The notes: generated by a model from the letters alone, not told the origin. A stretch of DNA of 62,116 bases from a virus (IMGVR_UViG_3300025913_000041:1-62116); one strand, 5' to 3'; positions 1 to 62,116 are shown, counted from the stretch's first letter. Numbers and translations: made by a program.

Positions 1-95
1 ACGCTTACCGCGAACTCACGGCCCTGTTGAATCAGGCTTTTAAGGACTCGCCACCGCTGACATACGAAGAACTAGCCGCCGAATCCGAGGGCTAG
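1..95 (+). CDS. C-terminal fragment of hypothetical protein (contig-end copy)
   Basis: This is the last 31 codons of the 105-residue protein encoded complete at 61785-62102. It appears here only because the linear contig was cut inside the gene. It is not a second gene; after circularisation it merges with the copy at the right end. Confidence 0.9.
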   Translation, partial: AYRELTALLNQAFKDSPPLTYEELAAESEG

Positions 96-99
96 CCCC
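1..99. repeat. Terminal direct overlap, copy at 62008-62106
   Basis: Positions 1-99 are identical to 62008-62106. The copies diverge at the next base (A at 100, T at 62107), inside C-rich sequence. This is the signature of a circular or terminally redundant genome assembled as one linear contig. Without reads it cannot be told whether the overlap is an assembly artefact or part of a real terminal repeat. Confidence 0.9.
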
Positions 100-100
100 A

Positions 101-118
101 CCCCCCCCCCCCCCCCCC
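101..118. repeat. Poly-C tract (18 C)
   Basis: Eighteen consecutive C residues lie between the stop codon at 93-95 and the gene starting at 139. The other contig end also stops in a C-run. The tract probably stopped assembly, and its true length is uncertain. Confidence 0.85.
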
Positions 119-138
119 AACACAGTAGAGAAGAGACC

Positions 139-309
139 ATGAGAATACGATTGACAGTTGAGATTGAATACGAGACAGATCCCAAGGATTACTTCCTCGG
201 ACCAAACCCTACCGCTGAGATCATCGGGCGATACGACATGGAAGGGGACACAGACTGCTTACTTGATGGCAAGTGGACATTCATCAAAGCCGAAGAGGTC
301 CAAGCATGA
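139..309 (+). CDS. Hypothetical 56-residue protein
   Basis: A small acidic protein (begins MRIRLTVEIEYETDP) of no recognised family. Its start is preceded by the same AGAAGAGACC sequence seen before the gene at 61785. Its stop overlaps the next start by four bases (ATGA), so it is probably co-translated with the nucleotidyltransferase downstream. It is the second gene of the operon that crosses the contig junction. Confidence 0.6.
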   Translation: MRIRLTVEIEYETDPKDYFLGPNPTAEIIGRYDMEGDTDCLLDGKWTFIKAEEVQA

Positions 310-1013
310 ACCAGAGACCAGAGTGGGCAAGTGAACCGACCGTTTTAATGAAGGCGTTAGTCGGATCACGTCTTTACAACCTCGACACCGACGATAGCGA
401 TTATGACTACCGGTACATCCAAGTTTCGCCGCTCGCGCATGCTTTGTCACCGTTCCGAAACCTAGACACCAAGTCCAAAATTGACGGCAAAGAGGACGAT
501 ACCGTGTGGGAGTTCCGCATGTTTGCCAAGTACGCAGCGAACGGAAACCCGAGTGTCTATGAGGCGTTGTTCTCGGATGACGTGGAATTCAGCACGGAAC
601 AGGGTTTAACCACGCTGGCAAAGGAAATGCGGGCCATGCGCCGTCTATTCCTTGACGCCCGTCGTGTCTTCGATGCTCACCGAGGATATTCGACGGCGCA
701 ACTCAAAAAGATGAACTGGGAAGATCCAGGAATGCGCCACCGTAAGGCCATCGTCGCATATCTGCGGATTCTGCGGCAAGGATCGGACCTACTGTCCACC
801 GGCACATTCAATCCTCGTCTATCGGGCGAATTCCAGTGCTTTTTGATGGAAGTCAAAGAGGCTTACACCGAGTCTATGCGACCGTGGATAGAATCCAAAA
901 TGCACCAACTCGAAGATGAGATCGCCCGAGCCTATGAAAGGACAGTCTTGGGCGAAGCGGACCATCCTTACATCGAAGATCTGATTTGCCGAATGTACTC
1001 AGCGAAAGGCTAA
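306..1013 (+). CDS. YcgL-like predicted nucleotidyltransferase
   Basis: A 235-residue protein with an N-terminal DNA-polymerase-beta-type nucleotidyltransferase signature: GSRLYNL followed by the acidic DDSDYDYR at about residues 21-36. This matches the pattern of the YcgL (COG3541) predicted nucleotidyltransferases found in several large phages. The rest is helical and basic (RRLFLDARRVF). The family reaction is presumed to be nucleotidyl transfer onto an unknown acceptor. The ATG at 306 overlaps the previous stop (ATGA) and is preferred to the in-frame ATG at 273, which lies inside the upstream gene. Family assignment is fairly secure; the substrate is unknown. Confidence 0.75.
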   Translation: MNQRPEWASEPTVLMKALVGSRLYNLDTDDSDYDYRYIQVSPLAHALSPFRNLDTKSKIDGKEDDTVWEFRMFAKYAANGNPSVYEALFSDDVEFSTEQGLTTLAKEMRAMRRLFLDARRVFDAHRGYSTAQLKKMNWEDPGMRHRKAIVAYLRILRQGSDLLSTGTFNPRLSGEFQCFLMEVKEAYTESMRPWIESKMHQLEDEIARAYERTVLGEADHPYIEDLICRMYSAKG

Positions 1014-1017
1014 CCCC

Positions 1018-1494
1018 ATGACAGACCAACCACTAACACCAAAAGGACCGCCGCTAAAAATCTGGCTTCAATGGCACGGCGACGAGAAAGACCCCGAGGG
1101 CTTGCCAGACCCGCACTACATGAACGTGTCGTGGTCGGACCAAAAGGTATTCGACGGTGACATTGAGTACGTGCGAATATTCAAAACCACCAAAGAGGAA
1201 GTAGCGGCCAAGCAGTTAGACATAGTAGAAAATCCGAACCCACTCGAAGCTATCACCGGCATCCTACACGATCCCAAAGTAAGCGACGAAGAGTTTGCAA
1301 GGCAGGTAGAGGAGTTCAGCAAAGGGCAAAAACCCTCGATCTTTGTCCCCACGCTTTCAGAAGATGGCAAGAGAATTGTGTCTTACACCGTGACGCCCGG
1401 CGAGGGAATTCCACCGGGAACCAAGTGCGGACTTGGTGTTACCTTTGGAGAAAACTCCGAGATGCCCACTGATACGGTAGAGGGGGAAGAGTGA
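1018..1494 (+). CDS. Hypothetical protein, 158 aa
   Basis: An acidic, soluble protein without a recognised domain. It starts four bases after the nucleotidyltransferase stop codon, and its own stop overlaps the next gene's GTG start. Codon use matches its neighbours, so it is probably a real operon member. Confidence 0.7.
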   Translation: MTDQPLTPKGPPLKIWLQWHGDEKDPEGLPDPHYMNVSWSDQKVFDGDIEYVRIFKTTKEEVAAKQLDIVENPNPLEAITGILHDPKVSDEEFARQVEEFSKGQKPSIFVPTLSEDGKRIVSYTVTPGEGIPPGTKCGLGVTFGENSEMPTDTVEGEE

Positions 1495-1853
1495 ACTCAG
1501 TCGAATTTGTTGACCGACTTGCCGCCGCAACTTTTAGCGAGAAGCCCACGGTCCCCGAGGTTATGCCCTTCGTTTGGTTGTTTCGGGATCTTTCGGATGC
1601 CAGGAACGGAGCGGGTGGCTCACTGCATATCGTGCTTCAAGATCCGAACTACAAAGACTATCACGTTCAATCGTGCGTTGACTTTGCAGCAAAAAGAGGC
1701 GACCGACCCGGCGAAGAGTTGGGCAAGATCCTTTTGAGGATGAGTCAAACACAACGGAGAAAGTTAGGCGACCGATTCAACGACAATCCAAGACAAGCCG
1801 AGGAATGGATGTCAAGGCGAATCGAGCAGAAGCTAGGGATACAGGAGCCATGA
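1491..1853 (+). CDS. Hypothetical protein, 120 aa
   Basis: Starts at GTG 1491, overlapping the previous stop (GTGA), and ends overlapping the next ATG (ATGA). The protein has an acidic N-terminal half and a basic, arginine-rich C-terminal half (MSQTQRRKLGDRF). No family recognised. Confidence 0.65.
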   Translation: MNSVEFVDRLAAATFSEKPTVPEVMPFVWLFRDLSDARNGAGGSLHIVLQDPNYKDYHVQSCVDFAAKRGDRPGEELGKILLRMSQTQRRKLGDRFNDNPRQAEEWMSRRIEQKLGIQEP

Positions 1854-2041
1854 CGAGCCGCGAGAAGCGCCTTATAGAGGCTACGTTGACATGCCACAGG
1901 TACAACCGCTCGCCGATACAACTGACGTGGCCTATTCAAAATGTATGGATTCACGCGGCAAAACTAGAGAAAGAACGACAGGACGTTTTGAAGTTTCAGC
2001 CGACCGGCTCTGACCTATCCCTGGATTCTGCCCAACTATAA
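1850..2041 (+). CDS. Hypothetical protein, 63 aa
   Basis: The ATG at 1850 overlaps the preceding stop and is preferred to the in-frame ATG at 1805. Small basic protein beginning MTSREKRLIEATLTCHRY; no recognised motif. Confidence 0.55.
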   Translation: MTSREKRLIEATLTCHRYNRSPIQLTWPIQNVWIHAAKLEKERQDVLKFQPTGSDLSLDSAQL

Positions 2042-2049
2042 AGAGAGAT

Positions 2050-2415
2050 ATGAATGAACCTCAGATTGAACAGATTTCAGTTCCCATGTACCGAGTTGCC
2101 GGGAGAGAATTTCGATGGAAATACGAAGCCGAATCTTATGCTCAAGAGTTAGCCGCCAAATCCGCATTGCCGACACGGCCCATGATGGAGCAGATGGCTA
2201 ATCATGGGCCGCTTCGCGGTGTTCTGACGGTTGGATCGACCGCGTTGCTCATGTTTCCATTACTCTGCGCATCAACGTGGCACAGTGGACCATACGGCAT
2301 CATGGCCGTTATCGAGCAAGTGTTCGTGGTCGGACTATTTGTGTTTAACGCTATGCTTGCGGGTCACTACACACAAGCCAGGTACGACAAAGAGCACACC
2401 CATGAGAACCTTTAG
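2050..2415 (+). CDS. Small membrane protein, 121 aa
   Basis: A soluble N-terminal half (about 55 residues) is followed by two hydrophobic segments at about residues 57-75 (LTVGSTALLMFPLLCAS) and 82-105 (IMAVIEQVFVVGLFVFNAML). A charged tail ends the protein. An AAAGAGAG ribosome-binding site lies 3-4 bases before the ATG. Function unknown; it is far from the endolysin, so holin is not the first choice. Confidence 0.65.
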   Translation: MNEPQIEQISVPMYRVAGREFRWKYEAESYAQELAAKSALPTRPMMEQMANHGPLRGVLTVGSTALLMFPLLCASTWHSGPYGIMAVIEQVFVVGLFVFNAMLAGHYTQARYDKEHTHENL

Positions 2416-2638
2416 CACCATCACCAAGAACCAAATGCTCATCGCTGTTGATGAGTTGAAAGGTAAAGCAGTCTTGACCCTCCACAACGTAGACACCAAA
2501 GAGGAACAACGTCTGTTATTCTCGTCCGTGGCACGAGCCGAACGAATCGCTTGCCTGATCGTTGACGACTGGGATAAAGACCCTACACCCGTGGATCATG
2601 TCCAAAGTCTTCACCTACGAGGTTGGGTAGATTGTTGA
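2402..2638 (+). CDS. Hypothetical protein, 78 aa
   Basis: The last gene of the junction-crossing operon, overlapping the membrane protein by 14 bases. Begins MRTFSTITKNQ. No recognised family. A GC-rich hairpin follows at 2644-2667. Confidence 0.6.
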   Translation: MRTFSTITKNQMLIAVDELKGKAVLTLHNVDTKEEQRLLFSSVARAERIACLIVDDWDKDPTPVDHVQSLHLRGWVDC

Positions 2639-2643
2639 GGATT

Positions 2644-2667
2644 GGGGAGACTAGCATCAGACTCCCC
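2644..2667. terminator. Intergenic hairpin between convergent operons
   Basis: GGGGAG ... CTCCCC can pair with an 8-base inner part closed by CT/AG. It sits in the 36-base gap between the plus-strand operon ending at 2638 and the tailspike gene ending at 2675 on the minus strand. No U-run follows on either strand, so it is a weak or factor-dependent terminator at best. Confidence 0.45.
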
Positions 2668-2674
2668 GTGACAG

Positions 2675-5251
2675 CTAAATGAGGTATCCGATAATCTCAG
2701 ATGCCAGTGTTTGAGAGGTCCCAGTTGCACCGCCCGTCACGCTCAGATACACCGTCGAAGCCGCTGCATAGGCTGTAATAGCCCCCGCGACCGTCTCGAA
2801 CTCGTAGCCCGCCCCTGCCGCTGTAACGCCAGTTAGGGGCGTAGCCGCATAGATTTCCGATCCTCCATTTGTTGTTCCTATACCTGCGGTTGGAGCCCCC
2901 GTTATCGCGCTTGCAGCCGTGCATCTGACTATTGCACTTTGGATAATTAGAGATCGGCCAGTCGGTACCGTGTAAATAAGTGTCCCAGCTACCGTCTTAC
3001 CGTTGACCCCGCTAACCGTGGCGAGAACGTCCAATCGGAACGGCTGAACCTGGGTGTTTACGGTCGAGTTGAACGTGTATGCCTGGACGACCGTCGATCC
3101 GATGTTGTTGTTCGCAACAGTCACGCCCGTTAAGCCTGAATCGACTAGGACACCTACAGCAAAGGGATTGACGATTGTGTTCCCGATTGCACTTGTTCCG
3201 TTTCCAGCGAGCCATATACCGTTCGTCTGCGAACCTGAACTCGTGACGTGATTGCCGATTACAATAGTGTTCAGGTTCGCTTTGATGCCAGTTGCACCCA
3301 GACCCGAGACAGTATTTCCTGAAATGACTGTGCCGGGGTTATTGCCACCCTGCGCATTGAGGGCTATTGAACTCAGTGCGTTTAGACAGCTGTTGTTGCT
3401 GAACAGCGTCGTAGTAGAACTCTGGATCGAGGCGCTGCTCGCAAACCCGTTGATCGAGTTACCCGAGATCGTGACGTTGGAAGAATTAAAGCAGCCGACG
3501 CCCGTTGCGTTTGTCGCCGCGCCAGTTCCGTGCATCACGTTACCGGTTACGCTGACATTTACAGCGTGGTTCATATAAACGCCGTAGGATTTTGAGTTCG
3601 GAGAAATGATGTCGTTTCCAGATACAACCACATCGGCGGGTCCGGTACCGCCCGCTGTGTTCTGGATCATAATGCTGGCCTGGTTCTGACCCATACCGCA
3701 GTCGATGAACCGATTGTTAGCAACCTCAATTTGCACCGGTTCATCGGAGTTATTCCCGGGCTTAATGTCAGCACCGTTAGTTAAACAAAGGTTAAGCGTA
3801 TTCCCGGTGAGCCGAACGTTAGAGTTTGCAGCCGAGTCAATCGAACCAAGTCCAGCAAACGACGTACCGCGCACGTAGCAACTTGACACAAGAGACATTG
3901 CGACATTGTTTGACCAGATGATGCCGCCGTTTGCATGGCCGACCATCGGGTCAAGATTACAATTTATGACCGTACAATCGGTGACCTTACAAGCGCCGTC
4001 GCCCTTCGTGCCCAGCGTCGGGTCGGAGTTCGTGAAGTGGATACCGTTGCCCCAGATGTTTTGAATCCGGGCACCTTTGACGAGGTTATACGAGTTGTAA
4101 ATGACAACACCCTCGCCCGGGAAATTCTGGATAGTTATGTTTTGAACCGTACAGTTATTGGCATTGACGCGCACCGCCGAAGTGTTCTGCCACGATCCAA
4201 TAGTGAAATTTGCATAGTTCCCGTCGATAGTGCCGGGGCCTTGAAGAAGGTTTCCCGTTCCTTGAAGGTCGAACACGTCGGATGCCGAATAGAAAGAAGA
4301 TCCAACCGCGAACGTACCGGTAAAGGCACCATCCATCGTCACCTGGGTCGATGAATCGACCGAGAGAATATTAGGAGCCGTGCCAGCCTCATCCACGGTG
4401 GCCGCTGAGACACGGAAAGCCGCATCCTTACCTGTTCCACCCGTAGCAGTGTTAGTCGTCTGGGAGACGATTGTAGACCCATCTCCGCCGACAGTGTAGG
4501 AGGTAATGCGGCCAGAACCAGCCGCGTCGAGAACCGGGGTGATTGTTGCACCGGTTGCACCAGCCGCACACGTTGGAAGTCCGGCTCCTGCAGTGTAGCC
4601 CGAGCCATACCCAAGACATGACCCGGCAAAAGCGGAGTACGTCATTGTGGCGTCGCCAGTGCCGGTAGCGAATGTTAAAAGCCCGCTTGCCTGTGGATTG
4701 CCTAGACCTTGCCCCGCGCACGTGACGGTTCCTGATTTGGTCGGTGCCGACCCAGTGAGGCTGACCGCCGTAACCGTCCACGTAAAGGTACTGTTAGTCC
4801 AAGTCGATCCCACGCTTGGGGTCGTTGAAACCCCAGACACCGTGAACACTACCGACGCATCGGCCTTGTACCGGGGGAATGCAAAGTTGATTAGACCGGC
4901 TTGTCGAAGACTGTATGATTGCCCGGCTACCATTCCAGCGGTCGAAGTCAATTGAATGACCGTATCGCCTGGATTCACTTGAGACGTGATCGTGGTGATG
5001 ATCTGGCTAGCAAGTTTGACTGTAGCTCCATTGAGATAGATGGATTGACCCGCAGTTGTTGATCGGAGATCTCCGCTTACAATGTACGTCTTGCCAGCCG
5101 TAAAATTGACATTTAGTCCTGTAGCCAAGGCGGTTCGAATCGCTACCGTATCGTCAGTCGTTCCATCGCCTTTCGCGCCCTTTGAATCGACGCTGATAGA
5201 CAAAAGGAACTTGGTGTTAAATGGTGCGGTTGATCCTGCTGGTATTGGCAT
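2675..5251 (-). CDS. Tailspike protein with pectate-lyase-like beta-helix
   Basis: An 858-residue protein. Residues about 20-45 contain VDSKGAKGDGTTDDTVAI, the entry motif of the Pectate_lyase_3 right-handed beta-helix fold common in phage tailspikes and depolymerases. A long series of short N/G/V-rich rungs follows (for example NCTVQNITIQNF and VQIEVANNRFIDCG). The C-terminal about 110 residues form a separate beta-rich domain starting near VSGVNGKTVAGTLIYTV, probably for trimerisation or receptor contact. It is the distal gene of the structural operon; its ATG overlaps the upstream stop (TAATG). Likely binds or degrades host surface polysaccharide; catalytic residues were not identified. 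Confidence 0.85.
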   Translation of the reverse strand: MPIPAGSTAPFNTKFLLSISVDSKGAKGDGTTDDTVAIRTALATGLNVNFTAGKTYIVSGDLRSTTAGQSIYLNGATVKLASQIITTITSQVNPGDTVIQLTSTAGMVAGQSYSLRQAGLINFAFPRYKADASVVFTVSGVSTTPSVGSTWTNSTFTWTVTAVSLTGSAPTKSGTVTCAGQGLGNPQASGLLTFATGTGDATMTYSAFAGSCLGYGSGYTAGAGLPTCAAGATGATITPVLDAAGSGRITSYTVGGDGSTIVSQTTNTATGGTGKDAAFRVSAATVDEAGTAPNILSVDSSTQVTMDGAFTGTFAVGSSFYSASDVFDLQGTGNLLQGPGTIDGNYANFTIGSWQNTSAVRVNANNCTVQNITIQNFPGEGVVIYNSYNLVKGARIQNIWGNGIHFTNSDPTLGTKGDGACKVTDCTVINCNLDPMVGHANGGIIWSNNVAMSLVSSCYVRGTSFAGLGSIDSAANSNVRLTGNTLNLCLTNGADIKPGNNSDEPVQIEVANNRFIDCGMGQNQASIMIQNTAGGTGPADVVVSGNDIISPNSKSYGVYMNHAVNVSVTGNVMHGTGAATNATGVGCFNSSNVTISGNSINGFASSASIQSSTTTLFSNNSCLNALSSIALNAQGGNNPGTVISGNTVSGLGATGIKANLNTIVIGNHVTSSGSQTNGIWLAGNGTSAIGNTIVNPFAVGVLVDSGLTGVTVANNNIGSTVVQAYTFNSTVNTQVQPFRLDVLATVSGVNGKTVAGTLIYTVPTGRSLIIQSAIVRCTAASAITGAPTAGIGTTNGGSEIYAATPLTGVTAAGAGYEFETVAGAITAYAAASTVYLSVTGGATGTSQTLASEIIGYLI

Positions 5252-5964
5252 TACGACACGCTCACATAAAAGGCGTCACCGGCTACACCATTCGCATAAA
5301 GGACATTCGAGTTAGCTACGGCAAAACCTACGGATTGCCCAGGTTGAAGCGCATATCCATTTCCGGTGCCGTCTGTCGCATCCGTGACCGTAGAACCTCC
5401 GATGGTTCCGCCGATGGACCCCGCTGTGCTGGTGAAATTAGAATTACTTGGACCGGCTGAAACAAGAACACCGTTTACCGCCGCAAGGCTTGGTAATTGG
5501 ACCCTTGTGCCTGTCACTGCGATAACAACCTGGCCGGTTCTCTCTGTACCGAGGGCGTTCGCCACGACTGTCGCATTAACATTAGATCCGCCACCCTTTT
5601 CGCCAGGAATGCCGCTCCCGTTGCCCGTAGACGCGGTGATCGTTGCAGAACCCGATGTCCACGCAACGAAGTAAACGAAGACTTGGAGAGCCCCGACCGG
5701 GCAGGTATAAATTCCCGTTGCGTTCGCCGCGATTCCCGTTGACCCGTCGTTGGTGTTTGTGATGCTTGAATCCAATACTCGCGTAAAGTTCGTGCCGTCC
5801 ATCGAAACAGCTACGCCGATCTGTCCGACATAGCCTGCACTCGCGATACCGAATATAAGACCACCGATACCAGGACCGCCGCCAACCGGCAAATATGATC
5901 CAGCCGTCATCGGCAATGTGGAATTAGCGTTGGCAAGCGTGATATTGCCTGAGTTCTGACTCAT
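5251..5964 (-). CDS. Virion-associated beta-rich protein, 237 aa
   Basis: Low-complexity, S/T/G/V-rich protein typical of tail appendage or decoration proteins. Residues about 45-115 (MDGTNFTRVL ... SGSATITAS) resemble the tandem repeat of the 354-residue protein at 23605-24669. A collagen-like GIPGEKGGG follows near the middle. Its start codon overlaps the stop of a 12-codon leader ORF that carries a strong ribosome-binding site. Confidence 0.65.
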   Translation of the reverse strand: MSQNSGNITLANANSTLPMTAGSYLPVGGGPGIGGLIFGIASAGYVGQIGVAVSMDGTNFTRVLDSSITNTNDGSTGIAANATGIYTCPVGALQVFVYFVAWTSGSATITASTGNGSGIPGEKGGGSNVNATVVANALGTERTGQVVIAVTGTRVQLPSLAAVNGVLVSAGPSNSNFTSTAGSIGGTIGGSTVTDATDGTGNGYALQPGQSVGFAVANSNVLYANGVAGDAFYVSVS

Positions 5965-5999
5965 TTAAGCCATCTCGCAATAAGAAGGGATGAAATCAT
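5961..5999 (-). CDS. 12-residue leader ORF with strong RBS
   Basis: Encodes MISSLLIARWLK and stops with TGA overlapping the ATG of the 237-residue structural gene. A perfect GGAGGT lies six bases before its ATG (complement of 6006-6011). The downstream gene has no such site of its own, so ribosomes probably reach it by termination-reinitiation. Confidence 0.45.
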   Translation of the reverse strand: MISSLLIARWLK

Positions 6000-6060
6000 C
6001 GTGGGACCTCCATAGCTGTAAACTTATGTCGGCCTCGATACCCTTAATATCTTGGCTATC

Positions 6061-6091
6061 GGGTCATCTTCGGATGGCCCTTTCTGTTTTT
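6061..6091 (+). terminator. Rho-independent terminator, antisense to structural operon
   Basis: A perfect 8-bp stem (GGGTCATC/GATGGCCC, one G-U pair) closed by a UUCG tetraloop is followed by TTTCTGTTTTT on the plus strand. All neighbouring genes are on the minus strand. It would stop plus-strand transcripts reading antisense through the tailspike region. Confidence 0.75.
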
Positions 6092-6105
6092 CTATTCTAC
6101 ACCGT

Positions 6106-7773
6106 TTACGCAACCATATTTACAGCCACCATCGCATAGGCCGATGCAGGAGCGATACCATAGCCCATCGTTACAGTCGCACCGTTGCCGAGCGCAACAG
6201 ACATGGCGCAATGATCGCCCGATATGGTCCCTGTAGCCTCCGAAGTCTGGGTAGACGTCAAAACACCCGGCGAGAGGATTGCATCGACTACAAGGTCACC
6301 CAGCGCAGAAGATAAGGGCACACTAGCTGACGCGGAACTCGCACTGTTTGCTGTTCCCACTGTTCCGAGTGCTACGGTAGTCGGAGCATCCAAAGCAACG
6401 CCCATGACATAGACATTCGGGCCTCCCGTGTAGGTGAAAACGACCGCATGAGTGCCTGGAGCGTTCGAGAGCAAATAGTACAGAGTCACCGTTAAGGTGC
6501 CCTGAGTCACGGTGCCTAGTGGGACCGGGGTTACTCCGACTCCGTTGTAATCTTGAACCACGACGGCACCGGGAAGGCCCACAACGCATTCGGCCAGGAT
6601 GATAGGACCGCCTCCACTCGTGAGATTGAATGTGACCGTACCGGCTGAAATCGCCGCGCCACCTGAGTCGATGACTGAGACCGAAGTCGTAGGATCAACT
6701 GGGAAAATAACCGGGGGATATCGAAGGCTTGGAGAACCGCCCCCAACGACCGGAATGGCATCCGCATAATAGCCAGGTTGGATCGTGGCATAGGTGTACG
6801 ATCCCGTGTAGTCCTTGACTGTGATCGTGTATCCAGTCGATGCCGCTGCGCCGTTCCAAATCGTGAACGGCATTGGGGGATTTGAGAGCAACACGTCCAG
6901 ACTCGCGCTTGGCGTGATTCGCACAAGTGAGGGACTTGCTGGCGTGAGAGTGACGGTCGAGCCTGTTGTATCGGAAACTGTAGCGGTTCCTATGGCCTGG
7001 TATGCGCTATTTACCCATAGGAAGGACCCTGCCTGAGTATGTGTGACGAATAGCGTGTCTGTTGACGGAGAATCGACCGGGGCGGCGACGTCGTTCGTAA
7101 AGCGTTGCCAAAGGTTCCCGTTTGGTCCCATGACGCCCGAGTAGTCAATCGTGCCAGGTGTAATCACGCCTGCCGCCGTGGTGCAGTTGCCAATGAGAAC
7201 CGAGTTCATCGCGGGCGGCGTAATCGTGGTTGAAAAGTCAAGCGTTCCCGCCGAGTTGCTTAGAGCGTTCCATGCGCCTAGCTTTAGCCAAACGTAAACG
7301 ATAGACGTAGCATCAGGAAGGGTTAGGGTATCGCCCGCGAATTCGAGCGACGAAAACGAAACGGCAACACCGTTGGTCACGCCAACATTTAGCGCCGTGA
7401 CCGCCGCTAGAGCGGTGACCGTCCAGTACGTTCCATTTGGAGGCGCATGTCCGACCGTGGTTAGGATGCAGATATAAGTCACGCCACCACTTGAGGCGTA
7501 TTCCCCTGGCTGATAGGTCGTTCCTGCATCATAGGCCGTGTAGAGCTTCAATCCCGACGCAACACCAAACGTCCCCCCAGGATAAGACCCCATGACCGTC
7601 ACGACCGCTAAAAGTTGGTTCAGCTTCTCGGTGATATTAGTTGCGAAATCACCTGTCGAAAAGGGAGCGTCTACCGGGTCCGTGGTGGTCGAATCGGTAC
7701 AAGTGCTCCGAAGATAGGCCACGGTCGGGCCTATCGGTATTGGAGTTTGAGCGGAAGTTAATCTGTATGCCAT
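6106..7773 (-). CDS. Tail appendage / putative receptor-binding protein, 555 aa
   Basis: A beta-rich virion protein. Residues about 79-118 (YDAGTTYQPGEYASSGGVTY ... APPNGTYWTV) resemble the aromatic-rich CBM5/12 chitin/cellulose-binding fold found in many phage tail proteins. The remaining sequence is G/T/S/V-rich and unassigned. It lies between the 1038-residue tail protein and the tailspike, ten bases after the upstream stop, in the distal part of the tail operon. Confidence 0.65.
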   Translation of the reverse strand: MAYRLTSAQTPIPIGPTVAYLRSTCTDSTTTDPVDAPFSTGDFATNITEKLNQLLAVVTVMGSYPGGTFGVASGLKLYTAYDAGTTYQPGEYASSGGVTYICILTTVGHAPPNGTYWTVTALAAVTALNVGVTNGVAVSFSSLEFAGDTLTLPDATSIVYVWLKLGAWNALSNSAGTLDFSTTITPPAMNSVLIGNCTTAAGVITPGTIDYSGVMGPNGNLWQRFTNDVAAPVDSPSTDTLFVTHTQAGSFLWVNSAYQAIGTATVSDTTGSTVTLTPASPSLVRITPSASLDVLLSNPPMPFTIWNGAAASTGYTITVKDYTGSYTYATIQPGYYADAIPVVGGGSPSLRYPPVIFPVDPTTSVSVIDSGGAAISAGTVTFNLTSGGGPIILAECVVGLPGAVVVQDYNGVGVTPVPLGTVTQGTLTVTLYYLLSNAPGTHAVVFTYTGGPNVYVMGVALDAPTTVALGTVGTANSASSASASVPLSSALGDLVVDAILSPGVLTSTQTSEATGTISGDHCAMSVALGNGATVTMGYGIAPASAYAMVAVNMVA

Positions 7774-7782
7774 TCTCTTTTC

Positions 7783-10700
7783 TCAGAACCTTTGCCACGT
7801 CTTGCGGTCAGCGTCTATCGAATACCAAAGCGAAGGATCGGTTTCCCCGTTGATCGTTGGGGACCATGTTAGCGGGTTTTGGTTTGTGCTTCCTGGTTGA
7901 ACGTTCGACCATCCACCGTCAGCCACTTGGATAGCCGTATTTGTCGAATCGACCATCTGATAGGGAGCCGGGAGTGACGTAGGATTGAGCCCTTTCGTGA
8001 TCCATTGTGTACCGGGTCCCGACGTGCCCGCGTTGTATTTGAAGAACGTCACGACAAAATAGCCGTCGTGATCTATAACCGGGGTTGCTCCGAGTGCGTT
8101 CGCCATATAAAGTGCCGGGGTGCTCCAATCCTGACCGTGTGACTGAGAATAACAGACGTAGGTGCTATAAACTCCCGCCGTCAGTCTCCCGATGAACAGA
8201 TAAACGCGCCCATCTATAGGAGCGTAACACATTCGAGCCGTCTTAACGTCACCGTAGCTCGTCACCTGGTTGTAAAACAGCCACGCAGGGGCAGGGAACG
8301 GGAATGATGCGCGGCGATACCAAACATCCCCCGCCGTGACGACAGACTGATGAACTCTTGACCATTCGTCCTGTATATGCCAAGCCTGACCCGCCGCAAG
8401 AACAGGATTTGCAAGATAGGCAAGCCTCAAAGTGGATCTATTTTGCGGAGTGAACGCAATCGTTCCCGAAACGGACTCAACACCCGCTAATACGTCTTTT
8501 TGAAGCAAGTTCGTCTTTGCGAAAGGCGTACCGGTGATAAATCGACCCTTAGCGTTCGTTGTTCCCGTTCCCGAACTGGTTCCGCTTACCGTTTCCTTTT
8601 CAGTCACGAGAGTCGAGGTAATTGGGTTCTGATTGATGTCGATAGCAACGCCGGTCGTTCTCTGTTTCAGAAACTCGAGCGTGTAATATCGAAACGGTGT
8701 ACCGAAGCCTCCCGCGTTCACAATGTCACCGCTCTTTGGCTGGAAATAGACGACTGCCGCCCGTGCCTGGTATTGCAACTGCGTCGGGTTCGTTGTCAAT
8801 GCTCTGTCTATCCAATAAACCGATGGAGCGGACCCGGTATAAATCGCCCCTGCGCCACATAAATTAGACAGTAGCCACGAAGATCCGTACCAGCTTGAAA
8901 GATCGAGTAGAGATGCGTTAGGCGTAGCATGCCACCCGTTTATTTTGTTGATCCGATCCGAGAATGTGTTTACGCCTGCACTGAGTATGGTGGGTTGGTT
9001 CGAGGTCGTCACGTCCCATTGACCGAAGGACCGTTTCCCGTCTGTGTCCCCTAGTCCGAACTCGTAATAATTGAAGCCGCCGTAACCCGGTTGGCCCAGT
9101 GTGACATTGACTTGCGTCTGGTCGGATTGCAGGAACGTAACTCTCGAATCACTATCTCGGACCATTCGTATCTGATGGATTTGGTATGTGCCCGAATTGG
9201 CTGGGAAATCAAGAAGCATAGACCTAAAACCGTCAATGCCCCATCCTGGACCCTCGGAAGGTGTCCCGGTAGATAGCGCCTTGCAGTCTCTAACCCCCGA
9301 CTTGAACAGAGTCGGAATGAATCCCGGGTTTGTTGCGCTGTATGGGGCCATAAGGTCAAAACGGATAGTAGTTAAGGCCCCGGTTGCTCCAAGCGCGTGT
9401 TTATATTGAATGAAACCTAGCGTTCCGCCTTCCCCCCTGATTTCGCAGATGATCTGCCAGATGGATTGATAGGACCACGTAACGGAACCATCCACAATTG
9501 CCCCGCCAGTGCCTGTAGGACCGCCTGACGCCGCCGATGTGCCCGCAACCGTGCATTTGTACAGGTTGCCACCATTTACTACAAAATCGTTCACCAGATA
9601 GCCGGTTAATGCCGTCCACGCCGTTCCCGCTGTGTTCGGCTGAATGTCGATTTCGAGGTATCGGTATCCTTCCGTGTTCTTGGGAACGCCTGCCACTGTC
9701 CATGTCTTTGTAGCCACTCCCGAGAGTGACCCTGAGTTCACTTGGAGAAACCCACCGACTAATGTGACATTGGCCGACCACTGAACGACCGACGTGCAAG
9801 GATCTAGGACATACGAAGCATCCTGCCATAACGTTAAAGCGTTGAAGGGTCGAAGGCGAGCGTTTAGCGCCAAGTCCCAAGGGAGCGCGGCCTTTTCGTT
9901 GAACGATGCGAGCGACTGAGGGTTAATCCGCGCCATAAGCCCGTTTCCGTCCTGACGCTCGAATGACGTACCGTCGATGTTCGGAGGTGGTGGCGTCGTA
10001 CTGCCAACGAAGCCATTATTCCAGCTGTAGCCAGTGACCGTAGCCCGTGCATTCTCAAGACTGATCGTATCCCCGAAATTGAAAGGCGTCCAGATTGGTA
10101 GCCCGGTGGAGGGATTTCTAGGGCCATCGGGAGCCGCCCACTCCGTTACCACCGCAGGAACATAAGCCGCGTCAAAGGCATTTATCTGACCGGTGATCGT
10201 TCCTTGCTTCGTTGGTTGCATTTGGAATCTGACACCTACTCCGCCGCCTAGTCTTGGCATCCCCGAAATGGAAATCCCTCCGGTAAGATCCACCGTTGCG
10301 ACCGGTGCTGTATAAATCTGAGTGAAGGGCCATTGAAGCGACTGACCAAGTGCGTTACACGTCAGAGATCCTGCGAGAGTTGAGGGAGTCAAAACCTGAC
10401 CGCTTGCGGTGAAAGCCAATTCCATGAAGCAGGTATGACCGCCTCTTAGTGGTATAGGCGTCGTAAATGACGGGCCGATGACTCCTGAGAAAGAAAACGT
10501 ATCGCCGCCGACATCAAGAGTTCCGCTTACCGCACCCCCCAGTTTCGGAACATCGTACAGATCCCACTCTGCGGTTCTAGTAAGGCCGCTCGTATAGTCC
10601 GACGACTCGCCCACCTCTACCGAAATTGAATAAGATCCAGTGAATCCTCCTAACGGTATTGGAGTATTGGTTCCGTCACTGAGCCCACATGATCCGACCG

Positions 10701-10899
10701 AGCAGGATTGAAGCCATACCGTAGCATTGCCAAATTGACCACCGATGACTACGTTGAATCCACCTATGCCTGTTATATTGGCGCTGCAAATATAACTAAA
10801 CAGACCGTCAATTACCGGAACTTGGAGCGTCACGTTCGGAATCGTGAAGTTTCCCGAAACCGTAAACACCCGGCTTCGTGTTGTGTCGATCAGCGCCAT
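7783..10899 (-). CDS. Large tail protein with CBM-like and sialidase-like parts, 1038 aa
   Basis: The N-terminal third is beta-rich. Near the middle WTALTGYLVNDFVVNGGNLY resembles a CBM5/12 module. The C-terminal quarter contains GRVYLFIGRL and YSQSHGQDWSTPALY, close to the Asp-box (S-x-D/N-x-G-x-x-W) of BNR/sialidase propellers. It ends WYSIDADRKTWQRF. Position and domains suggest a tail fibre or receptor-binding protein. Its ATG overlaps the upstream stop (TAATG). Confidence 0.65.
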   Translation of the reverse strand: MALIDTTRSRVFTVSGNFTIPNVTLQVPVIDGLFSYICSANITGIGGFNVVIGGQFGNATVWLQSCSVGSCGLSDGTNTPIPLGGFTGSYSISVEVGESSDYTSGLTRTAEWDLYDVPKLGGAVSGTLDVGGDTFSFSGVIGPSFTTPIPLRGGHTCFMELAFTASGQVLTPSTLAGSLTCNALGQSLQWPFTQIYTAPVATVDLTGGISISGMPRLGGGVGVRFQMQPTKQGTITGQINAFDAAYVPAVVTEWAAPDGPRNPSTGLPIWTPFNFGDTISLENARATVTGYSWNNGFVGSTTPPPPNIDGTSFERQDGNGLMARINPQSLASFNEKAALPWDLALNARLRPFNALTLWQDASYVLDPCTSVVQWSANVTLVGGFLQVNSGSLSGVATKTWTVAGVPKNTEGYRYLEIDIQPNTAGTAWTALTGYLVNDFVVNGGNLYKCTVAGTSAASGGPTGTGGAIVDGSVTWSYQSIWQIICEIRGEGGTLGFIQYKHALGATGALTTIRFDLMAPYSATNPGFIPTLFKSGVRDCKALSTGTPSEGPGWGIDGFRSMLLDFPANSGTYQIHQIRMVRDSDSRVTFLQSDQTQVNVTLGQPGYGGFNYYEFGLGDTDGKRSFGQWDVTTSNQPTILSAGVNTFSDRINKINGWHATPNASLLDLSSWYGSSWLLSNLCGAGAIYTGSAPSVYWIDRALTTNPTQLQYQARAAVVYFQPKSGDIVNAGGFGTPFRYYTLEFLKQRTTGVAIDINQNPITSTLVTEKETVSGTSSGTGTTNAKGRFITGTPFAKTNLLQKDVLAGVESVSGTIAFTPQNRSTLRLAYLANPVLAAGQAWHIQDEWSRVHQSVVTAGDVWYRRASFPFPAPAWLFYNQVTSYGDVKTARMCYAPIDGRVYLFIGRLTAGVYSTYVCYSQSHGQDWSTPALYMANALGATPVIDHDGYFVVTFFKYNAGTSGPGTQWITKGLNPTSLPAPYQMVDSTNTAIQVADGGWSNVQPGSTNQNPLTWSPTINGETDPSLWYSIDADRKTWQRF

Positions 10900-11099
10900 T
10901 AGCGATCATATCCGGCCATAAACAGAAATGTGCCGCTCACGTTTTGGATCGGGTCCGCATCATCGACTGTCATTTTGGATATCTCGTTATATGAGACCTG
11001 TCGCTTTTGAGAGACATATACGTCCCTCCTTGGGGGCCTCGCATCGGCTTCAGTCTGCCGCCTTAGTCTTTGGTCCCGAACAATCCCTAGTCCTCTCAT
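10899..11099 (-). CDS. Hypothetical protein, 66 aa
   Basis: Occupies exactly the space between two tail genes: its ATG follows the upstream TAA directly, and its stop overlaps the next ATG. Arginine-rich N-terminal half (RDQRLRRQTEADARPPRR). Tight packing argues it is translated; function unknown. Confidence 0.6.
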   Translation of the reverse strand: MRGLGIVRDQRLRRQTEADARPPRRDVYVSQKRQVSYNEISKMTVDDADPIQNVSGTFLFMAGYDR

Positions 11100-13880
11100 T
11101 TATGACACCTTCGACGCTATCGCCTTGTATTGCTCATCCAATCCAGAATGCGTATATTCCGCAGTCATGGCAGGAACCGAACGAAGTTCATACATCGCCT
11201 GTTGCTGATTCCCTTTCCCCTCCCACCATTTACCGGACGGCGCGGACCAAATAAAGTATGGTTTGCCGTTCAAAAGGACAGGATCTCCAAACGCTAGTGG
11301 TCTCGGTCGAATCCATTTTGTATCGCCCGGTTGCGGCGAAATGAGGACTAACGGAGCTTCTAATATGACGAACTCTTGAGCATGACAGGAGAAATCAAAG
11401 ATCCTTCGGCAAATGAAGTTCACCGCTTTCTGGTCTACCAAGGCAGGATCGGAATAGTAAATCAGTTCCGGTATGCCGTCAGTCCAGTCAGGATGCGTCG
11501 GGTCAGGGTTGGGATGACCGTCTGTCGCATGGTTCTGACCAAAATTGCCAGCGGCCCAGTTATGCGCCTTAGCAACTAGCTGAATGCCGCCACTTGTTGA
11601 TATGACCCCTCCACCTGCCTGACCGACGCCTGAAACCATGACGCAATTTCCCGCAGGAGGGATAATTTGCGTTGAATAACTGAACTTCCGGCATGGTGCC
11701 TGAACCATGTTCGATCCGTCGTGGTTATACGCAATGATCGGAGGGTAGACGACGCCCGCGCACCCTGGGGGTGGACTTGTTAGGAACTGACAGGCGTAAT
11801 TGTAACCCGGCAATCCGTCTATATTGAGCCCAACGGGCTTAGGAGGCAAAATAACGCGCCAGCAGCCATTTTCGTCATCTATCGGCCCTCCGTTCGTGTA
11901 ATTTGGGTCCCATCTAACAAACGCTCCGAGCCAATCACGGGCATATTGGGCGATTATCGGACCGATTGGGCTATATGACTCGATTTCAAGCGAATTGCCG
12001 GGGTTTTTACCTGTAAAGAACCTGATTGAAAGGTCTGGAACGTCTATCTGAGTGTCAAAGTAACCTGCGGCACGGAAAAGCGCCTTTATCGCCTCAGTAA
12101 CTTTCCAAGGTGGAGATTTTTCCTCATTCGAGGCGGCAAAATTGAGAACATAATAGGTCGTTCGCTTGGTTAAGGTGCTCCACTCTCCAACGCCTAACGC
12201 CTGATATGTGCCGTAATTGGGTTGAGGCAGGCTCGCATAGTTCCCTTTTTGGAGACGTTTCGCGCTCATTAAGCGACCGGTTTGTAGGTAGCTGAATTTC
12301 GAGGGGTTGTCAGGGTCGTAGAACGTCTTTAACCGGTATGGCTGGCCTCCTTGTACCGTCAAAATGGGATCTAGTATGCCTTGCGGGTCGGGCATGATGA
12401 ATGCTGCCGTCTCATGTGTGAAATCCCGATCTGAACCACTCATGCTGACCGATGAAAGGATCGGAACATCGATGGGAGTTGGCGTTCCGATCTTCCCAAT
12501 TGGGTTCCGCGTGAATGTGCAGCGGTTGACTATCGGGCTATTCTGCCCCGTCCCTGAAATCATCTTTAATATCGCGTAGAACTTGGTTTCAGTTGTCGTC
12601 GCATTGAGCGGACAGATAAACGATGCCCATGTAACGCCGTTGAAATTGTTCGTTGGCCCAGATTGAGTAAGCGGCAAGCCGCTTGTTTGCTCATAGACCT
12701 TTATCTCGCATCCGATCTCAGGATATGAGCCGTAAAAGGCCACATTTAAGAGCGTCGAGGTCGGAGAGCCAAGCGGGTCCCGTGGCTCAAACCCCGGCGT
12801 ACTTTGGACCGCTGTGACGAGATACCCCACAGAGTAATACAGCGACGTTTGCAGATGGCCGTCTACAAAGATGTCGCGCCTAATGTCTAATCGAACCGGC
12901 ACAAGTTTGGGTTGTGCCGGTGAATACTGCGTAATCAAATATGTCTGATACTGAGGCTTCAGTATGTCTATGGCCGTTGCGATGATAGTCTGGAGCGCAT
13001 TGTAGACAGTCGCAAATTCAACTTGGATGACAGAACCCGACCAGTTGCCGCTTGAATCCACGAAAGCGTCTTGGTGGACATGAATCATGTGCAATCTCCC
13101 GTTGACCTGTTGTGGAGGCGAGAAAATATACTGATTCCTGAAAACCCAGGTTGTAGGACTCGTGTTCTCCATGAGGTAGGCCGTCCCGTCAGCCCAAAAG
13201 ATTAAGGAATACTGACCGTTGCCAGGGGATGCACCGTCCGACTTCAAAACTGTGGGCATCCCGCAGAAATAAAGGATGCAAAGGGCTTGGGCTGTTTGGT
13301 AAGGCGACCCTTGTGGAACCTTGAACCGGAACCAAATATCCTGATCGGGATGATGCGAGCCGGTACCGGTAAACGCACGGTCCATCAATGCGAGCGGAAC
13401 GTCTAAACCAGGAGCGGTGACAGATGGATAAGAGGCCTGATCGCCTGCGTTTCGCTGTGCGACTGTTCCACCAGCCAGTACGCTTTTTTGATTAAATGTG
13501 TCGTTTGGTCCTGGCGCTGAAGTAGTCGTTCCTAGTCCCGTCAACCACGACGGTGTAATATGAGTATCGATCCCTTGAAATCCCGATCCAGCACCAACAG
13601 CAGCCCATCCGCCCGGAATATTCTGACCATCCGTCACTGTCGTCTCGTGTGTAAAGCTAAGATTCGACTGATAGTCCTGAAGTTTCCAACCAATCTGATT
13701 GAAAAACTGAACGCGATAATTGCCGTTTGGATGGCCCGAGCCGTCGCCATTCGTACTTAGCTTCCCCGGCGAAATTTTGGACATGCTAAGGTCATTCGAC
13801 CAAAGCCCCTGCATCGGAATGGTTACCGGTGTATTGAGCGTCAGAACCGTAGTTCTGCCTGGTGTTGTTCCTGAACTCAT
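11100..13880 (-). CDS. Tail-tip / baseplate hub-like protein, 926 aa
   Basis: The first large gene after the tape measure, the position of distal tail and tail-associated hub proteins in siphoviruses. The N-terminal half is beta-rich. The middle (about residues 480-530) reads as a hub-type segment (SVSMSGSDRDFTHETAAFIM). No enzymatic motif was seen. Its start overlaps the tape-measure stop (ATGA). The role rests on position and size. Confidence 0.6.
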   Translation of the reverse strand: MSSGTTPGRTTVLTLNTPVTIPMQGLWSNDLSMSKISPGKLSTNGDGSGHPNGNYRVQFFNQIGWKLQDYQSNLSFTHETTVTDGQNIPGGWAAVGAGSGFQGIDTHITPSWLTGLGTTTSAPGPNDTFNQKSVLAGGTVAQRNAGDQASYPSVTAPGLDVPLALMDRAFTGTGSHHPDQDIWFRFKVPQGSPYQTAQALCILYFCGMPTVLKSDGASPGNGQYSLIFWADGTAYLMENTSPTTWVFRNQYIFSPPQQVNGRLHMIHVHQDAFVDSSGNWSGSVIQVEFATVYNALQTIIATAIDILKPQYQTYLITQYSPAQPKLVPVRLDIRRDIFVDGHLQTSLYYSVGYLVTAVQSTPGFEPRDPLGSPTSTLLNVAFYGSYPEIGCEIKVYEQTSGLPLTQSGPTNNFNGVTWASFICPLNATTTETKFYAILKMISGTGQNSPIVNRCTFTRNPIGKIGTPTPIDVPILSSVSMSGSDRDFTHETAAFIMPDPQGILDPILTVQGGQPYRLKTFYDPDNPSKFSYLQTGRLMSAKRLQKGNYASLPQPNYGTYQALGVGEWSTLTKRTTYYVLNFAASNEEKSPPWKVTEAIKALFRAAGYFDTQIDVPDLSIRFFTGKNPGNSLEIESYSPIGPIIAQYARDWLGAFVRWDPNYTNGGPIDDENGCWRVILPPKPVGLNIDGLPGYNYACQFLTSPPPGCAGVVYPPIIAYNHDGSNMVQAPCRKFSYSTQIIPPAGNCVMVSGVGQAGGGVISTSGGIQLVAKAHNWAAGNFGQNHATDGHPNPDPTHPDWTDGIPELIYYSDPALVDQKAVNFICRRIFDFSCHAQEFVILEAPLVLISPQPGDTKWIRPRPLAFGDPVLLNGKPYFIWSAPSGKWWEGKGNQQQAMYELRSVPAMTAEYTHSGLDEQYKAIASKVS

Positions 13881-15385
13881 TGAGGGGCCGCCGAAATACC
13901 GCCGAGATTCAGGTTGTCAAAGTTGAACTGATTGTCAAGCTGTTGAGCGACAATGCCAGGAGGAACCGCGCCCGTTGAACGTGCTGTACCGTTCACCCAA
14001 TCGGGGCCGTCTTTGATGACTCTGTTTCGAACTTGGGGCATGGATGCGCCGGGGTTATTGGTGCTTTTTGCCTCATCCGAACCCTTATTACCAAAAAGAT
14101 GGTCTCTCACGAATCCGTACTCAGCGGAAAATGCCCGGTAGATTAAGCCAGGACCCGACATCCTTGCGAGTTGGCTACCAACTTGGCCCAACAGTGGAAA
14201 AATATTCCCCCCTAATGCTTCGCTGGCGGCATTCATCGGCGCTTCGCTGTTGTCCCGCCACCACTTATCTATCTTGTTCCCGAATATCTCTTTGTTTCCC
14301 CGGTATCGTGCTTCTGATTTTCTGCCAGCTTCGGAGTACTCCCCCCGACTCGCCTTGAGCCGTTGGTACGTGCTATCGTCTAGATCGCTTGTCCATGCAT
14401 CCTCTTGAAGACCTAGACCCCTTGCAAGACGCATTTTTTCAATGGGGTCCTTCGTACCGTGGAGTAGGTCCAACGATTTCACATAGTTGGCGGTTTTGTC
14501 TGGCGTGAAATAGTCGCCCAAATCCGTGATCCCGTGAGCGCGAGCGACCGCCGCTGCATATCCTCCGCCCCGAAGTCTTGTGCCTAACGCTTCCGCTTTA
14601 CTTCCCGCGTTATCACCACCAAGGCCCAACGCTTGACCGAGTTCAGTAGGACTTCCCCCGCTTTGCCAGTATGCCGCCGACCCGGTAGCGATTCGACCCG
14701 CGCCACCCTCAATGAAACCTATACCCGCCGTGATCGCTGCCGCACCCGCTGCACCCGCAATAATGAAAGGTATCGCCGCAGAAGCCGCCGCAGCCACAAG
14801 AAAAGCGGTTTCACCCGCCGCCGCAGAACCAGCGCCATAACCTAGAGCACTTGAAATCCCCTTAGCAACTAAGCCCGTGCCGCCCTGTGCGATTGCCCCT
14901 CCTGCTGCTGATGCCAGAAGAGAACCGCCAGCGCCTCCAAATCTTGAGACCGGGCCGAATCCAGCCGCCAATGCTTTCCCCATGATCGGAGACAACGACC
15001 CATCGCCCAAGATACGCGATGTCATTATCATTTCGCGAACCTTCTCGTTCTGGGTTTTTGGCATGTAGACTTCCGATGCTCGCTTGTCCCAAGAAGTCAT
15101 AAACTTTTCTCGGACGCGCCTTTCTTCTCGCTCATCGGTTTTGAGTTGTCGAGCAATCTGTGAAGCCGTAGCAGGTTTTGGACCTATGAAATCTTTGCCT
15201 AGTCCGGTGTCTGAAACATTTCGACCGCCCAGCGTTTTAGCTGAACCGCCCGTGTCCTTGACCGCCCGGTTCAGATCCTTAACGTCCGCATTTAGACCAC
15301 CGACCTGTTCGCGTGTCGCCTTGACAGCCGCTAGGAGTTCCTTAAAGCCGTCTGGACTGATCGGGGTTTGATATCCTTGTGCCAT
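13877..15385 (-). CDS. Tape measure protein
   Basis: A 502-residue protein. The N-terminal 150 residues are charged and coiled-coil-like (LLAAVKATREQVGGL, ARQLKTDEREERRVRE). A long A/G-rich hydrophobic stretch follows at about residues 150-235 (FLVAAAASAAIPFIIAGAAG) and then a helical soluble part. This architecture and the position directly after the tail chaperones identify the tape measure. At about 0.15 nm per residue it predicts a short tail of roughly 75 nm. The ATG is immediately downstream of the frameshift product's stop. Confidence 0.85.
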   Translation of the reverse strand: MAQGYQTPISPDGFKELLAAVKATREQVGGLNADVKDLNRAVKDTGGSAKTLGGRNVSDTGLGKDFIGPKPATASQIARQLKTDEREERRVREKFMTSWDKRASEVYMPKTQNEKVREMIMTSRILGDGSLSPIMGKALAAGFGPVSRFGGAGGSLLASAAGGAIAQGGTGLVAKGISSALGYGAGSAAAGETAFLVAAAASAAIPFIIAGAAGAAAITAGIGFIEGGAGRIATGSAAYWQSGGSPTELGQALGLGGDNAGSKAEALGTRLRGGGYAAAVARAHGITDLGDYFTPDKTANYVKSLDLLHGTKDPIEKMRLARGLGLQEDAWTSDLDDSTYQRLKASRGEYSEAGRKSEARYRGNKEIFGNKIDKWWRDNSEAPMNAASEALGGNIFPLLGQVGSQLARMSGPGLIYRAFSAEYGFVRDHLFGNKGSDEAKSTNNPGASMPQVRNRVIKDGPDWVNGTARSTGAVPPGIVAQQLDNQFNFDNLNLGGISAAPQ

Positions 15386-15698
15386 TTACATACTCACTGG
15401 AATCTCAACGCTACTTGGATATTTTGTCGCACGGCTCACGAGTCCCGCCATAGGATCTGCGTAGTCGTCGCTATCTGGTTCTTCACGATCTATTGTAAGC
15501 GCATCGTAAGATTCAAGCCACCATGAGGTATCGAGGCGTCTTGGTGGATACCCAGCTTTTCCGCGCGTCATGTAACATAGACAGGCGCAAATATACGCCA
15601 GACAGTCGGCAAAACTCTGAAATACTTCGGGGTCAGGAAAGCCGTTCGAGATTAAGAAGTCTCTTGCTTCTCCGAGTTGCCCGTCAATGCGTTTCCCT
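15386..15698 (-). CDS. Tail assembly chaperone, -1 frame extension (GT-type fusion)
   Basis: This frame is open from just upstream of the GGGAAAC slippery heptamer to the stop at 15386. It continues the 170-residue chaperone by about 100 residues if ribosomes slip back one base, giving a product of about 260 residues. The first in-frame ATG (15571) has no ribosome-binding site and would discard a third of the open frame. This is the lambda G/GT arrangement: the fusion coats the tape measure and recruits tail tube subunits. The extension is rich in D, Y and P (EEPDSDDYADPM). Confidence 0.8.
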
Positions 15699-16164
15699 GG
15701 TTTGGTTCACCGCCGCCGCTATGGATGATGATTCCCTTACTAACCAGTTCGTCAAACCCATCGGGAGCAACGACCGACATAACTAAAAGTTGGTCCATGT
15801 TATATCGTCCCGTTGGCGGCTGCATCTCCTGCAACCTTGCGCACCGCATTAGAAGGCCCCAACTAAGCTCCGGCACCTCTGGGGTGACGCCTGACTCGTC
15901 GGGCTTGCACAGGTCAACGAAGGGCATATAGAGCAATGGTTCCTTAACCAGTTGCTCCAGCGCATCTCTGAATCCGCCCGTAACGTACCGCGCGTAATAG
16001 TCGTCAGCCAAAATCCGCGCCCGGTCTTCTTCGGGGTTGAGCAACCGGCGCAGCTGAAACGCGATAGGGGCCATCTTCCCATCATCGTCAACGATATTTG
16101 GATCGGTGACGGTGACAGGCAGGTACTTACGGGGCTTTAGACGAACGGAGTTGAAATCGACCAT
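15652..16164 (-). CDS. Tail assembly chaperone (G-type)
   Basis: A 170-residue protein between the tail tube and tape measure genes, the invariant place of siphovirus tail chaperones. The ATG at 16164 overlaps the tube gene; the in-frame ATG at 16185 would extend the overlap and has no better ribosome-binding site. Near its 3' end lies the heptamer GGGAAAC in the correct X XXY YYZ register. Confidence 0.8.
   Translation of the reverse strand: MVDFNSVRLKPRKYLPVTVTDPNIVDDDGKMAPIAFQLRRLLNPEEDRARILADDYYARYVTGGFRDALEQLVKEPLLYMPFVDLCKPDESGVTPEVPELSWGLLMRCARLQEMQPPTGRYNMDQLLVMSVVAPDGFDELVSKGIIIHSGGGEPNQGNALTGNSEKQETS
15691..15697 (-). other. Slippery heptamer GGGAAAC for -1 frameshift
   Basis: Read on the minus strand as CAG GGA AAC, giving G GGA AAC in the zero frame. 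Lambda uses GGGAAAG at the same place. The -1 frame opens just upstream and runs to 15386. Confidence 0.8.
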
Positions 16165-16168
16165 AGGC

Positions 16169-16738
16169 TTACTGGAACAGAGCAAGAGGCGCGTAATTCA
16201 GGTCACAGTTCTTGGGCGAAAGTGTCATTTCGCAAGCGTTCTTGATGTACGTCACGATTCCGTCTGACGAACTCCGAATCGTGCCAAGCATCACAAACAT
16301 TTCCGTACCTGCCGGGTACACGAGATTGATGGTGGACGTTCCGCTCGTGTAGGAAATCGAGCCACCCGCCGATGCTTGATTGATTCGAATCATTTGCACC
16401 ATCACGAGGGGTTGAAGCGTGGCCGCAATGTACGGGATAAGGTTTGCATTGCCCGCGCCTCCTTTCTTGAGGATTTCTCCGACAGTACAATTGAAGTCGA
16501 TCAAGCCTGCTTCGTAGTTGGCAAATAGATCGTCAACCGATGCCACCATATCAAGCTGATGATCGTATCCGAACCGGCAATAGTCCAGTGAGCCCGTCGA
16601 GTTCGTGGCGTCGAGATAGCCGAGAGCCGACCACGTTACAGTAAATGGCGCTGCCGTTCTTTGAACGCCTGTGTAGATCCGAAGGCACTTTAGGTCCTTT
16701 CCGACCATGAAGTTTTTAGGAGCCGTTGAGTTTGCCAT
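16169..16738 (-). CDS. Major tail tube protein
   Basis: A 189-residue beta-rich protein located between the tail-completion genes and the tail chaperones, the standard place for the tube protein. The pattern MANSTAPKNFMVGKDLKCLR followed by alternating beta strands and a C-terminal strand is typical of tube subunits. Function is assigned by synteny. Confidence 0.75.
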   Translation of the reverse strand: MANSTAPKNFMVGKDLKCLRIYTGVQRTAAPFTVTWSALGYLDATNSTGSLDYCRFGYDHQLDMVASVDDLFANYEAGLIDFNCTVGEILKKGGAGNANLIPYIAATLQPLVMVQMIRINQASAGGSISYTSGTSTINLVYPAGTEMFVMLGTIRSSSDGIVTYIKNACEMTLSPKNCDLNYAPLALFQ

Positions 16739-16744
16739 TTTTGA

Positions 16745-17248
16745 TTATCCGAACTGTGTTTGCCAAGCCTTTGAAAACTCTTCCTGGAAGATGCCGGGGC
16801 CGATTTCGTTGATGTACTGCGCCAGTGCAACGTCTAAAGGTCGCTTCACCATTTTATAGGTTCCAGTCTCCAAAAACGACGCATACGGAGCCGTATTCAC
16901 TACCATGATAGCAGGAGCGCCCTTTATGTCCGCTGTCCGCTGTACTATCCAAGAGTTATAGAAGCTTCCAGACTGCTTATTAATGACCGCAGGATTGCCG
17001 TAGGGAATAGGTCCGCGAGTTACGACCGTCCCGAACCTTGAACCCGATGCGATAACCCTCGCGAACCCCTTGCCGTAGGGATAGCCCATCTTTTTCAGTT
17101 CCGCGCTCGAATACTGACCACTTGAAAGATGCTTGGCTAAAATCACCACTTTCATGGCGATTCGCTTGTTTGACTCGTTCGGGACCCTTGTTGCCAACGC
17201 CCTTTCAAACGCCTTAAAGTCCATTTCTAGCTGGGCAAGGTCTTTCAT
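16745..17248 (-). CDS. HK97 gp10-like tail-completion protein
   Basis: A 167-residue protein beginning MKDLAQLEMDFKAFERAL with a helical N-terminus and TAPYASFLETGTYKM, typical of the HK97 gp10-like neck/tail-completion family. The ATG at 17248 overlaps the upstream stop (ATGA) and is preferred to an earlier in-frame ATG. Confidence 0.7.
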   Translation of the reverse strand: MKDLAQLEMDFKAFERALATRVPNESNKRIAMKVVILAKHLSSGQYSSAELKKMGYPYGKGFARVIASGSRFGTVVTRGPIPYGNPAVINKQSGSFYNSWIVQRTADIKGAPAIMVVNTAPYASFLETGTYKMVKRPLDVALAQYINEIGPGIFQEEFSKAWQTQFG

Positions 17249-17739
17249 GTGTGGATGATGTGGCAAGCAAAACCAGGGTCCCACCTAGCGCACGCACTAT
17301 TGATGGGGTTCTTCGATGACGTTAAAAGCACGTTGATAGGTGAGTCGATATCGCTCATGGTCGTGCCCGCTTCCATGACTTGAAATGTCGTATAGCCCGT
17401 TCCATTGTCGAGCGTGTAGCAGAGATTTAGGACGCAATCGTTGGCTGTGTCCTGGTTCCATGTTGCGCTTTGCTTGTCGATAACATGAGCCGTAACGCTG
17501 AACCGCTTGTTATTTGGATCATCTACGCCCCAATCGGGATCAGCCGCGAAAGTTCCAATTTCCAAGACACCGCAAGGAAATACGATGTCATCCGCTCGGA
17601 CTTCTTGCGGGAAGTTTTGTACCGCGCCTTGAACCGCCGTAAAGAAGTTCATTTTATTAGGGTCAGTCAACACAGCCAAGCCAAAAGCCGACCTAATGAT
17701 CGGCTCTAGCTCGTCTATGATGTCCTGGAGAGCGCCCAT
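17245..17739 (-). CDS. Putative tail terminator / neck protein, 164 aa
   Basis: N-terminal helix MGALQDIIDELEPIIRSAFG followed by beta strands; size and location between head-closure and gp10-like genes fit a tail terminator. Directly abuts the upstream small gene. Assigned by synteny only. Confidence 0.6.
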   Translation of the reverse strand: MGALQDIIDELEPIIRSAFGLAVLTDPNKMNFFTAVQGAVQNFPQEVRADDIVFPCGVLEIGTFAADPDWGVDDPNNKRFSVTAHVIDKQSATWNQDTANDCVLNLCYTLDNGTGYTTFQVMEAGTTMSDIDSPINVLLTSSKNPINSACARWDPGFACHIIHT

Positions 17740-17910
17740 TTACTCCGGCCTGACGGGACTCCCGCCAGGGCTAGTGATTTCCTCAACGGATTTACCGCCT
17801 ACCATGTTTGCCGCATTGCTGACTGATAACTTGTAAACCCCCACGAATACCGGCTTAGGATCTTCGGTAGGAGTTACAACTGTTTCTGGTTTTGGATCTT
17901 TGTCTGCCAT
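17740..17910 (-). CDS. Hypothetical 56-residue protein
   Basis: A short protein beginning MADKDPKPETVV. TAAGGAAATC precedes the ATG at 17910, a good ribosome-binding site that decides this start over the upstream in-frame ATG at 17937. Its C-terminal half (VYKLSVSNAANMVGG) may be a small structural adaptor. Confidence 0.55.
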   Translation of the reverse strand: MADKDPKPETVVTPTEDPKPVFVGVYKLSVSNAANMVGGKSVEEITSPGGSPVRPE

Positions 17911-17917
17911 GATTTCC

Positions 17918-18337
17918 TTAGACGATGACCACCGCATTGCCGTTGACCGTCGATGCGTCGGTTGTCGTGATCTTGACTGACGTTACGTCCGACGCAAACC
18001 ACTTAGGCGCTACCGTGTTGTTCGCGTTGAACAAATCAAGATCCCAGTGCATCGACATACCGTCCGCGAGAACTACCGTTAGCAGCAATGACACGCCATT
18101 GTAAAACTTGATCGTAGTCGGCGCTGCGGTGCCAGTCTCCGCCGAAATGTCGAACGATTGAAGCGTGGTTTTTGAGAACGCCCAAGCGTAAACCGTGTCC
18201 GTTTGACTGGCCGGCACCAACTGAGAAAAGGGTACACCTTCATTCCCTGTCAGAGTCACCGAGCCGCTGATAGTCGGGCCGGTTGTTCCGGTCGAAGTCG
18301 TTGTGATTGTTCTTGTTAAAAGCTCGCCAGCGATAAT
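17918..18337 (-). CDS. Virion protein with non-canonical start or amber readthrough
   Basis: A beta-rich protein of about 139 residues if translation starts at ATT 18337. The frame is open and coding-like from directly after the TAG of the upstream connector gene, yet has no ATG/GTG/TTG before GTG 18259. An AGGGAG ribosome-binding site lies eight bases before ATT 18337, favouring an AUU start. The GTG at 18259 would drop a T/G-rich linker and the first strand. Alternatively, readthrough of the in-frame TAG (18350-18352) fuses it to the connector. Function probably neck or decoration. Confidence 0.55.
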   Translation of the reverse strand: MIAGELLTRTITTTSTGTTGPTISGSVTLTGNEGVPFSQLVPASQTDTVYAWAFSKTTLQSFDISAETGTAAPTTIKFYNGVSLLLTVVLADGMSMHWDLDLFNANNTVAPKWFASDVTSVKITTTDASTVNGNAVVIV

Positions 18338-18349
18338 TGCACGTACTCC

Positions 18350-18739
18350 CTATGGAATGATGTCGGGCAAGATGATCGGAACCACCTTGCATGTAGAATA
18401 GCCCAGAAGTTGACGGCGCTGCGGTTCTCCGTCTACGAAACCACTGAAAGTGATTCCTAGCCGAGTAGTCCCACTCAGATAATCGCCCGCCTTAAAGTCT
18501 GCGTCATACTGCAACCGCAAAACGTTCGCTTGGAAGATGTCTTCCATTTTCGTATCACCTGCCGGTGATGTATGCGTGTCGAAGTAAGACGACTCTTGCC
18601 AGTTGCACTGATATGGTCCGCTCCGATAGGTGACGCCTATGGGGTTCTTATTGGCGTCTTTTACAGGACGGTAGAACGTGACTGTATTCCCGTACATCTG
18701 AGCCGCCAATCCAGAACCTTGCCATCCTGAAAGTGCCAT
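18350..18739 (-). CDS. Head-closure (stopper) protein
   Basis: A 129-residue beta-rich protein between the connector and the tail terminator, the place of head-closure/stopper proteins. Ends in an amber codon in frame with the following gene. Its ATG overlaps the upstream stop. Assigned by position. Confidence 0.6.
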   Translation of the reverse strand: MALSGWQGSGLAAQMYGNTVTFYRPVKDANKNPIGVTYRSGPYQCNWQESSYFDTHTSPAGDTKMEDIFQANVLRLQYDADFKAGDYLSGTTRLGITFSGFVDGEPQRRQLLGYSTCKVVPIILPDIIP

Positions 18740-19401
18740 CAGTTCATCAACCTATATCCCGCGAGTGTCTGGTAAGCCTCAGCCGCGAGCGCCGACCCTA
18801 GTTTGTTGTCGAAGTGCTGTGAAACTGTTGTGTCGCCGTCCTTGATTGAGTCGGGCCCCGCAATAATGCCTTGCAGCATGGCTGTAAGCACGTAGGATGC
18901 GGCTAAAATGAGCACCGCATACCAAACGTCATCGGGTACAGATCCCGAGCAGTAGCCCCATACTCCAGTAATGACCACGCTCTGAGGCGGGCCCCATTGA
19001 GGAGCAGAAAACTCTATCTTTGTCCAGGGTTCGCCTTTACTTGCGGCATCGCTTGGCCCTAGAAAATAATTGACGCCCAATGTCTGAAGCGATCCGACCG
19101 ATCCGTTATAGACGCTCGTGTAGACCGATGTAACCGAGATTAAGCCGTTTCTCAAAAGCAGCGTCTCGATACCTCCGCGATTCATCCCCTTCTTGTTTGG
19201 TCCTGGCGGGTCGTAAGGTTCCGCGACTGGCGTGGCGTCCGTCTGGAAAAATGGTATGTACCGGGTTCTTCGTGTCCAATCTGCAATAGCCGCGTTGACC
19301 TGGCTTGTAATATCAGCCGATGCGTTTACAGCAATAGGAGGCGTCAGCGTCGTCAAGAACGCTTTCACCTCCGTAGCTGTGGGCATCGTGGCATGGCTCA
19401 T
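18739..19401 (-). CDS. Head-tail connector (gp6/gp15-like)
   Basis: A 220-residue protein. An early helical part (VKAFLTTLT ... VNAAIADWTRRT) and the C-terminal helices (YAVLILAASYVLTAMLQGI) flank a beta core with GVWGY. This pattern is common in the HK97 gp6-like DNA-packaging connectors that follow the capsid gene. Confidence 0.7.
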   Translation of the reverse strand: MSHATMPTATEVKAFLTTLTPPIAVNASADITSQVNAAIADWTRRTRYIPFFQTDATPVAEPYDPPGPNKKGMNRGGIETLLLRNGLISVTSVYTSVYNGSVGSLQTLGVNYFLGPSDAASKGEPWTKIEFSAPQWGPPQSVVITGVWGYCSGSVPDDVWYAVLILAASYVLTAMLQGIIAGPDSIKDGDTTVSQHFDNKLGSALAAEAYQTLAGYRLMN

Positions 19402-19671
19402 TTACTTCTTCAGGTCGGCTAGAAGCGCCTTGATATCAGTGATGGCATCTTCTGCCGGTACATCCTTCGCGGCGAGCGTCAGAGCATTTAGGGCCTGGTT
19501 GAACCGGTACTTTGCAGCACCGCCAGGGGCTTTAATCTCTTCCCACTCCGCATCCGTGCAGAGTTTCGATACACCCGGCGACATAATGACGACATTCTTA
19601 CCATCCCTCCGACCATCCACGAATGGATATTCCTGTGCTACTGGGGGTGAAGCTTCCGCGAGTCCTTGCAT
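19402..19671 (-). CDS. Hypothetical protein, 89 aa
   Basis: Short soluble protein with an acidic helical C-terminus (DAITDIKALLADLKK). Located between the capsid and connector genes and coupled to the preceding gene by TAATG. No family recognised. Confidence 0.6.
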   Translation of the reverse strand: MQGLAEASPPVAQEYPFVDGRRDGKNVVIMSPGVSKLCTDAEWEEIKAPGGAAKYRFNQALNALTLAAKDVPAEDAITDIKALLADLKK

Positions 19672-19814
19672 TACTTGGTGTCCTTTTCGGCTTTGGATGC
19701 TCTGGCTGGATTTTGAAGCTCATCAAGTTCATCGTCCGAGACCTTGCGGGTTTCGCCGTTCTCGAATTGGATGGCCGTTAAGCCGTTATCTTTTCCTATA
19801 ACTTCGAATTTCAT
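19671..19814 (-). CDS. Hypothetical 47-residue protein
   Basis: Encodes MKFEVIGKDNGLTAIQFENG followed by a charged tail (ETRKVSDDELDELQ). Its stop overlaps the next ATG. Residues 1-30 look like a small beta-hairpin domain. It starts downstream of a strong hairpin. Confidence 0.6.
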   Translation of the reverse strand: MKFEVIGKDNGLTAIQFENGETRKVSDDELDELQNPARASKAEKDTK

Positions 19815-19824
19815 GACATTGGTT

Positions 19825-19845
19825 GCGGGGGAATTTCACCCCCGC
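19825..19845 (-). other. GC-rich hairpin after decoration gene
   Basis: GCGGGGG and CCCCCGC form a perfect 7-bp stem with a 7-base loop, just after the stop of the 163-residue gene. No U-run follows on the minus strand, so it more likely protects capsid mRNA ends or partly attenuates transcription into the connector genes. Confidence 0.5.
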
Positions 19846-19854
19846 GAGTTTTCC

Positions 19855-20346
19855 TTAGACTAGGCTTCGCGTCGGGTTCGACGTTAGCTGATAGCCTGCC
19901 GCCGCATAACCTGGTGCCACTGCGAGTTGAGTTGCTGCGCCCGTTTGCGGGTTGTACTGAATGGCAATAACCAACGAAACCACGACGTTTGCCGTAGCTC
20001 GTGACCACTGCGCACGAACATACCGAGACGGAGGCCGGTAGATGTCGATTCCGACGAGAGTATTCGAATCTCCCGTAGTTGCGACTCCCTGAACGGTAAG
20101 TCCCGTGATGGGGTGAAGGAGCGTGTCAATCGTGCCCGCTCCGTAAGTGTTTGAAACGTCGGAGTTCTTGGCCGTCAGTGTAAGTACTCCAGTATCGGTC
20201 AAAGTGCCGACACCGAGAATGAACATGACTCCCTCGTAGCCAAGCATGTCGATTTGAGTGCCCGTAGTGGTATCCGTGGTGCCCGCCGCTTGCGCTGCGT
20301 GATTGATTGTGGCTACCGCTCCTGGGGAAAGTTGGTGTAGAAACAT
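19855..20346 (-). CDS. Putative head decoration / capsid-associated protein
   Basis: A 163-residue beta-rich protein immediately downstream of the capsid gene with a strong AAAGGAG ribosome-binding site, indicating high expression. S/T/G/V-rich composition fits a decoration or head-fibre protein. Confidence 0.6.
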   Translation of the reverse strand: MFLHQLSPGAVATINHAAQAAGTTDTTTGTQIDMLGYEGVMFILGVGTLTDTGVLTLTAKNSDVSNTYGAGTIDTLLHPITGLTVQGVATTGDSNTLVGIDIYRPPSRYVRAQWSRATANVVVSLVIAIQYNPQTGAATQLAVAPGYAAAGYQLTSNPTRSLV

Positions 20347-20378
20347 TTAGTTTTTCTCCTTTTGTGTTACTGCCACAA

Positions 20379-21806
20379 TTATGCTTGCTTACCGATATGA
20401 ACCGCTCTGTTCTGGACAACCTGACCGCCAGCGCGGAATCGGAACATCCAGCCGACGCGGTTTTGAGCCAGCATCGACTTGTCCTGATCGCCGTAAGGCA
20501 TCACGGCGAGTCCAAGCCGTCGAGCAAGAACATAAGCCTCGAAGAAGTCACCGAACGCGATTGGATACGCATTCGTTGCAACGTTCGGCATGAACGCTGA
20601 GAACACGACCTTATAGCCCATAAGCAGCGGACGCCGCGCATTTGCCATACCCTCGGGTCCGTCGTTTCTGGCAAGACCGAAGATGTACTGTCCTGACGTG
20701 TCTTTGATCTGTGCGAATGTCGAGAACGCCGACATACGGTTCATAACCGCAATCGTTCGCTCTTCGTTGTCCGAATACTGCGGAGGCAGTGCGTAGACGA
20801 AACCCGTCAACTTGTCAGCCGTGATCGGGTCGGAAAGGTTGGACGATGGCGGATAAAGTCCACCGGAGCCGCCAGGGTTGATAAGGAAGCCTGTAGGCTG
20901 TCCTGCGCCCGTGCCGTTCACGACAACGTTATCCATTCCCAGATTGTATGCACTCGCTGCAAGCTCTTGGATGATCGCGCTTACGTTTACAGCCGAGTCC
21001 TCGAGCAAGTTGCGGGACATTTCGATTGGGAACTGCCCTGTGTAGATCGGGATTTCAACATCACCGAATACCGGGTCGGTGATTGAAGGTGTCGGCCCGT
21101 TCTCTCCAATCCACTGGATTCTGATTCCAGAGTTGTAGATGTCGCCGGTGTCCGAGTCGTAGTTGACACGCGGGAAAATAACCTTATCCCGTGAGCAGGT
21201 AATCGACTGGATGTAGTTCAGTAGGCTCGTCGGGTGCGGCTTGCGCATGATGACCTTCTGGAACCACTCAGGCGGGACCAGGTATCCGCCACCGGCATCG
21301 GAACCTTCCGAGAGGGACACATAGTCTGCACGGTCTGCCTTGGCGCGAAGGAATCGGCCAAATGCTGCACCGTAAGCGGGCTCTGAGATCTTCGCGAACT
21401 GCGCGGACGAAATGGCCCAGCCTTCCGCATCCTGAACTACGAAGCGGCCATCTTCGCCGCGTCGCATAAGGTCGGTACCGGCCCTTTCAACAAACGTCTG
21501 CTGAGATACGATTCCGCGAGCGCGGTCTACCTCTTGCTGCATCGTCTGAATTTGGTCAGCGCCTACCGTGATACCGGCGAGGTTCTGAACACGTCCGCTA
21601 CCGTTGAGGAACGTGTTTGCCGATGCCGTCGAATCGGCCAGGGAGTTGGCGCTATCGAGTGCCTGTTTAGCCGCTGTGATATCCGTGGAGATTGAAGCCA
21701 GTCGAGCGGACTCTTCTGCTGTATGCTCAGACTTCGCTTGAAGTCCTTGCGCCTCGGATAGCAGCGCCTGTAGCTTATCCTGACATGCTTTGATGTGTGG
21801 ATTCAT
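20379..21806 (-). CDS. HK97-family major capsid protein
   Basis: A 475-residue protein. The first about 135 residues form a helical, coiled-coil delta/scaffold domain (KACQDKLQALLSEAQGLQAK) likely removed by the protease encoded upstream. The HK97 core follows: YLVPPEWFQKVI, the E-loop/P-domain region with EIPIYTGQFPIEMSRNLLED, GTGAGQPTGFLINPG, and the C-terminal FGDFFEAYVLARR ... FRFRAGG. All are typical of PF05065. The gene overlaps the protease gene by 32 bases, and the protease end encodes part of the capsid start in another frame. Confidence 0.92.
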   Translation of the reverse strand: MNPHIKACQDKLQALLSEAQGLQAKSEHTAEESARLASISTDITAAKQALDSANSLADSTASANTFLNGSGRVQNLAGITVGADQIQTMQQEVDRARGIVSQQTFVERAGTDLMRRGEDGRFVVQDAEGWAISSAQFAKISEPAYGAAFGRFLRAKADRADYVSLSEGSDAGGGYLVPPEWFQKVIMRKPHPTSLLNYIQSITCSRDKVIFPRVNYDSDTGDIYNSGIRIQWIGENGPTPSITDPVFGDVEIPIYTGQFPIEMSRNLLEDSAVNVSAIIQELAASAYNLGMDNVVVNGTGAGQPTGFLINPGGSGGLYPPSSNLSDPITADKLTGFVYALPPQYSDNEERTIAVMNRMSAFSTFAQIKDTSGQYIFGLARNDGPEGMANARRPLLMGYKVVFSAFMPNVATNAYPIAFGDFFEAYVLARRLGLAVMPYGDQDKSMLAQNRVGWMFRFRAGGQVVQNRAVHIGKQA

Positions 21807-23040
21807 TGCTTGCTCCTGTCTGTCGTTGCGACAAAGCGAGCGTTATTTGAGCATCGAAAATAGCCTTGTCAAGCTCCGTTCTAGTCACGCTAGATGGCTC
21901 CTGTAGCAAAGAAAGTTCGGCCTTCAACGCTTCGACTTGTGCGAGGTTGTCGGAGATATGAGAGAGCGCCTTCGTAGACAATTGGCGTCCCTCTGACGAG
22001 CGAGCGGCCCTTATGTCCGCAACCCGTTCTGTCAGTCCCCGAACGGCAGCAAGCACCGTTTCGGACTCTTCAGCGAGAGTCATACCGTGCGGTAGATCCT
22101 CACTGGAAACCGTTGGCTCCTCTGTTACGAGGGTAAATGTGGCGACCGCGGGCAAGTCATGTTCTGACCGCGCTTCGTTGGTCGTCATCATGCGGGTATT
22201 CGATACCGAACCGCTTAGGACCTCTTTAGCGGCCTCATCCATCGAACACACTCGGTCAATCAGACCCTTTGATAAGGCATCCGAAGCAATCCAAACTTGA
22301 CCCGTTGCGAGTTCTTTTACTGCGCCCCTAGTCATTGATCGGCCCTTGGCAACGGCTCCTAAGAAATGGCCGTTCAAATCGTTTACTACCCGCATGAAAT
22401 CCGTTCGTTGGTCTTCTGTAATTGCAGCACCAGGAACGCCCGCGCCCTTGAAATCGCCAGTAGACAGTACCAAGACCTCGATCCCGTCCGCTTCTGCGGC
22501 TTTGCTCATGTCATAGAGCACCATGTATGTACCGATTGAGCCAATCAGAGCGGTATCGTTGCTGAAGATCTTCGTACACTGCGAAGCTACCCAATAGGCA
22601 GCAGAACATGCCGAATCCTCGATGTAGGCATAAACCGGCTTCTTGCTCGCACACTTTCGCACGTCTTGGGCAAGATCCGCAGTGCCGGAAACTGAACCGC
22701 CCGGCGAATCAATCCGAATCATCAGGGCTTTAACATCCTCGTCGTTCTGAGCAGCCCTTACCAATCTTCGAAGGTAGCTGGTAGACGTGCCCGAATCCAT
22801 GCTTGTGGGTTTCTTGGTCATCGGCCCAACGAGGGATAGATACGCGATACCGTCACGAATCGAGTAATCGCGGTCATCGTCGCTATCGTCTTCACCCGAT
22901 CTTGCCCTAACATCTTCCGTATGCTGAACAACCGAAGTCGAGCGCATCATAAATAGGAACTGACGCGCCGCCGTTTCCTCAATAGCCCAATGCGGGCCAT
23001 GAGGAGGGATGAGGGTCATCATGTTCGGGATGTTTCTCAT
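21775..23040 (-). CDS. S49 (SppA/ClpP-fold) prohead protease
   Basis: A 421-residue serine protease. IRIDSPGGSVSG at about 109-119 is the oxyanion strand. EDSACSAAYW carries the nucleophile at Ser146, and STGDFKGAG provides the general base at Lys198, the Ser-Lys dyad of S49 peptidases. The C-terminal 150 residues are helical and may act as an internal scaffold. It lies directly upstream of the capsid gene and would mature the prohead. Confidence 0.88.
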   Translation of the reverse strand: MRNIPNMMTLIPPHGPHWAIEETAARQFLFMMRSTSVVQHTEDVRARSGEDDSDDDRDYSIRDGIAYLSLVGPMTKKPTSMDSGTSTSYLRRLVRAAQNDEDVKALMIRIDSPGGSVSGTADLAQDVRKCASKKPVYAYIEDSACSAAYWVASQCTKIFSNDTALIGSIGTYMVLYDMSKAAEADGIEVLVLSTGDFKGAGVPGAAITEDQRTDFMRVVNDLNGHFLGAVAKGRSMTRGAVKELATGQVWIASDALSKGLIDRVCSMDEAAKEVLSGSVSNTRMMTTNEARSEHDLPAVATFTLVTEEPTVSSEDLPHGMTLAEESETVLAAVRGLTERVADIRAARSSEGRQLSTKALSHISDNLAQVEALKAELSLLQEPSSVTRTELDKAIFDAQITLALSQRQTGASNESTHQSMSG

Positions 23041-23240
23041 AATCGAACGCTACCGCCAATCGTGTGAATAAGTCGGGGAACCCTGGCGGGAATTTCGAAC
23101 GCCTCTTCTACCTGCGTTACGATCAATGCCTCGGAGTCAATTATGCAATCGCCAGGGATAACCGTGATTCCATTCCGAATCGCGCTATCATTCGCGATCT
23201 CTTCGGCGGTGAATCGTTCTGCAATCGTTCTTTGTCTCAT
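23037..23240 (-). CDS. Hypothetical protein, 67 aa
   Basis: Begins MRQRTIAERFTAEEIANDSA. Overlaps both neighbours by four bases (ATGA). Small soluble protein, no family recognised; belongs to the head operon. Confidence 0.6.
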   Translation of the reverse strand: MRQRTIAERFTAEEIANDSAIRNGITVIPGDCIIDSEALIVTQVEEAFEIPARVPRLIHTIGGSVRL

Positions 23241-23599
23241 GCCAGCACCTTCTCTGTACCAAGCACAGCGCTCTTGATCGCGCCTTCTTTCGCTAAAAGA
23301 TCTTCAAACGCTGCGCGCTCGGTGAATCCCCACCCTACCGTCATATTCTTCGGGGTTCCTTGCAAGTCGTTGGCTGTTTTCAACTTAACTGTGACTTGGC
23401 CGTTAATCCGTACTGCCATGTGACTTGGATGAACCTGCGCAACGGTGCAGAATTCGCATTCGTATACCGATTCAGAGCCATACCCGTTGTATGCAGCCTG
23501 TTTGACAGCCTCTTCCCTGTCCATGAAGACTTGAGGCGTACCGTAAAAGTCGCCCAACTTCGCAACAGGAACCGAATAGCAAAGCTTTGGAGTGTCCAT
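23237..23599 (-). CDS. Hypothetical protein, 120 aa
   Basis: Soluble mixed alpha/beta protein (PKLCYSVPVAKLGDFYGTPQ) with three cysteines, two of them in CEFC. No known family. Coupled to the next gene by ATGA; lies between head genes. Confidence 0.6.
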   Translation of the reverse strand: MDTPKLCYSVPVAKLGDFYGTPQVFMDREEAVKQAAYNGYGSESVYECEFCTVAQVHPSHMAVRINGQVTVKLKTANDLQGTPKNMTVGWGFTERAAFEDLLAKEGAIKSAVLGTEKVLA

Positions 23600-23604
23600 A
23601 AATC

Positions 23605-24669
23605 CTACTGGTAAACCGCCGTCAATCCTGAGTTCGCCGCATTACCCTTAATCGTGATCCCAGCAACGCCCGTATTATTGAACGTGTACGTGGTTCCGAC
23701 CGTCGCCGCTGCTGGGATGATGCCCAAAATGATTCCCGAGCCCGCCGTTGCGTTGTCGTAAATCGCAGTTGCGCCCGCACCCGATGCCACTACCAAACAC
23801 TTTACGAGAGTGCCGGGACTTGCCTTAATCACCTGGTCGCTCGCGCTAACTGGACAATCGACCGCCGTCCCTGTCAATGGCACGAGTTGAGCGGTCGGAT
23901 TAACCGTCGAAGTCGAAACGTACATTGCCACGTCCGCTTCACCTGTGACCGCTCCACCAGATGCTGAAAGCCTGATACCCAAAAGACCTACGACGTTGAT
24001 TGTGTAGAAACCTGTTTCGGCAGACGGGATTGTAGAGCTCGGAGCGCCTGTCGTTTGGTTTACAATCGCATTTGCTCCAAGGGTAAACCACACAACGTTG
24101 TCAACCGTTCCACGAGGCACGAGAGCCTGTGTGTAGGTTCCTGAAACTGAAACGCCGACTTGAGAAGCGCCCGCAGGTAGTTGCGTAATCTGGCAGTACG
24201 AACCTGCTGTCGGAGTCGGTCCCGTTGGGGCCAGGTCCCTTGTAGTGATCGCTCCCGTTGCACTCGCCGAAAGTGTTGGCGTACCTAATGCGGGGTTAAC
24301 GCCAGCCGTACTCTCCCAAAGCGAAACCGTAGCCGAGCCGGTTACCGTTCCTTCCGCGTTCAGCCTAACACCACGAAGCCCCGCGACATTGATCGTGAAG
24401 AAGGATTGAGCAGCCGAGGCGATAGTAGCGGTTACCGCGCCTGTCTGCTGGTTCACAATCGGAAGCGGACCAAGAATAAACCAGTCATTACCATTGACTG
24501 TGCCCCGAGCAGTCAACGCTCCGGTGTAAGTGCCGTAAACAGAGACACCCACCGAGCCCGTTCCGGGATCTAGATCCATCAGCGTAACGGATGACAGATT
24601 GGTAGGAGTACCGCCCGTCAAAACGAGATTCTTAGTCGAGATAGTTCCTGATGCGCCGTTTGGTGTCAT
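23605..24669 (-). CDS. Repeat-containing virion protein (decoration or fibre), 354 aa
   Basis: Two tandem repeats of about 115 residues align: VGVSVYGTYTGALTARGTVN with VGVSVSGTYTQALVPRGTVD, PIVNQQTGAVTATI with AIVNQTTGAPSSTI, and FFTINVAGLRGVRLNAEGTV with FYTINVVGLLGIRLSASGGA. A different C-terminal beta domain of about 90 residues follows. Such domain duplication suits a capsid decoration or fibre protein. The single copy in the 237-residue protein at 5251-5964 is related. Confidence 0.65.
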   Translation of the reverse strand: MTPNGASGTISTKNLVLTGGTPTNLSSVTLMDLDPGTGSVGVSVYGTYTGALTARGTVNGNDWFILGPLPIVNQQTGAVTATIASAAQSFFTINVAGLRGVRLNAEGTVTGSATVSLWESTAGVNPALGTPTLSASATGAITTRDLAPTGPTPTAGSYCQITQLPAGASQVGVSVSGTYTQALVPRGTVDNVVWFTLGANAIVNQTTGAPSSTIPSAETGFYTINVVGLLGIRLSASGGAVTGEADVAMYVSTSTVNPTAQLVPLTGTAVDCPVSASDQVIKASPGTLVKCLVVASGAGATAIYDNATAGSGIILGIIPAAATVGTTYTFNNTGVAGITIKGNAANSGLTAVYQ

Positions 24670-24672
24670 TGC

Positions 24673-24969
24673 TTATTTTTCCATTATCGGTAGCGGGTCC
24701 AAACCGTTTTCTTTGCGGTGCCTTTCGGCCATGTCCTGCGCGGAGTGGATCGCGTCCAAAATTGTCACCTCAGCGTTTATGGGGATCTCCACCTTAACCG
24801 CACCTCGGATTGTTTCCAGTGTATTCGATAGGACGCCTAACAGTTCGCGGTCCGACCTTTCGCACCTGGCATTGTGAATGGTGCAAGGAACCGTGACCAT
24901 GCCCTGCGTGTGTGGAATCTCGATTCTCACCATTGGCATATCCGATTCAATTAGCGGTGTTACGGTCAT
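24673..24969 (-). CDS. Hypothetical protein, 98 aa
   Basis: Begins MTVTPLIESDMPMVRIEIPH; beta-rich start and helical, charged end (AQDMAERHRKENGL). It overlaps the portal stop by four bases. No family recognised. Confidence 0.6.
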   Translation of the reverse strand: MTVTPLIESDMPMVRIEIPHTQGMVTVPCTIHNARCERSDRELLGVLSNTLETIRGAVKVEIPINAEVTILDAIHSAQDMAERHRKENGLDPLPIMEK

Positions 24970-26243
24970 TTGTCGCTTGAAACCTTGTTCGTTTCGGCTG
25001 TATCTGGCTTACTCGTTCTTAGTGTATCACCATCCGGCAATGGTTTCATGTTCAACTTAGCCCGTCCTTCGTTTGGAGTTTCGACAGGGCCAGCTGTTGC
25101 GATCATGATTTGCCTTACAAGTCGCTCTTTCAGCGCGGGCACTTTGGACAGATCGTAAAGGAAAACCTGACCCTCCTGACCCAGTTCAGGAATGATGCTC
25201 TCGGTCAATTGCAAGGCCCGGTGCGCAAAGTAGGGCAAGATGAACAGGTCAAAAACTACATCTACCGCAGCCTCAAAGCTCGCCCGATTGTTCGATTTGT
25301 CGAGCCCTGTTCCTAGTCCAAGAATTACCGGGGGAATGTGGAAGACCGAACAAACTCGCTCCTCTGAAAAGTCATGGACGCCGTTCAATGCAAGTTGCGA
25401 AGGATCGAAGCCCAGTTGCTTAACCTCCAGCGGGACAGTGAACACGATGGCGTTACCGGCACCACCACCTGAAACCTCCGTCTTGATCTTGTCCTGTATC
25501 TGGGTCGCCTGCGACTCGGTTAATTCCCCGTCAACATTCTCGGGCCACGTCTTGGGAAAGATGGCTTGCGGACTTACTCCCGAGTTAGTAACTAATGCGC
25601 CCTCGAGTTTCGTTGCGTTCTTGTCTGCCACCAATTCAGGCAACGCCGAATCAATCGGGCTCATACCGAGTTGCGGCCACAGAGGGTTAACTGTCATCCA
25701 TCGCATGTGAACAACATCTTTTGGTGGAACCGCGTAGTAACCGCTCGCTGTGGCAATCCTGTATTCTGAAATCCAGTCGCCCGAACCGGGGTAGGTGTAC
25801 GGGTAGGTCGTGCCCTGGGGCAACAGTTCTAAAGCGATCAACTTGCCGCCCTTGGATCGGTGCTTGTAGGTGTACGAATTTCCTACCGACCCCTCCATGA
25901 AGACCGAGCCGGTTGTAAGCAGCGTCCCGTCGTACCAGTCATTTGGCTTGACCAGTATTGCGAGCGCTGGCGAATCGTGAACCGGGGTTACTGTCCCGTT
26001 GTCGTCCACGGTTGCGACCATCAAAGGAACCGAGTTCACCATTTGGGCGGCGAAACTCAGAATCGAGTAGACGATGGAATTGTCCCAACGAAGACCCGCT
26101 TCCTTTTGGAAATCTAAGCCCGACTGGTTGACGATGCCCCACGGAGCGCCAGGACCCCATCCACCACCATAAGTAGCGCCGGTGATTGATTTGACTTGTG
26201 ACTGACGGCCCTTTCTTGCAGAATTTAGAACGCCGCTTATCAT
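24966..26243 (-). CDS. HK97-family portal protein
   Basis: A 425-residue portal. Recognisable features are the N-terminal SIVYSILSFAAQMVNSVPL helix region, HDSPALAILVKPN, the VVHMRWMTVN strand, and the clip/stem region with FSEERVCSVFHIPPVILGLG followed by NRASFEAAVDVVFDLFILPY. This pattern is diagnostic of PF04860. The product forms the dodecameric portal vertex for packaging. It overlaps the small membrane gene upstream (ATGA). Confidence 0.9.
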   Translation of the reverse strand: MISGVLNSARKGRQSQVKSITGATYGGGWGPGAPWGIVNQSGLDFQKEAGLRWDNSIVYSILSFAAQMVNSVPLMVATVDDNGTVTPVHDSPALAILVKPNDWYDGTLLTTGSVFMEGSVGNSYTYKHRSKGGKLIALELLPQGTTYPYTYPGSGDWISEYRIATASGYYAVPPKDVVHMRWMTVNPLWPQLGMSPIDSALPELVADKNATKLEGALVTNSGVSPQAIFPKTWPENVDGELTESQATQIQDKIKTEVSGGGAGNAIVFTVPLEVKQLGFDPSQLALNGVHDFSEERVCSVFHIPPVILGLGTGLDKSNNRASFEAAVDVVFDLFILPYFAHRALQLTESIIPELGQEGQVFLYDLSKVPALKERLVRQIMIATAGPVETPNEGRAKLNMKPLPDGDTLRTSKPDTAETNKVSSDK

Positions 26244-26386
26244 TTGTCGTCACTCTTCGGAGGCGTCTTGAGGTAACCGTCTAAGGCAAGGTACGCCACC
26301 CAACAGATCAATCCTAGCACGAAAGCAACGAATAACCCACAAGCAAGACCCAGAACACAGAAGAAGACGGGCGCGAAAAGTGGCAT
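26240..26386 (-). CDS. Small membrane protein between terminase and portal
   Basis: A 48-residue protein that is almost entirely hydrophobic up to residue 35 (FFCVLGLACGLFVAFVLGLI), with a charged tail KTPPKSDDK. The ATG at 26386 overlaps the terminase stop (TAATG), and its stop overlaps the portal start. One or two membrane passes are possible. A holin-like role is conceivable but unproven. Confidence 0.65.
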   Translation of the reverse strand: MPLFAPVFFCVLGLACGLFVAFVLGLICWVAYLALDGYLKTPPKSDDK

Positions 26387-27918
26387 TAGTAGGCTTTGGC
26401 TCCGGGTTTGAACTTCATGGTAGCCAATTCCGTACAAGCGTCAGACGCCGCATCAACCTGGTCATCGTAGTCATGTTGCTCGTCTTCTCTGAACTTCCGA
26501 TGCTCTTCCGTGAATGTCCAATTCCAATCCGCTCGCAAGAGATAGGCGTTTCCGCTGTTTACCTGTTCTGCCCATCTACCAGCACGAATTGCCTTTTTAC
26601 CGCGTACTGATTCTATTTTAGCCGCATAACTCGCAAGACGTTGAGCATCTTGCATCGCTTGGTCTTTACCGGCTTGGCTCGGATCTTGGGGGATGTGGAC
26701 AATTACATGACCAAAAGTCTCTTTGTCTTTGGCCGATGTCGCGTCAATCAGCTTCTTTACGTTGTTCGGCTCGTACTGATGTCTTTCTACGTCGAGCACA
26801 ACTGCAACGCCGTTCGATGCCATCGCGGTCAAAACTCCTACGGTCCAGTCCCCGCCGTCTTGAGTTCCGGCTTTGTCCCAAGCTCTACAGAATCGCCACT
26901 TCTCACCTTGTACGTCTTCTAGTTTGTCTGCGAACTTGAACTTGTGGTGATCGAAGAAATAGCCGTCAGCGCCCTGGACCTCTTGTTGTGACTCTCTCTT
27001 GAAAGCGGTCCATCCCCAATCGAGTATTTGCCTTTGGCAAACTTCAAGGTTTTGGCCTTCCCACGTCGCACGACCCCCGATGATCTTTTTGTAGTTCCTT
27101 CCGTTCGGGAGTTGCGCGTCTTCGATCACTAGATCGTTTACAGCTTTGATCGGCCCGGTTATCTCGGCACTAAGCAAGTAATCCGCTCGCTTCTCCACCA
27201 TCCGCGAAACAATCCCGTCTTCGATAATCAGGTTTTGAAGGAACAGAACAACGCAGTCGCTCGAACCTGCCGGGAGGATGGATTGCGTTACAGACCTTTC
27301 CTTTTTGGCCGTCGTCTTTGGTGTGTCTTCCCGGTCGTCAATGTCGTCGAGCACCATCAAATCAGGCCGAAACTCTTCTAATTTGACGCCTCGGGTTGTC
27401 GTGTCAAGCCCGATCCCCGCGAGGTTGAAACCATTGGAACTCCGCACTTGAGCACGTCGCCATCCTTTCGAGTGGCCTTGCATCGTTACTGCCGCCGTGT
27501 GTCCCAGTTTTTCGAGTAACGCCGCAACACTGGCGACATGCTCATCCGCCTTGTCTTGAGTCGAGCAAACGTACAAACAAAACCGCCTAGCAAGGCGTTC
27601 GGCTAGGTACGCGATGCCTAGCTGTCCCGTTTCCGATTTCGCCGCGCCGCGTGCCCATACTTCTACCCTTGGCTTCGGCCTTGACTGAGGGGTGATTGAT
27701 TCAAGCCATTGCCATAGGTCTTTGTGGTGTTGAGCCAGCGGTGCCGTAGCGATATGCGGAAACTTGCTATACAACCAAGCATGATATGGGCCGGTCTTCG
27801 CGGGGTTGAATTTGTTCCCCGTTCCCCCCATTCTCTCCACCCACATAGCCAACTCCCTTTTATCGGCTTCACTACCGTACTTGGCTATATCTTCAGGGGT
27901 GAGAGATTCTATCGACAC
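26386..27918 (-). CDS. terL: Terminase large subunit
   Basis: A 510-residue packaging motor. The ATPase has a Walker-A-like WARGAAKSETG (Lys94) and Walker B DLMVLDDIDD (Asp191, Asp192). The C-terminal RNase-H-like nuclease starts at RAWDKAGTQDGGDWTVGV and ends with a DDQVDAASDA acidic segment. It starts at GTG 27918, seven bases after a TAAAAT box, suggesting a leaderless transcript that begins the morphogenesis operon. The small subunit is about 5 kb upstream (32739-33332) rather than adjacent. Confidence 0.92.
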   Translation of the reverse strand: MSIESLTPEDIAKYGSEADKRELAMWVERMGGTGNKFNPAKTGPYHAWLYSKFPHIATAPLAQHHKDLWQWLESITPQSRPKPRVEVWARGAAKSETGQLGIAYLAERLARRFCLYVCSTQDKADEHVASVAALLEKLGHTAAVTMQGHSKGWRRAQVRSSNGFNLAGIGLDTTTRGVKLEEFRPDLMVLDDIDDREDTPKTTAKKERSVTQSILPAGSSDCVVLFLQNLIIEDGIVSRMVEKRADYLLSAEITGPIKAVNDLVIEDAQLPNGRNYKKIIGGRATWEGQNLEVCQRQILDWGWTAFKRESQQEVQGADGYFFDHHKFKFADKLEDVQGEKWRFCRAWDKAGTQDGGDWTVGVLTAMASNGVAVVLDVERHQYEPNNVKKLIDATSAKDKETFGHVIVHIPQDPSQAGKDQAMQDAQRLASYAAKIESVRGKKAIRAGRWAEQVNSGNAYLLRADWNWTFTEEHRKFREDEQHDYDDQVDAASDACTELATMKFKPGAKAY

Positions 27919-27925
27919 TGAGGTT

Positions 27926-27931
27926 ATTTTA
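27926..27931 (-). promoter_or_regulatory. -10 box of structural operon (leaderless)
   Basis: TAAAAT ends seven bases before the GTG start of terL. It lies directly downstream of a terminator, so the morphogenesis operon needs its own promoter. No consensus -35 is evident, which suggests activation or a phage-specific factor. Confidence 0.6.
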
Positions 27932-27949
27932 CGCGATGTTGTCTAAACG

Positions 27950-27984
27950 TAAAAAGAGCCGGACCTTTTGAGGGGTTCGGCTCT
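27950..27984 (-). terminator. Rho-independent terminator after tRNA-like gene
   Basis: AGAGCCG and CGGCTCT form a 7-bp stem followed by TTTTT on the minus strand. It closes the leftward transcript carrying the 28-29 kb genes and the tRNA-like gene, insulating it from the terL operon. Confidence 0.85.
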
Positions 27985-27989
27985 GAATT

Positions 27990-28080
27990 TGGTCCAGGGG
28001 CGAGAATTGAACTCGCTACGCACTCCCCCATCATCCTGAATGGATCATGGGAGCCGCTCTGCCGGTGAGCTACACACTGG
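27990..28080 (-). tRNA. Aberrant tRNA-like gene with 23-nt anticodon loop
   Basis: The 91-nt sequence shows a D-arm (GCTC/GAGC with loop ACCGGCA), a 5-nt variable loop (GCGTA), a perfect T-arm (GCGAG TTCAATT CTCGC) and an encoded 3' ACCA. The anticodon stem GCTCC/GGAGT encloses 23 instead of 7 bases, and these can extend the stem into a further hairpin (CATGATCC/GGATGATG with one mismatch). The acceptor stem is weak (CCAG/CTGG certain, the rest mismatched). No amino acid can be assigned. It may be a degenerate tRNA, a tRNA with a small insertion, or a tRNA mimic. Confidence 0.55.
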
Positions 28081-28168
28081 GGCTAGATTTTACCTCAGCC
28101 CATTCCCACGAAACTCGGCAAACCTTTCTTTCGTGGCCTTCTATACCTTGTAGGGGCAAGTTTTGTGC

Positions 28169-28603
28169 CTATACTTTCACGTCCTGCCAGATAGTCGTAG
28201 GGATGGATTTATCATCATAGGTGGTTCTGCTTCGGATCGTTCCGTCAGAGTTAAAGCGAATTACCCGGTCAAATTGATTGAGTTTCCTAATAGTCAAACT
28301 AATGCCATTTGCTCCGTTTGGAGTAGCGGCGATCTGGTCAAAGTCACCCGCGATACCGATAAGACGCTCAGCCGATTTACTATAGGTTTGATTTGCAAGG
28401 GGACTGGGACGGTCAGCCTCCGAAAGTTCGGAGGCGTATTCCTTCAGGCGGTCGCGGAGCCGCTGCATAAGGTCTTTCATGCTGTCTTCTTTACCCGTGG
28501 CTTTCGCTTGTGAGGGGTGAGTGCGACAGTGGCGACTCTCGAATATAGGATCTCCTGCAAGATCACACGGGATGTACCCGATTTTCGTTCGATGAGTCGC
28601 CAT
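28169..28603 (-). CDS. Hypothetical protein, 144 aa
   Basis: The C-terminal 90 residues, from MKDLMQRLRDRLKEYASELS, look convincingly coding and amphipathic. The N-terminal part is less certain, and translation may begin at ATG 28480. It is the last protein gene before the tRNA-like gene and terminator. No family recognised. Confidence 0.5.
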   Translation of the reverse strand: MATHRTKIGYIPCDLAGDPIFESRHCRTHPSQAKATGKEDSMKDLMQRLRDRLKEYASELSEADRPSPLANQTYSKSAERLIGIAGDFDQIAATPNGANGISLTIRKLNQFDRVIRFNSDGTIRSRTTYDDKSIPTTIWQDVKV

Positions 28604-28695
28604 TGATTTAAGACGGAGCTTAAACCCGTTCACTACCACTGAACAGTTTACCCCCTCTCTGGCTTATCGTCTGTACTGTCTATTGATTGGGAGAT

Positions 28696-28965
28696 TCAAG
28701 CAAATAGACCCGTGTCAATCGGCTCTGGTGCCTTCGGATAAAGCCAGTCAAGAACGATTCGACGTTCTTTGAGCCATGCTTTGTACGGCCACATGGCACG
28801 TTCACCGAACGGGTAGCACTTGTCAATCATCCTGACTAGCTTCTTCTTTTGGTCGTCGGTTAGTTCACGCGGGAACGTCGCAGGGTGAATGCCGTAATGA
28901 TCCGAGAACATCAGAACCGCTTCGGCTATCGCGTCCTTGGATCTTTTGCCCCAAGTCTCTTTCAT
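28696..28965 (-). CDS. Hypothetical protein, 89 aa
   Basis: A basic protein (MWPYKAWLKERRIVLDWLYP) from ATG 28965, which overlaps the upstream stop. Helical, tryptophan-rich C-terminal half. No function assigned. Confidence 0.6.
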   Translation of the reverse strand: MKETWGKRSKDAIAEAVLMFSDHYGIHPATFPRELTDDQKKKLVRMIDKCYPFGERAMWPYKAWLKERRIVLDWLYPKAPEPIDTGLFA

Positions 28966-29234
28966 AGGCAAACCTCGGATAGCGGAGTTTGCCAGTCGAG
29001 CGACATGGACTCAAGATCCTTCTTGGTTGGCGTGTACGACGCTTGGAATATGTCCTGACAAAACGAACTCTTGTCAACCATCGCGGAGTACGCAGCGCAA
29101 ACAGCATCATCGTCTGACAGATCGACTTCACCGCAGCAATGGACTCGGACTTTGTTGTATGCGGAAACGAACCTCCGCATCCGATTTATCGCGTCCTGGC
29201 GATACTTCGCCAGGACGAACTCATGAGCCTTCAC
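28962..29234 (-). CDS. Hypothetical protein, 90 aa
   Basis: Begins MKAHEFVLAKYRQDAINRMR; overlaps its neighbours by four bases on both sides. Contains four scattered cysteines, no clear metal motif. Member of the accessory operon. Confidence 0.6.
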   Translation of the reverse strand: MKAHEFVLAKYRQDAINRMRRFVSAYNKVRVHCCGEVDLSDDDAVCAAYSAMVDKSSFCQDIFQASYTPTKKDLESMSLDWQTPLSEVCL

Positions 29235-29461
29235 GCTTTCCCTGGCACCGCAAGCTCTGGCAGGTTATCGACCACGATCACCGCTCCCAATACGGACAAG
29301 AACTCACGCAAGCCCTTTTCAGCAGATGCGCGACTCAAGAAATTTGTCGAGCGCAGCACCGAGTACCTGAGCGAGTAATCAAAAAGAACCTCAAACTGAT
29401 AGTCCGAGACGATGCGTATCATGGCTTCAAACGGGACGGTTCCGATAGTTCCCGAAATCAT
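29231..29461 (-). CDS. Hypothetical protein, 76 aa
   Basis: Short soluble protein (MISGTIGTVPFEAMIRIVSD), coupled by ATGA on both sides. No recognised domain. Confidence 0.55.
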   Translation of the reverse strand: MISGTIGTVPFEAMIRIVSDYQFEVLFDYSLRYSVLRSTNFLSRASAEKGLREFLSVLGAVIVVDNLPELAVPGKA

Positions 29462-29712
29462 GCCGTCACCTCCTTCAATGTGATTCGCGGGAAGACTTCC
29501 CGAACATGAGCAAGAGGCTTAGCCCAACCGCATTCAGAGAAGTAACCAAGAATCGCGCCATCCCAACAAACTCTAACCTCGCCGCTACAGTGGCCGCAGC
29601 ATCCGACCGATTGTAGGTTGATCGTCTTGCCGGTTTGATACCATCCAAGATCCTTCAGTGACTCAACAATGCGCGGACTGAGCGATTGAATCAAGGCATC
29701 TGACTGGCTCAT
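29458..29712 (-). CDS. Hypothetical Cys-rich protein, 84 aa
   Basis: The ATG at 29712 overlaps the upstream stop and is preferred to the earlier ATG at 29763. CCGHCSG near the middle could bind a metal. No family recognised. Confidence 0.55.
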   Translation of the reverse strand: MSQSDALIQSLSPRIVESLKDLGWYQTGKTINLQSVGCCGHCSGEVRVCWDGAILGYFSECGWAKPLAHVREVFPRITLKEVTA

Positions 29713-29861
29713 CGGAGTTTCCTTACAGCCAGGATACTCTTCATGGTCGGGAACCGCAGCCATACGCCATTCTCGGCTTCGTCTTTGCTGTAGCCCATCT
29801 CAGTTGCCCACATAGGATCAATCTGATCGGAAAGAAGAACTAGGAAGTGATAAGTGTTCAC
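29709..29861 (-). CDS. Hypothetical 50-residue protein, leaderless GTG start
   Basis: From GTG 29861, six bases after a perfect TATAAT (29873-29868), it encodes a 50-residue protein beginning (M)NTYHFLVLLSDQID. An upstream start at 29960 would run through the promoter. It opens the leftward operon that ends at the tRNA-like gene. Confidence 0.55.
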   Translation of the reverse strand: MNTYHFLVLLSDQIDPMWATEMGYSKDEAENGVWLRFPTMKSILAVRKLR

Positions 29862-29923
29862 GCCTTTATTATAACACCATAAGTATCTTTTGGGTGTCTT
29901 TTTATGTGCGATAATCTCATCCG
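29862..29923. promoter_or_regulatory. Divergent leaderless promoters
   Basis: Leftward -10 TATAAT (29873-29868) is six bases from GTG 29861. Rightward -10 GATAAT (29910-29915) is eight bases from ATG 29924. GCGATAAT at 29908-29915 resembles GCGATAT motifs in the divergent regions at 36.5 and 49.8 kb and may be a shared operator. Confidence 0.6.
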
Positions 29924-30094
29924 ATGGAAAAAATAACAGCGCAACCGATGGGACGGCCAAAACTGCCCGCTGACGAGAGAACCAAGAGTTTTACGGTTCC
30001 ACTCACCCAAGATCAAATTGAGCACTGCAAAAGACAACCTGGCGGTCCCAGGGCTTATATCCGTTCACTTATTGACCGAGAGCGAAAGGGTTAA
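29924..30094 (+). CDS. Small AT-hook/ribbon-helix-helix-like DNA-binding protein A
   Basis: Encodes 56 residues: MGRPKLPADERTK (AT-hook-like GRP core), then a beta strand SFTVPLT, a helix QDQIEHCKRQP and a C-terminal helix YIRSLIDRERK. This is the layout of MetJ/Arc ribbon-helix-helix repressors. It is paralogous to the proteins at 36316-36471 and 33374-33538. It is transcribed alone and divergently from the 29.8 kb operon, the classic place for an autoregulatory repressor. Confidence 0.65.
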   Translation: MEKITAQPMGRPKLPADERTKSFTVPLTQDQIEHCKRQPGGPRAYIRSLIDRERKG

Positions 30095-30282
30095 ACAGCG
30101 ACCAGATTACAGACCAAGCATGACCGCTTTCAGTTGGCCTGGGTTCTCCTCGCCGAACCATCCAAGCGGAGATTATTCGACGGCTGCGATCAAGTCGCAA
30201 CGTACAAGGAGTCTCCCATTATAGCGTGTCCGTTTTCCTGGCTCGTGGCCGTCGTTGCTTGGCGTGACGATGCTCATAAAGC

Positions 30283-30309
30283 AAAAAGGCCGGTGTATCA
30301 CTTCCGGCC
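30283..30309 (-). terminator. Rho-independent terminator of candidate sRNA
   Basis: GGCCGG/CCGGCC stem with a 10-base loop followed by TTTTT on the minus strand. Confidence 0.8.
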
Positions 30310-30359
30310 CCTTGCAAATCCTTAACCGAGGGTGCTAAGGTTGTCCTAACTACTGAACG
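30283..30359 (-). ncRNA. Candidate small RNA (~77 nt)
   Basis: A minus-strand unit with a near-consensus promoter (TTGAAA-18 nt-TACAAT) just upstream and a rho-independent terminator at its end. Between them CCTTAG/TTAAGG can form a second hairpin. No ORF fits. Transcript start is predicted near 30359. Confidence 0.5.
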
Positions 30360-30365
30360 AAGAGG

Positions 30366-30395
30366 ATTGTATCACACCCTTCCACTCCGTTTCAA
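30366..30395 (-). promoter_or_regulatory. Sigma70-like promoter of candidate sRNA
   Basis: -35 TTGAAA (30395-30390), 18-bp spacer, -10 TACAAT (30371-30366). One of the few consensus-like -35/-10 pairs in the window. Confidence 0.6.
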
Positions 30396-30399
30396 GATG

Positions 30400-30660
30400 T
30401 TCGGGCCTGTAAACGTCTGCTCGTCAACAACTGTGTACAACTTTAGGGGGAGGGCTAGGCCAACAGAGCGAGACTGAGCCCCGCAGAACAACAGTCACAG
30501 AATCGGACCTACAGGGGTAAAGCCCCCTGTCCAGACACATAAAGAAGCCTCGTGGAAAAGCCGGGGTCCGAGTGGAGGAGTTGGCTGAACAGTAAATGAG
30601 AACTTGGATTCTCCCAGATTCCCTTAAAGGGGGGTAGGGGGGATTCCCAGTATGGAGAAG
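30400..30660. other. GC-rich region with hairpins, no convincing gene
   Basis: No convincing ORF on either strand. It contains ACAGGGG/CCCCTGT (30511-30530), GGGCT/AGCCC (30452-30481), and purine-rich GGGGGG-type runs near 30630-30645. Possibly structured RNA or the 5' leader of the gene at 30671. Confidence 0.35.
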
Positions 30661-30670
30661 GAACGCCTCA

Positions 30671-30886
30671 TTGGAAGTCATAGGAGTCAGCTACACGTCT
30701 TGGAAGGAAGGTAAGCCACAACTCAGGCATGACGTCCTTGAGGATTGGACCTTGGAACAAGTAGAAGCCGATCTCAAGAGAAAAGGATTCCACCGCAGGA
30801 GAAACGACTCGGAGTTCAGCCGCCGCTATTGCAAGGTCATAGGTAAGCGGTTGATTACAGCTTTGGTTTGCTTGGAACTCGATTGA
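30671..30886 (+). CDS. Hypothetical protein, 71 aa (TTG start)
   Basis: A charged protein containing EDWTLEQVEADLKRKGFHRR. AAGGAA lies eight bases before TTG 30671. A minus-strand ORF covers the same bases, but its composition is less protein-like. A weak hairpin terminator follows at 30916. Confidence 0.45.
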   Translation: MEVIGVSYTSWKEGKPQLRHDVLEDWTLEQVEADLKRKGFHRRRNDSEFSRRYCKVIGKRLITALVCLELD

Positions 30887-30915
30887 CACCAAATCAGTGC
30901 AACCGGAAACAAAGT

Positions 30916-30938
30916 AGCCAGCCGCTAGGACTGGCTTT
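30916..30938 (+). terminator. Weak hairpin terminator
   Basis: AGCCAG/CTGGCT with a 9-base loop and only three U residues after it; separates the plus-strand gene from the convergent minus-strand operon. Confidence 0.4.
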
Positions 30939-30974
30939 GCAGTGTCAAGCACTGGGAGAGTTCAAGTCTACTCC

Positions 30975-31355
30975 TCAGAGAACTTTGCCGTCGTGGAAAA
31001 TGACAGGGTAGCCGCTACCTTCTTCTCCGCGAACAGATCCGCATTTTAGAGGTTCAGGAGCCACCACATAAGGCGCAAGCCATTCGCATAGGTTTCCTGT
31101 CTCGTTGCCGTAGTCTTTGAAGTAGGAGCGGATTGTAAGCAGAACTCCACCATCACGGCATCTTTTGAGGACCGATGCGGGCACGTTGTCATCACCGCGA
31201 CATCGGAAGGCCGCTTCCCGCCTCTCACATCGGAAGAATTCATAATCAAGCGCCGGGCAGTCGTAACCTGCGGACAACAGTTCAAGCGCCTCGATTTCCT
31301 CTTTTGGCATACCCACCAGCTTAACGGTTAGGCTGAAACTCGTGTAATAGCCCAT
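30975..31355 (-). CDS. Hypothetical protein, 126 aa
   Basis: Starts at ATG 31355, overlapping the upstream stop (TAATG). Contains MGYYTSFSLTV and a Cys-rich middle (YEFFRCERREAAFRCRG). The GYYT... start recalls small phage proteins of unknown role. Ends the leftward operon that begins at 32134. Confidence 0.6.
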   Translation of the reverse strand: MGYYTSFSLTVKLVGMPKEEIEALELLSAGYDCPALDYEFFRCERREAAFRCRGDDNVPASVLKRCRDGGVLLTIRSYFKDYGNETGNLCEWLAPYVVAPEPLKCGSVRGEEGSGYPVIFHDGKVL

Positions 31356-31537
31356 TAGTTCTCTGTCCATTCTGAGGTCTGAGGTTGCTTCCTGAGAGAG
31401 TCAAGGAAGGCATGAAGTTCTCGATGTTCGGCAGGGGTAGCTGAGTAAGTTTCTGACACTCTCTTGGCACCAGAAGGATCTTTCACCTTTGGCCCTGAAC
31501 CTGGTCTAGGTCCTCCGTGTGGTTTGTGCTTACTCAT
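31355..31537 (-). CDS. Small GSGPK/ribbon-helix-helix-like protein C
   Basis: A 60-residue protein. Its basic glycine-rich start GGPRPGSGPKVKDPSGAKR is followed by a predicted strand and two helices (PAEHRELHAFLDSLRKQ). The segment KVKDPSGAKR is identical to part of the HNH protein at 32152-32604, showing a recent shared origin. Probably DNA-binding; overlaps its neighbours. Confidence 0.6.
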   Translation of the reverse strand: MSKHKPHGGPRPGSGPKVKDPSGAKRVSETYSATPAEHRELHAFLDSLRKQPQTSEWTEN

Positions 31538-31740
31538 ACTGGCGACACTTCGCCTTTTGGAAGGTTGATTTGAGTTGCGCCAGGATCTTCGACTTCGACC
31601 ATCGCAGCAAGGCAGTAGTCAGCATGGGCACGGGAATCGCCCCATGCTTTGTATCGCTCGCGACCGTCAGGACCGTAAACGATGTGGCAATGAAGATTCC
31701 CGTAAATGGGATGTGGCGAAAGTGTTTCGATGTAAATCAT
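31534..31740 (-). CDS. Hypothetical protein, 68 aa
   Basis: Starts at ATG 31740, overlapping the preceding stop by one base. His/Cys-containing (HPIYGNLHCHIVYGPDGRER); no family recognised. Confidence 0.55.
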   Translation of the reverse strand: MIYIETLSPHPIYGNLHCHIVYGPDGRERYKAWGDSRAHADYCLAAMVEVEDPGATQINLPKGEVSPV

Positions 31741-31955
31741 CACGGCTTAACCGCCTCCTGATACTGCTCAAAGGTAATTTCCTTTGTTCGAAGTCGCAGG
31801 ACCGCAGAGAAGTAGCGGATGCCCATTGCGTAGTTCTTGGTGATCGCGTCGGCAACGTCGTCAACAGCTACGCGGATGCTCCTGTCGTAGTCAGGGCCAC
31901 ACTCGCAAAACTTGCGGTATGGCTCCAATGCCTCAATGGAAGCGAACGGGATCAT
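31740..31955 (-). CDS. Hypothetical protein, 71 aa
   Basis: ATG 31955 overlaps the upstream stop (ATGA), so it is preferred to ATG 32012. Begins MIPFASIEALEPYRKFCEC. Helical, no recognised domain. Confidence 0.55.
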   Translation of the reverse strand: MIPFASIEALEPYRKFCECGPDYDRSIRVAVDDVADAITKNYAMGIRYFSAVLRLRTKEITFEQYQEAVKP

Positions 31956-32134
31956 ATCGTGACCCCGTTCTTGGTGGAGGTAACGATTACTCGCTTTCTC
32001 CAAGAGCACCATTCCGCTCTACCGATCCAGCCATCGCCGGAATCGAACGTCTGCACTTTGCCAGTCTTCTTGGCAAGCGTCTTAGCTTCGGCATAACTCC
32101 CTGCCGAGAAGGTCGAGGTGGAAGAAGATTCCAT
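31952..32134 (-). CDS. Hypothetical protein, 60 aa, leaderless start
   Basis: ATG 32134 is six bases after a perfect TATAAT, indicating a leaderless first gene of the short operon running to 30975. Contains GWIGRAEWCSWRKRV. Function unknown. Confidence 0.6.
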   Translation of the reverse strand: MESSSTSTFSAGSYAEAKTLAKKTGKVQTFDSGDGWIGRAEWCSWRKRVIVTSTKNGVTI

Positions 32135-32140
32135 GTCTCG

Positions 32141-32146
32141 ATTATA
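32141..32146 (-). promoter_or_regulatory. -10 box of leaderless promoter
   Basis: TATAAT with CGAGAC before the ATG at 32134. No consensus -35 is evident. Confidence 0.6.
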
Positions 32147-32151
32147 CAATA

Positions 32152-32604
32152 CTATTCAATCGAACCTAATACTTTTATTCGCAAGTCGGATAAAAACTTG
32201 GTGAGTTGCTCAAATTCTTTCTCGGTAATCGAAAAGGTATGTGACTTTCTCTTTGCGCCGGAGGGATCTTTCACCTTGGGTCCAGATCCTGCGCGCGATC
32301 CACCGCGAGGTTTTGGCGAACCAAGTGGCGTGCGTCTTTTTTGCCTTGGGATACGCAAGCCCTCTGGTATCAGAACATCAGCTTTCCCGGCATTGCATTC
32401 GTGGCAGGATGTGATTAAATTATCTGACGCCGTAGTGCCTCCTGCGCTAAAAGGAACTACATGGTCAATGACCAACTTAACCTCTGGTGGAACTCTGCCG
32501 CAGTATTGGCACGTGAATAAATCTCGCGTGAATAACTCAAACCTCATGCTTGGGGACAGTTTCCGAGAACGGCGAGCCTGTAAAGGTACACTTAGATCAG
32601 ACAT
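32152..32604 (-). CDS. HNH endonuclease fused to ribbon-helix-helix-like tail
   Basis: A 150-residue protein. Residues about 20-75 hold an HNH nuclease: CQYC and CHEC zinc-binding pairs flank IDHVVPFSAGG and NLITSC. Residues about 100-145 (GSGPKVKDPSGAKR, then FSITEKEFEQLTKFLSDLR) match the small protein at 31355-31537. The fusion may target the nuclease to operator-like DNA. HNH proteins near terminase genes can also assist packaging; TerS is just upstream. Its ribosome-binding site is sequestered in a hairpin. Confidence 0.75.
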   Translation of the reverse strand: MSDLSVPLQARRSRKLSPSMRFELFTRDLFTCQYCGRVPPEVKLVIDHVVPFSAGGTTASDNLITSCHECNAGKADVLIPEGLRIPRQKRRTPLGSPKPRGGSRAGSGPKVKDPSGAKRKSHTFSITEKEFEQLTKFLSDLRIKVLGSIE

Positions 32605-32610
32605 TTCGAA

Positions 32611-32660
32611 CCTCCGAGTTCGTTATGGATAGGCTCGGAGTTCGCTCAAACGAACGTTCG
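32611..32660 (-). promoter_or_regulatory. RBS-sequestering hairpin and palindromic operator candidate
   Basis: CTCCGAG (32634-32640) pairs with CTCGGAG (32612-32618) on the minus-strand RNA. The second arm overlaps the GGAGG ribosome-binding site six bases before ATG 32604, so folding would block translation. Upstream, CGAACGTTCG (32651-32660) is a perfect palindrome that could bind a dimeric repressor. Confidence 0.5.
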
Positions 32661-32738
32661 GGCCGTCTTTATTTTACCTCGTTAGACCTACTGTCATGAA
32701 TTTTAATTATTTTCCATATAGGCTCAAACCTGGTAATT

Positions 32739-33332
32739 CTACTCTGCTTTCTCAGCCAGCTTTGCAGCCTTCACATCCGCTGCGATACGTTCCAGGACTG
32801 TAGTTAAGCCTGTCATGCACTGCTCATCTGTCCAGGTGGTGTCTTTGGTTTCGATCTTGTCTACGAACATCCCAAGATGACGGCCCAGCGAATCAAGAGC
32901 GGCTTTTTTGTCGTGTAGCTTGAGTTTGACCTTTTTCACATCGCGGGCATCTTCGCCTCTGCCATCGGTGTACGTTTCGCTGGTGAGTTCAGAGATAGCG
33001 GCGAACTTGTCACGGTCGCAACCGGTGAGATCCGTAAACGGGTCGCCCTCATGTACATTCACATAATCGGCCATGTTTGCAAACGCGAGCTTTGCGTATT
33101 CTGCGACTACACGTTCAGCGGTCACCTCAAGCTTGGTTGCGATCTTTGAGCGAGCTTCGGCTATGGCAACAGCGATATAAGGTTTTGTTAGGTTCTCGAA
33201 TCCAATGATGGCCGCAGAATCCACGCTGTAACCGGCCCTGATTGCCGCCTGTGTCGCATTCAGATCGACTAGGTATTCAGCAATGAAACGCTCTTGTTTG
33301 TGGGTTAGATTTGGCGTTTCAGAATCGCTCAT
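32739..33332 (-). CDS. terS: Terminase small subunit (Terminase_2 type)
   Basis: A 197-residue protein beginning with the family signature LTHKQERFIAEYLVDLNATQ and AIRAGYS (helix-turn-helix DNA recognition). A central VTAERVVAEYAKLAFANM and KLHDKKAALDSLGRHLGMF follow, all characteristic of PF03592. It recognises packaging DNA and delivers it to TerL. A TTGACA lies upstream, but no clear -10 is seen. Confidence 0.88.
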   Translation of the reverse strand: MSDSETPNLTHKQERFIAEYLVDLNATQAAIRAGYSVDSAAIIGFENLTKPYIAVAIAEARSKIATKLEVTAERVVAEYAKLAFANMADYVNVHEGDPFTDLTGCDRDKFAAISELTSETYTDGRGEDARDVKKVKLKLHDKKAALDSLGRHLGMFVDKIETKDTTWTDEQCMTGLTTVLERIAADVKAAKLAEKAE

Positions 33333-33373
33333 AACTCTTCAATCCTACTACATGTCAAGATCTTGGCACCCAT

Positions 33374-33538
33374 CTATTTTGGAATTAACGTTCTGATTTT
33401 AGCTGCAAAGCTCTTACCTGGCAACAAACTTAAACGCTCCCACTCATTTGGAGTGAGAGCGATAGACTTAACAACGGCTTTGTTTGGTTTTGGTGGCCGG
33501 GTTGATCCTACCGGCCTCCCTCTTTTCGTTTGGTTCAT
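33374..33538 (-). CDS. Small AT-hook/ribbon-helix-helix-like protein E
   Basis: A 54-residue basic protein: TKRGRPVGSTRPPKPNK (a canonical RGRP AT-hook core), then a strand SIALT and helices NEWERLSLLPGK and SFAAKIRTLIPK. Its ATG overlaps the DUF3560-like gene's stop, so it is co-expressed with that gene. Paralogue of the proteins at 29924 and 36316. Confidence 0.6.
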   Translation of the reverse strand: MNQTKRGRPVGSTRPPKPNKAVVKSIALTPNEWERLSLLPGKSFAAKIRTLIPK

Positions 33539-34332
33539 TGCGACACACGACCCGCGATCTGCTTTGCAAGATCGAATGACCATTGATTGTAATTGCGCTG
33601 CCATGCACCAGCGGTAGGAGACCATCGGAAGCCGTTACTCTTCAGGTCCTCGATTATCACGCGCTCTGGCTTCCCTTGGAATACCATTTTGACTCGATTG
33701 TCTATTGGATCGGCTTGGATCTCGACGCCATTGATTTCCACTGTAATCAGCGACATTTTAGAACGCGCTTCGAGTGATGCAATTCGCTGTTTAACCTGCT
33801 TCATTTGACCATTGGAGTTGGTCAATTTGTAGGATGCGAAGCCGATAGATCCGAAGCAATCCGGAGTGTATAGATTCACAATTTGCGCTTCTGATAGCCC
33901 CAAGGCGGTAAGACCTGCGCGGTTCTTTTTGAGGATCAGCTTGTTAATCGCAATCATTTGCGCGTGATCGCTTTGGAGTTTCGCAAGCTTGGCGCGAAGG
34001 GCTTCGAGTGCATCGGGATCGTCGGAAGATATCGCCGTATTCGACTCTGCCGCTGATGCTTTCGCGTCTAACGCAGAAGCCGCGTCCATCGCCTCAAATC
34101 CTCGACGGTAACCGCTTTCGATCTTGGCGCGGTATCCACGGTCTCGATTCTCAGAGTGGTGCCCGACTAGGATCGGCTGGCCAAAGGGAATAATTGAAGC
34201 ACGATCTCGTGCGGTCTTTAATGTGGACTCGGCTTCGTTGCGCTTACGGTCGGCGGCGGCTCTAAGCCGTTCGATTCTAGCGGCTCTGCGAATCTGAAAA
34301 TCGTTGGTTGCGGTTGGGTTCGTTGTGTTCAT
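33535..34332 (-). CDS. DUF3560-like protein, 265 aa
   Basis: The N-terminal basic helix (IERLRAAADRKRNEAE), then PFGQPILVGHHSENRDRGYR, is the hallmark of DUF3560 proteins found on plasmids and phages. A coiled-coil (LEALRAKLAKLQSDHAQ) and a C-terminal small domain with GFRWSPTAGAWQR follow. Function unknown, possibly nucleic-acid binding. The gene starts nine bases after a TATAAT box with a good -35. Confidence 0.7.
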   Translation of the reverse strand: MNTTNPTATNDFQIRRAARIERLRAAADRKRNEAESTLKTARDRASIIPFGQPILVGHHSENRDRGYRAKIESGYRRGFEAMDAASALDAKASAAESNTAISSDDPDALEALRAKLAKLQSDHAQMIAINKLILKKNRAGLTALGLSEAQIVNLYTPDCFGSIGFASYKLTNSNGQMKQVKQRIASLEARSKMSLITVEINGVEIQADPIDNRVKMVFQGKPERVIIEDLKSNGFRWSPTAGAWQRNYNQWSFDLAKQIAGRVSQ

Positions 34333-34341
34333 TACGATTTA

Positions 34342-34369
34342 ATTATACACCGCTTTTAATAGGATGCAA
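34342..34369 (-). promoter_or_regulatory. Consensus-like promoter of DUF3560-like gene
   Basis: -35 TTGCAT (34369-34364), 16-bp spacer ending GCGGTG, -10 TATAAT (34347-34342), ATG nine bases later. The same TTGCAT ... GCGGTG-TAT(A/C)AT elements occur in the plus-strand promoter at 36533-36561. Confidence 0.75.
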
Positions 34370-34399
34370 GCATTTATTTATGATTATCGAATAATTCTC

Positions 34400-34699
34400 T
34401 CAGCCTTCCTCTGTACTTGGTTTAGGGGATGGGCTTTCGAAATTGCTCTTTGCTAGTTGTCGCGCAAGTTTGGGGGATGCTTCCATGGCTTGGAATTGCT
34501 CGTCAATCAGCGTGGCAACATCAAGAGCCATATTGAGGCTAATTGGGATTATGCCATCGTCTCCAATGAGCAACCGGCCCGGCGTGATTGCAAATTCAAG
34601 ACCTGCGATTGTTTTGGTCATAAAAAGCGCATCGTATCCGCGCCTGAACGTCCAACTTTCAAAGCGTGGATCTGTTGCCCAAATCGGTTTCTCGCTCAT
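34400..34699 (-). CDS. Hypothetical protein, 99 aa
   Basis: Has its own AAGGAAGAC ribosome-binding site before ATG 34699. Contains FEFAITPGRLLIGDDGIIP-like beta region (residues 35-53) and a helical tail. No family recognised. Confidence 0.55.
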   Translation of the reverse strand: MSEKPIWATDPRFESWTFRRGYDALFMTKTIAGLEFAITPGRLLIGDDGIIPISLNMALDVATLIDEQFQAMEASPKLARQLAKSNFESPSPKPSTEEG

Positions 34700-34720
34700 G
34701 TCTTCCTTTGTTTGGCTGAG

Positions 34721-35014
34721 TCACCACTGTGACCGAATCTGATCTAAAAACCCCTGAGTCGAAAGATCGCCCGTAAGGTCTGGGTACTTGCCCTGCATTT
34801 CTGACAGTTTGGGCCACTCTTCGAAACTCGGAACATCTGACCAATGCACGACCCAGCATCCGCTTGCATTTGAGCACTCAGACCTAAGACTCAAAGCCCT
34901 CAACGTGGCTCTAAACTCGCAGGCTGCTTGAACTTCCACGAATAACCGCCAGTGGTCGTTACCATTCGATAAGTGCTCCACCACTTCCTTACTCTCTTGG
35001 TGTTCTGGGGTCAC
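34721..35014 (-). CDS. Hypothetical protein, 97 aa
   Basis: Starts at GTG 35014 overlapping the upstream stop (GTGA). Begins (M)TPEHQESKEVVEHLSNG. No function recognised. Confidence 0.5.
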   Translation of the reverse strand: MTPEHQESKEVVEHLSNGNDHWRLFVEVQAACEFRATLRALSLRSECSNASGCWVVHWSDVPSFEEWPKLSEMQGKYPDLTGDLSTQGFLDQIRSQW

Positions 35015-35232
35015 CTTAATTCACCTTTGTCGCCAAACAAAACGATGCCAATGTTGTGCTCGATGATCGCTTTCATTTCATCCGATGATTGGCCGCAGTC
35101 GTAACAGATCCGCTTCCCGCCAGGGCCGTAGGGTCTTGTTTCTGCGATCTTGCCGCACATTTGACAACCGTCTTCGATCTCACCGGCGATAACCGTAACC
35201 CTGTACGATCCGACTTCGATTAACCTGCTCAC
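35011..35232 (-). CDS. Zinc-ribbon-like protein, 73 aa
   Basis: Contains CQMC and CYDC pairs spaced about 20 residues apart, a likely zinc ribbon. N-terminal beta strand (GSYRVTVIAGEIE). Overlaps both neighbours by four bases. May bind nucleic acid or protein. Confidence 0.6.
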   Translation of the reverse strand: MSRLIEVGSYRVTVIAGEIEDGCQMCGKIAETRPYGPGGKRICYDCGQSSDEMKAIIEHNIGIVLFGDKGELR

Positions 35233-35423
35233 CCTTCCCCCTTTACTATTTGGCCGTCGCGAACTTCAATCTTTATACTTTTAAGCATTGAATAGGACTC
35301 ACCCGCTTGGGATTCAAGCGTCGAAATATCAAACTGGCTGAACTCGTTCGAAATGGCGCAAAGAGCATCGTAGGGTACTTCACCTTTTTCTAGTTCGACT
35401 TCAAAAACTACGATGCAGGTCAT
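35229..35423 (-). CDS. Hypothetical protein, 64 aa
   Basis: Begins MTCIVVFEVELEKGEVPYDA; acidic, mixed alpha/beta. Coupled to its neighbours by four-base overlaps. Unknown function. Confidence 0.55.
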   Translation of the reverse strand: MTCIVVFEVELEKGEVPYDALCAISNEFSQFDISTLESQAGESYSMLKSIKIEVRDGQIVKGEG

Positions 35424-35728
35424 TGGTCAGTACCTCCCGTGTGGATCGCATTAGCTTTTTCTCTGCGGCTTGCAGCTATGCCAAGACTGCAATTCAAGGC
35501 TCCGAATACCAGCGCGATCAACTGGAAAATCGTAAATCCGAATGCTGCCGACGCTCTGCTTATGGCCGTGGTCGTTCCGAATATGGAATTACTTACCGCC
35601 ATCGTTGCGGCGACGATCAGAACAATGAGCACGAAAAACAGAAGACACGCGAGGTAGGCGAACGCGAAATAAAGCACGGCCCTGACTCCCAGGGATAGGT
35701 TTTCAATGCTCGATTGTGATTTGCTCAT
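35420..35728 (-). CDS. Membrane protein, 102 aa
   Basis: Two or three hydrophobic segments at about residues 15-45 (LYFAFAYLACLLFFVLIVLI) and 60-85 (FGFTIFQLIALVFGALNCSL), ending in a short charged tail. Accessory inner-membrane protein of unknown role. Confidence 0.6.
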   Translation of the reverse strand: MSKSQSSIENLSLGVRAVLYFAFAYLACLLFFVLIVLIVAATMAVSNSIFGTTTAISRASAAFGFTIFQLIALVFGALNCSLGIAASRREKANAIHTGGTDQ

Positions 35729-36030
35729 CCCTCTACCTCTTTAGAAGTGCCACCGTGCAATCTCAAAACGCCGTTCTCGATCATCTTGCCGATCCCTCGC
35801 AACAAGCATTCGCCGCACTCAAACCGTTCTGCCTCTGGCAACTCAAGGCTCTTGAAAGGATACGATGTGACGATCTTGCCGTCTTGCTTGGCATAGAATC
35901 CCCACTCTTCCGAATCGGGACGCGGCAAATCGCCCTCAGACGCCAAAGCATAGCCAAATTCGTACCCGTAGTAAAACTCTAGGGCGCTGGTGTCCAGATA
36001 TGCGTAATCGCTCGAAACTCCTGTCTTCAT
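35725..36030 (-). CDS. Hypothetical protein, 101 aa
   Basis: Begins MKTGVSSDYAYLDTSALEFY; aromatic-rich N-terminal half and CGEC near residue 73. AGAGGA upstream is a reasonable ribosome-binding site. No family recognised. Confidence 0.55.
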   Translation of the reverse strand: MKTGVSSDYAYLDTSALEFYYGYEFGYALASEGDLPRPDSEEWGFYAKQDGKIVTSYPFKSLELPEAERFECGECLLRGIGKMIENGVLRLHGGTSKEVEG

Positions 36031-36083
36031 TTTTGGTTCCTCTCACGCTCTATAAGGGAGCGGATGTTAAAATCCCTATCCAT
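36027..36083 (-). CDS. 18-residue ORF resembling a paralogue C-terminus
   Basis: Encodes MDRDFNIRSLIERERNQK, matching the last helix of protein A at 29924 (YIRSLIDRERKG). Its stop overlaps the ATG of the 101-residue gene (ATGA). It may be the remnant of a deleted AT-hook/RHH paralogue kept as a coupling ORF. Confidence 0.35.
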   Translation of the reverse strand: MDRDFNIRSLIERERNQK

Positions 36084-36094
36084 CGTTGCGGTGC

Positions 36095-36319
36095 TCAATG
36101 CGTCACGAACCTATACTCCTGATCGTACAGCAAAGGCAACATTTCCGCGTAAGCATTCTGAATGGCCGAATCTCCGTCAGCATGTCCGCGATCCCATGCA
36201 AGATCGAACAGATAATGGCTGGCTGGCCCTGTTTGCACTCCGTAAACAGATTCGAGACGGGCCTTCGTTGCCCGCTGATCGTCACTCAAGCGCGAAAGGT
36301 AAATTGCTTGGTCGTTCAT
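36095..36319 (-). CDS. Hypothetical protein, 74 aa
   Basis: ATG 36319 overlaps the stop of the AT-hook/RHH gene (ATGA). Begins MNDQAIYLSRLSDDQRATKA; helical. Unknown function. Confidence 0.55.
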   Translation of the reverse strand: MNDQAIYLSRLSDDQRATKARLESVYGVQTGPASHYLFDLAWDRGHADGDSAIQNAYAEMLPLLYDQEYRFVTH

Positions 36320-36471
36320 CGCTTCCGATCCTCTTCTACCATCCGTCGAATGTAAGGACTCGCACCTTCTGGTTGGTTGTTGACGTGTGCCCATTGAGCC
36401 GCAGTCAGATGTACCGATCCGCGCTTGAGCTTCTTTTCATCGGCTAGTGCCGGTCTTCCCTTGCTTGCCAT
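36316..36471 (-). CDS. Small AT-hook/ribbon-helix-helix-like protein B, leaderless
   Basis: A 51-residue basic protein: MASKGRPALADEKKLKRG, strand SVHLT, helix AAQWAHVNNQPEG, and helix SPYIRRMVEEDRKR. Same plan as protein A. The ATG at 36471 lies six bases after a CATAAT box. It heads the leftward operon and faces a divergent plus-strand promoter, the expected position of a regulator controlling both. Confidence 0.65.
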   Translation of the reverse strand: MASKGRPALADEKKLKRGSVHLTAAQWAHVNNQPEGASPYIRRMVEEDRKR

Positions 36472-36477
36472 ATCCAT

Positions 36478-36561
36478 ATTATGCACACTTTTCAGGATAT
36501 TTAGCGATATGTTTCGTGGGCCAATAAAATGCTTGCATTCCTGATATATGCGGTGTATCAT
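36478..36561. promoter_or_regulatory. Divergent promoter region at 36.5 kb
   Basis: Leftward -10 CATAAT (36483-36478). Rightward -35 TTGCAT (36533-36538), 17-bp spacer, -10 TATCAT (36556-36561). GCGATAT at 36504 recalls the motif in the other divergent regions. A transcript from the right promoter has a normal leader with an AAGGAA ribosome-binding site. Confidence 0.65.
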
Positions 36562-36595
36562 ATATCCAGCAAGCCCAAGAGGGCAAGGAAACGAA

Positions 36596-36913
36596 ATGAA
36601 CACCACACGAAACGAAGTCATCGCCACACTGAAAGCCAACCTCAAGGGCCGCGTCTCCTTTCCGCTCTCGATCACTGGCGGCAAGGGAACTGCATATGGT
36701 TGGATCACGATTCGAACCGCACCAAGAGCAGCGGAAAACGAATACGGGTACATGACCGAGGCGCAACGGGCAGAACTCGCAAAGGCACTCGGGCTCAATT
36801 CAGTCCACATGCAGGGCGTCATGATCGCCTCTTCGAACGCCTACTACCAAGAATATCTCGACCGATCCGCAGGGAAGACGCCATCCAAGATCGCCGAACC
36901 TTACTGGGATTGA
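36596..36913 (+). CDS. Hypothetical protein, 105 aa
   Basis: First gene of the ten-gene plus-strand operon; CAAGGAA lies before ATG 36596. Begins MNTTRNEVIATLKANLKGRV and has a conserved-looking GGKGTAYGWITIRTAP strand region. I recognise no named family. Confidence 0.65.
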   Translation: MNTTRNEVIATLKANLKGRVSFPLSITGGKGTAYGWITIRTAPRAAENEYGYMTEAQRAELAKALGLNSVHMQGVMIASSNAYYQEYLDRSAGKTPSKIAEPYWD

Positions 36914-36948
36914 TTCCCCACCATCCCGAACCACAAGGACAAAACGAA

Positions 36949-37116
36949 ATGAACGCTACAACCATCCGATCAATCGAAGACGCAACCAAGACCGCCGCAA
37001 TCATGATGGCAAACGAAGACGGTGGCGGCTGGACCTACAAGGCTATCGAAATCGGCCAGGGCAAAGCCTACATTGAGATCCGAGACGAAGAGGGTTTCGA
37101 AGTCGGACGAGTTTAA
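36949..37116 (+). CDS. Hypothetical protein, 55 aa
   Basis: Short protein (MNATTIRSIEDATKTAAIMM) with AAGGACAAAACGAA before the start. Spaced 35 bases from the previous gene, unlike the overlapping minus-strand operons. Confidence 0.6.
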   Translation: MNATTIRSIEDATKTAAIMMANEDGGGWTYKAIEIGQGKAYIEIRDEEGFEVGRV

Positions 37117-37149
37117 CTACCATCCCCATTAACCAGGAAAGTAAAGAAA

Positions 37150-37353
37150 ATGAACAAGACGCATTTTAGGAATCTGAAATCCAATCGGACACTCGAATCG
37201 AACATCGGCGGATACTCCGAGTGGGATACGGTCGAAGCGTTCGACCCGACGACTGAAACCGTTCTCATGGTTCGCTCGTGCGGCACTGACTACAATCCGA
37301 TTCCCTTCACTTTTGCCGACGTCCGAGAGTTCGGAATGAAACTCGTCGCCTAG
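37150..37353 (+). CDS. Hypothetical protein, 67 aa
   Basis: Preceded by CAGGAAAG. Mixed protein (MNKTHFRNLKSNRTLESNIG) with no recognised domain; operon member. Confidence 0.6.
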   Translation: MNKTHFRNLKSNRTLESNIGGYSEWDTVEAFDPTTETVLMVRSCGTDYNPIPFTFADVREFGMKLVA

Positions 37354-37383
37354 CCTCTCTTAATCACCTTAAGGACTATCAGA

Positions 37384-37719
37384 ATGAACACCACCGAACA
37401 GAATTTGATCGAAGCGGCCCGTAAATGGTTCGTCGCTGATGCCGCCCATCACGGCACGAGCGAACTCCAAGAACTCCGCGCGGCTATAGCTTTGAACGTT
37501 CAGGAATCGCCTTTCCCTGAGCCTCTTTTGAAGAAGGGCAACCTAACCGCTTGGGCGATTCTTGACGGCTCTATGGTCATCCTGGCCCGCAATAAGACCG
37601 AAGCCCGAGAAGGTTGCGGGTACGGCGGTATGAACTCCATCCGATGCGAACCGGCAACGATGGAGCAAGTCCGCTACTACCTGTCGGCTCGCGGCATCAC
37701 AGAACTCGAAGAAGCCTAA
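37384..37719 (+). CDS. Hypothetical protein, 111 aa
   Basis: Preceded by AAGGACTATCAGA. N-terminal helix (TEQNLIEAARKWFVADAAHH), C-terminal QVRYYLSARGITELEEA. Unknown function. Confidence 0.6.
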   Translation: MNTTEQNLIEAARKWFVADAAHHGTSELQELRAAIALNVQESPFPEPLLKKGNLTAWAILDGSMVILARNKTEAREGCGYGGMNSIRCEPATMEQVRYYLSARGITELEEA

Positions 37720-37752
37720 CTCCCTTCCCCTCTCTAAACATAGGAAAGAACC

Positions 37753-37995
37753 ATGAAAATAATTGCCGATGAAGAAGGATTTAACGCGCTCTACAACGAG
37801 TGCTATGGACCAGCAGGAAGCCGCTTATTGCGCCGAGCCGCCCGCGATGGGGTTATTGATTCGCAGACATTCGGAGAGTCAACTATCGAAGCTGGATCGC
37901 TTTCTGATGGTTCCGATTTCTCAGAATCAGATATGGAAACCTTGGCAGCTATCGCCCGCGAAATCAACGGTCACAACCTTCGAATCGAAGCCTAA
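37753..37995 (+). CDS. Hypothetical protein, 80 aa
   Basis: Preceded by TAGGAAAGAACC. Acidic (SLSDGSDFSESDMETL) with an RLLRRAARDG stretch. No family recognised. Confidence 0.6.
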   Translation: MKIIADEEGFNALYNECYGPAGSRLLRRAARDGVIDSQTFGESTIEAGSLSDGSDFSESDMETLAAIAREINGHNLRIEA

Positions 37996-38025
37996 CCAAC
38001 CCTCACCCTTACAGGAGAATTCAAC

Positions 38026-38298
38026 ATGCCGACAATCTGCACACGATGCGAAGGAACTGGGTTCCTGAATCTACACCAAGTTCCATTAGAGATCTTGGCC
38101 TATGCTCATAGATCCGGTGAAGTAACCGGCATTTTGGAATGGATCAAAAAGACGCCCGATACAGATAGCTGCGTTTGTGACTGTTGCGGCGATACCGACG
38201 ATTGGTATGGCACACGCGGTTACCACTACGGCCCCGAAGATCCACGAGGACCAAACGGACCCTACGCCTACAATGGCGGCTTATGTGAATGCAATTAA
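38026..38298 (+). CDS. Cys-rich zinc-binding-like protein, 90 aa
   Basis: Contains CTRC near the start, CVCDCC in the middle and CEC at the end, suggesting DnaJ-like or knuckle-type zinc binding. Preceded by ACAGGAGAATTCAAC. Unknown function. Confidence 0.6.
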   Translation: MPTICTRCEGTGFLNLHQVPLEILAYAHRSGEVTGILEWIKKTPDTDSCVCDCCGDTDDWYGTRGYHYGPEDPRGPNGPYAYNGGLCECN

Positions 38299-38350
38299 CT
38301 CCGATTTTAACACCGCTCCCTCCGGTTAGAGGGAAAGGAAACTGAACGAA

Positions 38351-38764
38351 ATGGGAACTAATTACTACTTGAGACAGAACACTTGCCCGCATTGCGGACG
38401 AGGTGACGAACAGATCCACATCGGTAAATCATCCGCTGGTTGGTGCTTTTCTTTGCAGGTTTTCGAGCCTTACGAAGACTGGACTCTTGACCGATGGATT
38501 GAGCGATTCAACGAACCAGGCGCGAAGATCTACAGCGAATACGAAGAACTCACAACCGTCGAAGACATGATCGGCACTATCACCAATCGCGGGTCAAGCG
38601 GTCGCTCTGATGGTTGGTGGCATGGCTACAAAAGCGCGGCCGATTTCTATTCTCAGAACCACGCCGAGCCGGGACCGAACAACCTATGCCGCCATCAGAT
38701 CGGGCACTATTGCGTCGGCCACGGCGAAGGAACCTATGACTACATCCCAGGAGATTTTAGCTAA
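38351..38764 (+). CDS. GTNYY-type phage protein with zinc knuckle, 137 aa
   Basis: Starts MGTNYYLRQNTCPHCGRGDE, a layout seen in many phage proteins of unknown function: GTNYY, then a CPHCGR knuckle and an HIGKSSAGWCF strand. The C-terminal half is rich in G, H, Y and W. Confidence 0.65.
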   Translation: MGTNYYLRQNTCPHCGRGDEQIHIGKSSAGWCFSLQVFEPYEDWTLDRWIERFNEPGAKIYSEYEELTTVEDMIGTITNRGSSGRSDGWWHGYKSAADFYSQNHAEPGPNNLCRHQIGHYCVGHGEGTYDYIPGDFS

Positions 38765-38765
38765 C

Positions 38766-39014
38766 ATGCCTCCACTAACACCAGACGAGGCAACGGATCT
38801 GATAATCCTTGCGCATCCTTGGGATCATGAATCCGTACATAAGCCCGGCGATTCTTGCCACTATTCAGGCAAAGGATCAACAGGCGTTATGCACGGCAAC
38901 GTAACCAGCATAAATACGCTTTTTCGAATGCTAGGCACATCCGCAGAGCCTGGAAAATATTACAGAATTTCGATAACGCAAGAGTCAGATGAGACTCAAA
39001 GTGGCAATCCATGA
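38766..39014 (+). CDS. Hypothetical protein, 82 aa
   Basis: Begins one base after the previous stop. Contains HKPGDSCHYSGKGSTGVMHG with His and Cys. No recognised family; coupled to the next gene (ATGA). Confidence 0.55.
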   Translation: MPPLTPDEATDLIILAHPWDHESVHKPGDSCHYSGKGSTGVMHGNVTSINTLFRMLGTSAEPGKYYRISITQESDETQSGNP

Positions 39015-39259
39015 AACAATCCCTATTCCACCTAAGCCGCACTTTCGTTATCTGCTGCCTAGCCCTCATAGTTCTTATGTTGGCCTGCTTCCCACACAAA
39101 GCCGTGCCGAAATGTCACGACTGGACAAAACTGCGCTCGATCCGAGAAGATACAAACGGCCAACTCATCATCGACGCGCCTTTGATTCCATGCCCGAGCG
39201 AAAACTGGGTGAAAGGACGCGAGGTTCCTCTTTCTGAATTCCTACGAGGTTCAAAATGA
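39011..39259 (+). CDS. Membrane-anchored or secreted protein, 82 aa
   Basis: A hydrophobic segment (FVICCLALIVLMLACF, residues 12-27) after a short basic start suggests a membrane anchor or lipoprotein-like signal ending in C26. The rest is soluble with two further Cys. Unknown role. Confidence 0.6.
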   Translation: MKQSLFHLSRTFVICCLALIVLMLACFPHKAVPKCHDWTKLRSIREDTNGQLIIDAPLIPCPSENWVKGREVPLSEFLRGSK

Positions 39260-39456
39260 CACTTGAACGCTATTGGTCGGACGGATCACGCGATAAGACC
39301 TTCGTTTGGAAGCGATCCCGGTTATCGCTTGACGATCCCGAAAGACCGGCATACCTCACTGAACAAATCATCGTCAAAGGCACCGACGTTGATTCCTGCC
39401 TACCGACCCGAGATGATCCGCGCTGGAAACCCTTTTCGGAATGTCCTCCAAGGTAA
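39256..39456 (+). CDS. Hypothetical protein, 66 aa
   Basis: Last gene of the plus-strand operon, overlapping the previous gene by four bases. Basic, ends RWKPFSECPPR. Followed directly by a terminator. Confidence 0.6.
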   Translation: MTLERYWSDGSRDKTFVWKRSRLSLDDPERPAYLTEQIIVKGTDVDSCLPTRDDPRWKPFSECPPR

Positions 39457-39490
39457 ATAAACCGGTTCACCAAGGACCGGCTTTTATTTT
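39454..39490. terminator. Bidirectional terminator between convergent operons
   Basis: CCGGT/ACCGG stem (39462-39480) with CTTTTATTTT after it on the plus strand and TTTATTTA after it on the minus strand. It can stop both the 36.6-39.5 kb and the 49.8-39.6 kb transcripts. Confidence 0.8.
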
Positions 39491-39601
39491 GGCTGAAATT
39501 CGCCTCTACAGCGCGATTTAAGCCGTGCAGGTCTCGGAAGTCGTCCGAATGCGACAGAACGCCGCAAATCAAGAATTTGATGGCAAGAATCATCAAAAGA
39601 G

Positions 39602-40021
39602 CTAGACATCCTGCGCCGTCAAAAGTAATTGGCCTTTGGGATTGGCTTTTATAAGCCTATAGTTCTCTCTGAATCGCTGAACGGTCAGTCGGTAAATCTT
39701 CGCTGCTCCCGTCGATTCGTAAGAGCGCAACTCTACGACGCCTTTTGAGAAATCCCAAGCAAATGGGCCACATGCTCCTGTGGACCCATAGGTGTCACCA
39801 GCCCTAACAATGCCCGCATGCTTGACGATCCTTGCAGGTTCGATCTTGGGAGCCACTTCGACCGGCTCGGAAAATTCCACCAGTGACCAAGCCCTGACGG
39901 ATGACCTATCTACACCGTATTTCTTCGCTACCGCATGAATTGCCATACCTGCTAGGCGATCCATTCGGACGGCCTTGCGTACCTCTTCGCTATGATTCCC
40001 GATTCCCTTACGCCGTCCCAT
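39602..40021 (-). CDS. Helix-turn-helix protein, 139 aa
   Basis: Residues about 8-45 (NHSEEVRKAVRMDRLAGM, then AVAKKYGVDRSSVRAW) form a resolvase/transposase-type HTH. The C-terminal domain contains FSKGVVELRSYE and KIYRLTVQRFRENYR. Likely DNA-binding regulator at the 3' end of the replication operon. ATG 40021 is chosen over 40057, which lies in the upstream gene. Confidence 0.65.
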   Translation of the reverse strand: MGRRKGIGNHSEEVRKAVRMDRLAGMAIHAVAKKYGVDRSSVRAWSLVEFSEPVEVAPKIEPARIVKHAGIVRAGDTYGSTGACGPFAWDFSKGVVELRSYESTGAAKIYRLTVQRFRENYRLIKANPKGQLLLTAQDV

Positions 40022-40028
40022 TTTCGAC

Positions 40029-40316
40029 CTACGACACACTGAACCCGTTCTCAACAAATAGCGCCTCGACTTCTGCCCGCGTCTTTTTGTTCGAGTTGTC
40101 CAACGATATGCCTACCGTTGCTTCACCGACTTGAAATGATCCATGTGAGACGTCCACGATGTGCCATATCGTCTGGGCTGTCCTAATCTCCATGCCGTTT
40201 GGAAAGTCGATTTTCTGATCATATCCGAAAGTCCAGCCACTCGGAACGGTCGCAGAACGAGACACTTTGAACTGTCCATCTAAACAGGTGATGGTGCCCG
40301 AGAGGATTATTGTCAT
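40029..40316 (-). CDS. Hypothetical protein, 95 aa
   Basis: Beta-rich protein (MTIILSGTITCLDGQFKVSR) with a helical end. Overlaps the previous gene (ATGA). No function assigned. Confidence 0.55.
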   Translation of the reverse strand: MTIILSGTITCLDGQFKVSRSATVPSGWTFGYDQKIDFPNGMEIRTAQTIWHIVDVSHGSFQVGEATVGISLDNSNKKTRAEVEALFVENGFSVS

Positions 40317-40540
40317 GCCACACCAGCCAAGCCGTTTAGCCTTTCCACCGCTTCAAGTCGAATACGCTCGAACTCCTGCTCATCTGCCGCGCCAAGTCCA
40401 AAGCCTTCAACCGCCGACGTTCGCCAACTCAGAAGCCAAACAAGAAACGAAGCCAGTCGCCAGGATCGGACCCGGCAATATACGCGAATGTCTCGCAAGC
40501 CATCCTCCGTGTCTATCGCGCTGAAAATTACGACCTTCAC
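40313..40540 (-). CDS. Hypothetical protein, 75 aa
   Basis: GTG start at 40540 overlapping the upstream stop. One hydrophobic stretch (LASFLVWLLSW) then an acidic amphipathic helix; may be membrane-associated. Confidence 0.5.
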   Translation of the reverse strand: MKVVIFSAIDTEDGLRDIRVYCRVRSWRLASFLVWLLSWRTSAVEGFGLGAADEQEFERIRLEAVERLNGLAGVA

Positions 40541-40734
40541 TTCCTCATCTCCTTTTCCAGTCCTTCCCGTGTCTCAAAAAGCCAGGGGATAGGCATTTCT
40601 TGCGTTGCGCTTTCGGTCTTCACCTTGGCGCGGTTTGTCAATTCGAACTCCTTCATCAAGATCCCAGATTTAATGCCCGGCTCAATGCGGGGCACCGTGA
40701 AAAATAGCTCCATTCCTGGCTTCCAAACACTCAT
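40537..40734 (-). CDS. Hypothetical protein, 65 aa
   Basis: Begins MSVWKPGMELFFTVPRIEPG; basic C-terminus. Coupled at both ends; unknown function. Confidence 0.55.
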   Translation of the reverse strand: MSVWKPGMELFFTVPRIEPGIKSGILMKEFELTNRAKVKTESATQEMPIPWLFETREGLEKEMRK

Positions 40735-40910
40735 GCTCGACTCCCGTAGACTGCTTTTTGGATCTTCGAAAGTTTGCGAGCGGGTGCCCGGTGTTGCTCA
40801 AAGCATCGGCTACACAGACCCAATGCGCGGTGTTTTCTCTCGCTTGTGCCGCACTTCTGGCATTCATCATATTTCCAACTCCAGCGGATCTTGATACTAT
40901 CGTGATCCAT
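40731..40910 (-). CDS. Zinc-finger-like protein, 59 aa
   Basis: Encodes a 59-residue basic protein with CQKC and CSRC pairs (YDECQKCGTSERKHRALGLC), a treble-clef-like zinc finger. A GGAGG ribosome-binding site lies nine bases before ATG 40910. Overlaps its neighbours and is probably nucleic-acid binding. Confidence 0.65.
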   Translation of the reverse strand: MDHDSIKIRWSWKYDECQKCGTSERKHRALGLCSRCFEQHRAPARKLSKIQKAVYGSRA

Positions 40911-41571
40911 TTCTCGACCTCCCCCAATATTCGATGTCCAGGTTTTCGAGCTCGATTTCCACGTTGACTAACCGCATCGAAACGTTATCCATTTCCTCAG
41001 ACCTTTCCGTGTAAACCTGGATGCCTTGCGACTTCTCCAGATTCGTAAGTCGCTGATTGAAAACCAATTTTCTCCAATCGCCTTCGCCGCGTCCTAGCGT
41101 ATGAGCCAGGAAAAGGTATGCAAAGTGCTGCATAGTTCCCGATTCCTTGCCAATGGATTCGACATGCTTGTGCCACTCGTCCAGGTCCGCGGCAGGCTTC
41201 CCAAACGCTTCCATACACCGAACTTCAAATTCAAGATCAAACTGACGGGCTTTAATTGGTCTTTTCCGGTCCTGATACTCTGCCTCTTTGCGGGCTGCGC
41301 GTCTCGCCTTCACCCACTCGATCACGTCGAAAGGCGTCGGAGTCTTGCCGCCAACGTTCGTGATCCAGTGCTCAACAGCGACCCGCATTTCGTCCGGCTG
41401 AATCCCAGCGCACGATAACGCCGTTATCCAAGTCGCTACCGCTATCTCATCGGCTTTCGCGCCGAACGCTTCGGTACCAGCGTAAAGCATCTGAATGTCA
41501 AGCCGGATCGAATCCATCAACCCGTTAGCGGCCAAAGCTGGCCGGTTGTCAATTTGCTCTAATTTCTCCAC
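40897..41571 (-). CDS. Hypothetical replication-module protein, 224 aa
   Basis: Helical protein encoded directly after the DUF1376 replication gene. Residues about 30-90 (KADEIAVATWITALSCAGIQ ... PFDVIEWVKARRAAR) recall helicase-loader/accessory proteins that follow DUF1376 or DnaD-like genes, but no motif is decisive. GTG start with GGGGGA ribosome-binding site. Confidence 0.55.
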   Translation of the reverse strand: MEKLEQIDNRPALAANGLMDSIRLDIQMLYAGTEAFGAKADEIAVATWITALSCAGIQPDEMRVAVEHWITNVGGKTPTPFDVIEWVKARRAARKEAEYQDRKRPIKARQFDLEFEVRCMEAFGKPAADLDEWHKHVESIGKESGTMQHFAYLFLAHTLGRGEGDWRKLVFNQRLTNLEKSQGIQVYTERSEEMDNVSMRLVNVEIELENLDIEYWGRSRNGSR

Positions 41572-42442
41572 TGATCCCCCTCTTGGCTAAAATCGCCATT
41601 GCTCCATTGCTTATCTCTTCACCCGTTGGCTTGTGGTAGCCGTTTGCGTGACCATTGCGTGACACCCCGTGCTCAGCCATCCACTTTTGAATGATCCCGA
41701 CAGGTATGCCATTCCAATTCGATGCCATACAGTGCTTGACCATCAGCGGGAATTGCTCCGGCGTGATTCCGTTCGTTTGCACCATCGTCGCAAAACTCGT
41801 TAAGCCCATCGCCTTGTACGGTGCTTGACCTTTCTCGCGTCGGTATTTCGTGAAGTCAACCCAGACCTCTCGAATGGGTTCGGTCTTGTATTCCTCAGGC
41901 AAAAAGTCTGAAACCATCAAATCCGCTTGCGGATTTCCCTTTGACTTCGACGTTCGTTTCCCCCTAGTACCCCCTTGTAGTTGATTACTACTTGTATTCT
42001 CTTCTCTTCTCTTCTCTTCTAATGCTATTAGGGTCGCATTAGGGGGGCTATCCGAGACCCTAATGGGGGGGCTATTAGGGGGGCTATCGCTTGGCTTATT
42101 GCCACCCCATCTTTTGTTAGCGCCAGCCACTCCCGACGCCTTAAATAGAGCGTTCTTTTGCTCCTGTTCGGCCTTGATTTGGGCCATCGGCTCATTGACC
42201 AAGCGGCCATCGACTTCTGTAAATTTGGCGCGGATCTCTTCCAACGCTTCAGCCAATTCCGCAGGGTCAGCGCCGATGCAGCGGGCAAGTTTGTTCACGT
42301 CGGACGGTACGCTGCCCTCTTTGAACTGATGGCAAAGTATCGCCATGTACGCGCCCTGAGCACGCAAAGATAGGCACTTCACGCTCTCCCCTGTCCACTT
42401 GTCGATGTAAAGCGGGAACCAGTCTAAAGAGGCAACGGCCAT
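41549..42442 (-). CDS. DUF1376-containing replication initiation-like protein
   Basis: A 297-residue protein. The N-terminal 85 residues (WFPLYIDKWTGESVKCLSLR ... GAYMAILCHQFKEG) are the winged-helix DUF1376 domain found in phage replication initiators. A low-complexity linker with SDSPPN repeats follows, then a C-terminal helical domain that may contact a helicase. The linker DNA carries pentanucleotide and G-run repeats. Confidence 0.75.
   Translation of the reverse strand: MAVASLDWFPLYIDKWTGESVKCLSLRAQGAYMAILCHQFKEGSVPSDVNKLARCIGADPAELAEALEEIRAKFTEVDGRLVNEPMAQIKAEQEQKNALFKASGVAGANKRWGGNKPSDSPPNSPPIRVSDSPPNATLIALEEKRREENTSSNQLQGGTRGKRTSKSKGNPQADLMVSDFLPEEYKTEPIREVWVDFTKYRREKGQAPYKAMGLTSFATMVQTNGITPEQFPLMVKHCMASNWNGIPVGIIQKWMAEHGVSRNGHANGYHKPTGEEISNGAMAILAKRGISGEIRAN
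41997..42020 (-). repeat. Pentanucleotide microsatellite in DUF1376 gene
   Basis: About 4.8 units of AGAAG (CTTCT on plus) in tandem inside the coding sequence. Gain or loss of a unit would shift the reading frame, so this tract could cause phase variation or sequencing heterogeneity. Confidence 0.8.
42039..42088. repeat. Direct repeat with G-runs in DUF1376 gene
   Basis: ATTAGGGGGGCTATC occurs at 42039 and again at 42074, 35 bases apart, with a GGGGGGG run between. It encodes the duplicated SDSPPN linker. Confidence 0.75.
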
Positions 42443-42684
42443 TACTCCGCTACCCCATCCTCTTCACTTGGATACCAGTCTAAACCGTCGTCATGGGGTT
42501 CTGTTTTTGCTTTGGCTTCTTTGCGCCATCCGCACTGCATACAGAAGATCCCCGCGTCGATGAACTGCTGGATTGTTGGTCTAGGATCGGTCCCGTTCCA
42601 CGCGGTAGGTGCGCTTAATTCGTCCTCTCCGCAGTTCGGGCATAGCGGCCAACCATCGGCGCGAAACTCTGTAAAGTCGCTCAT
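42442..42684 (-). CDS. Zinc-ribbon protein, 80 aa
   Basis: CPNC and CMQC pairs about 33 residues apart suggest a zinc ribbon. Acidic C-terminus (SEEDGVAE). Located directly upstream of the DUF1376 gene and coupled by TAATG. Confidence 0.6.
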   Translation of the reverse strand: MSDFTEFRADGWPLCPNCGEDELSAPTAWNGTDPRPTIQQFIDAGIFCMQCGWRKEAKAKTEPHDDGLDWYPSEEDGVAE

Positions 42685-43031
42685 ACCGGGGCCTCATTGA
42701 GCATATCGCGTAGATAAACTAACCATTCGGTACCCTCACGAGTTATCGTGACTCTGGCGATATGTTCGCCATCTTCGACCGACCAAGCAACATCGAACAT
42801 TTTCCGAGCGCCCCATGATTTGACCGTTCCGCGCCGATGCTCTACGCCGTCGCTATCTATGGCTGTACCGCAAACGCCTTGATTCTTGATGTACTCGAAG
42901 TGCAGTTTTAGAGTCCCGCCGTGACGGGCACATTGGATCATCAACCGCAAGGCATTGTCACTGATTTGAGGCGGCGAATAAATGGGAATCCGCAAGGGGC
43001 GACGGAAGACCTTCCCGATGGTGTCAGACAT
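42681..43031 (-). CDS. Hypothetical protein, 116 aa
   Basis: ATG 43031 overlaps the upstream stop (TAATG). Begins MSDTIGKVFRRPLRIPIYSP; beta-rich middle. Unknown function. Confidence 0.55.
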   Translation of the reverse strand: MSDTIGKVFRRPLRIPIYSPPQISDNALRLMIQCARHGGTLKLHFEYIKNQGVCGTAIDSDGVEHRRGTVKSWGARKMFDVAWSVEDGEHIARVTITREGTEWLVYLRDMLNEAPV

Positions 43032-43678
43032 TAGAGGACACCTTCGAACAGATTCAATTCCCGATTTAAAGAAAGCGCCCCTGGCATTTCGTCTGGCAGT
43101 AGTTGCCACGCCCATAAACCGCCTTTCGTGAATCCAACGTGCCGGAATCCAGCGAGCAGATAACAGTAACCGTACAAGATCGTTCCGCGTCTTTTAGTGG
43201 GATTAACATGCTTTGGGTCTACAAAGGTAATCATGCCAAGGTCGGGCGGCGTACCGTAGAAAGCGCGGGTATGCGACACAGCTGCTCGAATCAAGTCAGA
43301 GGACAGATAAGCCGATTCGTTTCGGAAAAGCGAATTTACCCAAGCACCGGCCCAAGCATGTTTAACGTACTGAGCGAACGGCCAGGAAGTGACCCATAGC
43401 GCCTCAGCTTTATAAGGTCCATCAACACGAAACACGCAACACCGGCCAGGTGGCACAAATTGAGGAGTGCCTATCTTTTGGCGGTTATAGTGGCGATCCG
43501 CAAGAGGCAAAGCAGAAGGATCGCAACGGCTGGACTTAACCCAAGGGGAAAAGAAAAGCCCCGTGGAGTGATCTTCGGTGAGTCTGCAACGGGCGGAACA
43601 CGGGTCATTAACCGTATGCCCTCCCACGTCAGAGTCACCCCTCGGGGCTGTCAACAGATAATTCGATTGTCGTTGCAT
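43031..43678 (-). CDS. Conserved phage protein of unknown function, 215 aa
   Basis: The core DPSALPLADRHYNRQK, FVPPGRC, ALWVTSWPFAQYVKHAWAG and GMITFVDPKHV ... GFRHVGFTKGG is a recognisable phage family of unknown role. The first about 45 residues look unlike protein and are encoded by a highly folded RNA (43557-43649). ATG 43678 has a GGAAGGA ribosome-binding site nine bases upstream. No standard start exists between the folded region and the conserved core, so either the RNA is translated or a rare start is used. Confidence 0.65.
   Translation of the reverse strand: MQRQSNYLLTAPRGDSDVGGHTVNDPCSARCRLTEDHSTGLFFSPWVKSSRCDPSALPLADRHYNRQKIGTPQFVPPGRCCVFRVDGPYKAEALWVTSWPFAQYVKHAWAGAWVNSLFRNESAYLSSDLIRAAVSHTRAFYGTPPDLGMITFVDPKHVNPTKRRGTILYGYCYLLAGFRHVGFTKGGLWAWQLLPDEMPGALSLNRELNLFEGVL
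43549..43649 (-). ncRNA. Highly structured RNA with terminator-like tail
   Basis: On the minus strand AGCCCCG-A-GGGGTGA (43649-43635) pairs with TCACTCC-A-CGGGGCT (43571-43557): 14 bp with one A/A mismatch and one G-U. Inside, GGGC-ATACGG (43621-43612) pairs with CCGTGT...GCCC (43603-43591). TTTTCTTTT follows. The structure lies about 75-170 nt downstream of a promoter. It may be an attenuator, leader riboregulator or sRNA. Coding potential of the same bases is poor. Confidence 0.55.
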
Positions 43679-43726
43679 GATCTTCGTTCCTTCCGGGTTG
43701 CAAACCGGGGCGTTCTCGCCGTGTCT

Positions 43727-43755
43727 ATTTTACCTTCTCTTCCAATTCAACACAA
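43727..43755 (-). promoter_or_regulatory. Promoter upstream of structured RNA
   Basis: -35 TTGTGT (43755-43750), 17-bp spacer, -10 TAAAAT (43732-43727). It lies between the methylase stop and the structured RNA, so the downstream operon can be transcribed independently. Confidence 0.5.
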
Positions 43756-43784
43756 GCCTAGTTTTTCTTTGTCTCTACTGGGGG

Positions 43785-44681
43785 TTATTCGATTGGTGAG
43801 AGGGATTCAAAGTCTGAGAACAAACCGGCCTTCAAACAATGGGGCGAGCACCATAACCGTTCCCTCGCTGCATTATCTCGTCCGCGTCCGTTTCCTTGCG
43901 ATCCCATGCCACCCCGCGCTTTCCAGTGGATGCACTCCCAATTCGATGGGAACGTGTGTTCACCGTCGTAACCTGCAACCACGATCCTAAGTAACGGATT
44001 CGAGCCGTTCTCAATGGCCCATTTTGCAACGTCGCCGCTCACTGAATCCATGCCGTAAACGTCCTCGCACTCTTCAAGCGAATATGGCGGGTCGAGGAAG
44101 ATACCGGTAACGCCGTGTTTTTCGGCCACGCTTGGCCCTAGAACGCGGGTCCAGTCCCCGCAAGCAATTCGAACGCGGATAAGGCGTCTTTGAAGGTCCA
44201 GGAACCATTGCTCTAATGCGGCTGGGGAAGGGCCACCCGTGCCCGCGTCGCCGAGATGCGGCAACTGCCTCGCCTCGGCAACGCACCAACCGGACCCTAT
44301 CCAAGTTGAAGCGCCCCAAACCCACCAGCCCGCTACCTTTGGATCATAGTAATCTGGGTCACTCTTCATGCGTTCCGTTAGTTCTTCGCGCTGAGAAAGT
44401 AGCCACTTGTGCCGAGCCAAGATATCGCACTCAGAAACGGGGTTAAATGCCCACTCAGCCGTTTTGATAGGATCGGCCCGTACAGAACGCCAGAAGCACG
44501 TAAGGAAGCCGTTTAAGTCGTTTACCGTCTCAGTGCCGGGAAGACTTGGGCGATTAAGGAGGACGGCACAAGACCCGCAGAAGGGCTCGACGAAATTCGG
44601 TACGTCGCCCAGTCGTGTCCATATCAGATCGGCTACCGCTGATTTTCCACCAAATTGAGGATAGGGAGCCTGTAATCTCAC
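43785..44681 (-). CDS. Dam-like N6-adenine DNA methyltransferase (D12 class)
   Basis: A 298-residue methylase. The N-terminal APYPQFGGKSAVADLI is the MethyltransfD12 start, FVEPFCGSCAVL (residues 30-41) is the SAM-binding motif I, and FLDPPYS (DPPY 197-200) is catalytic motif IV. GTG start at 44681 overlaps a 15-codon ORF. It probably methylates adenine in phage DNA to evade host restriction; no partner endonuclease is seen. Target sequence unknown. Confidence 0.88.
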   Translation of the reverse strand: MRLQAPYPQFGGKSAVADLIWTRLGDVPNFVEPFCGSCAVLLNRPSLPGTETVNDLNGFLTCFWRSVRADPIKTAEWAFNPVSECDILARHKWLLSQREELTERMKSDPDYYDPKVAGWWVWGASTWIGSGWCVAEARQLPHLGDAGTGGPSPAALEQWFLDLQRRLIRVRIACGDWTRVLGPSVAEKHGVTGIFLDPPYSLEECEDVYGMDSVSGDVAKWAIENGSNPLLRIVVAGYDGEHTFPSNWECIHWKARGGMGSQGNGRGRDNAARERLWCSPHCLKAGLFSDFESLSPIE

Positions 44682-44725
44682 GTCTCATCCTCACAGATCC
44701 AAAACACATCAACGTCTATTGTCAT
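44678..44725 (-). CDS. 15-residue coupling ORF
   Basis: Encodes MTIDVDVFWICEDET. Its ATG overlaps the previous stop and its stop overlaps the methylase GTG (GTGA). Probably a bridge for translational coupling to the weak GTG start. Confidence 0.4.
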   Translation of the reverse strand: MTIDVDVFWICEDET

Positions 44726-44841
44726 GGCGTATCATCCTCATCATCCCACCGCTTTTTCTCAGGCTTGAGCATAAGGTACAGGAGAGTAAAACCACCGAGA
44801 CAGCCGATAGTGAATAGCAGTTTTCCTATTGTCTCAATCAC
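44722..44841 (-). CDS. Small transmembrane protein, 39 aa
   Basis: GTG start at 44841 overlaps the upstream stop. One hydrophobic helix (LLFTIGCLGGFTLLYLML) and a charged tail (KPEKKRWDDEDDTP). First of several tiny membrane proteins in this stretch. Confidence 0.55.
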   Translation of the reverse strand: MIETIGKLLFTIGCLGGFTLLYLMLKPEKKRWDDEDDTP

Positions 44842-45056
44842 GGCCTTGTCTCCCAATCCATGAATGACCATGAGGCTTGCTCCTGACTAAAGAACTCGGG
44901 ACCGGTAGGCTCGTTGCCATCTATGCGCCATTGCCATTTGAACTGTGATCCGTCCCAGGATCGAATCAGCGAATAGCGTTGATGCCGGTATTCGCGAACG
45001 TACTCGCAGTGTGGCCGTTTTTTGGACGGGTAGAAGATGCGATCTATCCAGGTCAT
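44838..45056 (-). CDS. Hypothetical protein, 72 aa
   Basis: Basic, aromatic-rich protein (MTWIDRIFYPSKKRPHCEYV). Overlaps both neighbours by four bases. No recognised domain. Confidence 0.55.
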   Translation of the reverse strand: MTWIDRIFYPSKKRPHCEYVREYRHQRYSLIRSWDGSQFKWQWRIDGNEPTGPEFFSQEQASWSFMDWETRP

Positions 45057-45184
45057 GATTTTTGCTCACTGTCTGTCGTAACCCTCCCAACCCATCGAAC
45101 CGCAAAGCAGACAAACGCATAGAGCGCCCCGCAGAGCGAACCGGATATCAGAGCTATTGCCAGCAGTATGTAGATCGTTGTCAT
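45053..45184 (-). CDS. Small transmembrane protein, 43 aa
   Basis: ATG 45184 overlaps the upstream stop. Hydrophobic residues 4-32 (IYILLAIALISGSLCGALYA) then a polar tail. May act with the adjacent membrane proteins. Confidence 0.55.
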   Translation of the reverse strand: MTTIYILLAIALISGSLCGALYAFVCFAVRWVGRVTTDSEQKS

Positions 45185-45363
45185 TGGTTCCTCTCTTTGA
45201 TCGCGTCTCGGATCTCGTCTAGCACAGAGCAGATCGCGGCCAATGCAATAAACACCGAGGCCACGACGAGACATGACCCAAAATTGTGACCGTCAAGAAC
45301 TAAACCAATCCCGATTGAACCGGCTAAGCATCCAATGTAGAGGTAAATGAGCCAGATCCTCAT
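45181..45363 (-). CDS. Small membrane protein, 60 aa
   Basis: Two hydrophobic segments (residues 3-23 and 30-47) and a charged C-terminal helix (DEIRDAIKERNQ). Holin-like topology, but no lysis gene is adjacent. Confidence 0.55.
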   Translation of the reverse strand: MRIWLIYLYIGCLAGSIGIGLVLDGHNFGSCLVVASVFIALAAICSVLDEIRDAIKERNQ

Positions 45364-45917
45364 TTCCGGTTCTCCTGCGCCAACACCCCAAGCAGTTTCG
45401 TTACCGATTCGGCCCAGTGCTGGATAGATACCGGTACGTTTAGATCGCTATGGATCTTGCCCCATTCTTTGCGGACTAGATCGAGCATGTCGTAGCGTTC
45501 TCGTTCCGGGTCGAATGGATCGGAAGATGGCATCTCTTTGTCTGCGAGGGCCTGGAGTTCACTATAGAGCGATAACAGCCGTGTAACTGTGCCCGAAGCC
45601 GGAGCGTCATTTGTGAGCCGCCCTATTTCGTCCATCGGCTCACGTAGCTCATCAACGATCTCGGCTAGTCCCCTTACCTCTATCTGAGACTCAGGTGTGA
45701 AGGGCTCTTGCTTGGTTGCGGGTTGGATCGGGCGGCAAAACCGAGCATCGACAAGGATCATGCCTTCAATCATCGAGTCAGACAACGGGAACGTACTAAG
45801 CCATTCGCCATCGCGCGGGCTCCAGAAAAAAGAGTCTTCGGTTAGATCGGTCGATAGTTTGATATCTGGTATCTCGTAACCATCGAGCGGAGTCGGGTTT
45901 GTTGGTGGTTTGTTCAT
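45360..45917 (-). CDS. Hypothetical protein, 185 aa
   Basis: Soluble acidic protein with an N-terminal proline-rich part (NKPPTNPTPLDGYEIPDI) and a helical C-terminal half. No recognised family. Confidence 0.55.
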   Translation of the reverse strand: MNKPPTNPTPLDGYEIPDIKLSTDLTEDSFFWSPRDGEWLSTFPLSDSMIEGMILVDARFCRPIQPATKQEPFTPESQIEVRGLAEIVDELREPMDEIGRLTNDAPASGTVTRLLSLYSELQALADKEMPSSDPFDPERERYDMLDLVRKEWGKIHSDLNVPVSIQHWAESVTKLLGVLAQENRK

Positions 45918-46018
45918 AAGGTTTTTCCAAAGCAGCCGTAAATCTCAACGGCAAAGAATAAAGCGAGTACGACCCATAGGGGCCAACGGTCAAAGCGTGG
46001 TAGTGGAGTGAGGTTCAT
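45914..46018 (-). CDS. Small transmembrane protein, 34 aa
   Basis: Encodes a single hydrophobic helix (WPLWVVLALFFAVEIYGCF). Its start and stop both overlap neighbours by four bases (ATGA). Likely membrane peptide. Confidence 0.5.
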   Translation of the reverse strand: MNLTPLPRFDRWPLWVVLALFFAVEIYGCFGKTL

Positions 46019-46317
46019 GATTTCCACTCTCCGATGTGCAGTTGCGAATGATGACGAAGGCACAAAATTTTGAGGTTGTCGTGCGAATGACGCAGTTCAG
46101 GATGCGCCGCTTTCGTGCGGGTGTGATGGACTTCGATAGGACCCGCGCATTCTCCCTGTCCGGCCATCTCGCAAACGTTTCCTCTCTCAGCGATCAGAGC
46201 GGCCTTCGTTACGGCATCTTCGCGCTTGTTCTTCTTGCCGCGTTTCCCGATCTTGGATAAACCCGCAAGGGTCTTCCATGAACCGTCTGGATTCTTGCGG
46301 ATGTCGGTTCGCTTCAT
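46015..46317 (-). CDS. HNH-type endonuclease, 100 aa
   Basis: The C-terminal EVHHTRTKAAHPELRHSHDN and LKILCLRHHSQLH form a beta-beta-alpha HNH core with HH and NL...C..HH. A CEMAGQGEC segment may hold zinc. The basic N-terminus (KRGKKNKRED) binds DNA. Likely processes recombination or replication intermediates rather than being mobile, as it is embedded in the operon. Confidence 0.7.
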   Translation of the reverse strand: MKRTDIRKNPDGSWKTLAGLSKIGKRGKKNKREDAVTKAALIAERGNVCEMAGQGECAGPIEVHHTRTKAAHPELRHSHDNLKILCLRHHSQLHIGEWKS

Positions 46318-46721
46318 CTCTTCACCGTTGAGTAGCGTGTCCCGAGATTCCGAATATCAGCCGCCAAAGCAAGATAACCGGCTCCAATGTCCTCGCGCTT
46401 GATGATCGTGACCGGGTGTCCATTTGCTGCCATCATCTTTGCCTTGACCCTGAATACCGCCGTGACCATCCCCTTGACGTCCTCGCGAACCGTTTGAAGA
46501 TCGGGACCCGGTAGCGTGTACTCAAAGTCCAGAACGAACTTGACCGCCCGCCGCTTAACTGACTTCTCCAAAAGCGTGTACGGCACTTGACATTGCAGCA
46601 ACTTGATAAGGCCCTTGCGCTCCCGATCTTTCAATTCAAGATAGCGAGCGGCCTCGGCAGTAGAGTCGAACTTGCGCTGGTCGATAGTGACTTTTTGCGC
46701 CCTGTACTTATTGGGCTTCAT
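46314..46721 (-). CDS. DUF1064 putative nuclease
   Basis: A 135-residue protein beginning MKPNKYRAQKVTIDQRKFDS, the DUF1064 hallmark, followed by EAARYLELKDRERKGLIKLL and FVLDFEY. The family is thought to be a restriction-endonuclease-fold or Holliday-junction-resolvase-like nuclease. ATG 46721 overlaps the upstream stop. Confidence 0.75.
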   Translation of the reverse strand: MKPNKYRAQKVTIDQRKFDSTAEAARYLELKDRERKGLIKLLQCQVPYTLLEKSVKRRAVKFVLDFEYTLPGPDLQTVREDVKGMVTAVFRVKAKMMAANGHPVTIIKREDIGAGYLALAADIRNLGTRYSTVKR

Positions 46722-46990
46722 GCCACCACCCACTTACGCGCCTCTGCAACCTCACCGGCTTCCCATCCGTTAACCGATTCTTTAAGGAACGTCTTACCCG
46801 CGTCAGTTTCTAGGAAGTCATGGCAAGCCGTACAAAGCGAGTAGAACCCTGCGTCACCCTCGTTGACGCAGAAGCAGGACCAATAGAAGTCGCCTATCTG
46901 GATCGGATTCGTTTCCGTCTTGTACCAGCACCCCTCGCACCGCCGAACCTTTTGGGATTTGTGTCTCGACTCGCTGTAAACGCTGCTCAC
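46718..46990 (-). CDS. Cys-rich zinc-binding-like protein, 90 aa
   Basis: CEGC and CTAC pairs plus CFC suggest metal binding (KVRRCEGCWYKTE ... SLCTACHDFL). Tryptophan-rich C-terminus. Unknown function. Confidence 0.6.
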   Translation of the reverse strand: MSSVYSESRHKSQKVRRCEGCWYKTETNPIQIGDFYWSCFCVNEGDAGFYSLCTACHDFLETDAGKTFLKESVNGWEAGEVAEARKWVVA

Positions 46991-47154
46991 GTCTTATCTC
47001 CCGTAGCGGCTGACTCTCTCAAAGCTGCTAAAGCGTTTTGAAGGCATGATTCGCAAAGCCAAAGCCAGTTGTCTTTACTGTGGAATTCGGCGCATAGCTT
47101 TTTCTCGTCGCAGTCGTCACGCACCTCAATAACGATGTCGCTAAGGATTCTCAT
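46987..47154 (-). CDS. Hypothetical protein, 55 aa
   Basis: ATG 47154 overlaps the PolX-like gene stop. Contains CESC and an upstream Cys pair; acidic (IVIEVRDDCDEKKLC). Possibly a small zinc protein. Confidence 0.55.
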   Translation of the reverse strand: MRILSDIVIEVRDDCDEKKLCAEFHSKDNWLWLCESCLQNALAALRESAATGDKT

Positions 47155-47729
47155 TTCCTGTCCTCCGGCGCGATCCAATCAAGACCGACTGCCTTAAATA
47201 CATCCGCTTCTTCTGGCGTTTCGATCATCTTGCCGAAACTCAAAAGAGCGCCGCCCTCGATCCTCATTCCCGTTTGTAGAATCTGACCGCCTGCGGCTTT
47301 CTGCAAAACGAATCGCTTGTTAAAGTCGCCCGATCCTGTGCGAATCAAGAGAATCATTCCGTATTGGCTTGGCGGGATGACCGGAAAAATGTCTAGCGCA
47401 AATCCCTTGTATCGAAGTCGTTGGCATCCAGCGCCGCAACAGTTGACGCCGTTCTTATCAGGACGATGATCGAAAGTGCCTTCGGAAATTAAATGTTGGA
47501 CACGCGCCAACTGAAGATTAGTGACCCCGGTCGCCTCGCCAAACAAACTCAGTCCGGCGTCTTCAAACTTCGGAGCGCAAACAATCTCAATGTCTCCGCA
47601 ATCCGCTTTCTTGCGTCTAATGCTCCCGGCAATGTCGATACGCACACAAGACGCGCAGATAAGTCCGTAGGCCTCTTCTGCGTACTGCCTGGCAATCGCA
47701 AGCGGTAGTCTTTCCTTTTGTTCGCTCAC
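47151..47729 (-). CDS. Minimal DNA polymerase X-like nucleotidyltransferase
   Basis: A 192-residue protein. IDIAGSIRRKKADCGDIEIV (residues 31-50) is the family X palm signature: GSxRR, then two carboxylates D46 and E48. A third candidate carboxylate is in FALDIFPV. The HhH and 8-kDa domains of full PolX are lacking, so the enzyme is a stand-alone palm. It could act in gap repair or end processing, or add nucleotides to a small substrate. Confidence 0.75.
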   Translation of the reverse strand: MSEQKERLPLAIARQYAEEAYGLICASCVRIDIAGSIRRKKADCGDIEIVCAPKFEDAGLSLFGEATGVTNLQLARVQHLISEGTFDHRPDKNGVNCCGAGCQRLRYKGFALDIFPVIPPSQYGMILLIRTGSGDFNKRFVLQKAAGGQILQTGMRIEGGALLSFGKMIETPEEADVFKAVGLDWIAPEDRK

Positions 47730-47929
47730 GTCTTAGAACCTCCTGCGGCAACAATTTCAGCGTGACGAGCAAACTTGTTCATTTCCGAGGGTCCGATAAC
47801 GCGGGTTCGCCACCCGTCCTTGACTACCAAAAATTGATTGATCTTGCCGCAAACGATAAGGGAGCGACGACGGTCAGCGTCGTAGATTCGCTCACCCATG
47901 TCAACGGACAACCAAGAAAGCAAAGTCAC
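47726..47929 (-). CDS. Hypothetical protein, 67 aa
   Basis: GTG 47929 overlaps the upstream stop (GTGA); ATG 47899 is an alternative. Basic beta-rich protein (RRRSLIVCGKINQFLVVKDG). Confidence 0.5.
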   Translation of the reverse strand: MTLLSWLSVDMGERIYDADRRRSLIVCGKINQFLVVKDGWRTRVIGPSEMNKFARHAEIVAAGGSKT

Positions 47930-48342
47930 TTAGAACCTCCTGCGGATCTGGCTTCCAAATACGCTATGTACGATTCAAGGATGATCTTTGAGCCAGATTC
48001 GCTCGCTAGTTGATGGCCCTCGGATTTCATCGCTGGCAGCATGGCGTTGTATTCGACTCGGCATGAAGGCACCCGCGTTGAAGGCTTGGAAGATCGTTCC
48101 TTAAGGTAATTCCAACGGTCGGCCATCTGAGACAACATCCACCGATACATTGCCGATTGATGCAACACGTAGCGAGCCATTTCAATAGGAGTTCCGTCTT
48201 CACGAAATGCGGCAAGATCGACTTCGATACCTTCTGGCATATCGAAATAAAAGCATGGCCCGAATAAATTGAAGTGCTTCGGGTCCAATTCAGCGAGCCG
48301 TTTTGCTTGCTCCAGTGTTAAAGCTACTTCACTAGGGTTCAT
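47926..48342 (-). CDS. Hypothetical protein, 138 aa
   Basis: Helical protein (LEQAKRLAELDPKHFNLFGP). Overlaps both neighbours by four bases. No recognised family. Confidence 0.55.
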   Translation of the reverse strand: MNPSEVALTLEQAKRLAELDPKHFNLFGPCFYFDMPEGIEVDLAAFREDGTPIEMARYVLHQSAMYRWMLSQMADRWNYLKERSSKPSTRVPSCRVEYNAMLPAMKSEGHQLASESGSKIILESYIAYLEARSAGGSK

Positions 48343-48530
48343 GGCTTCCTCATCTTTGCCAGTGCGCGAGTTAGATCAAGGCTTGCACGTTTCAGAGCGC
48401 CCGATTCAACAGGACAACTATTCCACCAGGGAACGTCCGCTTTGGTGTCCGCAACCTTTCGAAATTCTTTGGCTTTCAGAAGGAACCGTTCGGCTTCCTG
48501 AACAGCATCTTTTAACGCTTGCTTGGTCAT
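48339..48530 (-). CDS. Hypothetical protein, 63 aa
   Basis: Predicted helical hairpin (MTKQALKDAVQEAERFLLKA). Tightly coupled; unknown function. Confidence 0.55.
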   Translation of the reverse strand: MTKQALKDAVQEAERFLLKAKEFRKVADTKADVPWWNSCPVESGALKRASLDLTRALAKMRKP

Positions 48531-48862
48531 TCCCCACCTCCCTTACTGTTCTCTTGGGATGCGGCAACGGTGTCGTCTTCGATGCCTAGCGCAAGTTTCA
48601 GCCGGTTAAACAGTTTGAATTGGTCTTGCGCTGAACTGATCGAACGAAACGATTCGATGTACTCTCTTGCCGCTTCTGCTATGAGCCGATCTGCTTCTGC
48701 TTGCTTGGCACGGGCGAGCCAACCTTCCCATAATCTTTGCGTGTGTTGAAGTTTGTATTCGTTTGCGTTGTATGCGTGGTGAGCAGGGTATCGCTCGAAA
48801 TCATTAAAGCCGCCGAATGCTTGCTCAAACCATGCTCTTTCCCGATCTTCGAAGGTGCTCAT
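48527..48862 (-). CDS. Hypothetical helical protein, 111 aa
   Basis: ATG 48862 overlaps the stop of the +1 frame product upstream (ATGA). Contains ERAWFEQAFGGFNDFERYPA and RLWEGWLARAKQAEADRL. The second motif resembles WRGWLAHAESIQARLE in the protein at 60207-60581, so the two share a small phage domain of unknown role. Confidence 0.6.
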   Translation of the reverse strand: MSTFEDRERAWFEQAFGGFNDFERYPAHHAYNANEYKLQHTQRLWEGWLARAKQAEADRLIAEAAREYIESFRSISSAQDQFKLFNRLKLALGIEDDTVAASQENSKGGGE

Positions 48863-49147
48863 GATTTCACGTTCTCTCCTTCCATTTCGGGAGCGTTGAA
48901 CACCGATTCGAATGGATGCGGGTGCGCGAAGTCGTACTCCGTAAATAGTTGATCGGGCTTTTCGCCGTATCGCCTTGATTCCGGCTCGCCACATAAGACG
49001 ACCCGCAACGGCTCCGGCAAAGTCTTGGTCAAATTCAAGAGTGCAAATAGTCTCACCGGTTGGAGCTTTTATGACCATATCAACTCCACCGCGAACCGTT
49101 TCGATGGTCATCGTATGTGCCGGTTGATTCCAAGTGCGTTTGCTCAT
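48859..49147 (-). CDS. Hypothetical protein split by a +1 frameshift
   Basis: The first 60 codons from ATG 49147 are convincing (APTGETICTLEFDQDFAGAV), but after GRLMWRAGIKA that frame becomes arginine-rich and non-protein-like. The +1 frame then takes over (RYGEKPDQLFTEYDFAHPHP, ESVFNAPEMEGEN) and ends with TGA overlapping the next ATG. The switch lies near 48965-48985. It is either programmed +1 frameshifting, a one-base sequencing error or a mutation. Without a shift, translation continues into a 206-residue fusion with the next gene. Confidence 0.55.
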
Positions 49148-49578
49148 CGTTTGTTCCTAAATGCCGATGCCTTTCGCATGGCTTCGATTCTCTCTGGACC
49201 GCCGTTCGTGTACGGGTCAAGTTGTCGGTTGCAAAGAGCTTTATGGACTCGCTCGCAAACTTCCTCTGTCGATTCGCCGGGTTCCCATCCATCGCGGTGC
49301 GCTGTGTTGTAAAGATCGACCAAGAGTAAGCAAAGGTCGTCTTGCTCATCTAAGAGCCGCATGACATGTGCTCCCGCCTCGCTTGCGTCCTGGGTGAGAG
49401 AATCACGTTCTCGTATCGCCGCTTTGGTGTATTCGATCACGAGCGAAAGATGATTCCGAGCAACTCCACAAGCGTACATTTGGCCCTTTGGAATATTGAG
49501 TGCATCAAATCCCTTGAGTGCTTTTTCTGCTCGGCTGAGAATGTCTTCGAGTTTGACTTCTGAGTAGGTGACTGGCAT
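49144..49578 (-). CDS. Hypothetical protein, 144 aa
   Basis: ATG 49578 follows GAGGGGAAATAAG. Helical protein (LEDILSRAEKALKGFDAL) with an acidic middle. No family recognised. Confidence 0.55.
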   Translation of the reverse strand: MPVTYSEVKLEDILSRAEKALKGFDALNIPKGQMYACGVARNHLSLVIEYTKAAIRERDSLTQDASEAGAHVMRLLDEQDDLCLLLVDLYNTAHRDGWEPGESTEEVCERVHKALCNRQLDPYTNGGPERIEAMRKASAFRNKR

Positions 49579-49579
49579 C

Positions 49580-49789
49580 TTATTTCCCCTCTTGGGCGAG
49601 CCGTGCGCCGATCTTGGCAAGGTTCTTCACTTGCGTCCCGTCGATTCGCTCTCCGAGTTCCTTTACGTTGATGGCTTCCGCAACCCTTGGAGCGGATAAA
49701 CCCGCGACACGATAAAGCTCATACGCCAACACATACATAGCCTCGGGGAACTTCAATGCGGGTCCCGTCCGCTTGGCTGTTTCATCCAT
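49580..49789 (-). CDS. Small HTH-like DNA-binding protein, leaderless
   Basis: A 69-residue protein, first gene of the 10-kb leftward operon. RTGPALKFPEAMYVLAYELY followed by GLSAPRVAEAINVKELGERI reads as a helix-turn-helix. The GPALKF start recalls the GRP segment of the AT-hook/RHH proteins. ATG 49789 is six bases after a CATAAT box. A regulator of the divergent promoters is plausible. Confidence 0.6.
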   Translation of the reverse strand: MDETAKRTGPALKFPEAMYVLAYELYRVAGLSAPRVAEAINVKELGERIDGTQVKNLAKIGARLAQEGK

Positions 49790-49795
49790 AAATCT

Positions 49796-49849
49796 ATTAT
49801 GCGCGATATTTTAGGAATACGTGCGATTTATTCGGAAACCGTGTATAAT
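49796..49849. promoter_or_regulatory. Divergent leaderless promoter hub at 49.8 kb
   Basis: Leftward -10 CATAAT (49801-49796) is six bases from ATG 49789; rightward -10 TATAAT (49844-49849) is seven bases from ATG 49857. GCGATATTTTA (49803) and GCGATTTATT (49824) between them resemble motifs at 29908 and 36504. This controls the replication operon and the 49.9-57 kb operon. Confidence 0.7.
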
Positions 49850-49856
49850 TAGATCC

Positions 49857-50270
49857 ATGAGCAGCGCAACCACACTCGAAACGCCGACAACGGAACAGAC
49901 CGCAAGACCTATTCACTGTGTCGAATGCGGAGAACCCATCAGCTACAACTACGGCTTCGACGTTCCCGAAAGACTCGCAACGTTCGGACTCTGCTACCAC
50001 TGTGATTTCTGGGTAGACGTTCTGAGTTCAAAGCATCTTGGCGTTGTGTTCGAGAAGTTAGGCGGTAGACGATGCCACTGCCAGCCGATCCTAACGACGC
50101 CGGGACAGGAAAGCATCTTCGATAAGTTCTACCGATTGACAGACGGGACCATTCTCCGATGCTCTAAGGTTTGGCATCAGGACGAGATCCCCATGAACTT
50201 TTTTGACAGGTTCCCCGTAAGCGGAATCGAGATCAGCAAGGCAGATTTTGATAAGGAGTTGGAGGTTTAG
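49857..50270 (+). CDS. Zinc-finger-like protein, 137 aa, leaderless
   Basis: First gene of the right-hand operon. CVEC and CYHC pairs 34 residues apart plus CHC suggest zinc binding (IHCVECGEPISYNYG ... FGLCYHCDFWVD). ATG 49857 chosen because TATAAT ends seven bases before it; the upstream in-frame ATG at 49821 lies in the promoter. Confidence 0.65.
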   Translation: MSSATTLETPTTEQTARPIHCVECGEPISYNYGFDVPERLATFGLCYHCDFWVDVLSSKHLGVVFEKLGGRRCHCQPILTTPGQESIFDKFYRLTDGTILRCSKVWHQDEIPMNFFDRFPVSGIEISKADFDKELEV

Positions 50271-50272
50271 AC

Positions 50273-50485
50273 ATGAAGATCAGAACACGCGAAGAAGCAG
50301 TAGCCGAAGTGATGGATTCGTTGAAGCCCATCGAGGACGGACAGTTCAATATCAGCCGGAGCATGTTGATCGCATCGTTGGAATTGGCTTACTCGAAAGG
50401 CTGCACTGACGAGATTTGGAGAGGCATGGATCGACAGTTTTCGCCCAAGGCAGAGGCTCAGGAGTCCAAGGAAGTGACCGTATGA
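50273..50485 (+). CDS. Hypothetical protein, 70 aa
   Basis: Preceded by AAGGAGTTGGAGG, a strong ribosome-binding site. Helical (TREEAVAEVMDSLKPIED). Overlaps the next gene by four bases. Confidence 0.6.
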   Translation: MKIRTREEAVAEVMDSLKPIEDGQFNISRSMLIASLELAYSKGCTDEIWRGMDRQFSPKAEAQESKEVTV

Positions 50486-50853
50486 GCAAAGAGAACATGA
50501 ACAAGACGTATTGGTTCCATAACGGGAAGCATCAAGCCAAGGCGAATGTTCTCGACAAGCTTGTACCTACCGAAGGCCCGTGTTCGGATTCGACGCCGCA
50601 GCTTGAAAACTTTCGGGTCGCATCGAACTACTACTACGACATCTACAACAATGGCGGCTGTAACTACGCCAAGCATATTCGAAACTTCTTTGGACTGCCG
50701 GTCCCTGACTTCGATCTTGAGGACTTGGACGAAGAAGATTGCTCGGATATTGCCGAGTTTTCTGAGTCGCAAACCAAGTTAGTCGAAGCGGCAATGGATC
50801 GAATCGTTTTGGCCGCTTTCAAGGAATACGAACGATCAAAGGTGCTCGCATGA
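50482..50853 (+). CDS. Hypothetical protein, 123 aa
   Basis: ATG 50482 overlaps the previous stop; ATG 50497 is an alternative. Acidic middle (DFDLEDLDEEDCSDIAEF). Tyr/Asn-rich segment NYYYDIYNNGGCNY. No family recognised. Confidence 0.6.
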   Translation: MSKENMNKTYWFHNGKHQAKANVLDKLVPTEGPCSDSTPQLENFRVASNYYYDIYNNGGCNYAKHIRNFFGLPVPDFDLEDLDEEDCSDIAEFSESQTKLVEAAMDRIVLAAFKEYERSKVLA

Positions 50854-51038
50854 ACCCAGACCACGACATCGACATGAACCCCGAAACGGCAACCAACGTT
50901 CCGATGTACGCGAGAAATACGCGACTACTTCAAACGACTTCGAAGCCCGCGAGACTGTATCCGATCTGGGTTCTGGTTCTCGCTGTGACATTACCGACGA
51001 CCGTGATTTACTTCGCGTTCGCTCTCTTCTCCCACTAA
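50850..51038 (+). CDS. Small membrane protein, 62 aa
   Basis: One hydrophobic helix near the C-terminus (YPIWVLVLAVTLPTTVIYFA) after a polar 35-residue N-terminus; type II topology likely. Coupled to the previous gene. Confidence 0.6.
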   Translation: MNPDHDIDMNPETATNVPMYARNTRLLQTTSKPARLYPIWVLVLAVTLPTTVIYFAFALFSH

Positions 51039-51051
51039 ACAGACAAACAAC

Positions 51052-51255
51052 ATGAACACTACCACTGAACCAAAACGCCCCGATACGCTTGATAGCATCT
51101 GGGACAAAGGCAGACAGTACGGCCTACTGCAAGCGTCAATCTGGCTTATGACATGCAACGCCATCGACTCCAAAACGGCGTCGGTTCTTGCTGACAGAAT
51201 CGCAGCCCTTCCCGACGATTCGGCACTAACTGCCTTAACTCAGGAGAACGCATGA
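51052..51255 (+). CDS. Hypothetical protein, 67 aa
   Basis: Begins MNTTTEPKRPDTLDSIWDKG; helical. Overlaps the next gene by four bases. Unknown function. Confidence 0.6.
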   Translation: MNTTTEPKRPDTLDSIWDKGRQYGLLQASIWLMTCNAIDSKTASVLADRIAALPDDSALTALTQENA

Positions 51256-51647
51256 AGGAACTTTACGACCCTACCGCCCGCGCCGAATGGATCGCGCAGT
51301 TCATCGAAGATCCGAGGCTTCGACGCTCAATGCAAGAGAAGATCGAAGAGGAACTTCGTGTGGCTATGGGTTCCGTTTTCGAAAGGAACGCCGACCTTGC
51401 GGGATTCGAAAAGCTTGCCGAGGAATGGGGATGTTCTGGATTCTGCGGCGGTTGCGGTAATCCCTGTGAGATCGAATGGGACCATGAAGAAGGTTCGAAT
51501 GGCCCCGACGCGAACGGCGGTTATCAGACATGGAATATCGGTATCGCCGCTTCTGCGTGTTGCGACCATGCCGTTTACGATGACCCCGCGCTAACTATTG
51601 AATCAACCGCAACGCCGCCCGATCCTTTGGATGATGACCCTCTATGA
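51252..51647 (+). CDS. Cys-rich protein, 131 aa
   Basis: N-terminal helix (ARAEWIAQFIEDPRLRRSMQ), then CSGFCGGCGNPC, a dense Cys cluster suitable for zinc, and a proline/aspartate tail. Unknown function. Confidence 0.6.
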   Translation: MKELYDPTARAEWIAQFIEDPRLRRSMQEKIEEELRVAMGSVFERNADLAGFEKLAEEWGCSGFCGGCGNPCEIEWDHEEGSNGPDANGGYQTWNIGIAASACCDHAVYDDPALTIESTATPPDPLDDDPL

Positions 51648-51823
51648 CAAACACAGAAGCCCTACGCGTTGCCGACCGATGGGAAACGGCAACCAAATTA
51701 GAAGTTGAACTGGCATACATGGCATTGACCCGACACACGCTCCCAGTAATGCTTTTAACCAACGATGAAGACGAACAGAGGGACTTTCTGAGACTTGCTG
51801 TAAATGGACCTGACCAACCATGA
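51644..51823 (+). CDS. Hypothetical protein, 59 aa
   Basis: Encodes MTNTEALRVADRWETATKLE and an acidic C-terminal half. Overlaps both neighbours by four bases, so translational coupling supports it. Confidence 0.6.
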   Translation: MTNTEALRVADRWETATKLEVELAYMALTRHTLPVMLLTNDEDEQRDFLRLAVNGPDQP

Positions 51824-52011
51824 ACGACACCACATACCCCAACGCAATCGCCAGTACATCTTTAACGATTCGTGAATGCTTTGCGGCAACGGCAATGCAA
51901 GGAATCCTGGCAGACCACGAAGCAGATTATCCCGCGTTGAGAATCGCGGAACTATCGGTCGCAATGGCTGATGCTTTGATCGAAAGACTAAACAAAAAGG
52001 ATTTGTCATGA
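51820..52011 (+). CDS. Hypothetical protein, 63 aa
   Basis: Contains LTIRECFAATAMQGILADHE, a pattern I have seen in small phage proteins of unknown role. Helical. Coupled to the preceding gene. Confidence 0.6.
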   Translation: MNDTTYPNAIASTSLTIRECFAATAMQGILADHEADYPALRIAELSVAMADALIERLNKKDLS

Positions 52012-52035
52012 GTTCTATAGGAGTGAGAGAGGAAG

Positions 52036-52377
52036 ATGGCGAAGCAAAAACGGAAGCCGCTGTATCAGGTCCCTGCGGATCTGGACATCGAGGACACGTT
52101 TGTATTTCGCTGTCCCTCTTGGACTAGGCCCGGTGTCGAGCACTTCGCAATGGTTTCGTTCAAGACGCAGAACGTCTCGTGCTCCTGTGAAAAATGGACG
52201 TTCCAATCGGGCCAGATCAAGCACCGACTTATCGAAGGCGAGCCGTTTCGCTGCAAGCATCTTAAAGCGGCAGTTACGTTAGCAAAGAGGATTAAACGAA
52301 AGAAAGATCGGAGAATAAAGACAGCGGATTACCCTTGGGGTTTGCTGCCGATCTTTGACCGCATCGACATCATGTAG
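52036..52377 (+). CDS. SWIM zinc-finger-like protein, 113 aa
   Basis: CSCEKW and, about 30 residues on, FRCKHLKAAV give the CxC...CxH ligands of a SWIM domain, used for DNA or protein binding. Basic C-terminus (KRIKRKKDRRIK). GAGAGAGGAAG precedes the start. It lies just before the ssDNA-binding protein gene, hinting at a replication or recombination role. Confidence 0.65.
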   Translation: MAKQKRKPLYQVPADLDIEDTFVFRCPSWTRPGVEHFAMVSFKTQNVSCSCEKWTFQSGQIKHRLIEGEPFRCKHLKAAVTLAKRIKRKKDRRIKTADYPWGLLPIFDRIDIM

Positions 52378-52421
52378 CCATCTGGCGACTATCGGCGAAA
52401 GCCAAAAGGAAACAGTATCCA

Positions 52422-53012
52422 ATGAAACAGTTAGAAGGAAATCAGATTATCGTCGGACCAGTTCGACTCTCGTACATGAACGCATTCAAGCCAAGACGAA
52501 ACGACAACAAGGACCGTGACGAATACTCGGCCACGCTTTTGTTCCCGAAGGCATCGCATGAGCATCTATCCGATCCTAAGTCCGAACTCGTCGCGATCAA
52601 TGCAGCTATCGAAAAAGTTCTGCTCGAAAAATTCAAGGTCAAGCCGCCTGTCTGGGAATCTGCGCTCAAGGACGGCGACAAGACGCTCAATCAGAACACC
52701 GGCGAACCAAAACACCCCGGATATTGGTACATGAACGCGACGGCCAAAGCAGAGTATCCCCCGGCTCTTGTGAACCGCGCCAAGAACAAAGCCCAAGAAG
52801 AGGACGGGTGGGTGTCCGGTGACTGGGGATACGTGAAGCTCGCGCTATTCACCTACGACCAAAAGGGCAAGAAGGGCGTCTCCTGCGGACTCCGAGCTAT
52901 TCAGTTCATGTTCAAGGATGAACCTTTGGGCGGCGGCGGTTCGAACGCTGACGGCTTCGACGCGACAGAAGCACCAGCAACCGAAGACGACGGATTCGAT
53001 CCTTTTGCCTGA
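52422..53012 (+). CDS. DUF2815 ssDNA-binding-like protein
   Basis: A 196-residue protein with IIVGPVRLSYMNAFKP, YSATLLFPKA and YWYMNATAKAEYPPALVNR, the DUF2815 pattern of phage OB-fold ssDNA-binding proteins. It ends in an acidic tail (ATEDDGFDPFA), like the SSB tip that recruits partner proteins. Likely coats single strands during replication or annealing. A UUCG hairpin follows. Confidence 0.75.
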   Translation: MKQLEGNQIIVGPVRLSYMNAFKPRRNDNKDRDEYSATLLFPKASHEHLSDPKSELVAINAAIEKVLLEKFKVKPPVWESALKDGDKTLNQNTGEPKHPGYWYMNATAKAEYPPALVNRAKNKAQEEDGWVSGDWGYVKLALFTYDQKGKKGVSCGLRAIQFMFKDEPLGGGGSNADGFDATEAPATEDDGFDPFA

Positions 53013-53021
53013 AATCGACAC

Positions 53022-53043
53022 GGGCCGGTCTTCGGATCGGCCC
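53022..53043 (+). other. UUCG-tetraloop hairpin after ssDNA-binding gene
   Basis: GGGCCGGTC/GATCGGCCC pairs over nine base pairs (one G-U) with a UUCG loop. No U-run follows, so it probably protects the upstream mRNA 3' end or marks a processing site. Confidence 0.55.
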
Positions 53044-53054
53044 AACTGAACACC

Positions 53055-53270
53055 ATGAACCTATACCAACGAATCACCACCACGCCGTTCGATCCATTTT
53101 TGGATGTTCAGAAACCGGCGACATTCCGCGAGATCCTTCGCAACTTGCGGCAAGAGATCGTAGCTGCATGGCCGATCAAAAGCGAAGACAGACGCGAACG
53201 GGAATGGCTTGCAGAAGAGGCACGGAACGAATATCTCAACAAGGACAGATTTTTAGATTACGAGGACTGA
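53055..53270 (+). CDS. Hypothetical protein, 71 aa
   Basis: Helical charged protein (FREILRNLRQEIVAAWPIKS). No strong ribosome-binding site. Unknown function. Confidence 0.55.
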   Translation: MNLYQRITTTPFDPFLDVQKPATFREILRNLRQEIVAAWPIKSEDRREREWLAEEARNEYLNKDRFLDYED

Positions 53271-53271
53271 A

Positions 53272-53424
53272 ATGAACGACACACCAAACACAATCGAAAT
53301 CGATGGGATGATTTGCGACGCTGAAACAGGCGAAATTATCGGCATGGCAGGGAAGCCGGAATTCCGCGTTCAGGACGAAGAGTCCCTAGCATGGGTTACT
53401 CTGTCGCGCTACTCCGCATATTAG
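53272..53424 (+). CDS. Truncated paralogue of the Gp157-like protein, 50 aa
   Basis: Residues 7-40 (IEIDGMICDAETGEIIG, GKPEFRVQDEESLAWV) match the start of the 197-residue protein at 54343 (ITIDGMLVDEETGEIVG, GKPQFRIVDADSLNFV). The similarity then ends at a premature stop, directly before an XRE/HNH pair. It looks like a target-gene fragment left by insertion or a tandem duplication. Confidence 0.65.
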   Translation: MNDTPNTIEIDGMICDAETGEIIGMAGKPEFRVQDEESLAWVTLSRYSAY

Positions 53425-53440
53425 GGTAAACTTGAGCGGT

Positions 53441-53701
53441 ATGGAAACTATCATTAGGGCTTACAGGAGATCCCAGGGAGCATCAGCTAAGTCTATTTCC
53501 GATGCGGCTGGTTGTTCGCCGCAAATGCTCAACGATATTGAATTTGACAGGAGGACGCCATCTCCAACACTGGCGCATCGCTTGCTTTCAGCGTTAAATG
53601 CTCCGCTTGACATCAGATCGGCTTGCGTTTGTGCTTGGGCGACTAATGCGCGAGACACGGCTAATGCTTGGGATTCAGTCTCGCGCGGGGTCGATCCATG
53701 A
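53441..53701 (+). CDS. XRE-family helix-turn-helix regulator
   Basis: An 86-residue protein. Residues about 8-50 (AYRRSQGASAKSISDAAGCS, QMLNDIEFDRRTPSP) form a Cro/CI-type HTH. The ATG at 53441 follows a TAAACT box by eight bases, so it may be leaderless; TTG 53432 is an alternative start. Its stop overlaps the HNH start (ATGA), so regulator and nuclease are co-expressed. Confidence 0.7.
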   Translation: METIIRAYRRSQGASAKSISDAAGCSPQMLNDIEFDRRTPSPTLAHRLLSALNAPLDIRSACVCAWATNARDTANAWDSVSRGVDP

Positions 53702-54333
53702 GACATCCTTATATCATTCCGGCCCCAGGGTCAAGATTCGGGAGACTTGTAGTTGGAGCGCCTATCGGAAGGTCAGCGAGCGGGATGCTGATGATAGACG
53801 TGGTCTGCGACTGCGGCAAACCTTTTTCGACCACGCTCAAGAATCTATTTTCAGGGCAGACAAAGAGTTGCGGTTGCCTCAAGTTTGACATACATAGCCG
53901 AAGGCTTTGGAAGCACGGGATGGTCCCGAAGGCTTTGTATACGTGCTGGAGAAACATGCTGATGCGGTGTTCGAATCCAGGGTACGAGGGATACGAGAAT
54001 TATGGTGGCAGGGGCATATCTGTTTGCGATGAGTGGAAAGTATTCATTGCTTTTAGAGATTGGGCTTTTTCAAGTGGTTACGCTAAAGGTCTTACTATCG
54101 AGCGAAAGGACGTGAACGGCAGTTACAACGCCGACAACTGCTGCTGGATACCTAAGAGTGCTCAAGCCTGGAATAAGCGCAATAGTCATTTATTGACCGC
54201 CTTTGGAGAGACGAAATCAGTCCCCGCATGGGCACGGGATTCAAGGTGCAGGGTCAGCCAATCGGTTATACGTGGCAGGATTTACAGATGGGAGAGCCAC
54301 GAGGCCATTCTCACTACTCCCAAATTGCATTAA
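53698..54333 (+). CDS. Mobile HNH endonuclease
   Basis: A 211-residue protein of the phage homing-endonuclease type. The N-terminal GSRFGRLVVGAPIGR and CDCG ... TKSCGC form a zinc-bearing recognition module. The HNH core MRCSNPGYEGYENYGGRGIS, TIERKDVNGSYNADNCCWIP follows, then a C-terminal helical DNA-binding part. Same architecture as 57130-57762. Probably an intronless selfish gene. Confidence 0.8.
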   Translation: MRHPYIIPAPGSRFGRLVVGAPIGRSASGMLMIDVVCDCGKPFSTTLKNLFSGQTKSCGCLKFDIHSRRLWKHGMVPKALYTCWRNMLMRCSNPGYEGYENYGGRGISVCDEWKVFIAFRDWAFSSGYAKGLTIERKDVNGSYNADNCCWIPKSAQAWNKRNSHLLTAFGETKSVPAWARDSRCRVSQSVIRGRIYRWESHEAILTTPKLH

Positions 54334-54342
54334 AGGAAAGAC

Positions 54343-54936
54343 ATGAACACAACCCAGAAACTAATCACCATTGATGGAATGCTTGTCGATGAGGAGACAG
54401 GCGAGATCGTCGGGATAGATGGCAAGCCACAATTTCGGATCGTAGATGCCGATTCGCTTAATTTTGTTCTCAAAAAGATCCTGACCGCCAGCGCAGAACT
54501 CGAAGCCATCGACAACTCTACGGCGGTTATCAGAGCTAAGGCAGTGCTAGAGAACGCCGAATCAATGAAGAAGGACGCACAGAGGCGGCTAGATGGCCTT
54601 ACCTACCGTTTCCAGGACGAGATCGGGGAATATGCCAAGACGCAACTCAAAGGGTCATCCAAGACGTTCAAGACGTTGTACGGGTCTGTCTCGTTTACTA
54701 CGCGGGGCGAGTCTCTAAAAGTCAAGGACCAGACCGCCGCGATTGCTTGGGCCATGACGTACTTACCGGACGCGATCAAGGTGACTCGTGAATTTCAAAT
54801 CTCAAAGATGCCTCCCGAACTGAAAGCGGATGCGTTGAAGATCATCAAGTCAGACCGGCCTTTATCGAGTTACTTGGAAGCGTTCGACCGATCCCCGGCG
54901 ACTGAGAAAATCGAAATCAAGACGGGAGTGGCATGA
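54343..54936 (+). CDS. Gp157/Gam-like protein, 197 aa
   Basis: Helical central part (VIRAKAVLENAESMKKDAQR) followed by the beta part KTFKTLYGSVSFTTRGESLK and a helical end. This resembles the siphovirus Gp157 and Mu Gam families, which protect DNA ends or modulate nucleases. Position after the ssDNA-binding gene fits a recombination module. The N-terminal 40 residues are duplicated at 53272. Confidence 0.65.
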   Translation: MNTTQKLITIDGMLVDEETGEIVGIDGKPQFRIVDADSLNFVLKKILTASAELEAIDNSTAVIRAKAVLENAESMKKDAQRRLDGLTYRFQDEIGEYAKTQLKGSSKTFKTLYGSVSFTTRGESLKVKDQTAAIAWAMTYLPDAIKVTREFQISKMPPELKADALKIIKSDRPLSSYLEAFDRSPATEKIEIKTGVA

Positions 54937-55343
54937 GCGGAGAACGTACAGGTATGACACCCCTATTAACTACCTGCAAGATTCCGACAGAACCAGGTCA
55001 ATACTGGGTTAAGAACTCTATCGGCACTTGGCTTATGGTTGAACTCGTTTCGCCATCGCGAGGTCTTGTTTGCTTGCAAGGGACCAGCGGTTTTTGTTCT
55101 GTGGGTGACGACTGGGTATGGAGTCACGAACGCATCAAGTCACCCGAGGAAATTCAAGCGGTTAAGATCGAGGTTTTGGGGCTCAGAACACTCACAACGA
55201 ACCGGCTCAAGTCGAAAGGGCTTGCTACTGTCGAAGCCGTTCGAAGTGCCGACCGGCTTACGTTGTCCTCAATCCCTGGCATCGGTCGAAAGGGAGTCAA
55301 GGACATTCAGGATGCAGTGAGGCTTTATGATGCTTTGTCCTAA
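54933..55343 (+). CDS. Protein with RNA polymerase alpha-CTD-like HhH domain
   Basis: A 136-residue protein. The C-terminal 58 residues (LGLRTLTTNRLKSKGLATVE, then LSSIPGIGRKGVKDIQDAV) follow the order and spacing of the RNAP alpha C-terminal domain: (E)L...N.LK..GI.TV......L..I..(L)GRK....I. The residue equivalent to N268 is kept; R265 appears replaced. The N-terminal part (PGQYWVKNSIGTWLMVELVS) is a small beta domain. It could dock on promoters or RNA polymerase, or be a generic HhH DNA-binding module. Confidence 0.6.
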   Translation: MSGERTGMTPLLTTCKIPTEPGQYWVKNSIGTWLMVELVSPSRGLVCLQGTSGFCSVGDDWVWSHERIKSPEEIQAVKIEVLGLRTLTTNRLKSKGLATVEAVRSADRLTLSSIPGIGRKGVKDIQDAVRLYDALS

Positions 55344-55424
55344 TCGTCCAATCAATCGGCAAGATCGTCGAATGACACGCTCGTTTTTCCGTGGCCTTCG
55401 AATCTGAATTGTTTGGTGAATAAC

Positions 55425-55625
55425 ATGGCTAGAGTTGGATATTGTAGGCACGGTACCCACACGGGATACGGAGACACCTTTCGCCCATGTGACCAGTGCA
55501 TAACCGAAGCTGCGGCAGCACAGCGCAAAGAAGAGGCACGTATCGAAGAGATTCGCCGTATCGTGAACGAAGAGTTGGACAAGCGTGCTCCCAAACTCTC
55601 TACCGTGCTGTTCGAAAAGCTATGA
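55425..55625 (+). CDS. Cys-containing helical protein, 66 aa
   Basis: ATG 55425 chosen over the upstream TTG. CRHG and CDQC may bind metal; a charged helix follows (EARIEEIRRIVNEELDKR). Overlaps the next gene (ATGA). Confidence 0.55.
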   Translation: MARVGYCRHGTHTGYGDTFRPCDQCITEAAAAQRKEEARIEEIRRIVNEELDKRAPKLSTVLFEKL

Positions 55626-55843
55626 AGCAAAAAACCTATGAGTTTAGAATCGACGCCGAAAAGATCCTTTATTGGGAGAGAACTAAACAAGGCGATCCTA
55701 TGGCTTGGGTTCATTCTGAGGTCGTCAGGTTCGCTAATGCCAACGGATTGAGCCCCACTGATGCCGAACTTCGGATAGACGAAGAGGGCTATCTGTTTCG
55801 GTGGGAGTTCTTCCCGATGTCAGACCTTATCGGCAGTATGTGA
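55622..55843 (+). CDS. Hypothetical protein, 73 aa
   Basis: Begins MKQKTYEFRIDAEKILYWER; alpha/beta. Its stop overlaps the endolysin GTG start (GTGA), coupling it to the lysis gene. Confidence 0.6.
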   Translation: MKQKTYEFRIDAEKILYWERTKQGDPMAWVHSEVVRFANANGLSPTDAELRIDEEGYLFRWEFFPMSDLIGSM

Positions 55844-56448
55844 GTCACAATCAAACCGTGAAGGGAATTGACTGCACCGACAACCTCTTAGGCCATGCTC
55901 CCGCGCTGCAAAACGCGGGCGTTGGGTTCGTGATTAAGTACGTCACGCCAAGCCACACGTTCCCAAACAAGACTTTCACGACCGGCGAAGTTCAGGGGCT
56001 TCACAGTGTTGGCATAAAGATCGGGCTGGTATCTGAGATGGACGGTACATCAGCAGCGGGGTTTAGCTCACTCAAGGGAACATCAGCCGCTCAAAATATG
56101 CTCGCCAGGATCGAGTCTCTTGGATGCCCGCGCTCTATGGTTGGATGGGTGGCGATTGACTACGACGCGACCGATGAGGACATCGACGGGCCGATCACAG
56201 CGCACTTTGAAGCGTACAGGGCCGTGATGGGCTCGCATCTTCGGCATGGTGTCTATGGCTCAGGTTCGGTTTGCCAGAAGCTCAAAGAGCGGGGGTTTGT
56301 TTCGTTTACGTGGCTCGCTCAGTCACCAGGGTTCGACGGCTACTATTCATGGATTAATCATGCCGACGTGGTTCAACATTTGAACCCGCCGCCGCTTGGA
56401 TTGAGTGCAGACTGGAATAGCGCGAACGATTCGACCCTCTTCTGGTAA
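55840..56448 (+). CDS. Endolysin, DUF1906/Rv2525c-like glycoside hydrolase fold
   Basis: A 202-residue protein from GTG 55840. GIDCTDNLLGHA opens a TIM-barrel-like domain with GVGFVIKYVTP, GIKIGLVSEMDG, WVAIDYDATDED, GVYGSGSVCQ and FTWLAQSPG. These are the strand-end motifs of DUF1906 domains, used as peptidoglycan hydrolases in phages and actinobacteria. DYD near the middle is the candidate acid. No signal peptide, so a holin is required. Confidence 0.75.
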   Translation: MSHNQTVKGIDCTDNLLGHAPALQNAGVGFVIKYVTPSHTFPNKTFTTGEVQGLHSVGIKIGLVSEMDGTSAAGFSSLKGTSAAQNMLARIESLGCPRSMVGWVAIDYDATDEDIDGPITAHFEAYRAVMGSHLRHGVYGSGSVCQKLKERGFVSFTWLAQSPGFDGYYSWINHADVVQHLNPPPLGLSADWNSANDSTLFW

Positions 56449-56489
56449 AAGGTCTGCTTAAATCGTCCCTCACGCGCGTTTCTCTCAAT

Positions 56490-56741
56490 GTGGAACGATC
56501 AACCGGACAATGCCCGTCTTGCCTCTACACGGTCCCCGTAGCCGTCATTATTGCCTTTGCCCGCGCCGTGGTAGATGTTCCATTCGGGAGAATGAGCCAA
56601 GCTAAAAAGAAGTTACTTGCCAGGATCGCCGCCGACCGGTTCGCCTGTGAACTCTACTTGGAAGAAACCGCCGCACTGAAAGGCAAGATCCTCTTCTATG
56701 TTTGCGATGGCATCCCGATTGAGCCTCCACCGGTTGAGTAG
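56490..56741 (+). CDS. Hypothetical protein, 83 aa
   Basis: GTG start at 56490, or ATG 56592 for a shorter form. CPSC near the N-terminus, a hydrophobic stretch (YTVPVAVIIAFARAVVDV) and a C-terminal helix. Coding status is moderately supported by composition and location between the endolysin and a TM peptide. Confidence 0.45.
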   Translation: MERSTGQCPSCLYTVPVAVIIAFARAVVDVPFGRMSQAKKKLLARIAADRFACELYLEETAALKGKILFYVCDGIPIEPPPVE

Positions 56742-56775
56742 GGAACATGCGAAGCGGTGCTAAGGTCCGACCGGC

Positions 56776-56862
56776 ATGACAGACCATGCGATTCTCGTTG
56801 GAATCTTTATCTGCGTGATTCTTCTTCTACTCGGTTGGGGTTGGGGAAACTGGCGACGTTAG
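56776..56862 (+). CDS. 28-residue transmembrane peptide
   Basis: Encodes MTDHAILVGIFICVILLLLG and a W/G/R tail. A single hydrophobic helix directly after the endolysin region. Candidate lysis-accessory or pinholin-like peptide. No clear ribosome-binding site. Confidence 0.45.
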   Translation: MTDHAILVGIFICVILLLLGWGWGNWRR

Positions 56863-57038
56863 TTCCCAGGTATCTGTAGTTTGAGTGATGCAATACGGGC
56901 GATTAGGATGGCAATGTCGTTCAGGCCATTTGACGATGTGCTCGCAAAATCCGCCTGTACGCTCGTTTGAGTGTATGTGTCGGTGTTCTGCTGGGCGTTA
57001 AGTTCAGTAGCTACCTGCGTTGCGAGCGTTCCATCCAT
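56859..57038 (-). CDS. Hypothetical protein, 59 aa, leaderless
   Basis: ATG 57038 lies seven bases after TATACT (57051-57046). S/T/Q-rich protein (TELNAQQNTDTYTQTSVQAD) ending in a hydrophobic helix. A lone minus-strand gene among plus-strand genes. Unknown function. Confidence 0.5.
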   Translation of the reverse strand: MDGTLATQVATELNAQQNTDTYTQTSVQADFASTSSNGLNDIAILIARIASLKLQIPGN

Positions 57039-57045
57039 GGACGCC

Positions 57046-57051
57046 AGTATA
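57046..57051 (-). promoter_or_regulatory. -10 box of leaderless promoter
   Basis: TATACT with seven bases to the ATG at 57038. Confidence 0.5.
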
Positions 57052-57129
57052 GACGAATCCCCAGGTAAAATAGAAACGCCTCCGCGATGTTGAAGCATCC
57101 GAAGGCCGGAGAACCACAGGAGGGTTCAC

Positions 57130-57762
57130 ATGCCTAGATTACTTGATTTATCTGGACAACGTTTTGGACGCGTAACCGTTATCCAACGCTCTCACGGGAA
57201 GGGGCATTCCATTTACTGGCGGTGCCTATGCGACTGCGGGAACTCTACTGCGCTACTCGGATCTGGGCTTAGGGATGGCAAGACAATCTCCTGTGGATGT
57301 GCCAGAAGATCTGATCCTGATTCAGGCATGAACCCAAAAGATTACGCAATCCTAGCGAAATGTTGGAGAGAGCTGATACGTCGCTGCACATCTTCGCATG
57401 ACGCTCATTTCCCGAATTATGGCGGTCGCGGTATAGGCGTATGCGAAAGATGGTCTAGCCCGGATGGTCTTGAGTTTTTTATCCGAGATATGGGGGTTCG
57501 CCCGTCTGCCCATCACAGCATAGACAGAAAAAACAATATGGCAGATTATTCGCCCGATAATTGCAGGTGGGCAACACTGACCGAACAGAACCGTAATCGT
57601 CGTAGTAATCGGTATTTTGAGTGGGACGGAGAAACACTACTACTGGCTGATTGGTCTAGAAAATTGGGCATTCATTCCTCAACAATCAAACGCAGCCTTT
57701 CTCGCGGCAAAACGATTGGTGATTTGATTAAGCAAGGACCAAGCATGTCAAGGATCAAATAA
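57130..57762 (+). CDS. Mobile HNH endonuclease (second copy of family)
   Basis: A 210-residue paralogue of 53698-54333. GQRFGRVTVIQRS and CDCG...TISCGC are followed by the core LIRRCTSSHDAHFPNYGGRG, HHSIDRKNNMADYSPDNCRW and a C-terminal helix-turn-helix-like SRKLGIHSSTIKRSL. AGGAGG lies six bases before ATG. An upstream CGCCTCCGCG could pair with that site and limit expression. Likely a selfish homing gene inserted between the lysis genes. Confidence 0.8.
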   Translation: MPRLLDLSGQRFGRVTVIQRSHGKGHSIYWRCLCDCGNSTALLGSGLRDGKTISCGCARRSDPDSGMNPKDYAILAKCWRELIRRCTSSHDAHFPNYGGRGIGVCERWSSPDGLEFFIRDMGVRPSAHHSIDRKNNMADYSPDNCRWATLTEQNRNRRSNRYFEWDGETLLLADWSRKLGIHSSTIKRSLSRGKTIGDLIKQGPSMSRIK

Positions 57763-57770
57763 AGTGTCGG

Positions 57771-58115
57771 TCATTTCGTCTCTAGTTTAAGCTGTACTAG
57801 GATCAAATGCAATACCTTATCCACGTCTGCATTTCGTTGGGCTTGTGTTTTTGCGTTCGATATGACCGCCAAATGGTCAGACTCTGCCCTGGCGTGGTCT
57901 TGGTCCGATCTTTCTTTAAGCACCTTAACCTCGTCGTCAACCTTCTGACGAAGAGCCGATTCGAGCGCCGCCATTTGTTGCGCACTCGCTGGAGGTGGCA
58001 TATTTACAGCCACGTTGACACCATAGGCGCAGATAGCCGTAAACGACAAAGCAACCACCAGAATGGCGATTAACAGGCCCTTGATCGAGGGATCTTCTCT
58101 GTCTGTCCTAGACAT
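57771..58115 (-). CDS. Membrane-anchored coiled-coil protein (i-spanin-like), 114 aa
   Basis: ATG 58115 overlaps the upstream gene. One TM helix (GLLIAILVVALSFTAICAYG) is followed by a long periplasmic-type coiled coil (QQMAALESALRQKVDDEVKV). This is the topology of Rz-type inner-membrane spanins. No o-spanin lipoprotein was found nearby. Proximity to the endolysin supports a lysis role. Confidence 0.6.
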   Translation of the reverse strand: MSRTDREDPSIKGLLIAILVVALSFTAICAYGVNVAVNMPPPASAQQMAALESALRQKVDDEVKVLKERSDQDHARAESDHLAVISNAKTQAQRNADVDKVLHLILVQLKLETK

Positions 58116-58356
58116 GCTTTGACTCCGATATACCGGCTTCTCGGCCTCTTTGGAAGTTCTTCTCATCAATCAGAGACATTACAAGCGCTTTCAAGTCGGC
58201 CACCTCTTTATCTCGAATCTTGTCGAGTTCCTGATCTGCGAACTGATGCTTAATGACTGCTGAGATATCGTTCAGACCCTTGACGCCGATCCCTACCAAC
58301 GCACCGACGACCAGAAGGATTGACCCTTGCAGAAGTTGTGAGAAGTTCAGGTTCAT
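58108..58356 (-). CDS. Small membrane protein, holin candidate 1, 82 aa
   Basis: N-terminal hydrophobic helix (LLQGSILLVVGALVGIGVKG) and a charged, helical C-terminal half (QELDKIRDKEVADLKALV). Middle gene of a three-gene membrane-protein cluster near the endolysin. Confidence 0.6.
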   Translation of the reverse strand: MNLNFSQLLQGSILLVVGALVGIGVKGLNDISAVIKHQFADQELDKIRDKEVADLKALVMSLIDEKNFQRGREAGISESKHV

Positions 58357-58586
58357 TGATGTACCGGGCCATCCCTAGCGACGACTTTAAGCAACTGTTC
58401 GGTCATTAGTTTAGCCGCTTTAATCTCTTCAAGTCGCGAAGCTTTTGCTTCTGTAATGTGACGTTGCCGGTACTTGATCCTTTTCAGCCCAATGTGACAA
58501 AGGGCAGATAACGTAAAAGCGGCACCGATGAGCCCCGAAAGGAAGATAAAGTACAGGATCTGTGAAGGACTCATAGCTTCGTTCAT
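58353..58586 (-). CDS. Small membrane protein, holin candidate 2, 77 aa
   Basis: Hydrophobic segment (ILYFIFLSGLIGAAFTLSAL) near the N-terminus followed by a basic region (LKRIKYRQRHITEAKASR). First gene of the cluster; one or two membrane passes. Overlaps the next gene by four bases. Confidence 0.6.
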   Translation of the reverse strand: MNEAMSPSQILYFIFLSGLIGAAFTLSALCHIGLKRIKYRQRHITEAKASRLEEIKAAKLMTEQLLKVVARDGPVHQ

Positions 58587-58640
58587 CTATCTTAGCGGAT
58601 TGGCAAAGAAAGAACCAAGTTCAAATAGTCCCAAGCCATG

Positions 58641-58724
58641 TATAATCACATCGACGCGGTATTGGGTGTCAGTGGGTTACTGTTCATAGCTTAGGGCCGT
58701 TCTGAGAAATCGGAGCGGTCTTTT
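58641..58724 (+). ncRNA. Candidate small RNA with promoter and terminator
   Basis: TATAAT at 58641-58646 is followed about 50 bases later by CCGTTC/GAGCGG (58697-58718) and TCTTTT. There is no start codon close to the -10 and no ORF, unlike the leaderless promoters here. The transcript would be about 70 nt. The -35 is poor. It lies upstream of and divergent to the holin-candidate cluster. Confidence 0.4.
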
Positions 58725-58816
58725 GCTTTGTGGCAGTTCCGCAACTTTCGAACCGCTTCCATCGTCTCAGAAGTTGTATCCAACCCTCTCTAGTCCTTTG
58801 AAGCGTCGAACCAGTA

Positions 58817-58918
58817 ATGGAACGGCGCTTCTTTGATTTTGATGACGCCTTCCCTTGGTTGCTGTGGGGATCGTGGATCGTGTCGATTGCGGCTATCGGA
58901 TGGGTGCTCTTTCGGTAA
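58817..58918 (+). CDS. 33-residue transmembrane peptide
   Basis: Encodes MERRFFDFDDAFPWLLWGSW and IVSIAAIGWVLFR. One hydrophobic helix. No strong ribosome-binding site, so coding status is tentative. Confidence 0.35.
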   Translation: MERRFFDFDDAFPWLLWGSWIVSIAAIGWVLFR

Positions 58919-58962
58919 ACTCCAAGAGCGTTCAGACGTGAGCGCAAGGACACCATAAGCTT

Positions 58963-59280
58963 ATGCAACTCAAAGCAAACCTCATTTTCAGCGAGCGCAT
59001 TCATCTGCCGATATTCGGCTTCGACCACACATACGCCCAGACCGTCAAGGAAGCTATTCCGCTCGACGTAAAGTACGACAAACAACTACCGTTCGGACTG
59101 AGCTTCGACGTGACGACCGAGGGAACGACCATCCATGCCGACATCAAAGAGGCGGGACTTATCACGCTCGTGGACATTCCGATTAAGGTCGGCGAAAACA
59201 GAGTCGTGAGTCTCAACCTGTTCCCAGGGTTCCACATCAACGGAACGCTCGAAGTGGTTGGCGATTCTCCTGCCGTCTAG
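58963..59280 (+). CDS. Hypothetical beta-rich protein, 105 aa
   Basis: Alternating beta strands (ANLIFSERIHLPIFGFDHTY ... GLITLVDIPIKVG) suggest a small structural or Ig-like fold. A terminator follows immediately. The gene stands alone on the plus strand. Function unknown. Confidence 0.6.
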   Translation: MQLKANLIFSERIHLPIFGFDHTYAQTVKEAIPLDVKYDKQLPFGLSFDVTTEGTTIHADIKEAGLITLVDIPIKVGENRVVSLNLFPGFHINGTLEVVGDSPAV

Positions 59281-59307
59281 GCTGTTCGCTGAGACGCTGA
59301 AATAGTT

Positions 59308-59337
59308 AAGCCCCTGATTGTTACGTCAGGGGCTTTT
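59308..59337 (+). terminator. Rho-independent terminator
   Basis: AAGCCCCTGA/TCAGGGGCTT (10 bp, 8-base loop) followed by TTTTC. It separates the plus-strand gene from the convergent phosphatase operon and may act weakly in both directions. Confidence 0.85.
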
Positions 59338-59354
59338 CTGTTGGTGAGAGAGAC

Positions 59355-59855
59355 TTAACCGAAACAGTGCCTTACCTCTAAGTCGATGGATCGTTGGAAC
59401 GACTCCCGCAACATCTTGAGGATGTATTGATTAGGCGCGAACTGTTCCTCAAACCAAGGTGAAGGTTCATTGAACCGCTCATAGATCGCTTGAGCAACCG
59501 CTGCCGACCTGGATATTCCCGCCTCACACTGGCAAACAAACAACTTGACGCCCAGCGCATAACTAGACAGGACCCTCTCTACAATCAGATCCGCCTGTTC
59601 GGTTGAAATGATCCGATCCGCATAGGTTGAAAGGTCATTCCCTATGATGTCGTCAATATGGAGAGGCATCAACCCGACTCGTTGGGAATTGTGCGGATAT
59701 TTCGCGTGGAAGTTGCTGTGTTCCGTCATGGATATAACCAAGTGCGGACGCTTAATTTTCGCGCTCATGTCCACGAGATCACGCGGCCAAACCAAAACGC
59801 TGACGCTCGCGCCCTCAAAAGGTAATCGGTTGTCAGCGCCAAATGCACTCAGCAT
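59355..59855 (-). CDS. Protein tyrosine / dual-specificity phosphatase-like protein
   Basis: A 166-residue protein. FVCQCEAGISRSAAV contains the P-loop CX5R (Cys110, Arg116), and HIDDI (residues 66-70) is a candidate general-acid loop. The fold length fits small DSP-type phosphatases of bacteria and phages. May remove phosphates from host or phage proteins, or from RNA ends. Last gene of the TnpB operon. Confidence 0.7.
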   Translation of the reverse strand: MLSAFGADNRLPFEGASVSVLVWPRDLVDMSAKIKRPHLVISMTEHSNFHAKYPHNSQRVGLMPLHIDDIIGNDLSTYADRIISTEQADLIVERVLSSYALGVKLFVCQCEAGISRSAAVAQAIYERFNEPSPWFEEQFAPNQYILKMLRESFQRSIDLEVRHCFG

Positions 59856-60022
59856 TCCTTCCCCATCTCCTCAGTACGTAAAGCACCGAAACCAATTGAT
59901 TCTTCATCGTCGCAAGCGTCTACGGCTTCGACAAGTAACAGTGCGAAATAGTCAGCATCCTGCCAGTTGCATTTTCGCCACTTCTTTGCTGCCTCTATTA
60001 CTGCTCTTTCAGCGTCGGTCAT
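59849..60022 (-). CDS. Hypothetical protein, 57 aa
   Basis: ATG 60022 overlaps the upstream stop. Begins MTDAERAVIEAAKKWRKCNW; acidic helical protein of a kind common in phage operons. Overlaps the phosphatase start by seven bases. Confidence 0.55.
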   Translation of the reverse strand: MTDAERAVIEAAKKWRKCNWQDADYFALLLVEAVDACDDEESIGFGALRTEEMGKEC

Positions 60023-60210
60023 CCCAGATTCTCCCGTTCTCCAGGACCGTAGTAGTAGGGATCGACCGCACGACGGCAAGCATCGTAACTCGTGTCAGGG
60101 AGGGGCCGGTTAAGCATCCTTTCGAGAGCGTCCGCAGCTTCGATTATGTCTTGCGTTTGGACTGTTCCCGACTTAACCGATGCCCTGAGTCTTTCGATTA
60201 ACTCCCTCAT
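60019..60210 (-). CDS. Hypothetical protein, 63 aa
   Basis: Helical N-terminus (MRELIERLRASVKSG, IIEAADALERMLNR) typical of small phage proteins that accompany DUF-type genes. Coupled on both sides. Confidence 0.55.
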   Translation of the reverse strand: MRELIERLRASVKSGTVQTQDIIEAADALERMLNRPLPDTSYDACRRAVDPYYYGPGERENLG

Positions 60211-60581
60211 TTCCCTACCTCCAGTGCATCAAGAGCATACAAAGCGTTACCGGTTTCTGTTCTAGCATCCTCTTGGCCTTCGTTATGCTTGTGGCTTGTG
60301 GCCTTTTCCCAGTTTCGGGCCGCTTCCGTAACCTTCTCTAACAGTTCTAACCTCGCTTGTATAGATTCAGCGTGAGCGAGCCAGCCGCGCCACATAAAGC
60401 GGACGCCAGGGTAGAAGTATCGACCGTCCTCAACTCGCGAGAACCAGTGAGGATCTCCGGTGTAACTGGGCTCCGATGCTACCCATGCTTCAAACTCCTT
60501 TCGAGTCGCTTCGATCTGGCTTTCAGTTAGTTGGCTGTTTTGGTCGCTCACTGGGTTACCTCTGATTGGGATGTTCTTCAT
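60207..60581 (-). CDS. Hypothetical protein, 124 aa
   Basis: GAGGAAATGGA before ATG 60581. Contains RKEFEAWVASEPSYTGDPHW and FMWRGWLAHAESIQARLEL. The second element resembles a motif in the protein at 48527-48862. Unknown function; directly downstream of TnpB. Confidence 0.6.
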   Translation of the reverse strand: MKNIPIRGNPVSDQNSQLTESQIEATRKEFEAWVASEPSYTGDPHWFSRVEDGRYFYPGVRFMWRGWLAHAESIQARLELLEKVTEAARNWEKATSHKHNEGQEDARTETGNALYALDALEVGK

Positions 60582-60652
60582 TCCATTTCCTCGTCTAAGA
60601 CAGTAGGGTCCTCTGAACTTTCGTTCTTGACGTTCCAATTCTGCGGCACGAA

Positions 60653-61741
60653 CTACGCAGCGGACATCATTAGGGTCTTGGACAGTTGACCCCGTACAGC
60701 TATATTTCGGGCGGCGTTGTGGTCCGCATTCATAAAGCTGCCGCATAAGTTGCATTCAAATCGAGACTGGCTTTTCCTATTCGCTTTATCACAGTGACCA
60801 CACTTCGAACACGTTCTGGAAGTGTTGCGCGGGTCCACGAAGACAACCGGTATCCCGGCGTCCTGTGCTTTGTATGCGATCTTTTGACGGAGATCGTAGA
60901 ACGACCAACCGCCTAAGAGCCATCTCATCTCCTTTCCGAAACCGTTGTCTCGATCCCGAATACCTTTCAAGTCTTCGAGTGCGAGTGCCTTTAGAGAATC
61001 GACCGCCTTTTTGACGATCTGTTTGGAAATCACATGGTTGGCGTTCTGCATGAACCGACTTTGCTTGCGTCGGATCTTGCATAGGTGACGCTTTGCCGAC
61101 TTCGTGCTCTTCCTTTGGAGCAACGCACGAAGCCTTCGCGTTTTTCGCCGTACAGCCTTAATGGGTTCTCCCGCGACCGATTCACCATCTGAGTCGGTCG
61201 CAACCTGCGAGATCCCCAAATCGACGCCAAGAACCCCGCTAGTCGGCTTGGTAGGCACGTCCGGTAGAGTGACCGAGATAGCTAGGTAAAACTCATTATC
61301 TCGGCAAATCAATAACGCTTCCCCGATCTTCCCAGCGGCCAACATTTCCCGTTGTTTGCCGCCGTGCGCGAGCGAGAACGTCAATCGTCCCTGTGTGGTC
61401 GTAATCTTCACCGACGACACGCCGACCAACTTGTAAACCCCTTTGTGGAGTGATACGGCCCCTGTCGCACGAAAGACATGCCTCTCGGTGCGATCTGCCT
61501 TGTATGAATTGGCTACGCCACGCATCGCAGTGCAAACACTGACCGATGGCAGAGACGGCTCCGCTTTCCTCGCCGCGTGGTACGCCTTCGTGTGAAGCGC
61601 AAATAATCCAAACGTGCGAGTGCCCCATGCAATATCGGAAATCAGATTCGACACCCGCGCGTACACAGCCATCGTATCAGCGAGAATTATCCTCGTTTCT
61701 TCGGTGGTACGCAATTTGCATGTCACAATCCTTACAGGCAT
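60653..61741 (-). CDS. tnpB: TnpB-family RNA-guided nuclease-like protein
   Basis: A 362-residue protein with intact RuvC residues: Asp174 (GVDLGIS), Glu256 (LEDLKGI) and Asp340 (NADHNAARN). A zinc ribbon C311-C314/C330-C333 is inserted before the last motif. This matches catalytic TnpB of IS200/IS605/IS607 elements. No TnpA transposase or clear IS ends are visible. ATG 61741 lies seven bases after TATACT, so the mRNA is probably leaderless. It could be a decayed mobile element or a phage-adopted nuclease. Confidence 0.88.
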   Translation of the reverse strand: MPVRIVTCKLRTTEETRIILADTMAVYARVSNLISDIAWGTRTFGLFALHTKAYHAARKAEPSLPSVSVCTAMRGVANSYKADRTERHVFRATGAVSLHKGVYKLVGVSSVKITTTQGRLTFSLAHGGKQREMLAAGKIGEALLICRDNEFYLAISVTLPDVPTKPTSGVLGVDLGISQVATDSDGESVAGEPIKAVRRKTRRLRALLQRKSTKSAKRHLCKIRRKQSRFMQNANHVISKQIVKKAVDSLKALALEDLKGIRDRDNGFGKEMRWLLGGWSFYDLRQKIAYKAQDAGIPVVFVDPRNTSRTCSKCGHCDKANRKSQSRFECNLCGSFMNADHNAARNIAVRGQLSKTLMMSAA

Positions 61742-61743
61742 AC

Positions 61744-61756
61744 GGTATAGTATACC
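61744..61756. promoter_or_regulatory. Palindromic divergent promoter/operator
   Basis: GGTATAGTATACC is a perfect palindrome about a central base. It contains the leftward -10 TATACT (61754-61749), seven bases from the TnpB ATG, and a rightward TATAGT. A dimeric repressor here would control both TnpB and the plus-strand operon starting at 61785. Confidence 0.55.
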
Positions 61757-61784
61757 CAGAATCCCTAACTAAGGAGAAGAGACC

Positions 61785-62102
61785 ATGAAGATTATCCAAA
61801 AGAACGGCGAAATCAAGACGCTTTACGTGAGTCGCAGATCGGCCAATGTGCTCTTGATTAAGTATCGGAACACAAGCTATGGCGGCGATCCTGTCAACCT
61901 TGCCAAAAAGACAGGTCTTGAATCCATTCGGAAATACGAGGGTGCGCTAGAAGCCGAGATTGCGGCACAAACCGAGAAATACGAAAGCCTCAAGGACCAA
62001 GGCAGGGACGCTTACCGCGAACTCACGGCCCTGTTGAATCAGGCTTTTAAGGACTCGCCACCGCTGACATACGAAGAACTAGCCGCCGAATCCGAGGGCT
62101 AG
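61785..62102 (+). CDS. Hypothetical protein, 105 aa
   Basis: First gene of the plus-strand operon that continues across the contig join at 139. AAGGAGAAGAGACC gives a strong ribosome-binding site. N-terminal beta part (MKIIQKNGEIKTLYVSRRSA) and C-terminal coiled coil (YEGALEAEIAAQTEKYESL). The last 31 codons recur at 1-95. Confidence 0.7.
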   Translation: MKIIQKNGEIKTLYVSRRSANVLLIKYRNTSYGGDPVNLAKKTGLESIRKYEGALEAEIAAQTEKYESLKDQGRDAYRELTALLNQAFKDSPPLTYEELAAESEG

Positions 62103-62116
62103 CCCCTCCCCCCCCC

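Follow-up and report, generated by a model that had tools for sequence, protein, structure and literature searches.

Putative leaderless promoters head many gene cassettes in a group of mosaic phages

RESULTS

The phage genome and its mosaic relatives

The window, meaning the whole stretch of 62,116 nt that was analysed, is the 62-kb virus record IMGVR_UViG_3300025913_000041, a phage with a GC content of 52 %. A repeat of about 109 bp, which breaks off within a poly-C tract, is present at both ends of the record, and the assembly is therefore very probably complete and circular. Its genes encode HK97-type head proteins, portal and TerL, a terminase small subunit, a DUF3560 protein, a Gp2.5/Enc34-type ssDNA-binding protein, a Mu Gam-like protein, TnpB and several HNH endonucleases. 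An Rfam scan of the window returned no match. Two mosaic relatives were used for comparison, IMG/VR 3300010371_000004 (G001; 63.9 kb, with a 123-bp end repeat) and IMG/VR 3300005539_000151 (L019; 14.4 kb). The three genomes share blocks of high identity (mostly 87–100 %) with unrelated DNA between them. Searches of viral contigs with the DUF3560 and ssDNA-binding proteins yielded no relatives. Judging by the IMG numbers, the source samples were presumably soil.

TATAAT-like hexamers immediately before start codons

The original prediction listed ten TATAAT-like hexamers close before start codons, and all ten were present with strands and spacings exact. The hexamers, designated candidate -10 boxes, and the features around them are as follows.

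26386..27918, minus strand: terL, GTG start, PHROG_38 (E=4e-48), opening a structural block of about 25 kb
27926..27931, minus strand: candidate -10 box TAAAAT, 7 nt before GTG 27918 (terL)
27951..27984, minus strand: intrinsic-terminator-like hairpin and T-run as read from the sequence, just upstream of the putative terL promoter
29868..29873, minus strand: candidate -10 box TATAAT, preceded by TGT, 6 nt before GTG 29861
Start GTG 29861, minus strand: 50-aa ORF, ATGA-coupled to 29458–29712
29910..29915, plus strand: candidate -10 box GATAAT, preceded by TGC, 8 nt before ATG 29924
29924..30094, plus strand: 56-aa basic protein, ribbon-helix-helix-like by inspection
32141..32146, minus strand: candidate -10 box TATAAT, 6 nt before ATG 32134
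34342..34347, minus strand: candidate -10 box TATAAT, 9 nt before ATG 34332 (DUF3560 protein)
36478..36483, minus strand: candidate -10 box CATAAT, 6 nt before ATG 36471 (51-aa ribbon-helix-helix-like protein)
49796..49801, minus strand: candidate -10 box CATAAT, 6 nt before ATG 49789 (69 aa)
49844..49849, plus strand: candidate -10 box TATAAT, 7 nt before ATG 49857 (137 aa)
57046..57051, minus strand: candidate -10 box TATACT, 7 nt before ATG 57038 (59 aa), with an HNH gene divergent
60653..61741, minus strand: TnpB (IS605 OrfB / Cas12f1-like TNB domain; Pfam PF07282, PF01385)
61749..61754, minus strand: candidate -10 box TATACT, 7 nt before ATG 61741 (TnpB), overlapping the inverted repeat GGTATA-C-TATACC

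Homology was informative for three of the starts, all in genes that the SD (Shine–Dalgarno)-weighted gene caller had mis-started. Counting from GTG 27918, the alignment of TerL with a distant homologue begins at residue 6; counting from ATG 34332, the Pfam domain of the DUF3560 protein begins at residue 12; and counting from ATG 61741, alignment of TnpB with a plasmid homologue begins at residue 1. Evidence that the 50-aa ORF at 29861 is a gene is weak, with a codon score of 2.7 and a weak PHROG match. The small proteins encoded at 29924..30094 and 36316–36471 are paralogues (BLASTP, 39 % identity over 46 aa, E=2e-11). That all ten genes are the first of their operons was clear for eight; it did not hold for 32134, whose box sits in the 17-nt gap after the same-strand HNH ORF 32152–32604 (PHROG E=6e-23) and which could also be read through from that gene, and was weak for 34332, with a same-strand neighbour 67 nt upstream.

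Boxes are enriched before operon heads

Hexamers matching TATAAT at at least five of six positions were found 5–9 nt before the start of 10/39 operon heads compared with 1/69 internal genes (Fisher p=1.3e-4), so that the equal frequency at internal genes named beforehand as evidence against the prediction was not observed. Comparison with random sequence also came out in its favour: Markov sequence of the same composition gave 1.04 ± 0.96 boxed heads, with a maximum of 5 in 500 trials. The gene calls behind these counts were made in-house and are approximate, genes of atypical codon usage having been missed, and four called starts were shifted upstream for the count of 10/39. The ten boxed heads in that count include 2050 and 7783, both outside the original list, and omit 29861 and 29924, both absent from the gene calls. 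Once five missed short or atypical genes had been added, the completed list gave 11/41 heads and 2/72 internal genes (p=2.3e-4), with boxes at 7/12 of the divergently read heads. A start-tolerant procedure, identical for all genomes, again returned 10/39 heads, with 1.4 in the displaced-bin control. The boxes at 2050 (TATAAA) and 7783 (TATGAT), which are weaker hexamers, and that at 16169, which lies inside an operon, were counted but are not claimed as promoters. A genome-wide count of ATG codons following near-TATAAT hexamers gave a merely weak signal, because coding DNA dominates, and the tests at gene starts were used instead.

The upstream matches formed a single peak at 4–7 nt, comprising nine heads, whilst any other 4-nt bin held at most two. 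No boxed head in the count of 10/39 had an SD of at least 4 nt (0/10), compared with SD-like sequence at 14/29 unboxed heads and 47/68 unboxed internal genes; in G001, one of the eight boxed heads had an SD. Around 70 % of heads carry no box and about half of these use an SD, so the leaderless arrangement is not the only one in this phage.

The motif was characterized from 16 aligned boxes, a set picked partly by spacing. A, T, A and the final T were nearly invariant. At the three positions preceding the box, A occurred in 0 of 48 cells and G occupied the last position in 10/16. The flank played no part in choosing the boxes, and this restriction to G, T and C therefore argues for a real RNA polymerase signal. 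The best match to a -35 element among the 16 boxes reached only 2–4 of six positions. Among the nine intergenic matches to the motif in the window that scored at least 10, eight precede a start codon at 6–9 nt; the exception, at 30223, lies inside a block conserved in L019.

Boxes recur in relatives and travel with gene cassettes

The terL box and the N-terminus behind it are kept in both relatives. In G001, TerL has the 32-residue N-terminus and the C-terminal tail in common with the window, the body between them having been replaced and the putative promoter retained. TnpB has been relocated and inverted in G001 (17764–18897) and its box has moved along with it. The homologue of gene 49857 (G001 19531, 95 % amino acid identity) is preceded by unrelated DNA, yet has CGC-TATAAT 6 nt before its ATG, and at the position in L019 equivalent to 36471 there is a different gene with a box of its own.

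We also applied the hexamer profile of the ten boxes to intergenic DNA of G001 and L019 without a match in the window. In this out-of-sample test, five ORF starts lay at distance 6, against about 0.4 per position at 10–49 nt, and a start followed at 5–9 nt after 6/29 boxes (binomial p=0.0095). The genes behind these boxes were mostly unrelated to those of the window: G001 contributed an IS1595 transposase and a 126-aa ORF, and L019 small proteins of which one is NikA/CopG-like. In G001, TATATT was also found upstream of a 283-aa protein, at a spacing of 6 nt from the ATG, and of an HNH gene, at a spacing of 5 nt.

With the start-tolerant test, boxes were present at 8/43 heads in G001 (control bin 2.0) and 2/10 in L019 (0.4). 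Lambda (0/25), the cyanophage Synechococcus phage Sc-Yong805-2 (0/21) and Escherichia coli (1/29) displayed no excess; counts for the Granulicella plasmid, Deinococcus radiodurans MP1 and Thermus phage P23-45 were 1/47, 2/25 and 3/30, respectively. These control samples were small, at 50–100 kb each, the acidobacterial Granulicella plasmid sample being 100 kb. When the looser TANNNT was combined with annotated starts, D. radiodurans had 6/23 boxed heads against 1.3 in control bins, and the test therefore responds to a known leaderless organism. The same looser test gave 3/38 for Granulicella against 2.0 in the control and 0/28 for E. coli.

Alternative readings of the boxes

The window contains 270 near-TATAAT hexamers, many of them before chance ATGs, and boxes picked by eye might be chance AT-rich matches near start codons. 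This is extremely unlikely, however, given that such hexamers are depleted genome-wide (270 against 357 expected), that the Markov expectation was 1.0 of 39 heads and displaced bins held 1.4 where ten were seen, and that the spacing peak recurs in the relatives outside shared DNA. Alternatively, the boxes could be real -10 elements whose genes start further downstream at SD-led codons, giving mRNAs with short leaders. terL offers such a start, ATG 27846, which lies 72 nt beyond the GTG and is led by the SD-like AAGGGAG. Against this, the residues that such starts would remove are conserved or lie within known domains (TerL from residue 6, DUF3560 from 12, TnpB from 1), and a spacing peak at 6–7 nt would otherwise be hard to account for; we consider short leaders very unlikely.

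The boxes at 61741, G001 34443 and L019 2523 each overlap or adjoin an inverted repeat, as would be expected if the hexamers at gene starts were not promoters but sites bound by proteins, such as operators. For most boxes, on the other hand, shuffled sequence gave inverted repeats at least as good, and the motif that they have in common is TATAAT itself, in -10 geometry. An operator common to all boxes was rejected on the grounds that inverted repeats are not general, and operators lying over promoters would be compatible with leaderless transcripts in any case. We regard the operator explanation as highly improbable. It is barely conceivable that these are archaeal-type leaderless genes, whose TATA box lies some 26 bp ahead of the start, even though the sole match in the TnpB search of 85k genomes, at 33 % identity, was to a Thermoplasmata MAG. 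TnpB is mobile, and bacterial sequences make up most of its best plasmid matches; there is no peak in the window at 20–27 nt, and the distance of 6–9 nt, together with the SD motifs at many internal genes, points to a bacterial rather than an archaeal system.

DISCUSSION

Probable leaderless transcription in this phage group

The boxes very probably act as -10 elements of sigma-70-type promoters that give rise to leaderless mRNAs, a reading well supported by their position, the absence of SD sequences, recurrence in the relatives and the control genomes. The original prediction is thus upheld as to leaderless promoters but not supported in two respects, that every gene concerned heads an operon and that a particular host translation system is indicated. 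Leaderless genes occur in many phyla, having been reported in Deinococcota, Actinobacteria, Acidobacteria, Deltaproteobacteria and others (PMC3160421), and leaderless mRNA is bound by E. coli ribosomes, according to a paper cited in PMC5312081. Neither the TnpB search nor tblastn searches of phages and plasmids provided a link to a host, be it in Deinococcota or in Acidobacteriota. Acidobacteria were considered as host following a hint in the literature (leaderless genes in 3/3 genomes; PMC3160421), but found no support in the sampled Granulicella plasmid, which had no excess.

As we picture it from the sequence, the host RNA polymerase would recognize TATAAT with its upstream flank of G, T and C only, without a recognizable -35 element. 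Transcription would begin 6–8 nt downstream of the box, on or 1–3 nt before the RTG start codon, and the ribosome would start at the 5'-terminal codon without Shine–Dalgarno contact. Such a compact promoter-plus-start unit would head many cassettes, including those of small regulators, TnpB and the terL/structural block, and would function wherever recombination places it, whilst genes deeper in the operon mostly rely on SD sequences or start–stop coupling. We tentatively suggest, as a possibility short of an even chance, that much host-polymerase transcription in this lineage comes from this one compact promoter, a G/T/C-flanked TATAAT without -35 located 6–7 nt before the first codon, and that exchangeable cassettes (TnpB, IS1595, HNH and the structural block) carry promoter and start codon as a plug-in unit independent of an RBS.

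Comparison with known systems

In leaderless genes of bacteria, the first T of TANNNT lies about 12 bp ahead of the start, the TAtaaT form being found in medium-GC genomes, and operon-proximal genes can be leaderless where distal ones are SD-led (PMC3160421). The phage resembles the TA-like/Pribnow-led genes of Zheng et al. 2011 (PMC3160421) in box position, in the TAtaaT form and, as far as the eight clear cases go, in the division between leaderless proximal and SD-led distal genes. That system was described from cellular genomes, whereas the genes concerned here belong to a phage and include mobile nuclease genes as well as a terminase/structural block. In Deinococcus-Thermus, a -10 motif that precedes the ORF by a few bp has been demonstrated experimentally to be a promoter for leaderless mRNA, with a -35 element enhancing it (Zhong et al. 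2025; PMC12340547). The likeness lies in a -10 region adjoining the ORF, in the phage a putative one; the differences are that those high-GC genomes use TANNNT, whereas the phage, at its lower GC content, has a fuller TATAAT and the G/T/C-only flank. Phage transcripts are described as often leaderless in PMC5312081, and lambda is noted as such a case in PMC3160421. Lambda mRNAs without a leader resemble those predicted here, yet no lambda head was boxed in the same test, compared with about a quarter of all heads and most divergent heads in this phage. The -10-led leaderless arrangement is therefore already known in bacteria, and what is unusual is the share of phage cassettes that use it, which in this lineage include TnpB, IS1595 and HNH genes and the structural block.

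Taken together, these phages form a group in which, clearly and with statistical support, many cassettes are headed by putative leaderless promoters. With the help of such phages, starts that RBS-based gene finders overlook can be placed; with the host known, they could also be used to ask whether translation there is predominantly leaderless in the course of infection.

Promoter-like hexamers and possible non-coding elements

Across the whole window, hexamers close to TATAAT were scarcer than expected, with 270 observed against 357 expected from Markov sequence. A strong cgcTATAAT was present at 30223 on the minus strand, with no start codon close by. It lies inside a 220 bp block (30048-30267) that is 96 % conserved in L019, a 14.4 kb mosaic relative, and this block is possibly a non-coding RNA or a leadered promoter.

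Immediately preceding terL we observed a tRNA-like element (27990-28082, minus strand) that ends in CCA and has a T-arm, GCGAG-TTCAATT-CTCGC, as well as a hairpin resembling a D-arm. The position of the anticodon arm is taken by a long hairpin and the acceptor stem is weak; neither ARAGORN nor Rfam recognized the element. It is flanked by a TAAAAT box close upstream and a putative terminator close downstream.

Gene exchange and genome ends

Comparison of TerL (26386-27918) with its counterpart in the 63.9 kb mosaic relative G001 (62282-63799) revealed that the body had been swapped for a different TerL-like protein, the swap being bounded by a 32-residue N-terminus identical in the two and a common C-terminal tail, FKPGAKAY. 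TnpB (60625-61756) was found in G001 at another location and in reversed orientation (17764-18897), accompanied by its promoter box and displaying 75-83 % DNA identity to the window copy.

A repeat of approximately 109 bp occupies both ends of the window (1-109 and 62008-62116) and stops within a poly-C tract whose reading differs between the two ends. The window is very probably a circular genome whose assembly was broken at poly-C.

A short protein (47151-47729, minus strand) matched the thumb and partial palm of DNA polymerase beta (family X). Three HNH endonuclease genes were also identified:

32152-32604, HNH endonuclease gene
53668-54333, HNH endonuclease gene
57130-57762, HNH endonuclease gene

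Those at 32152-32604 and 57130-57762 scored clearly negative against the phage's own codon usage, which suggests that both were acquired recently.
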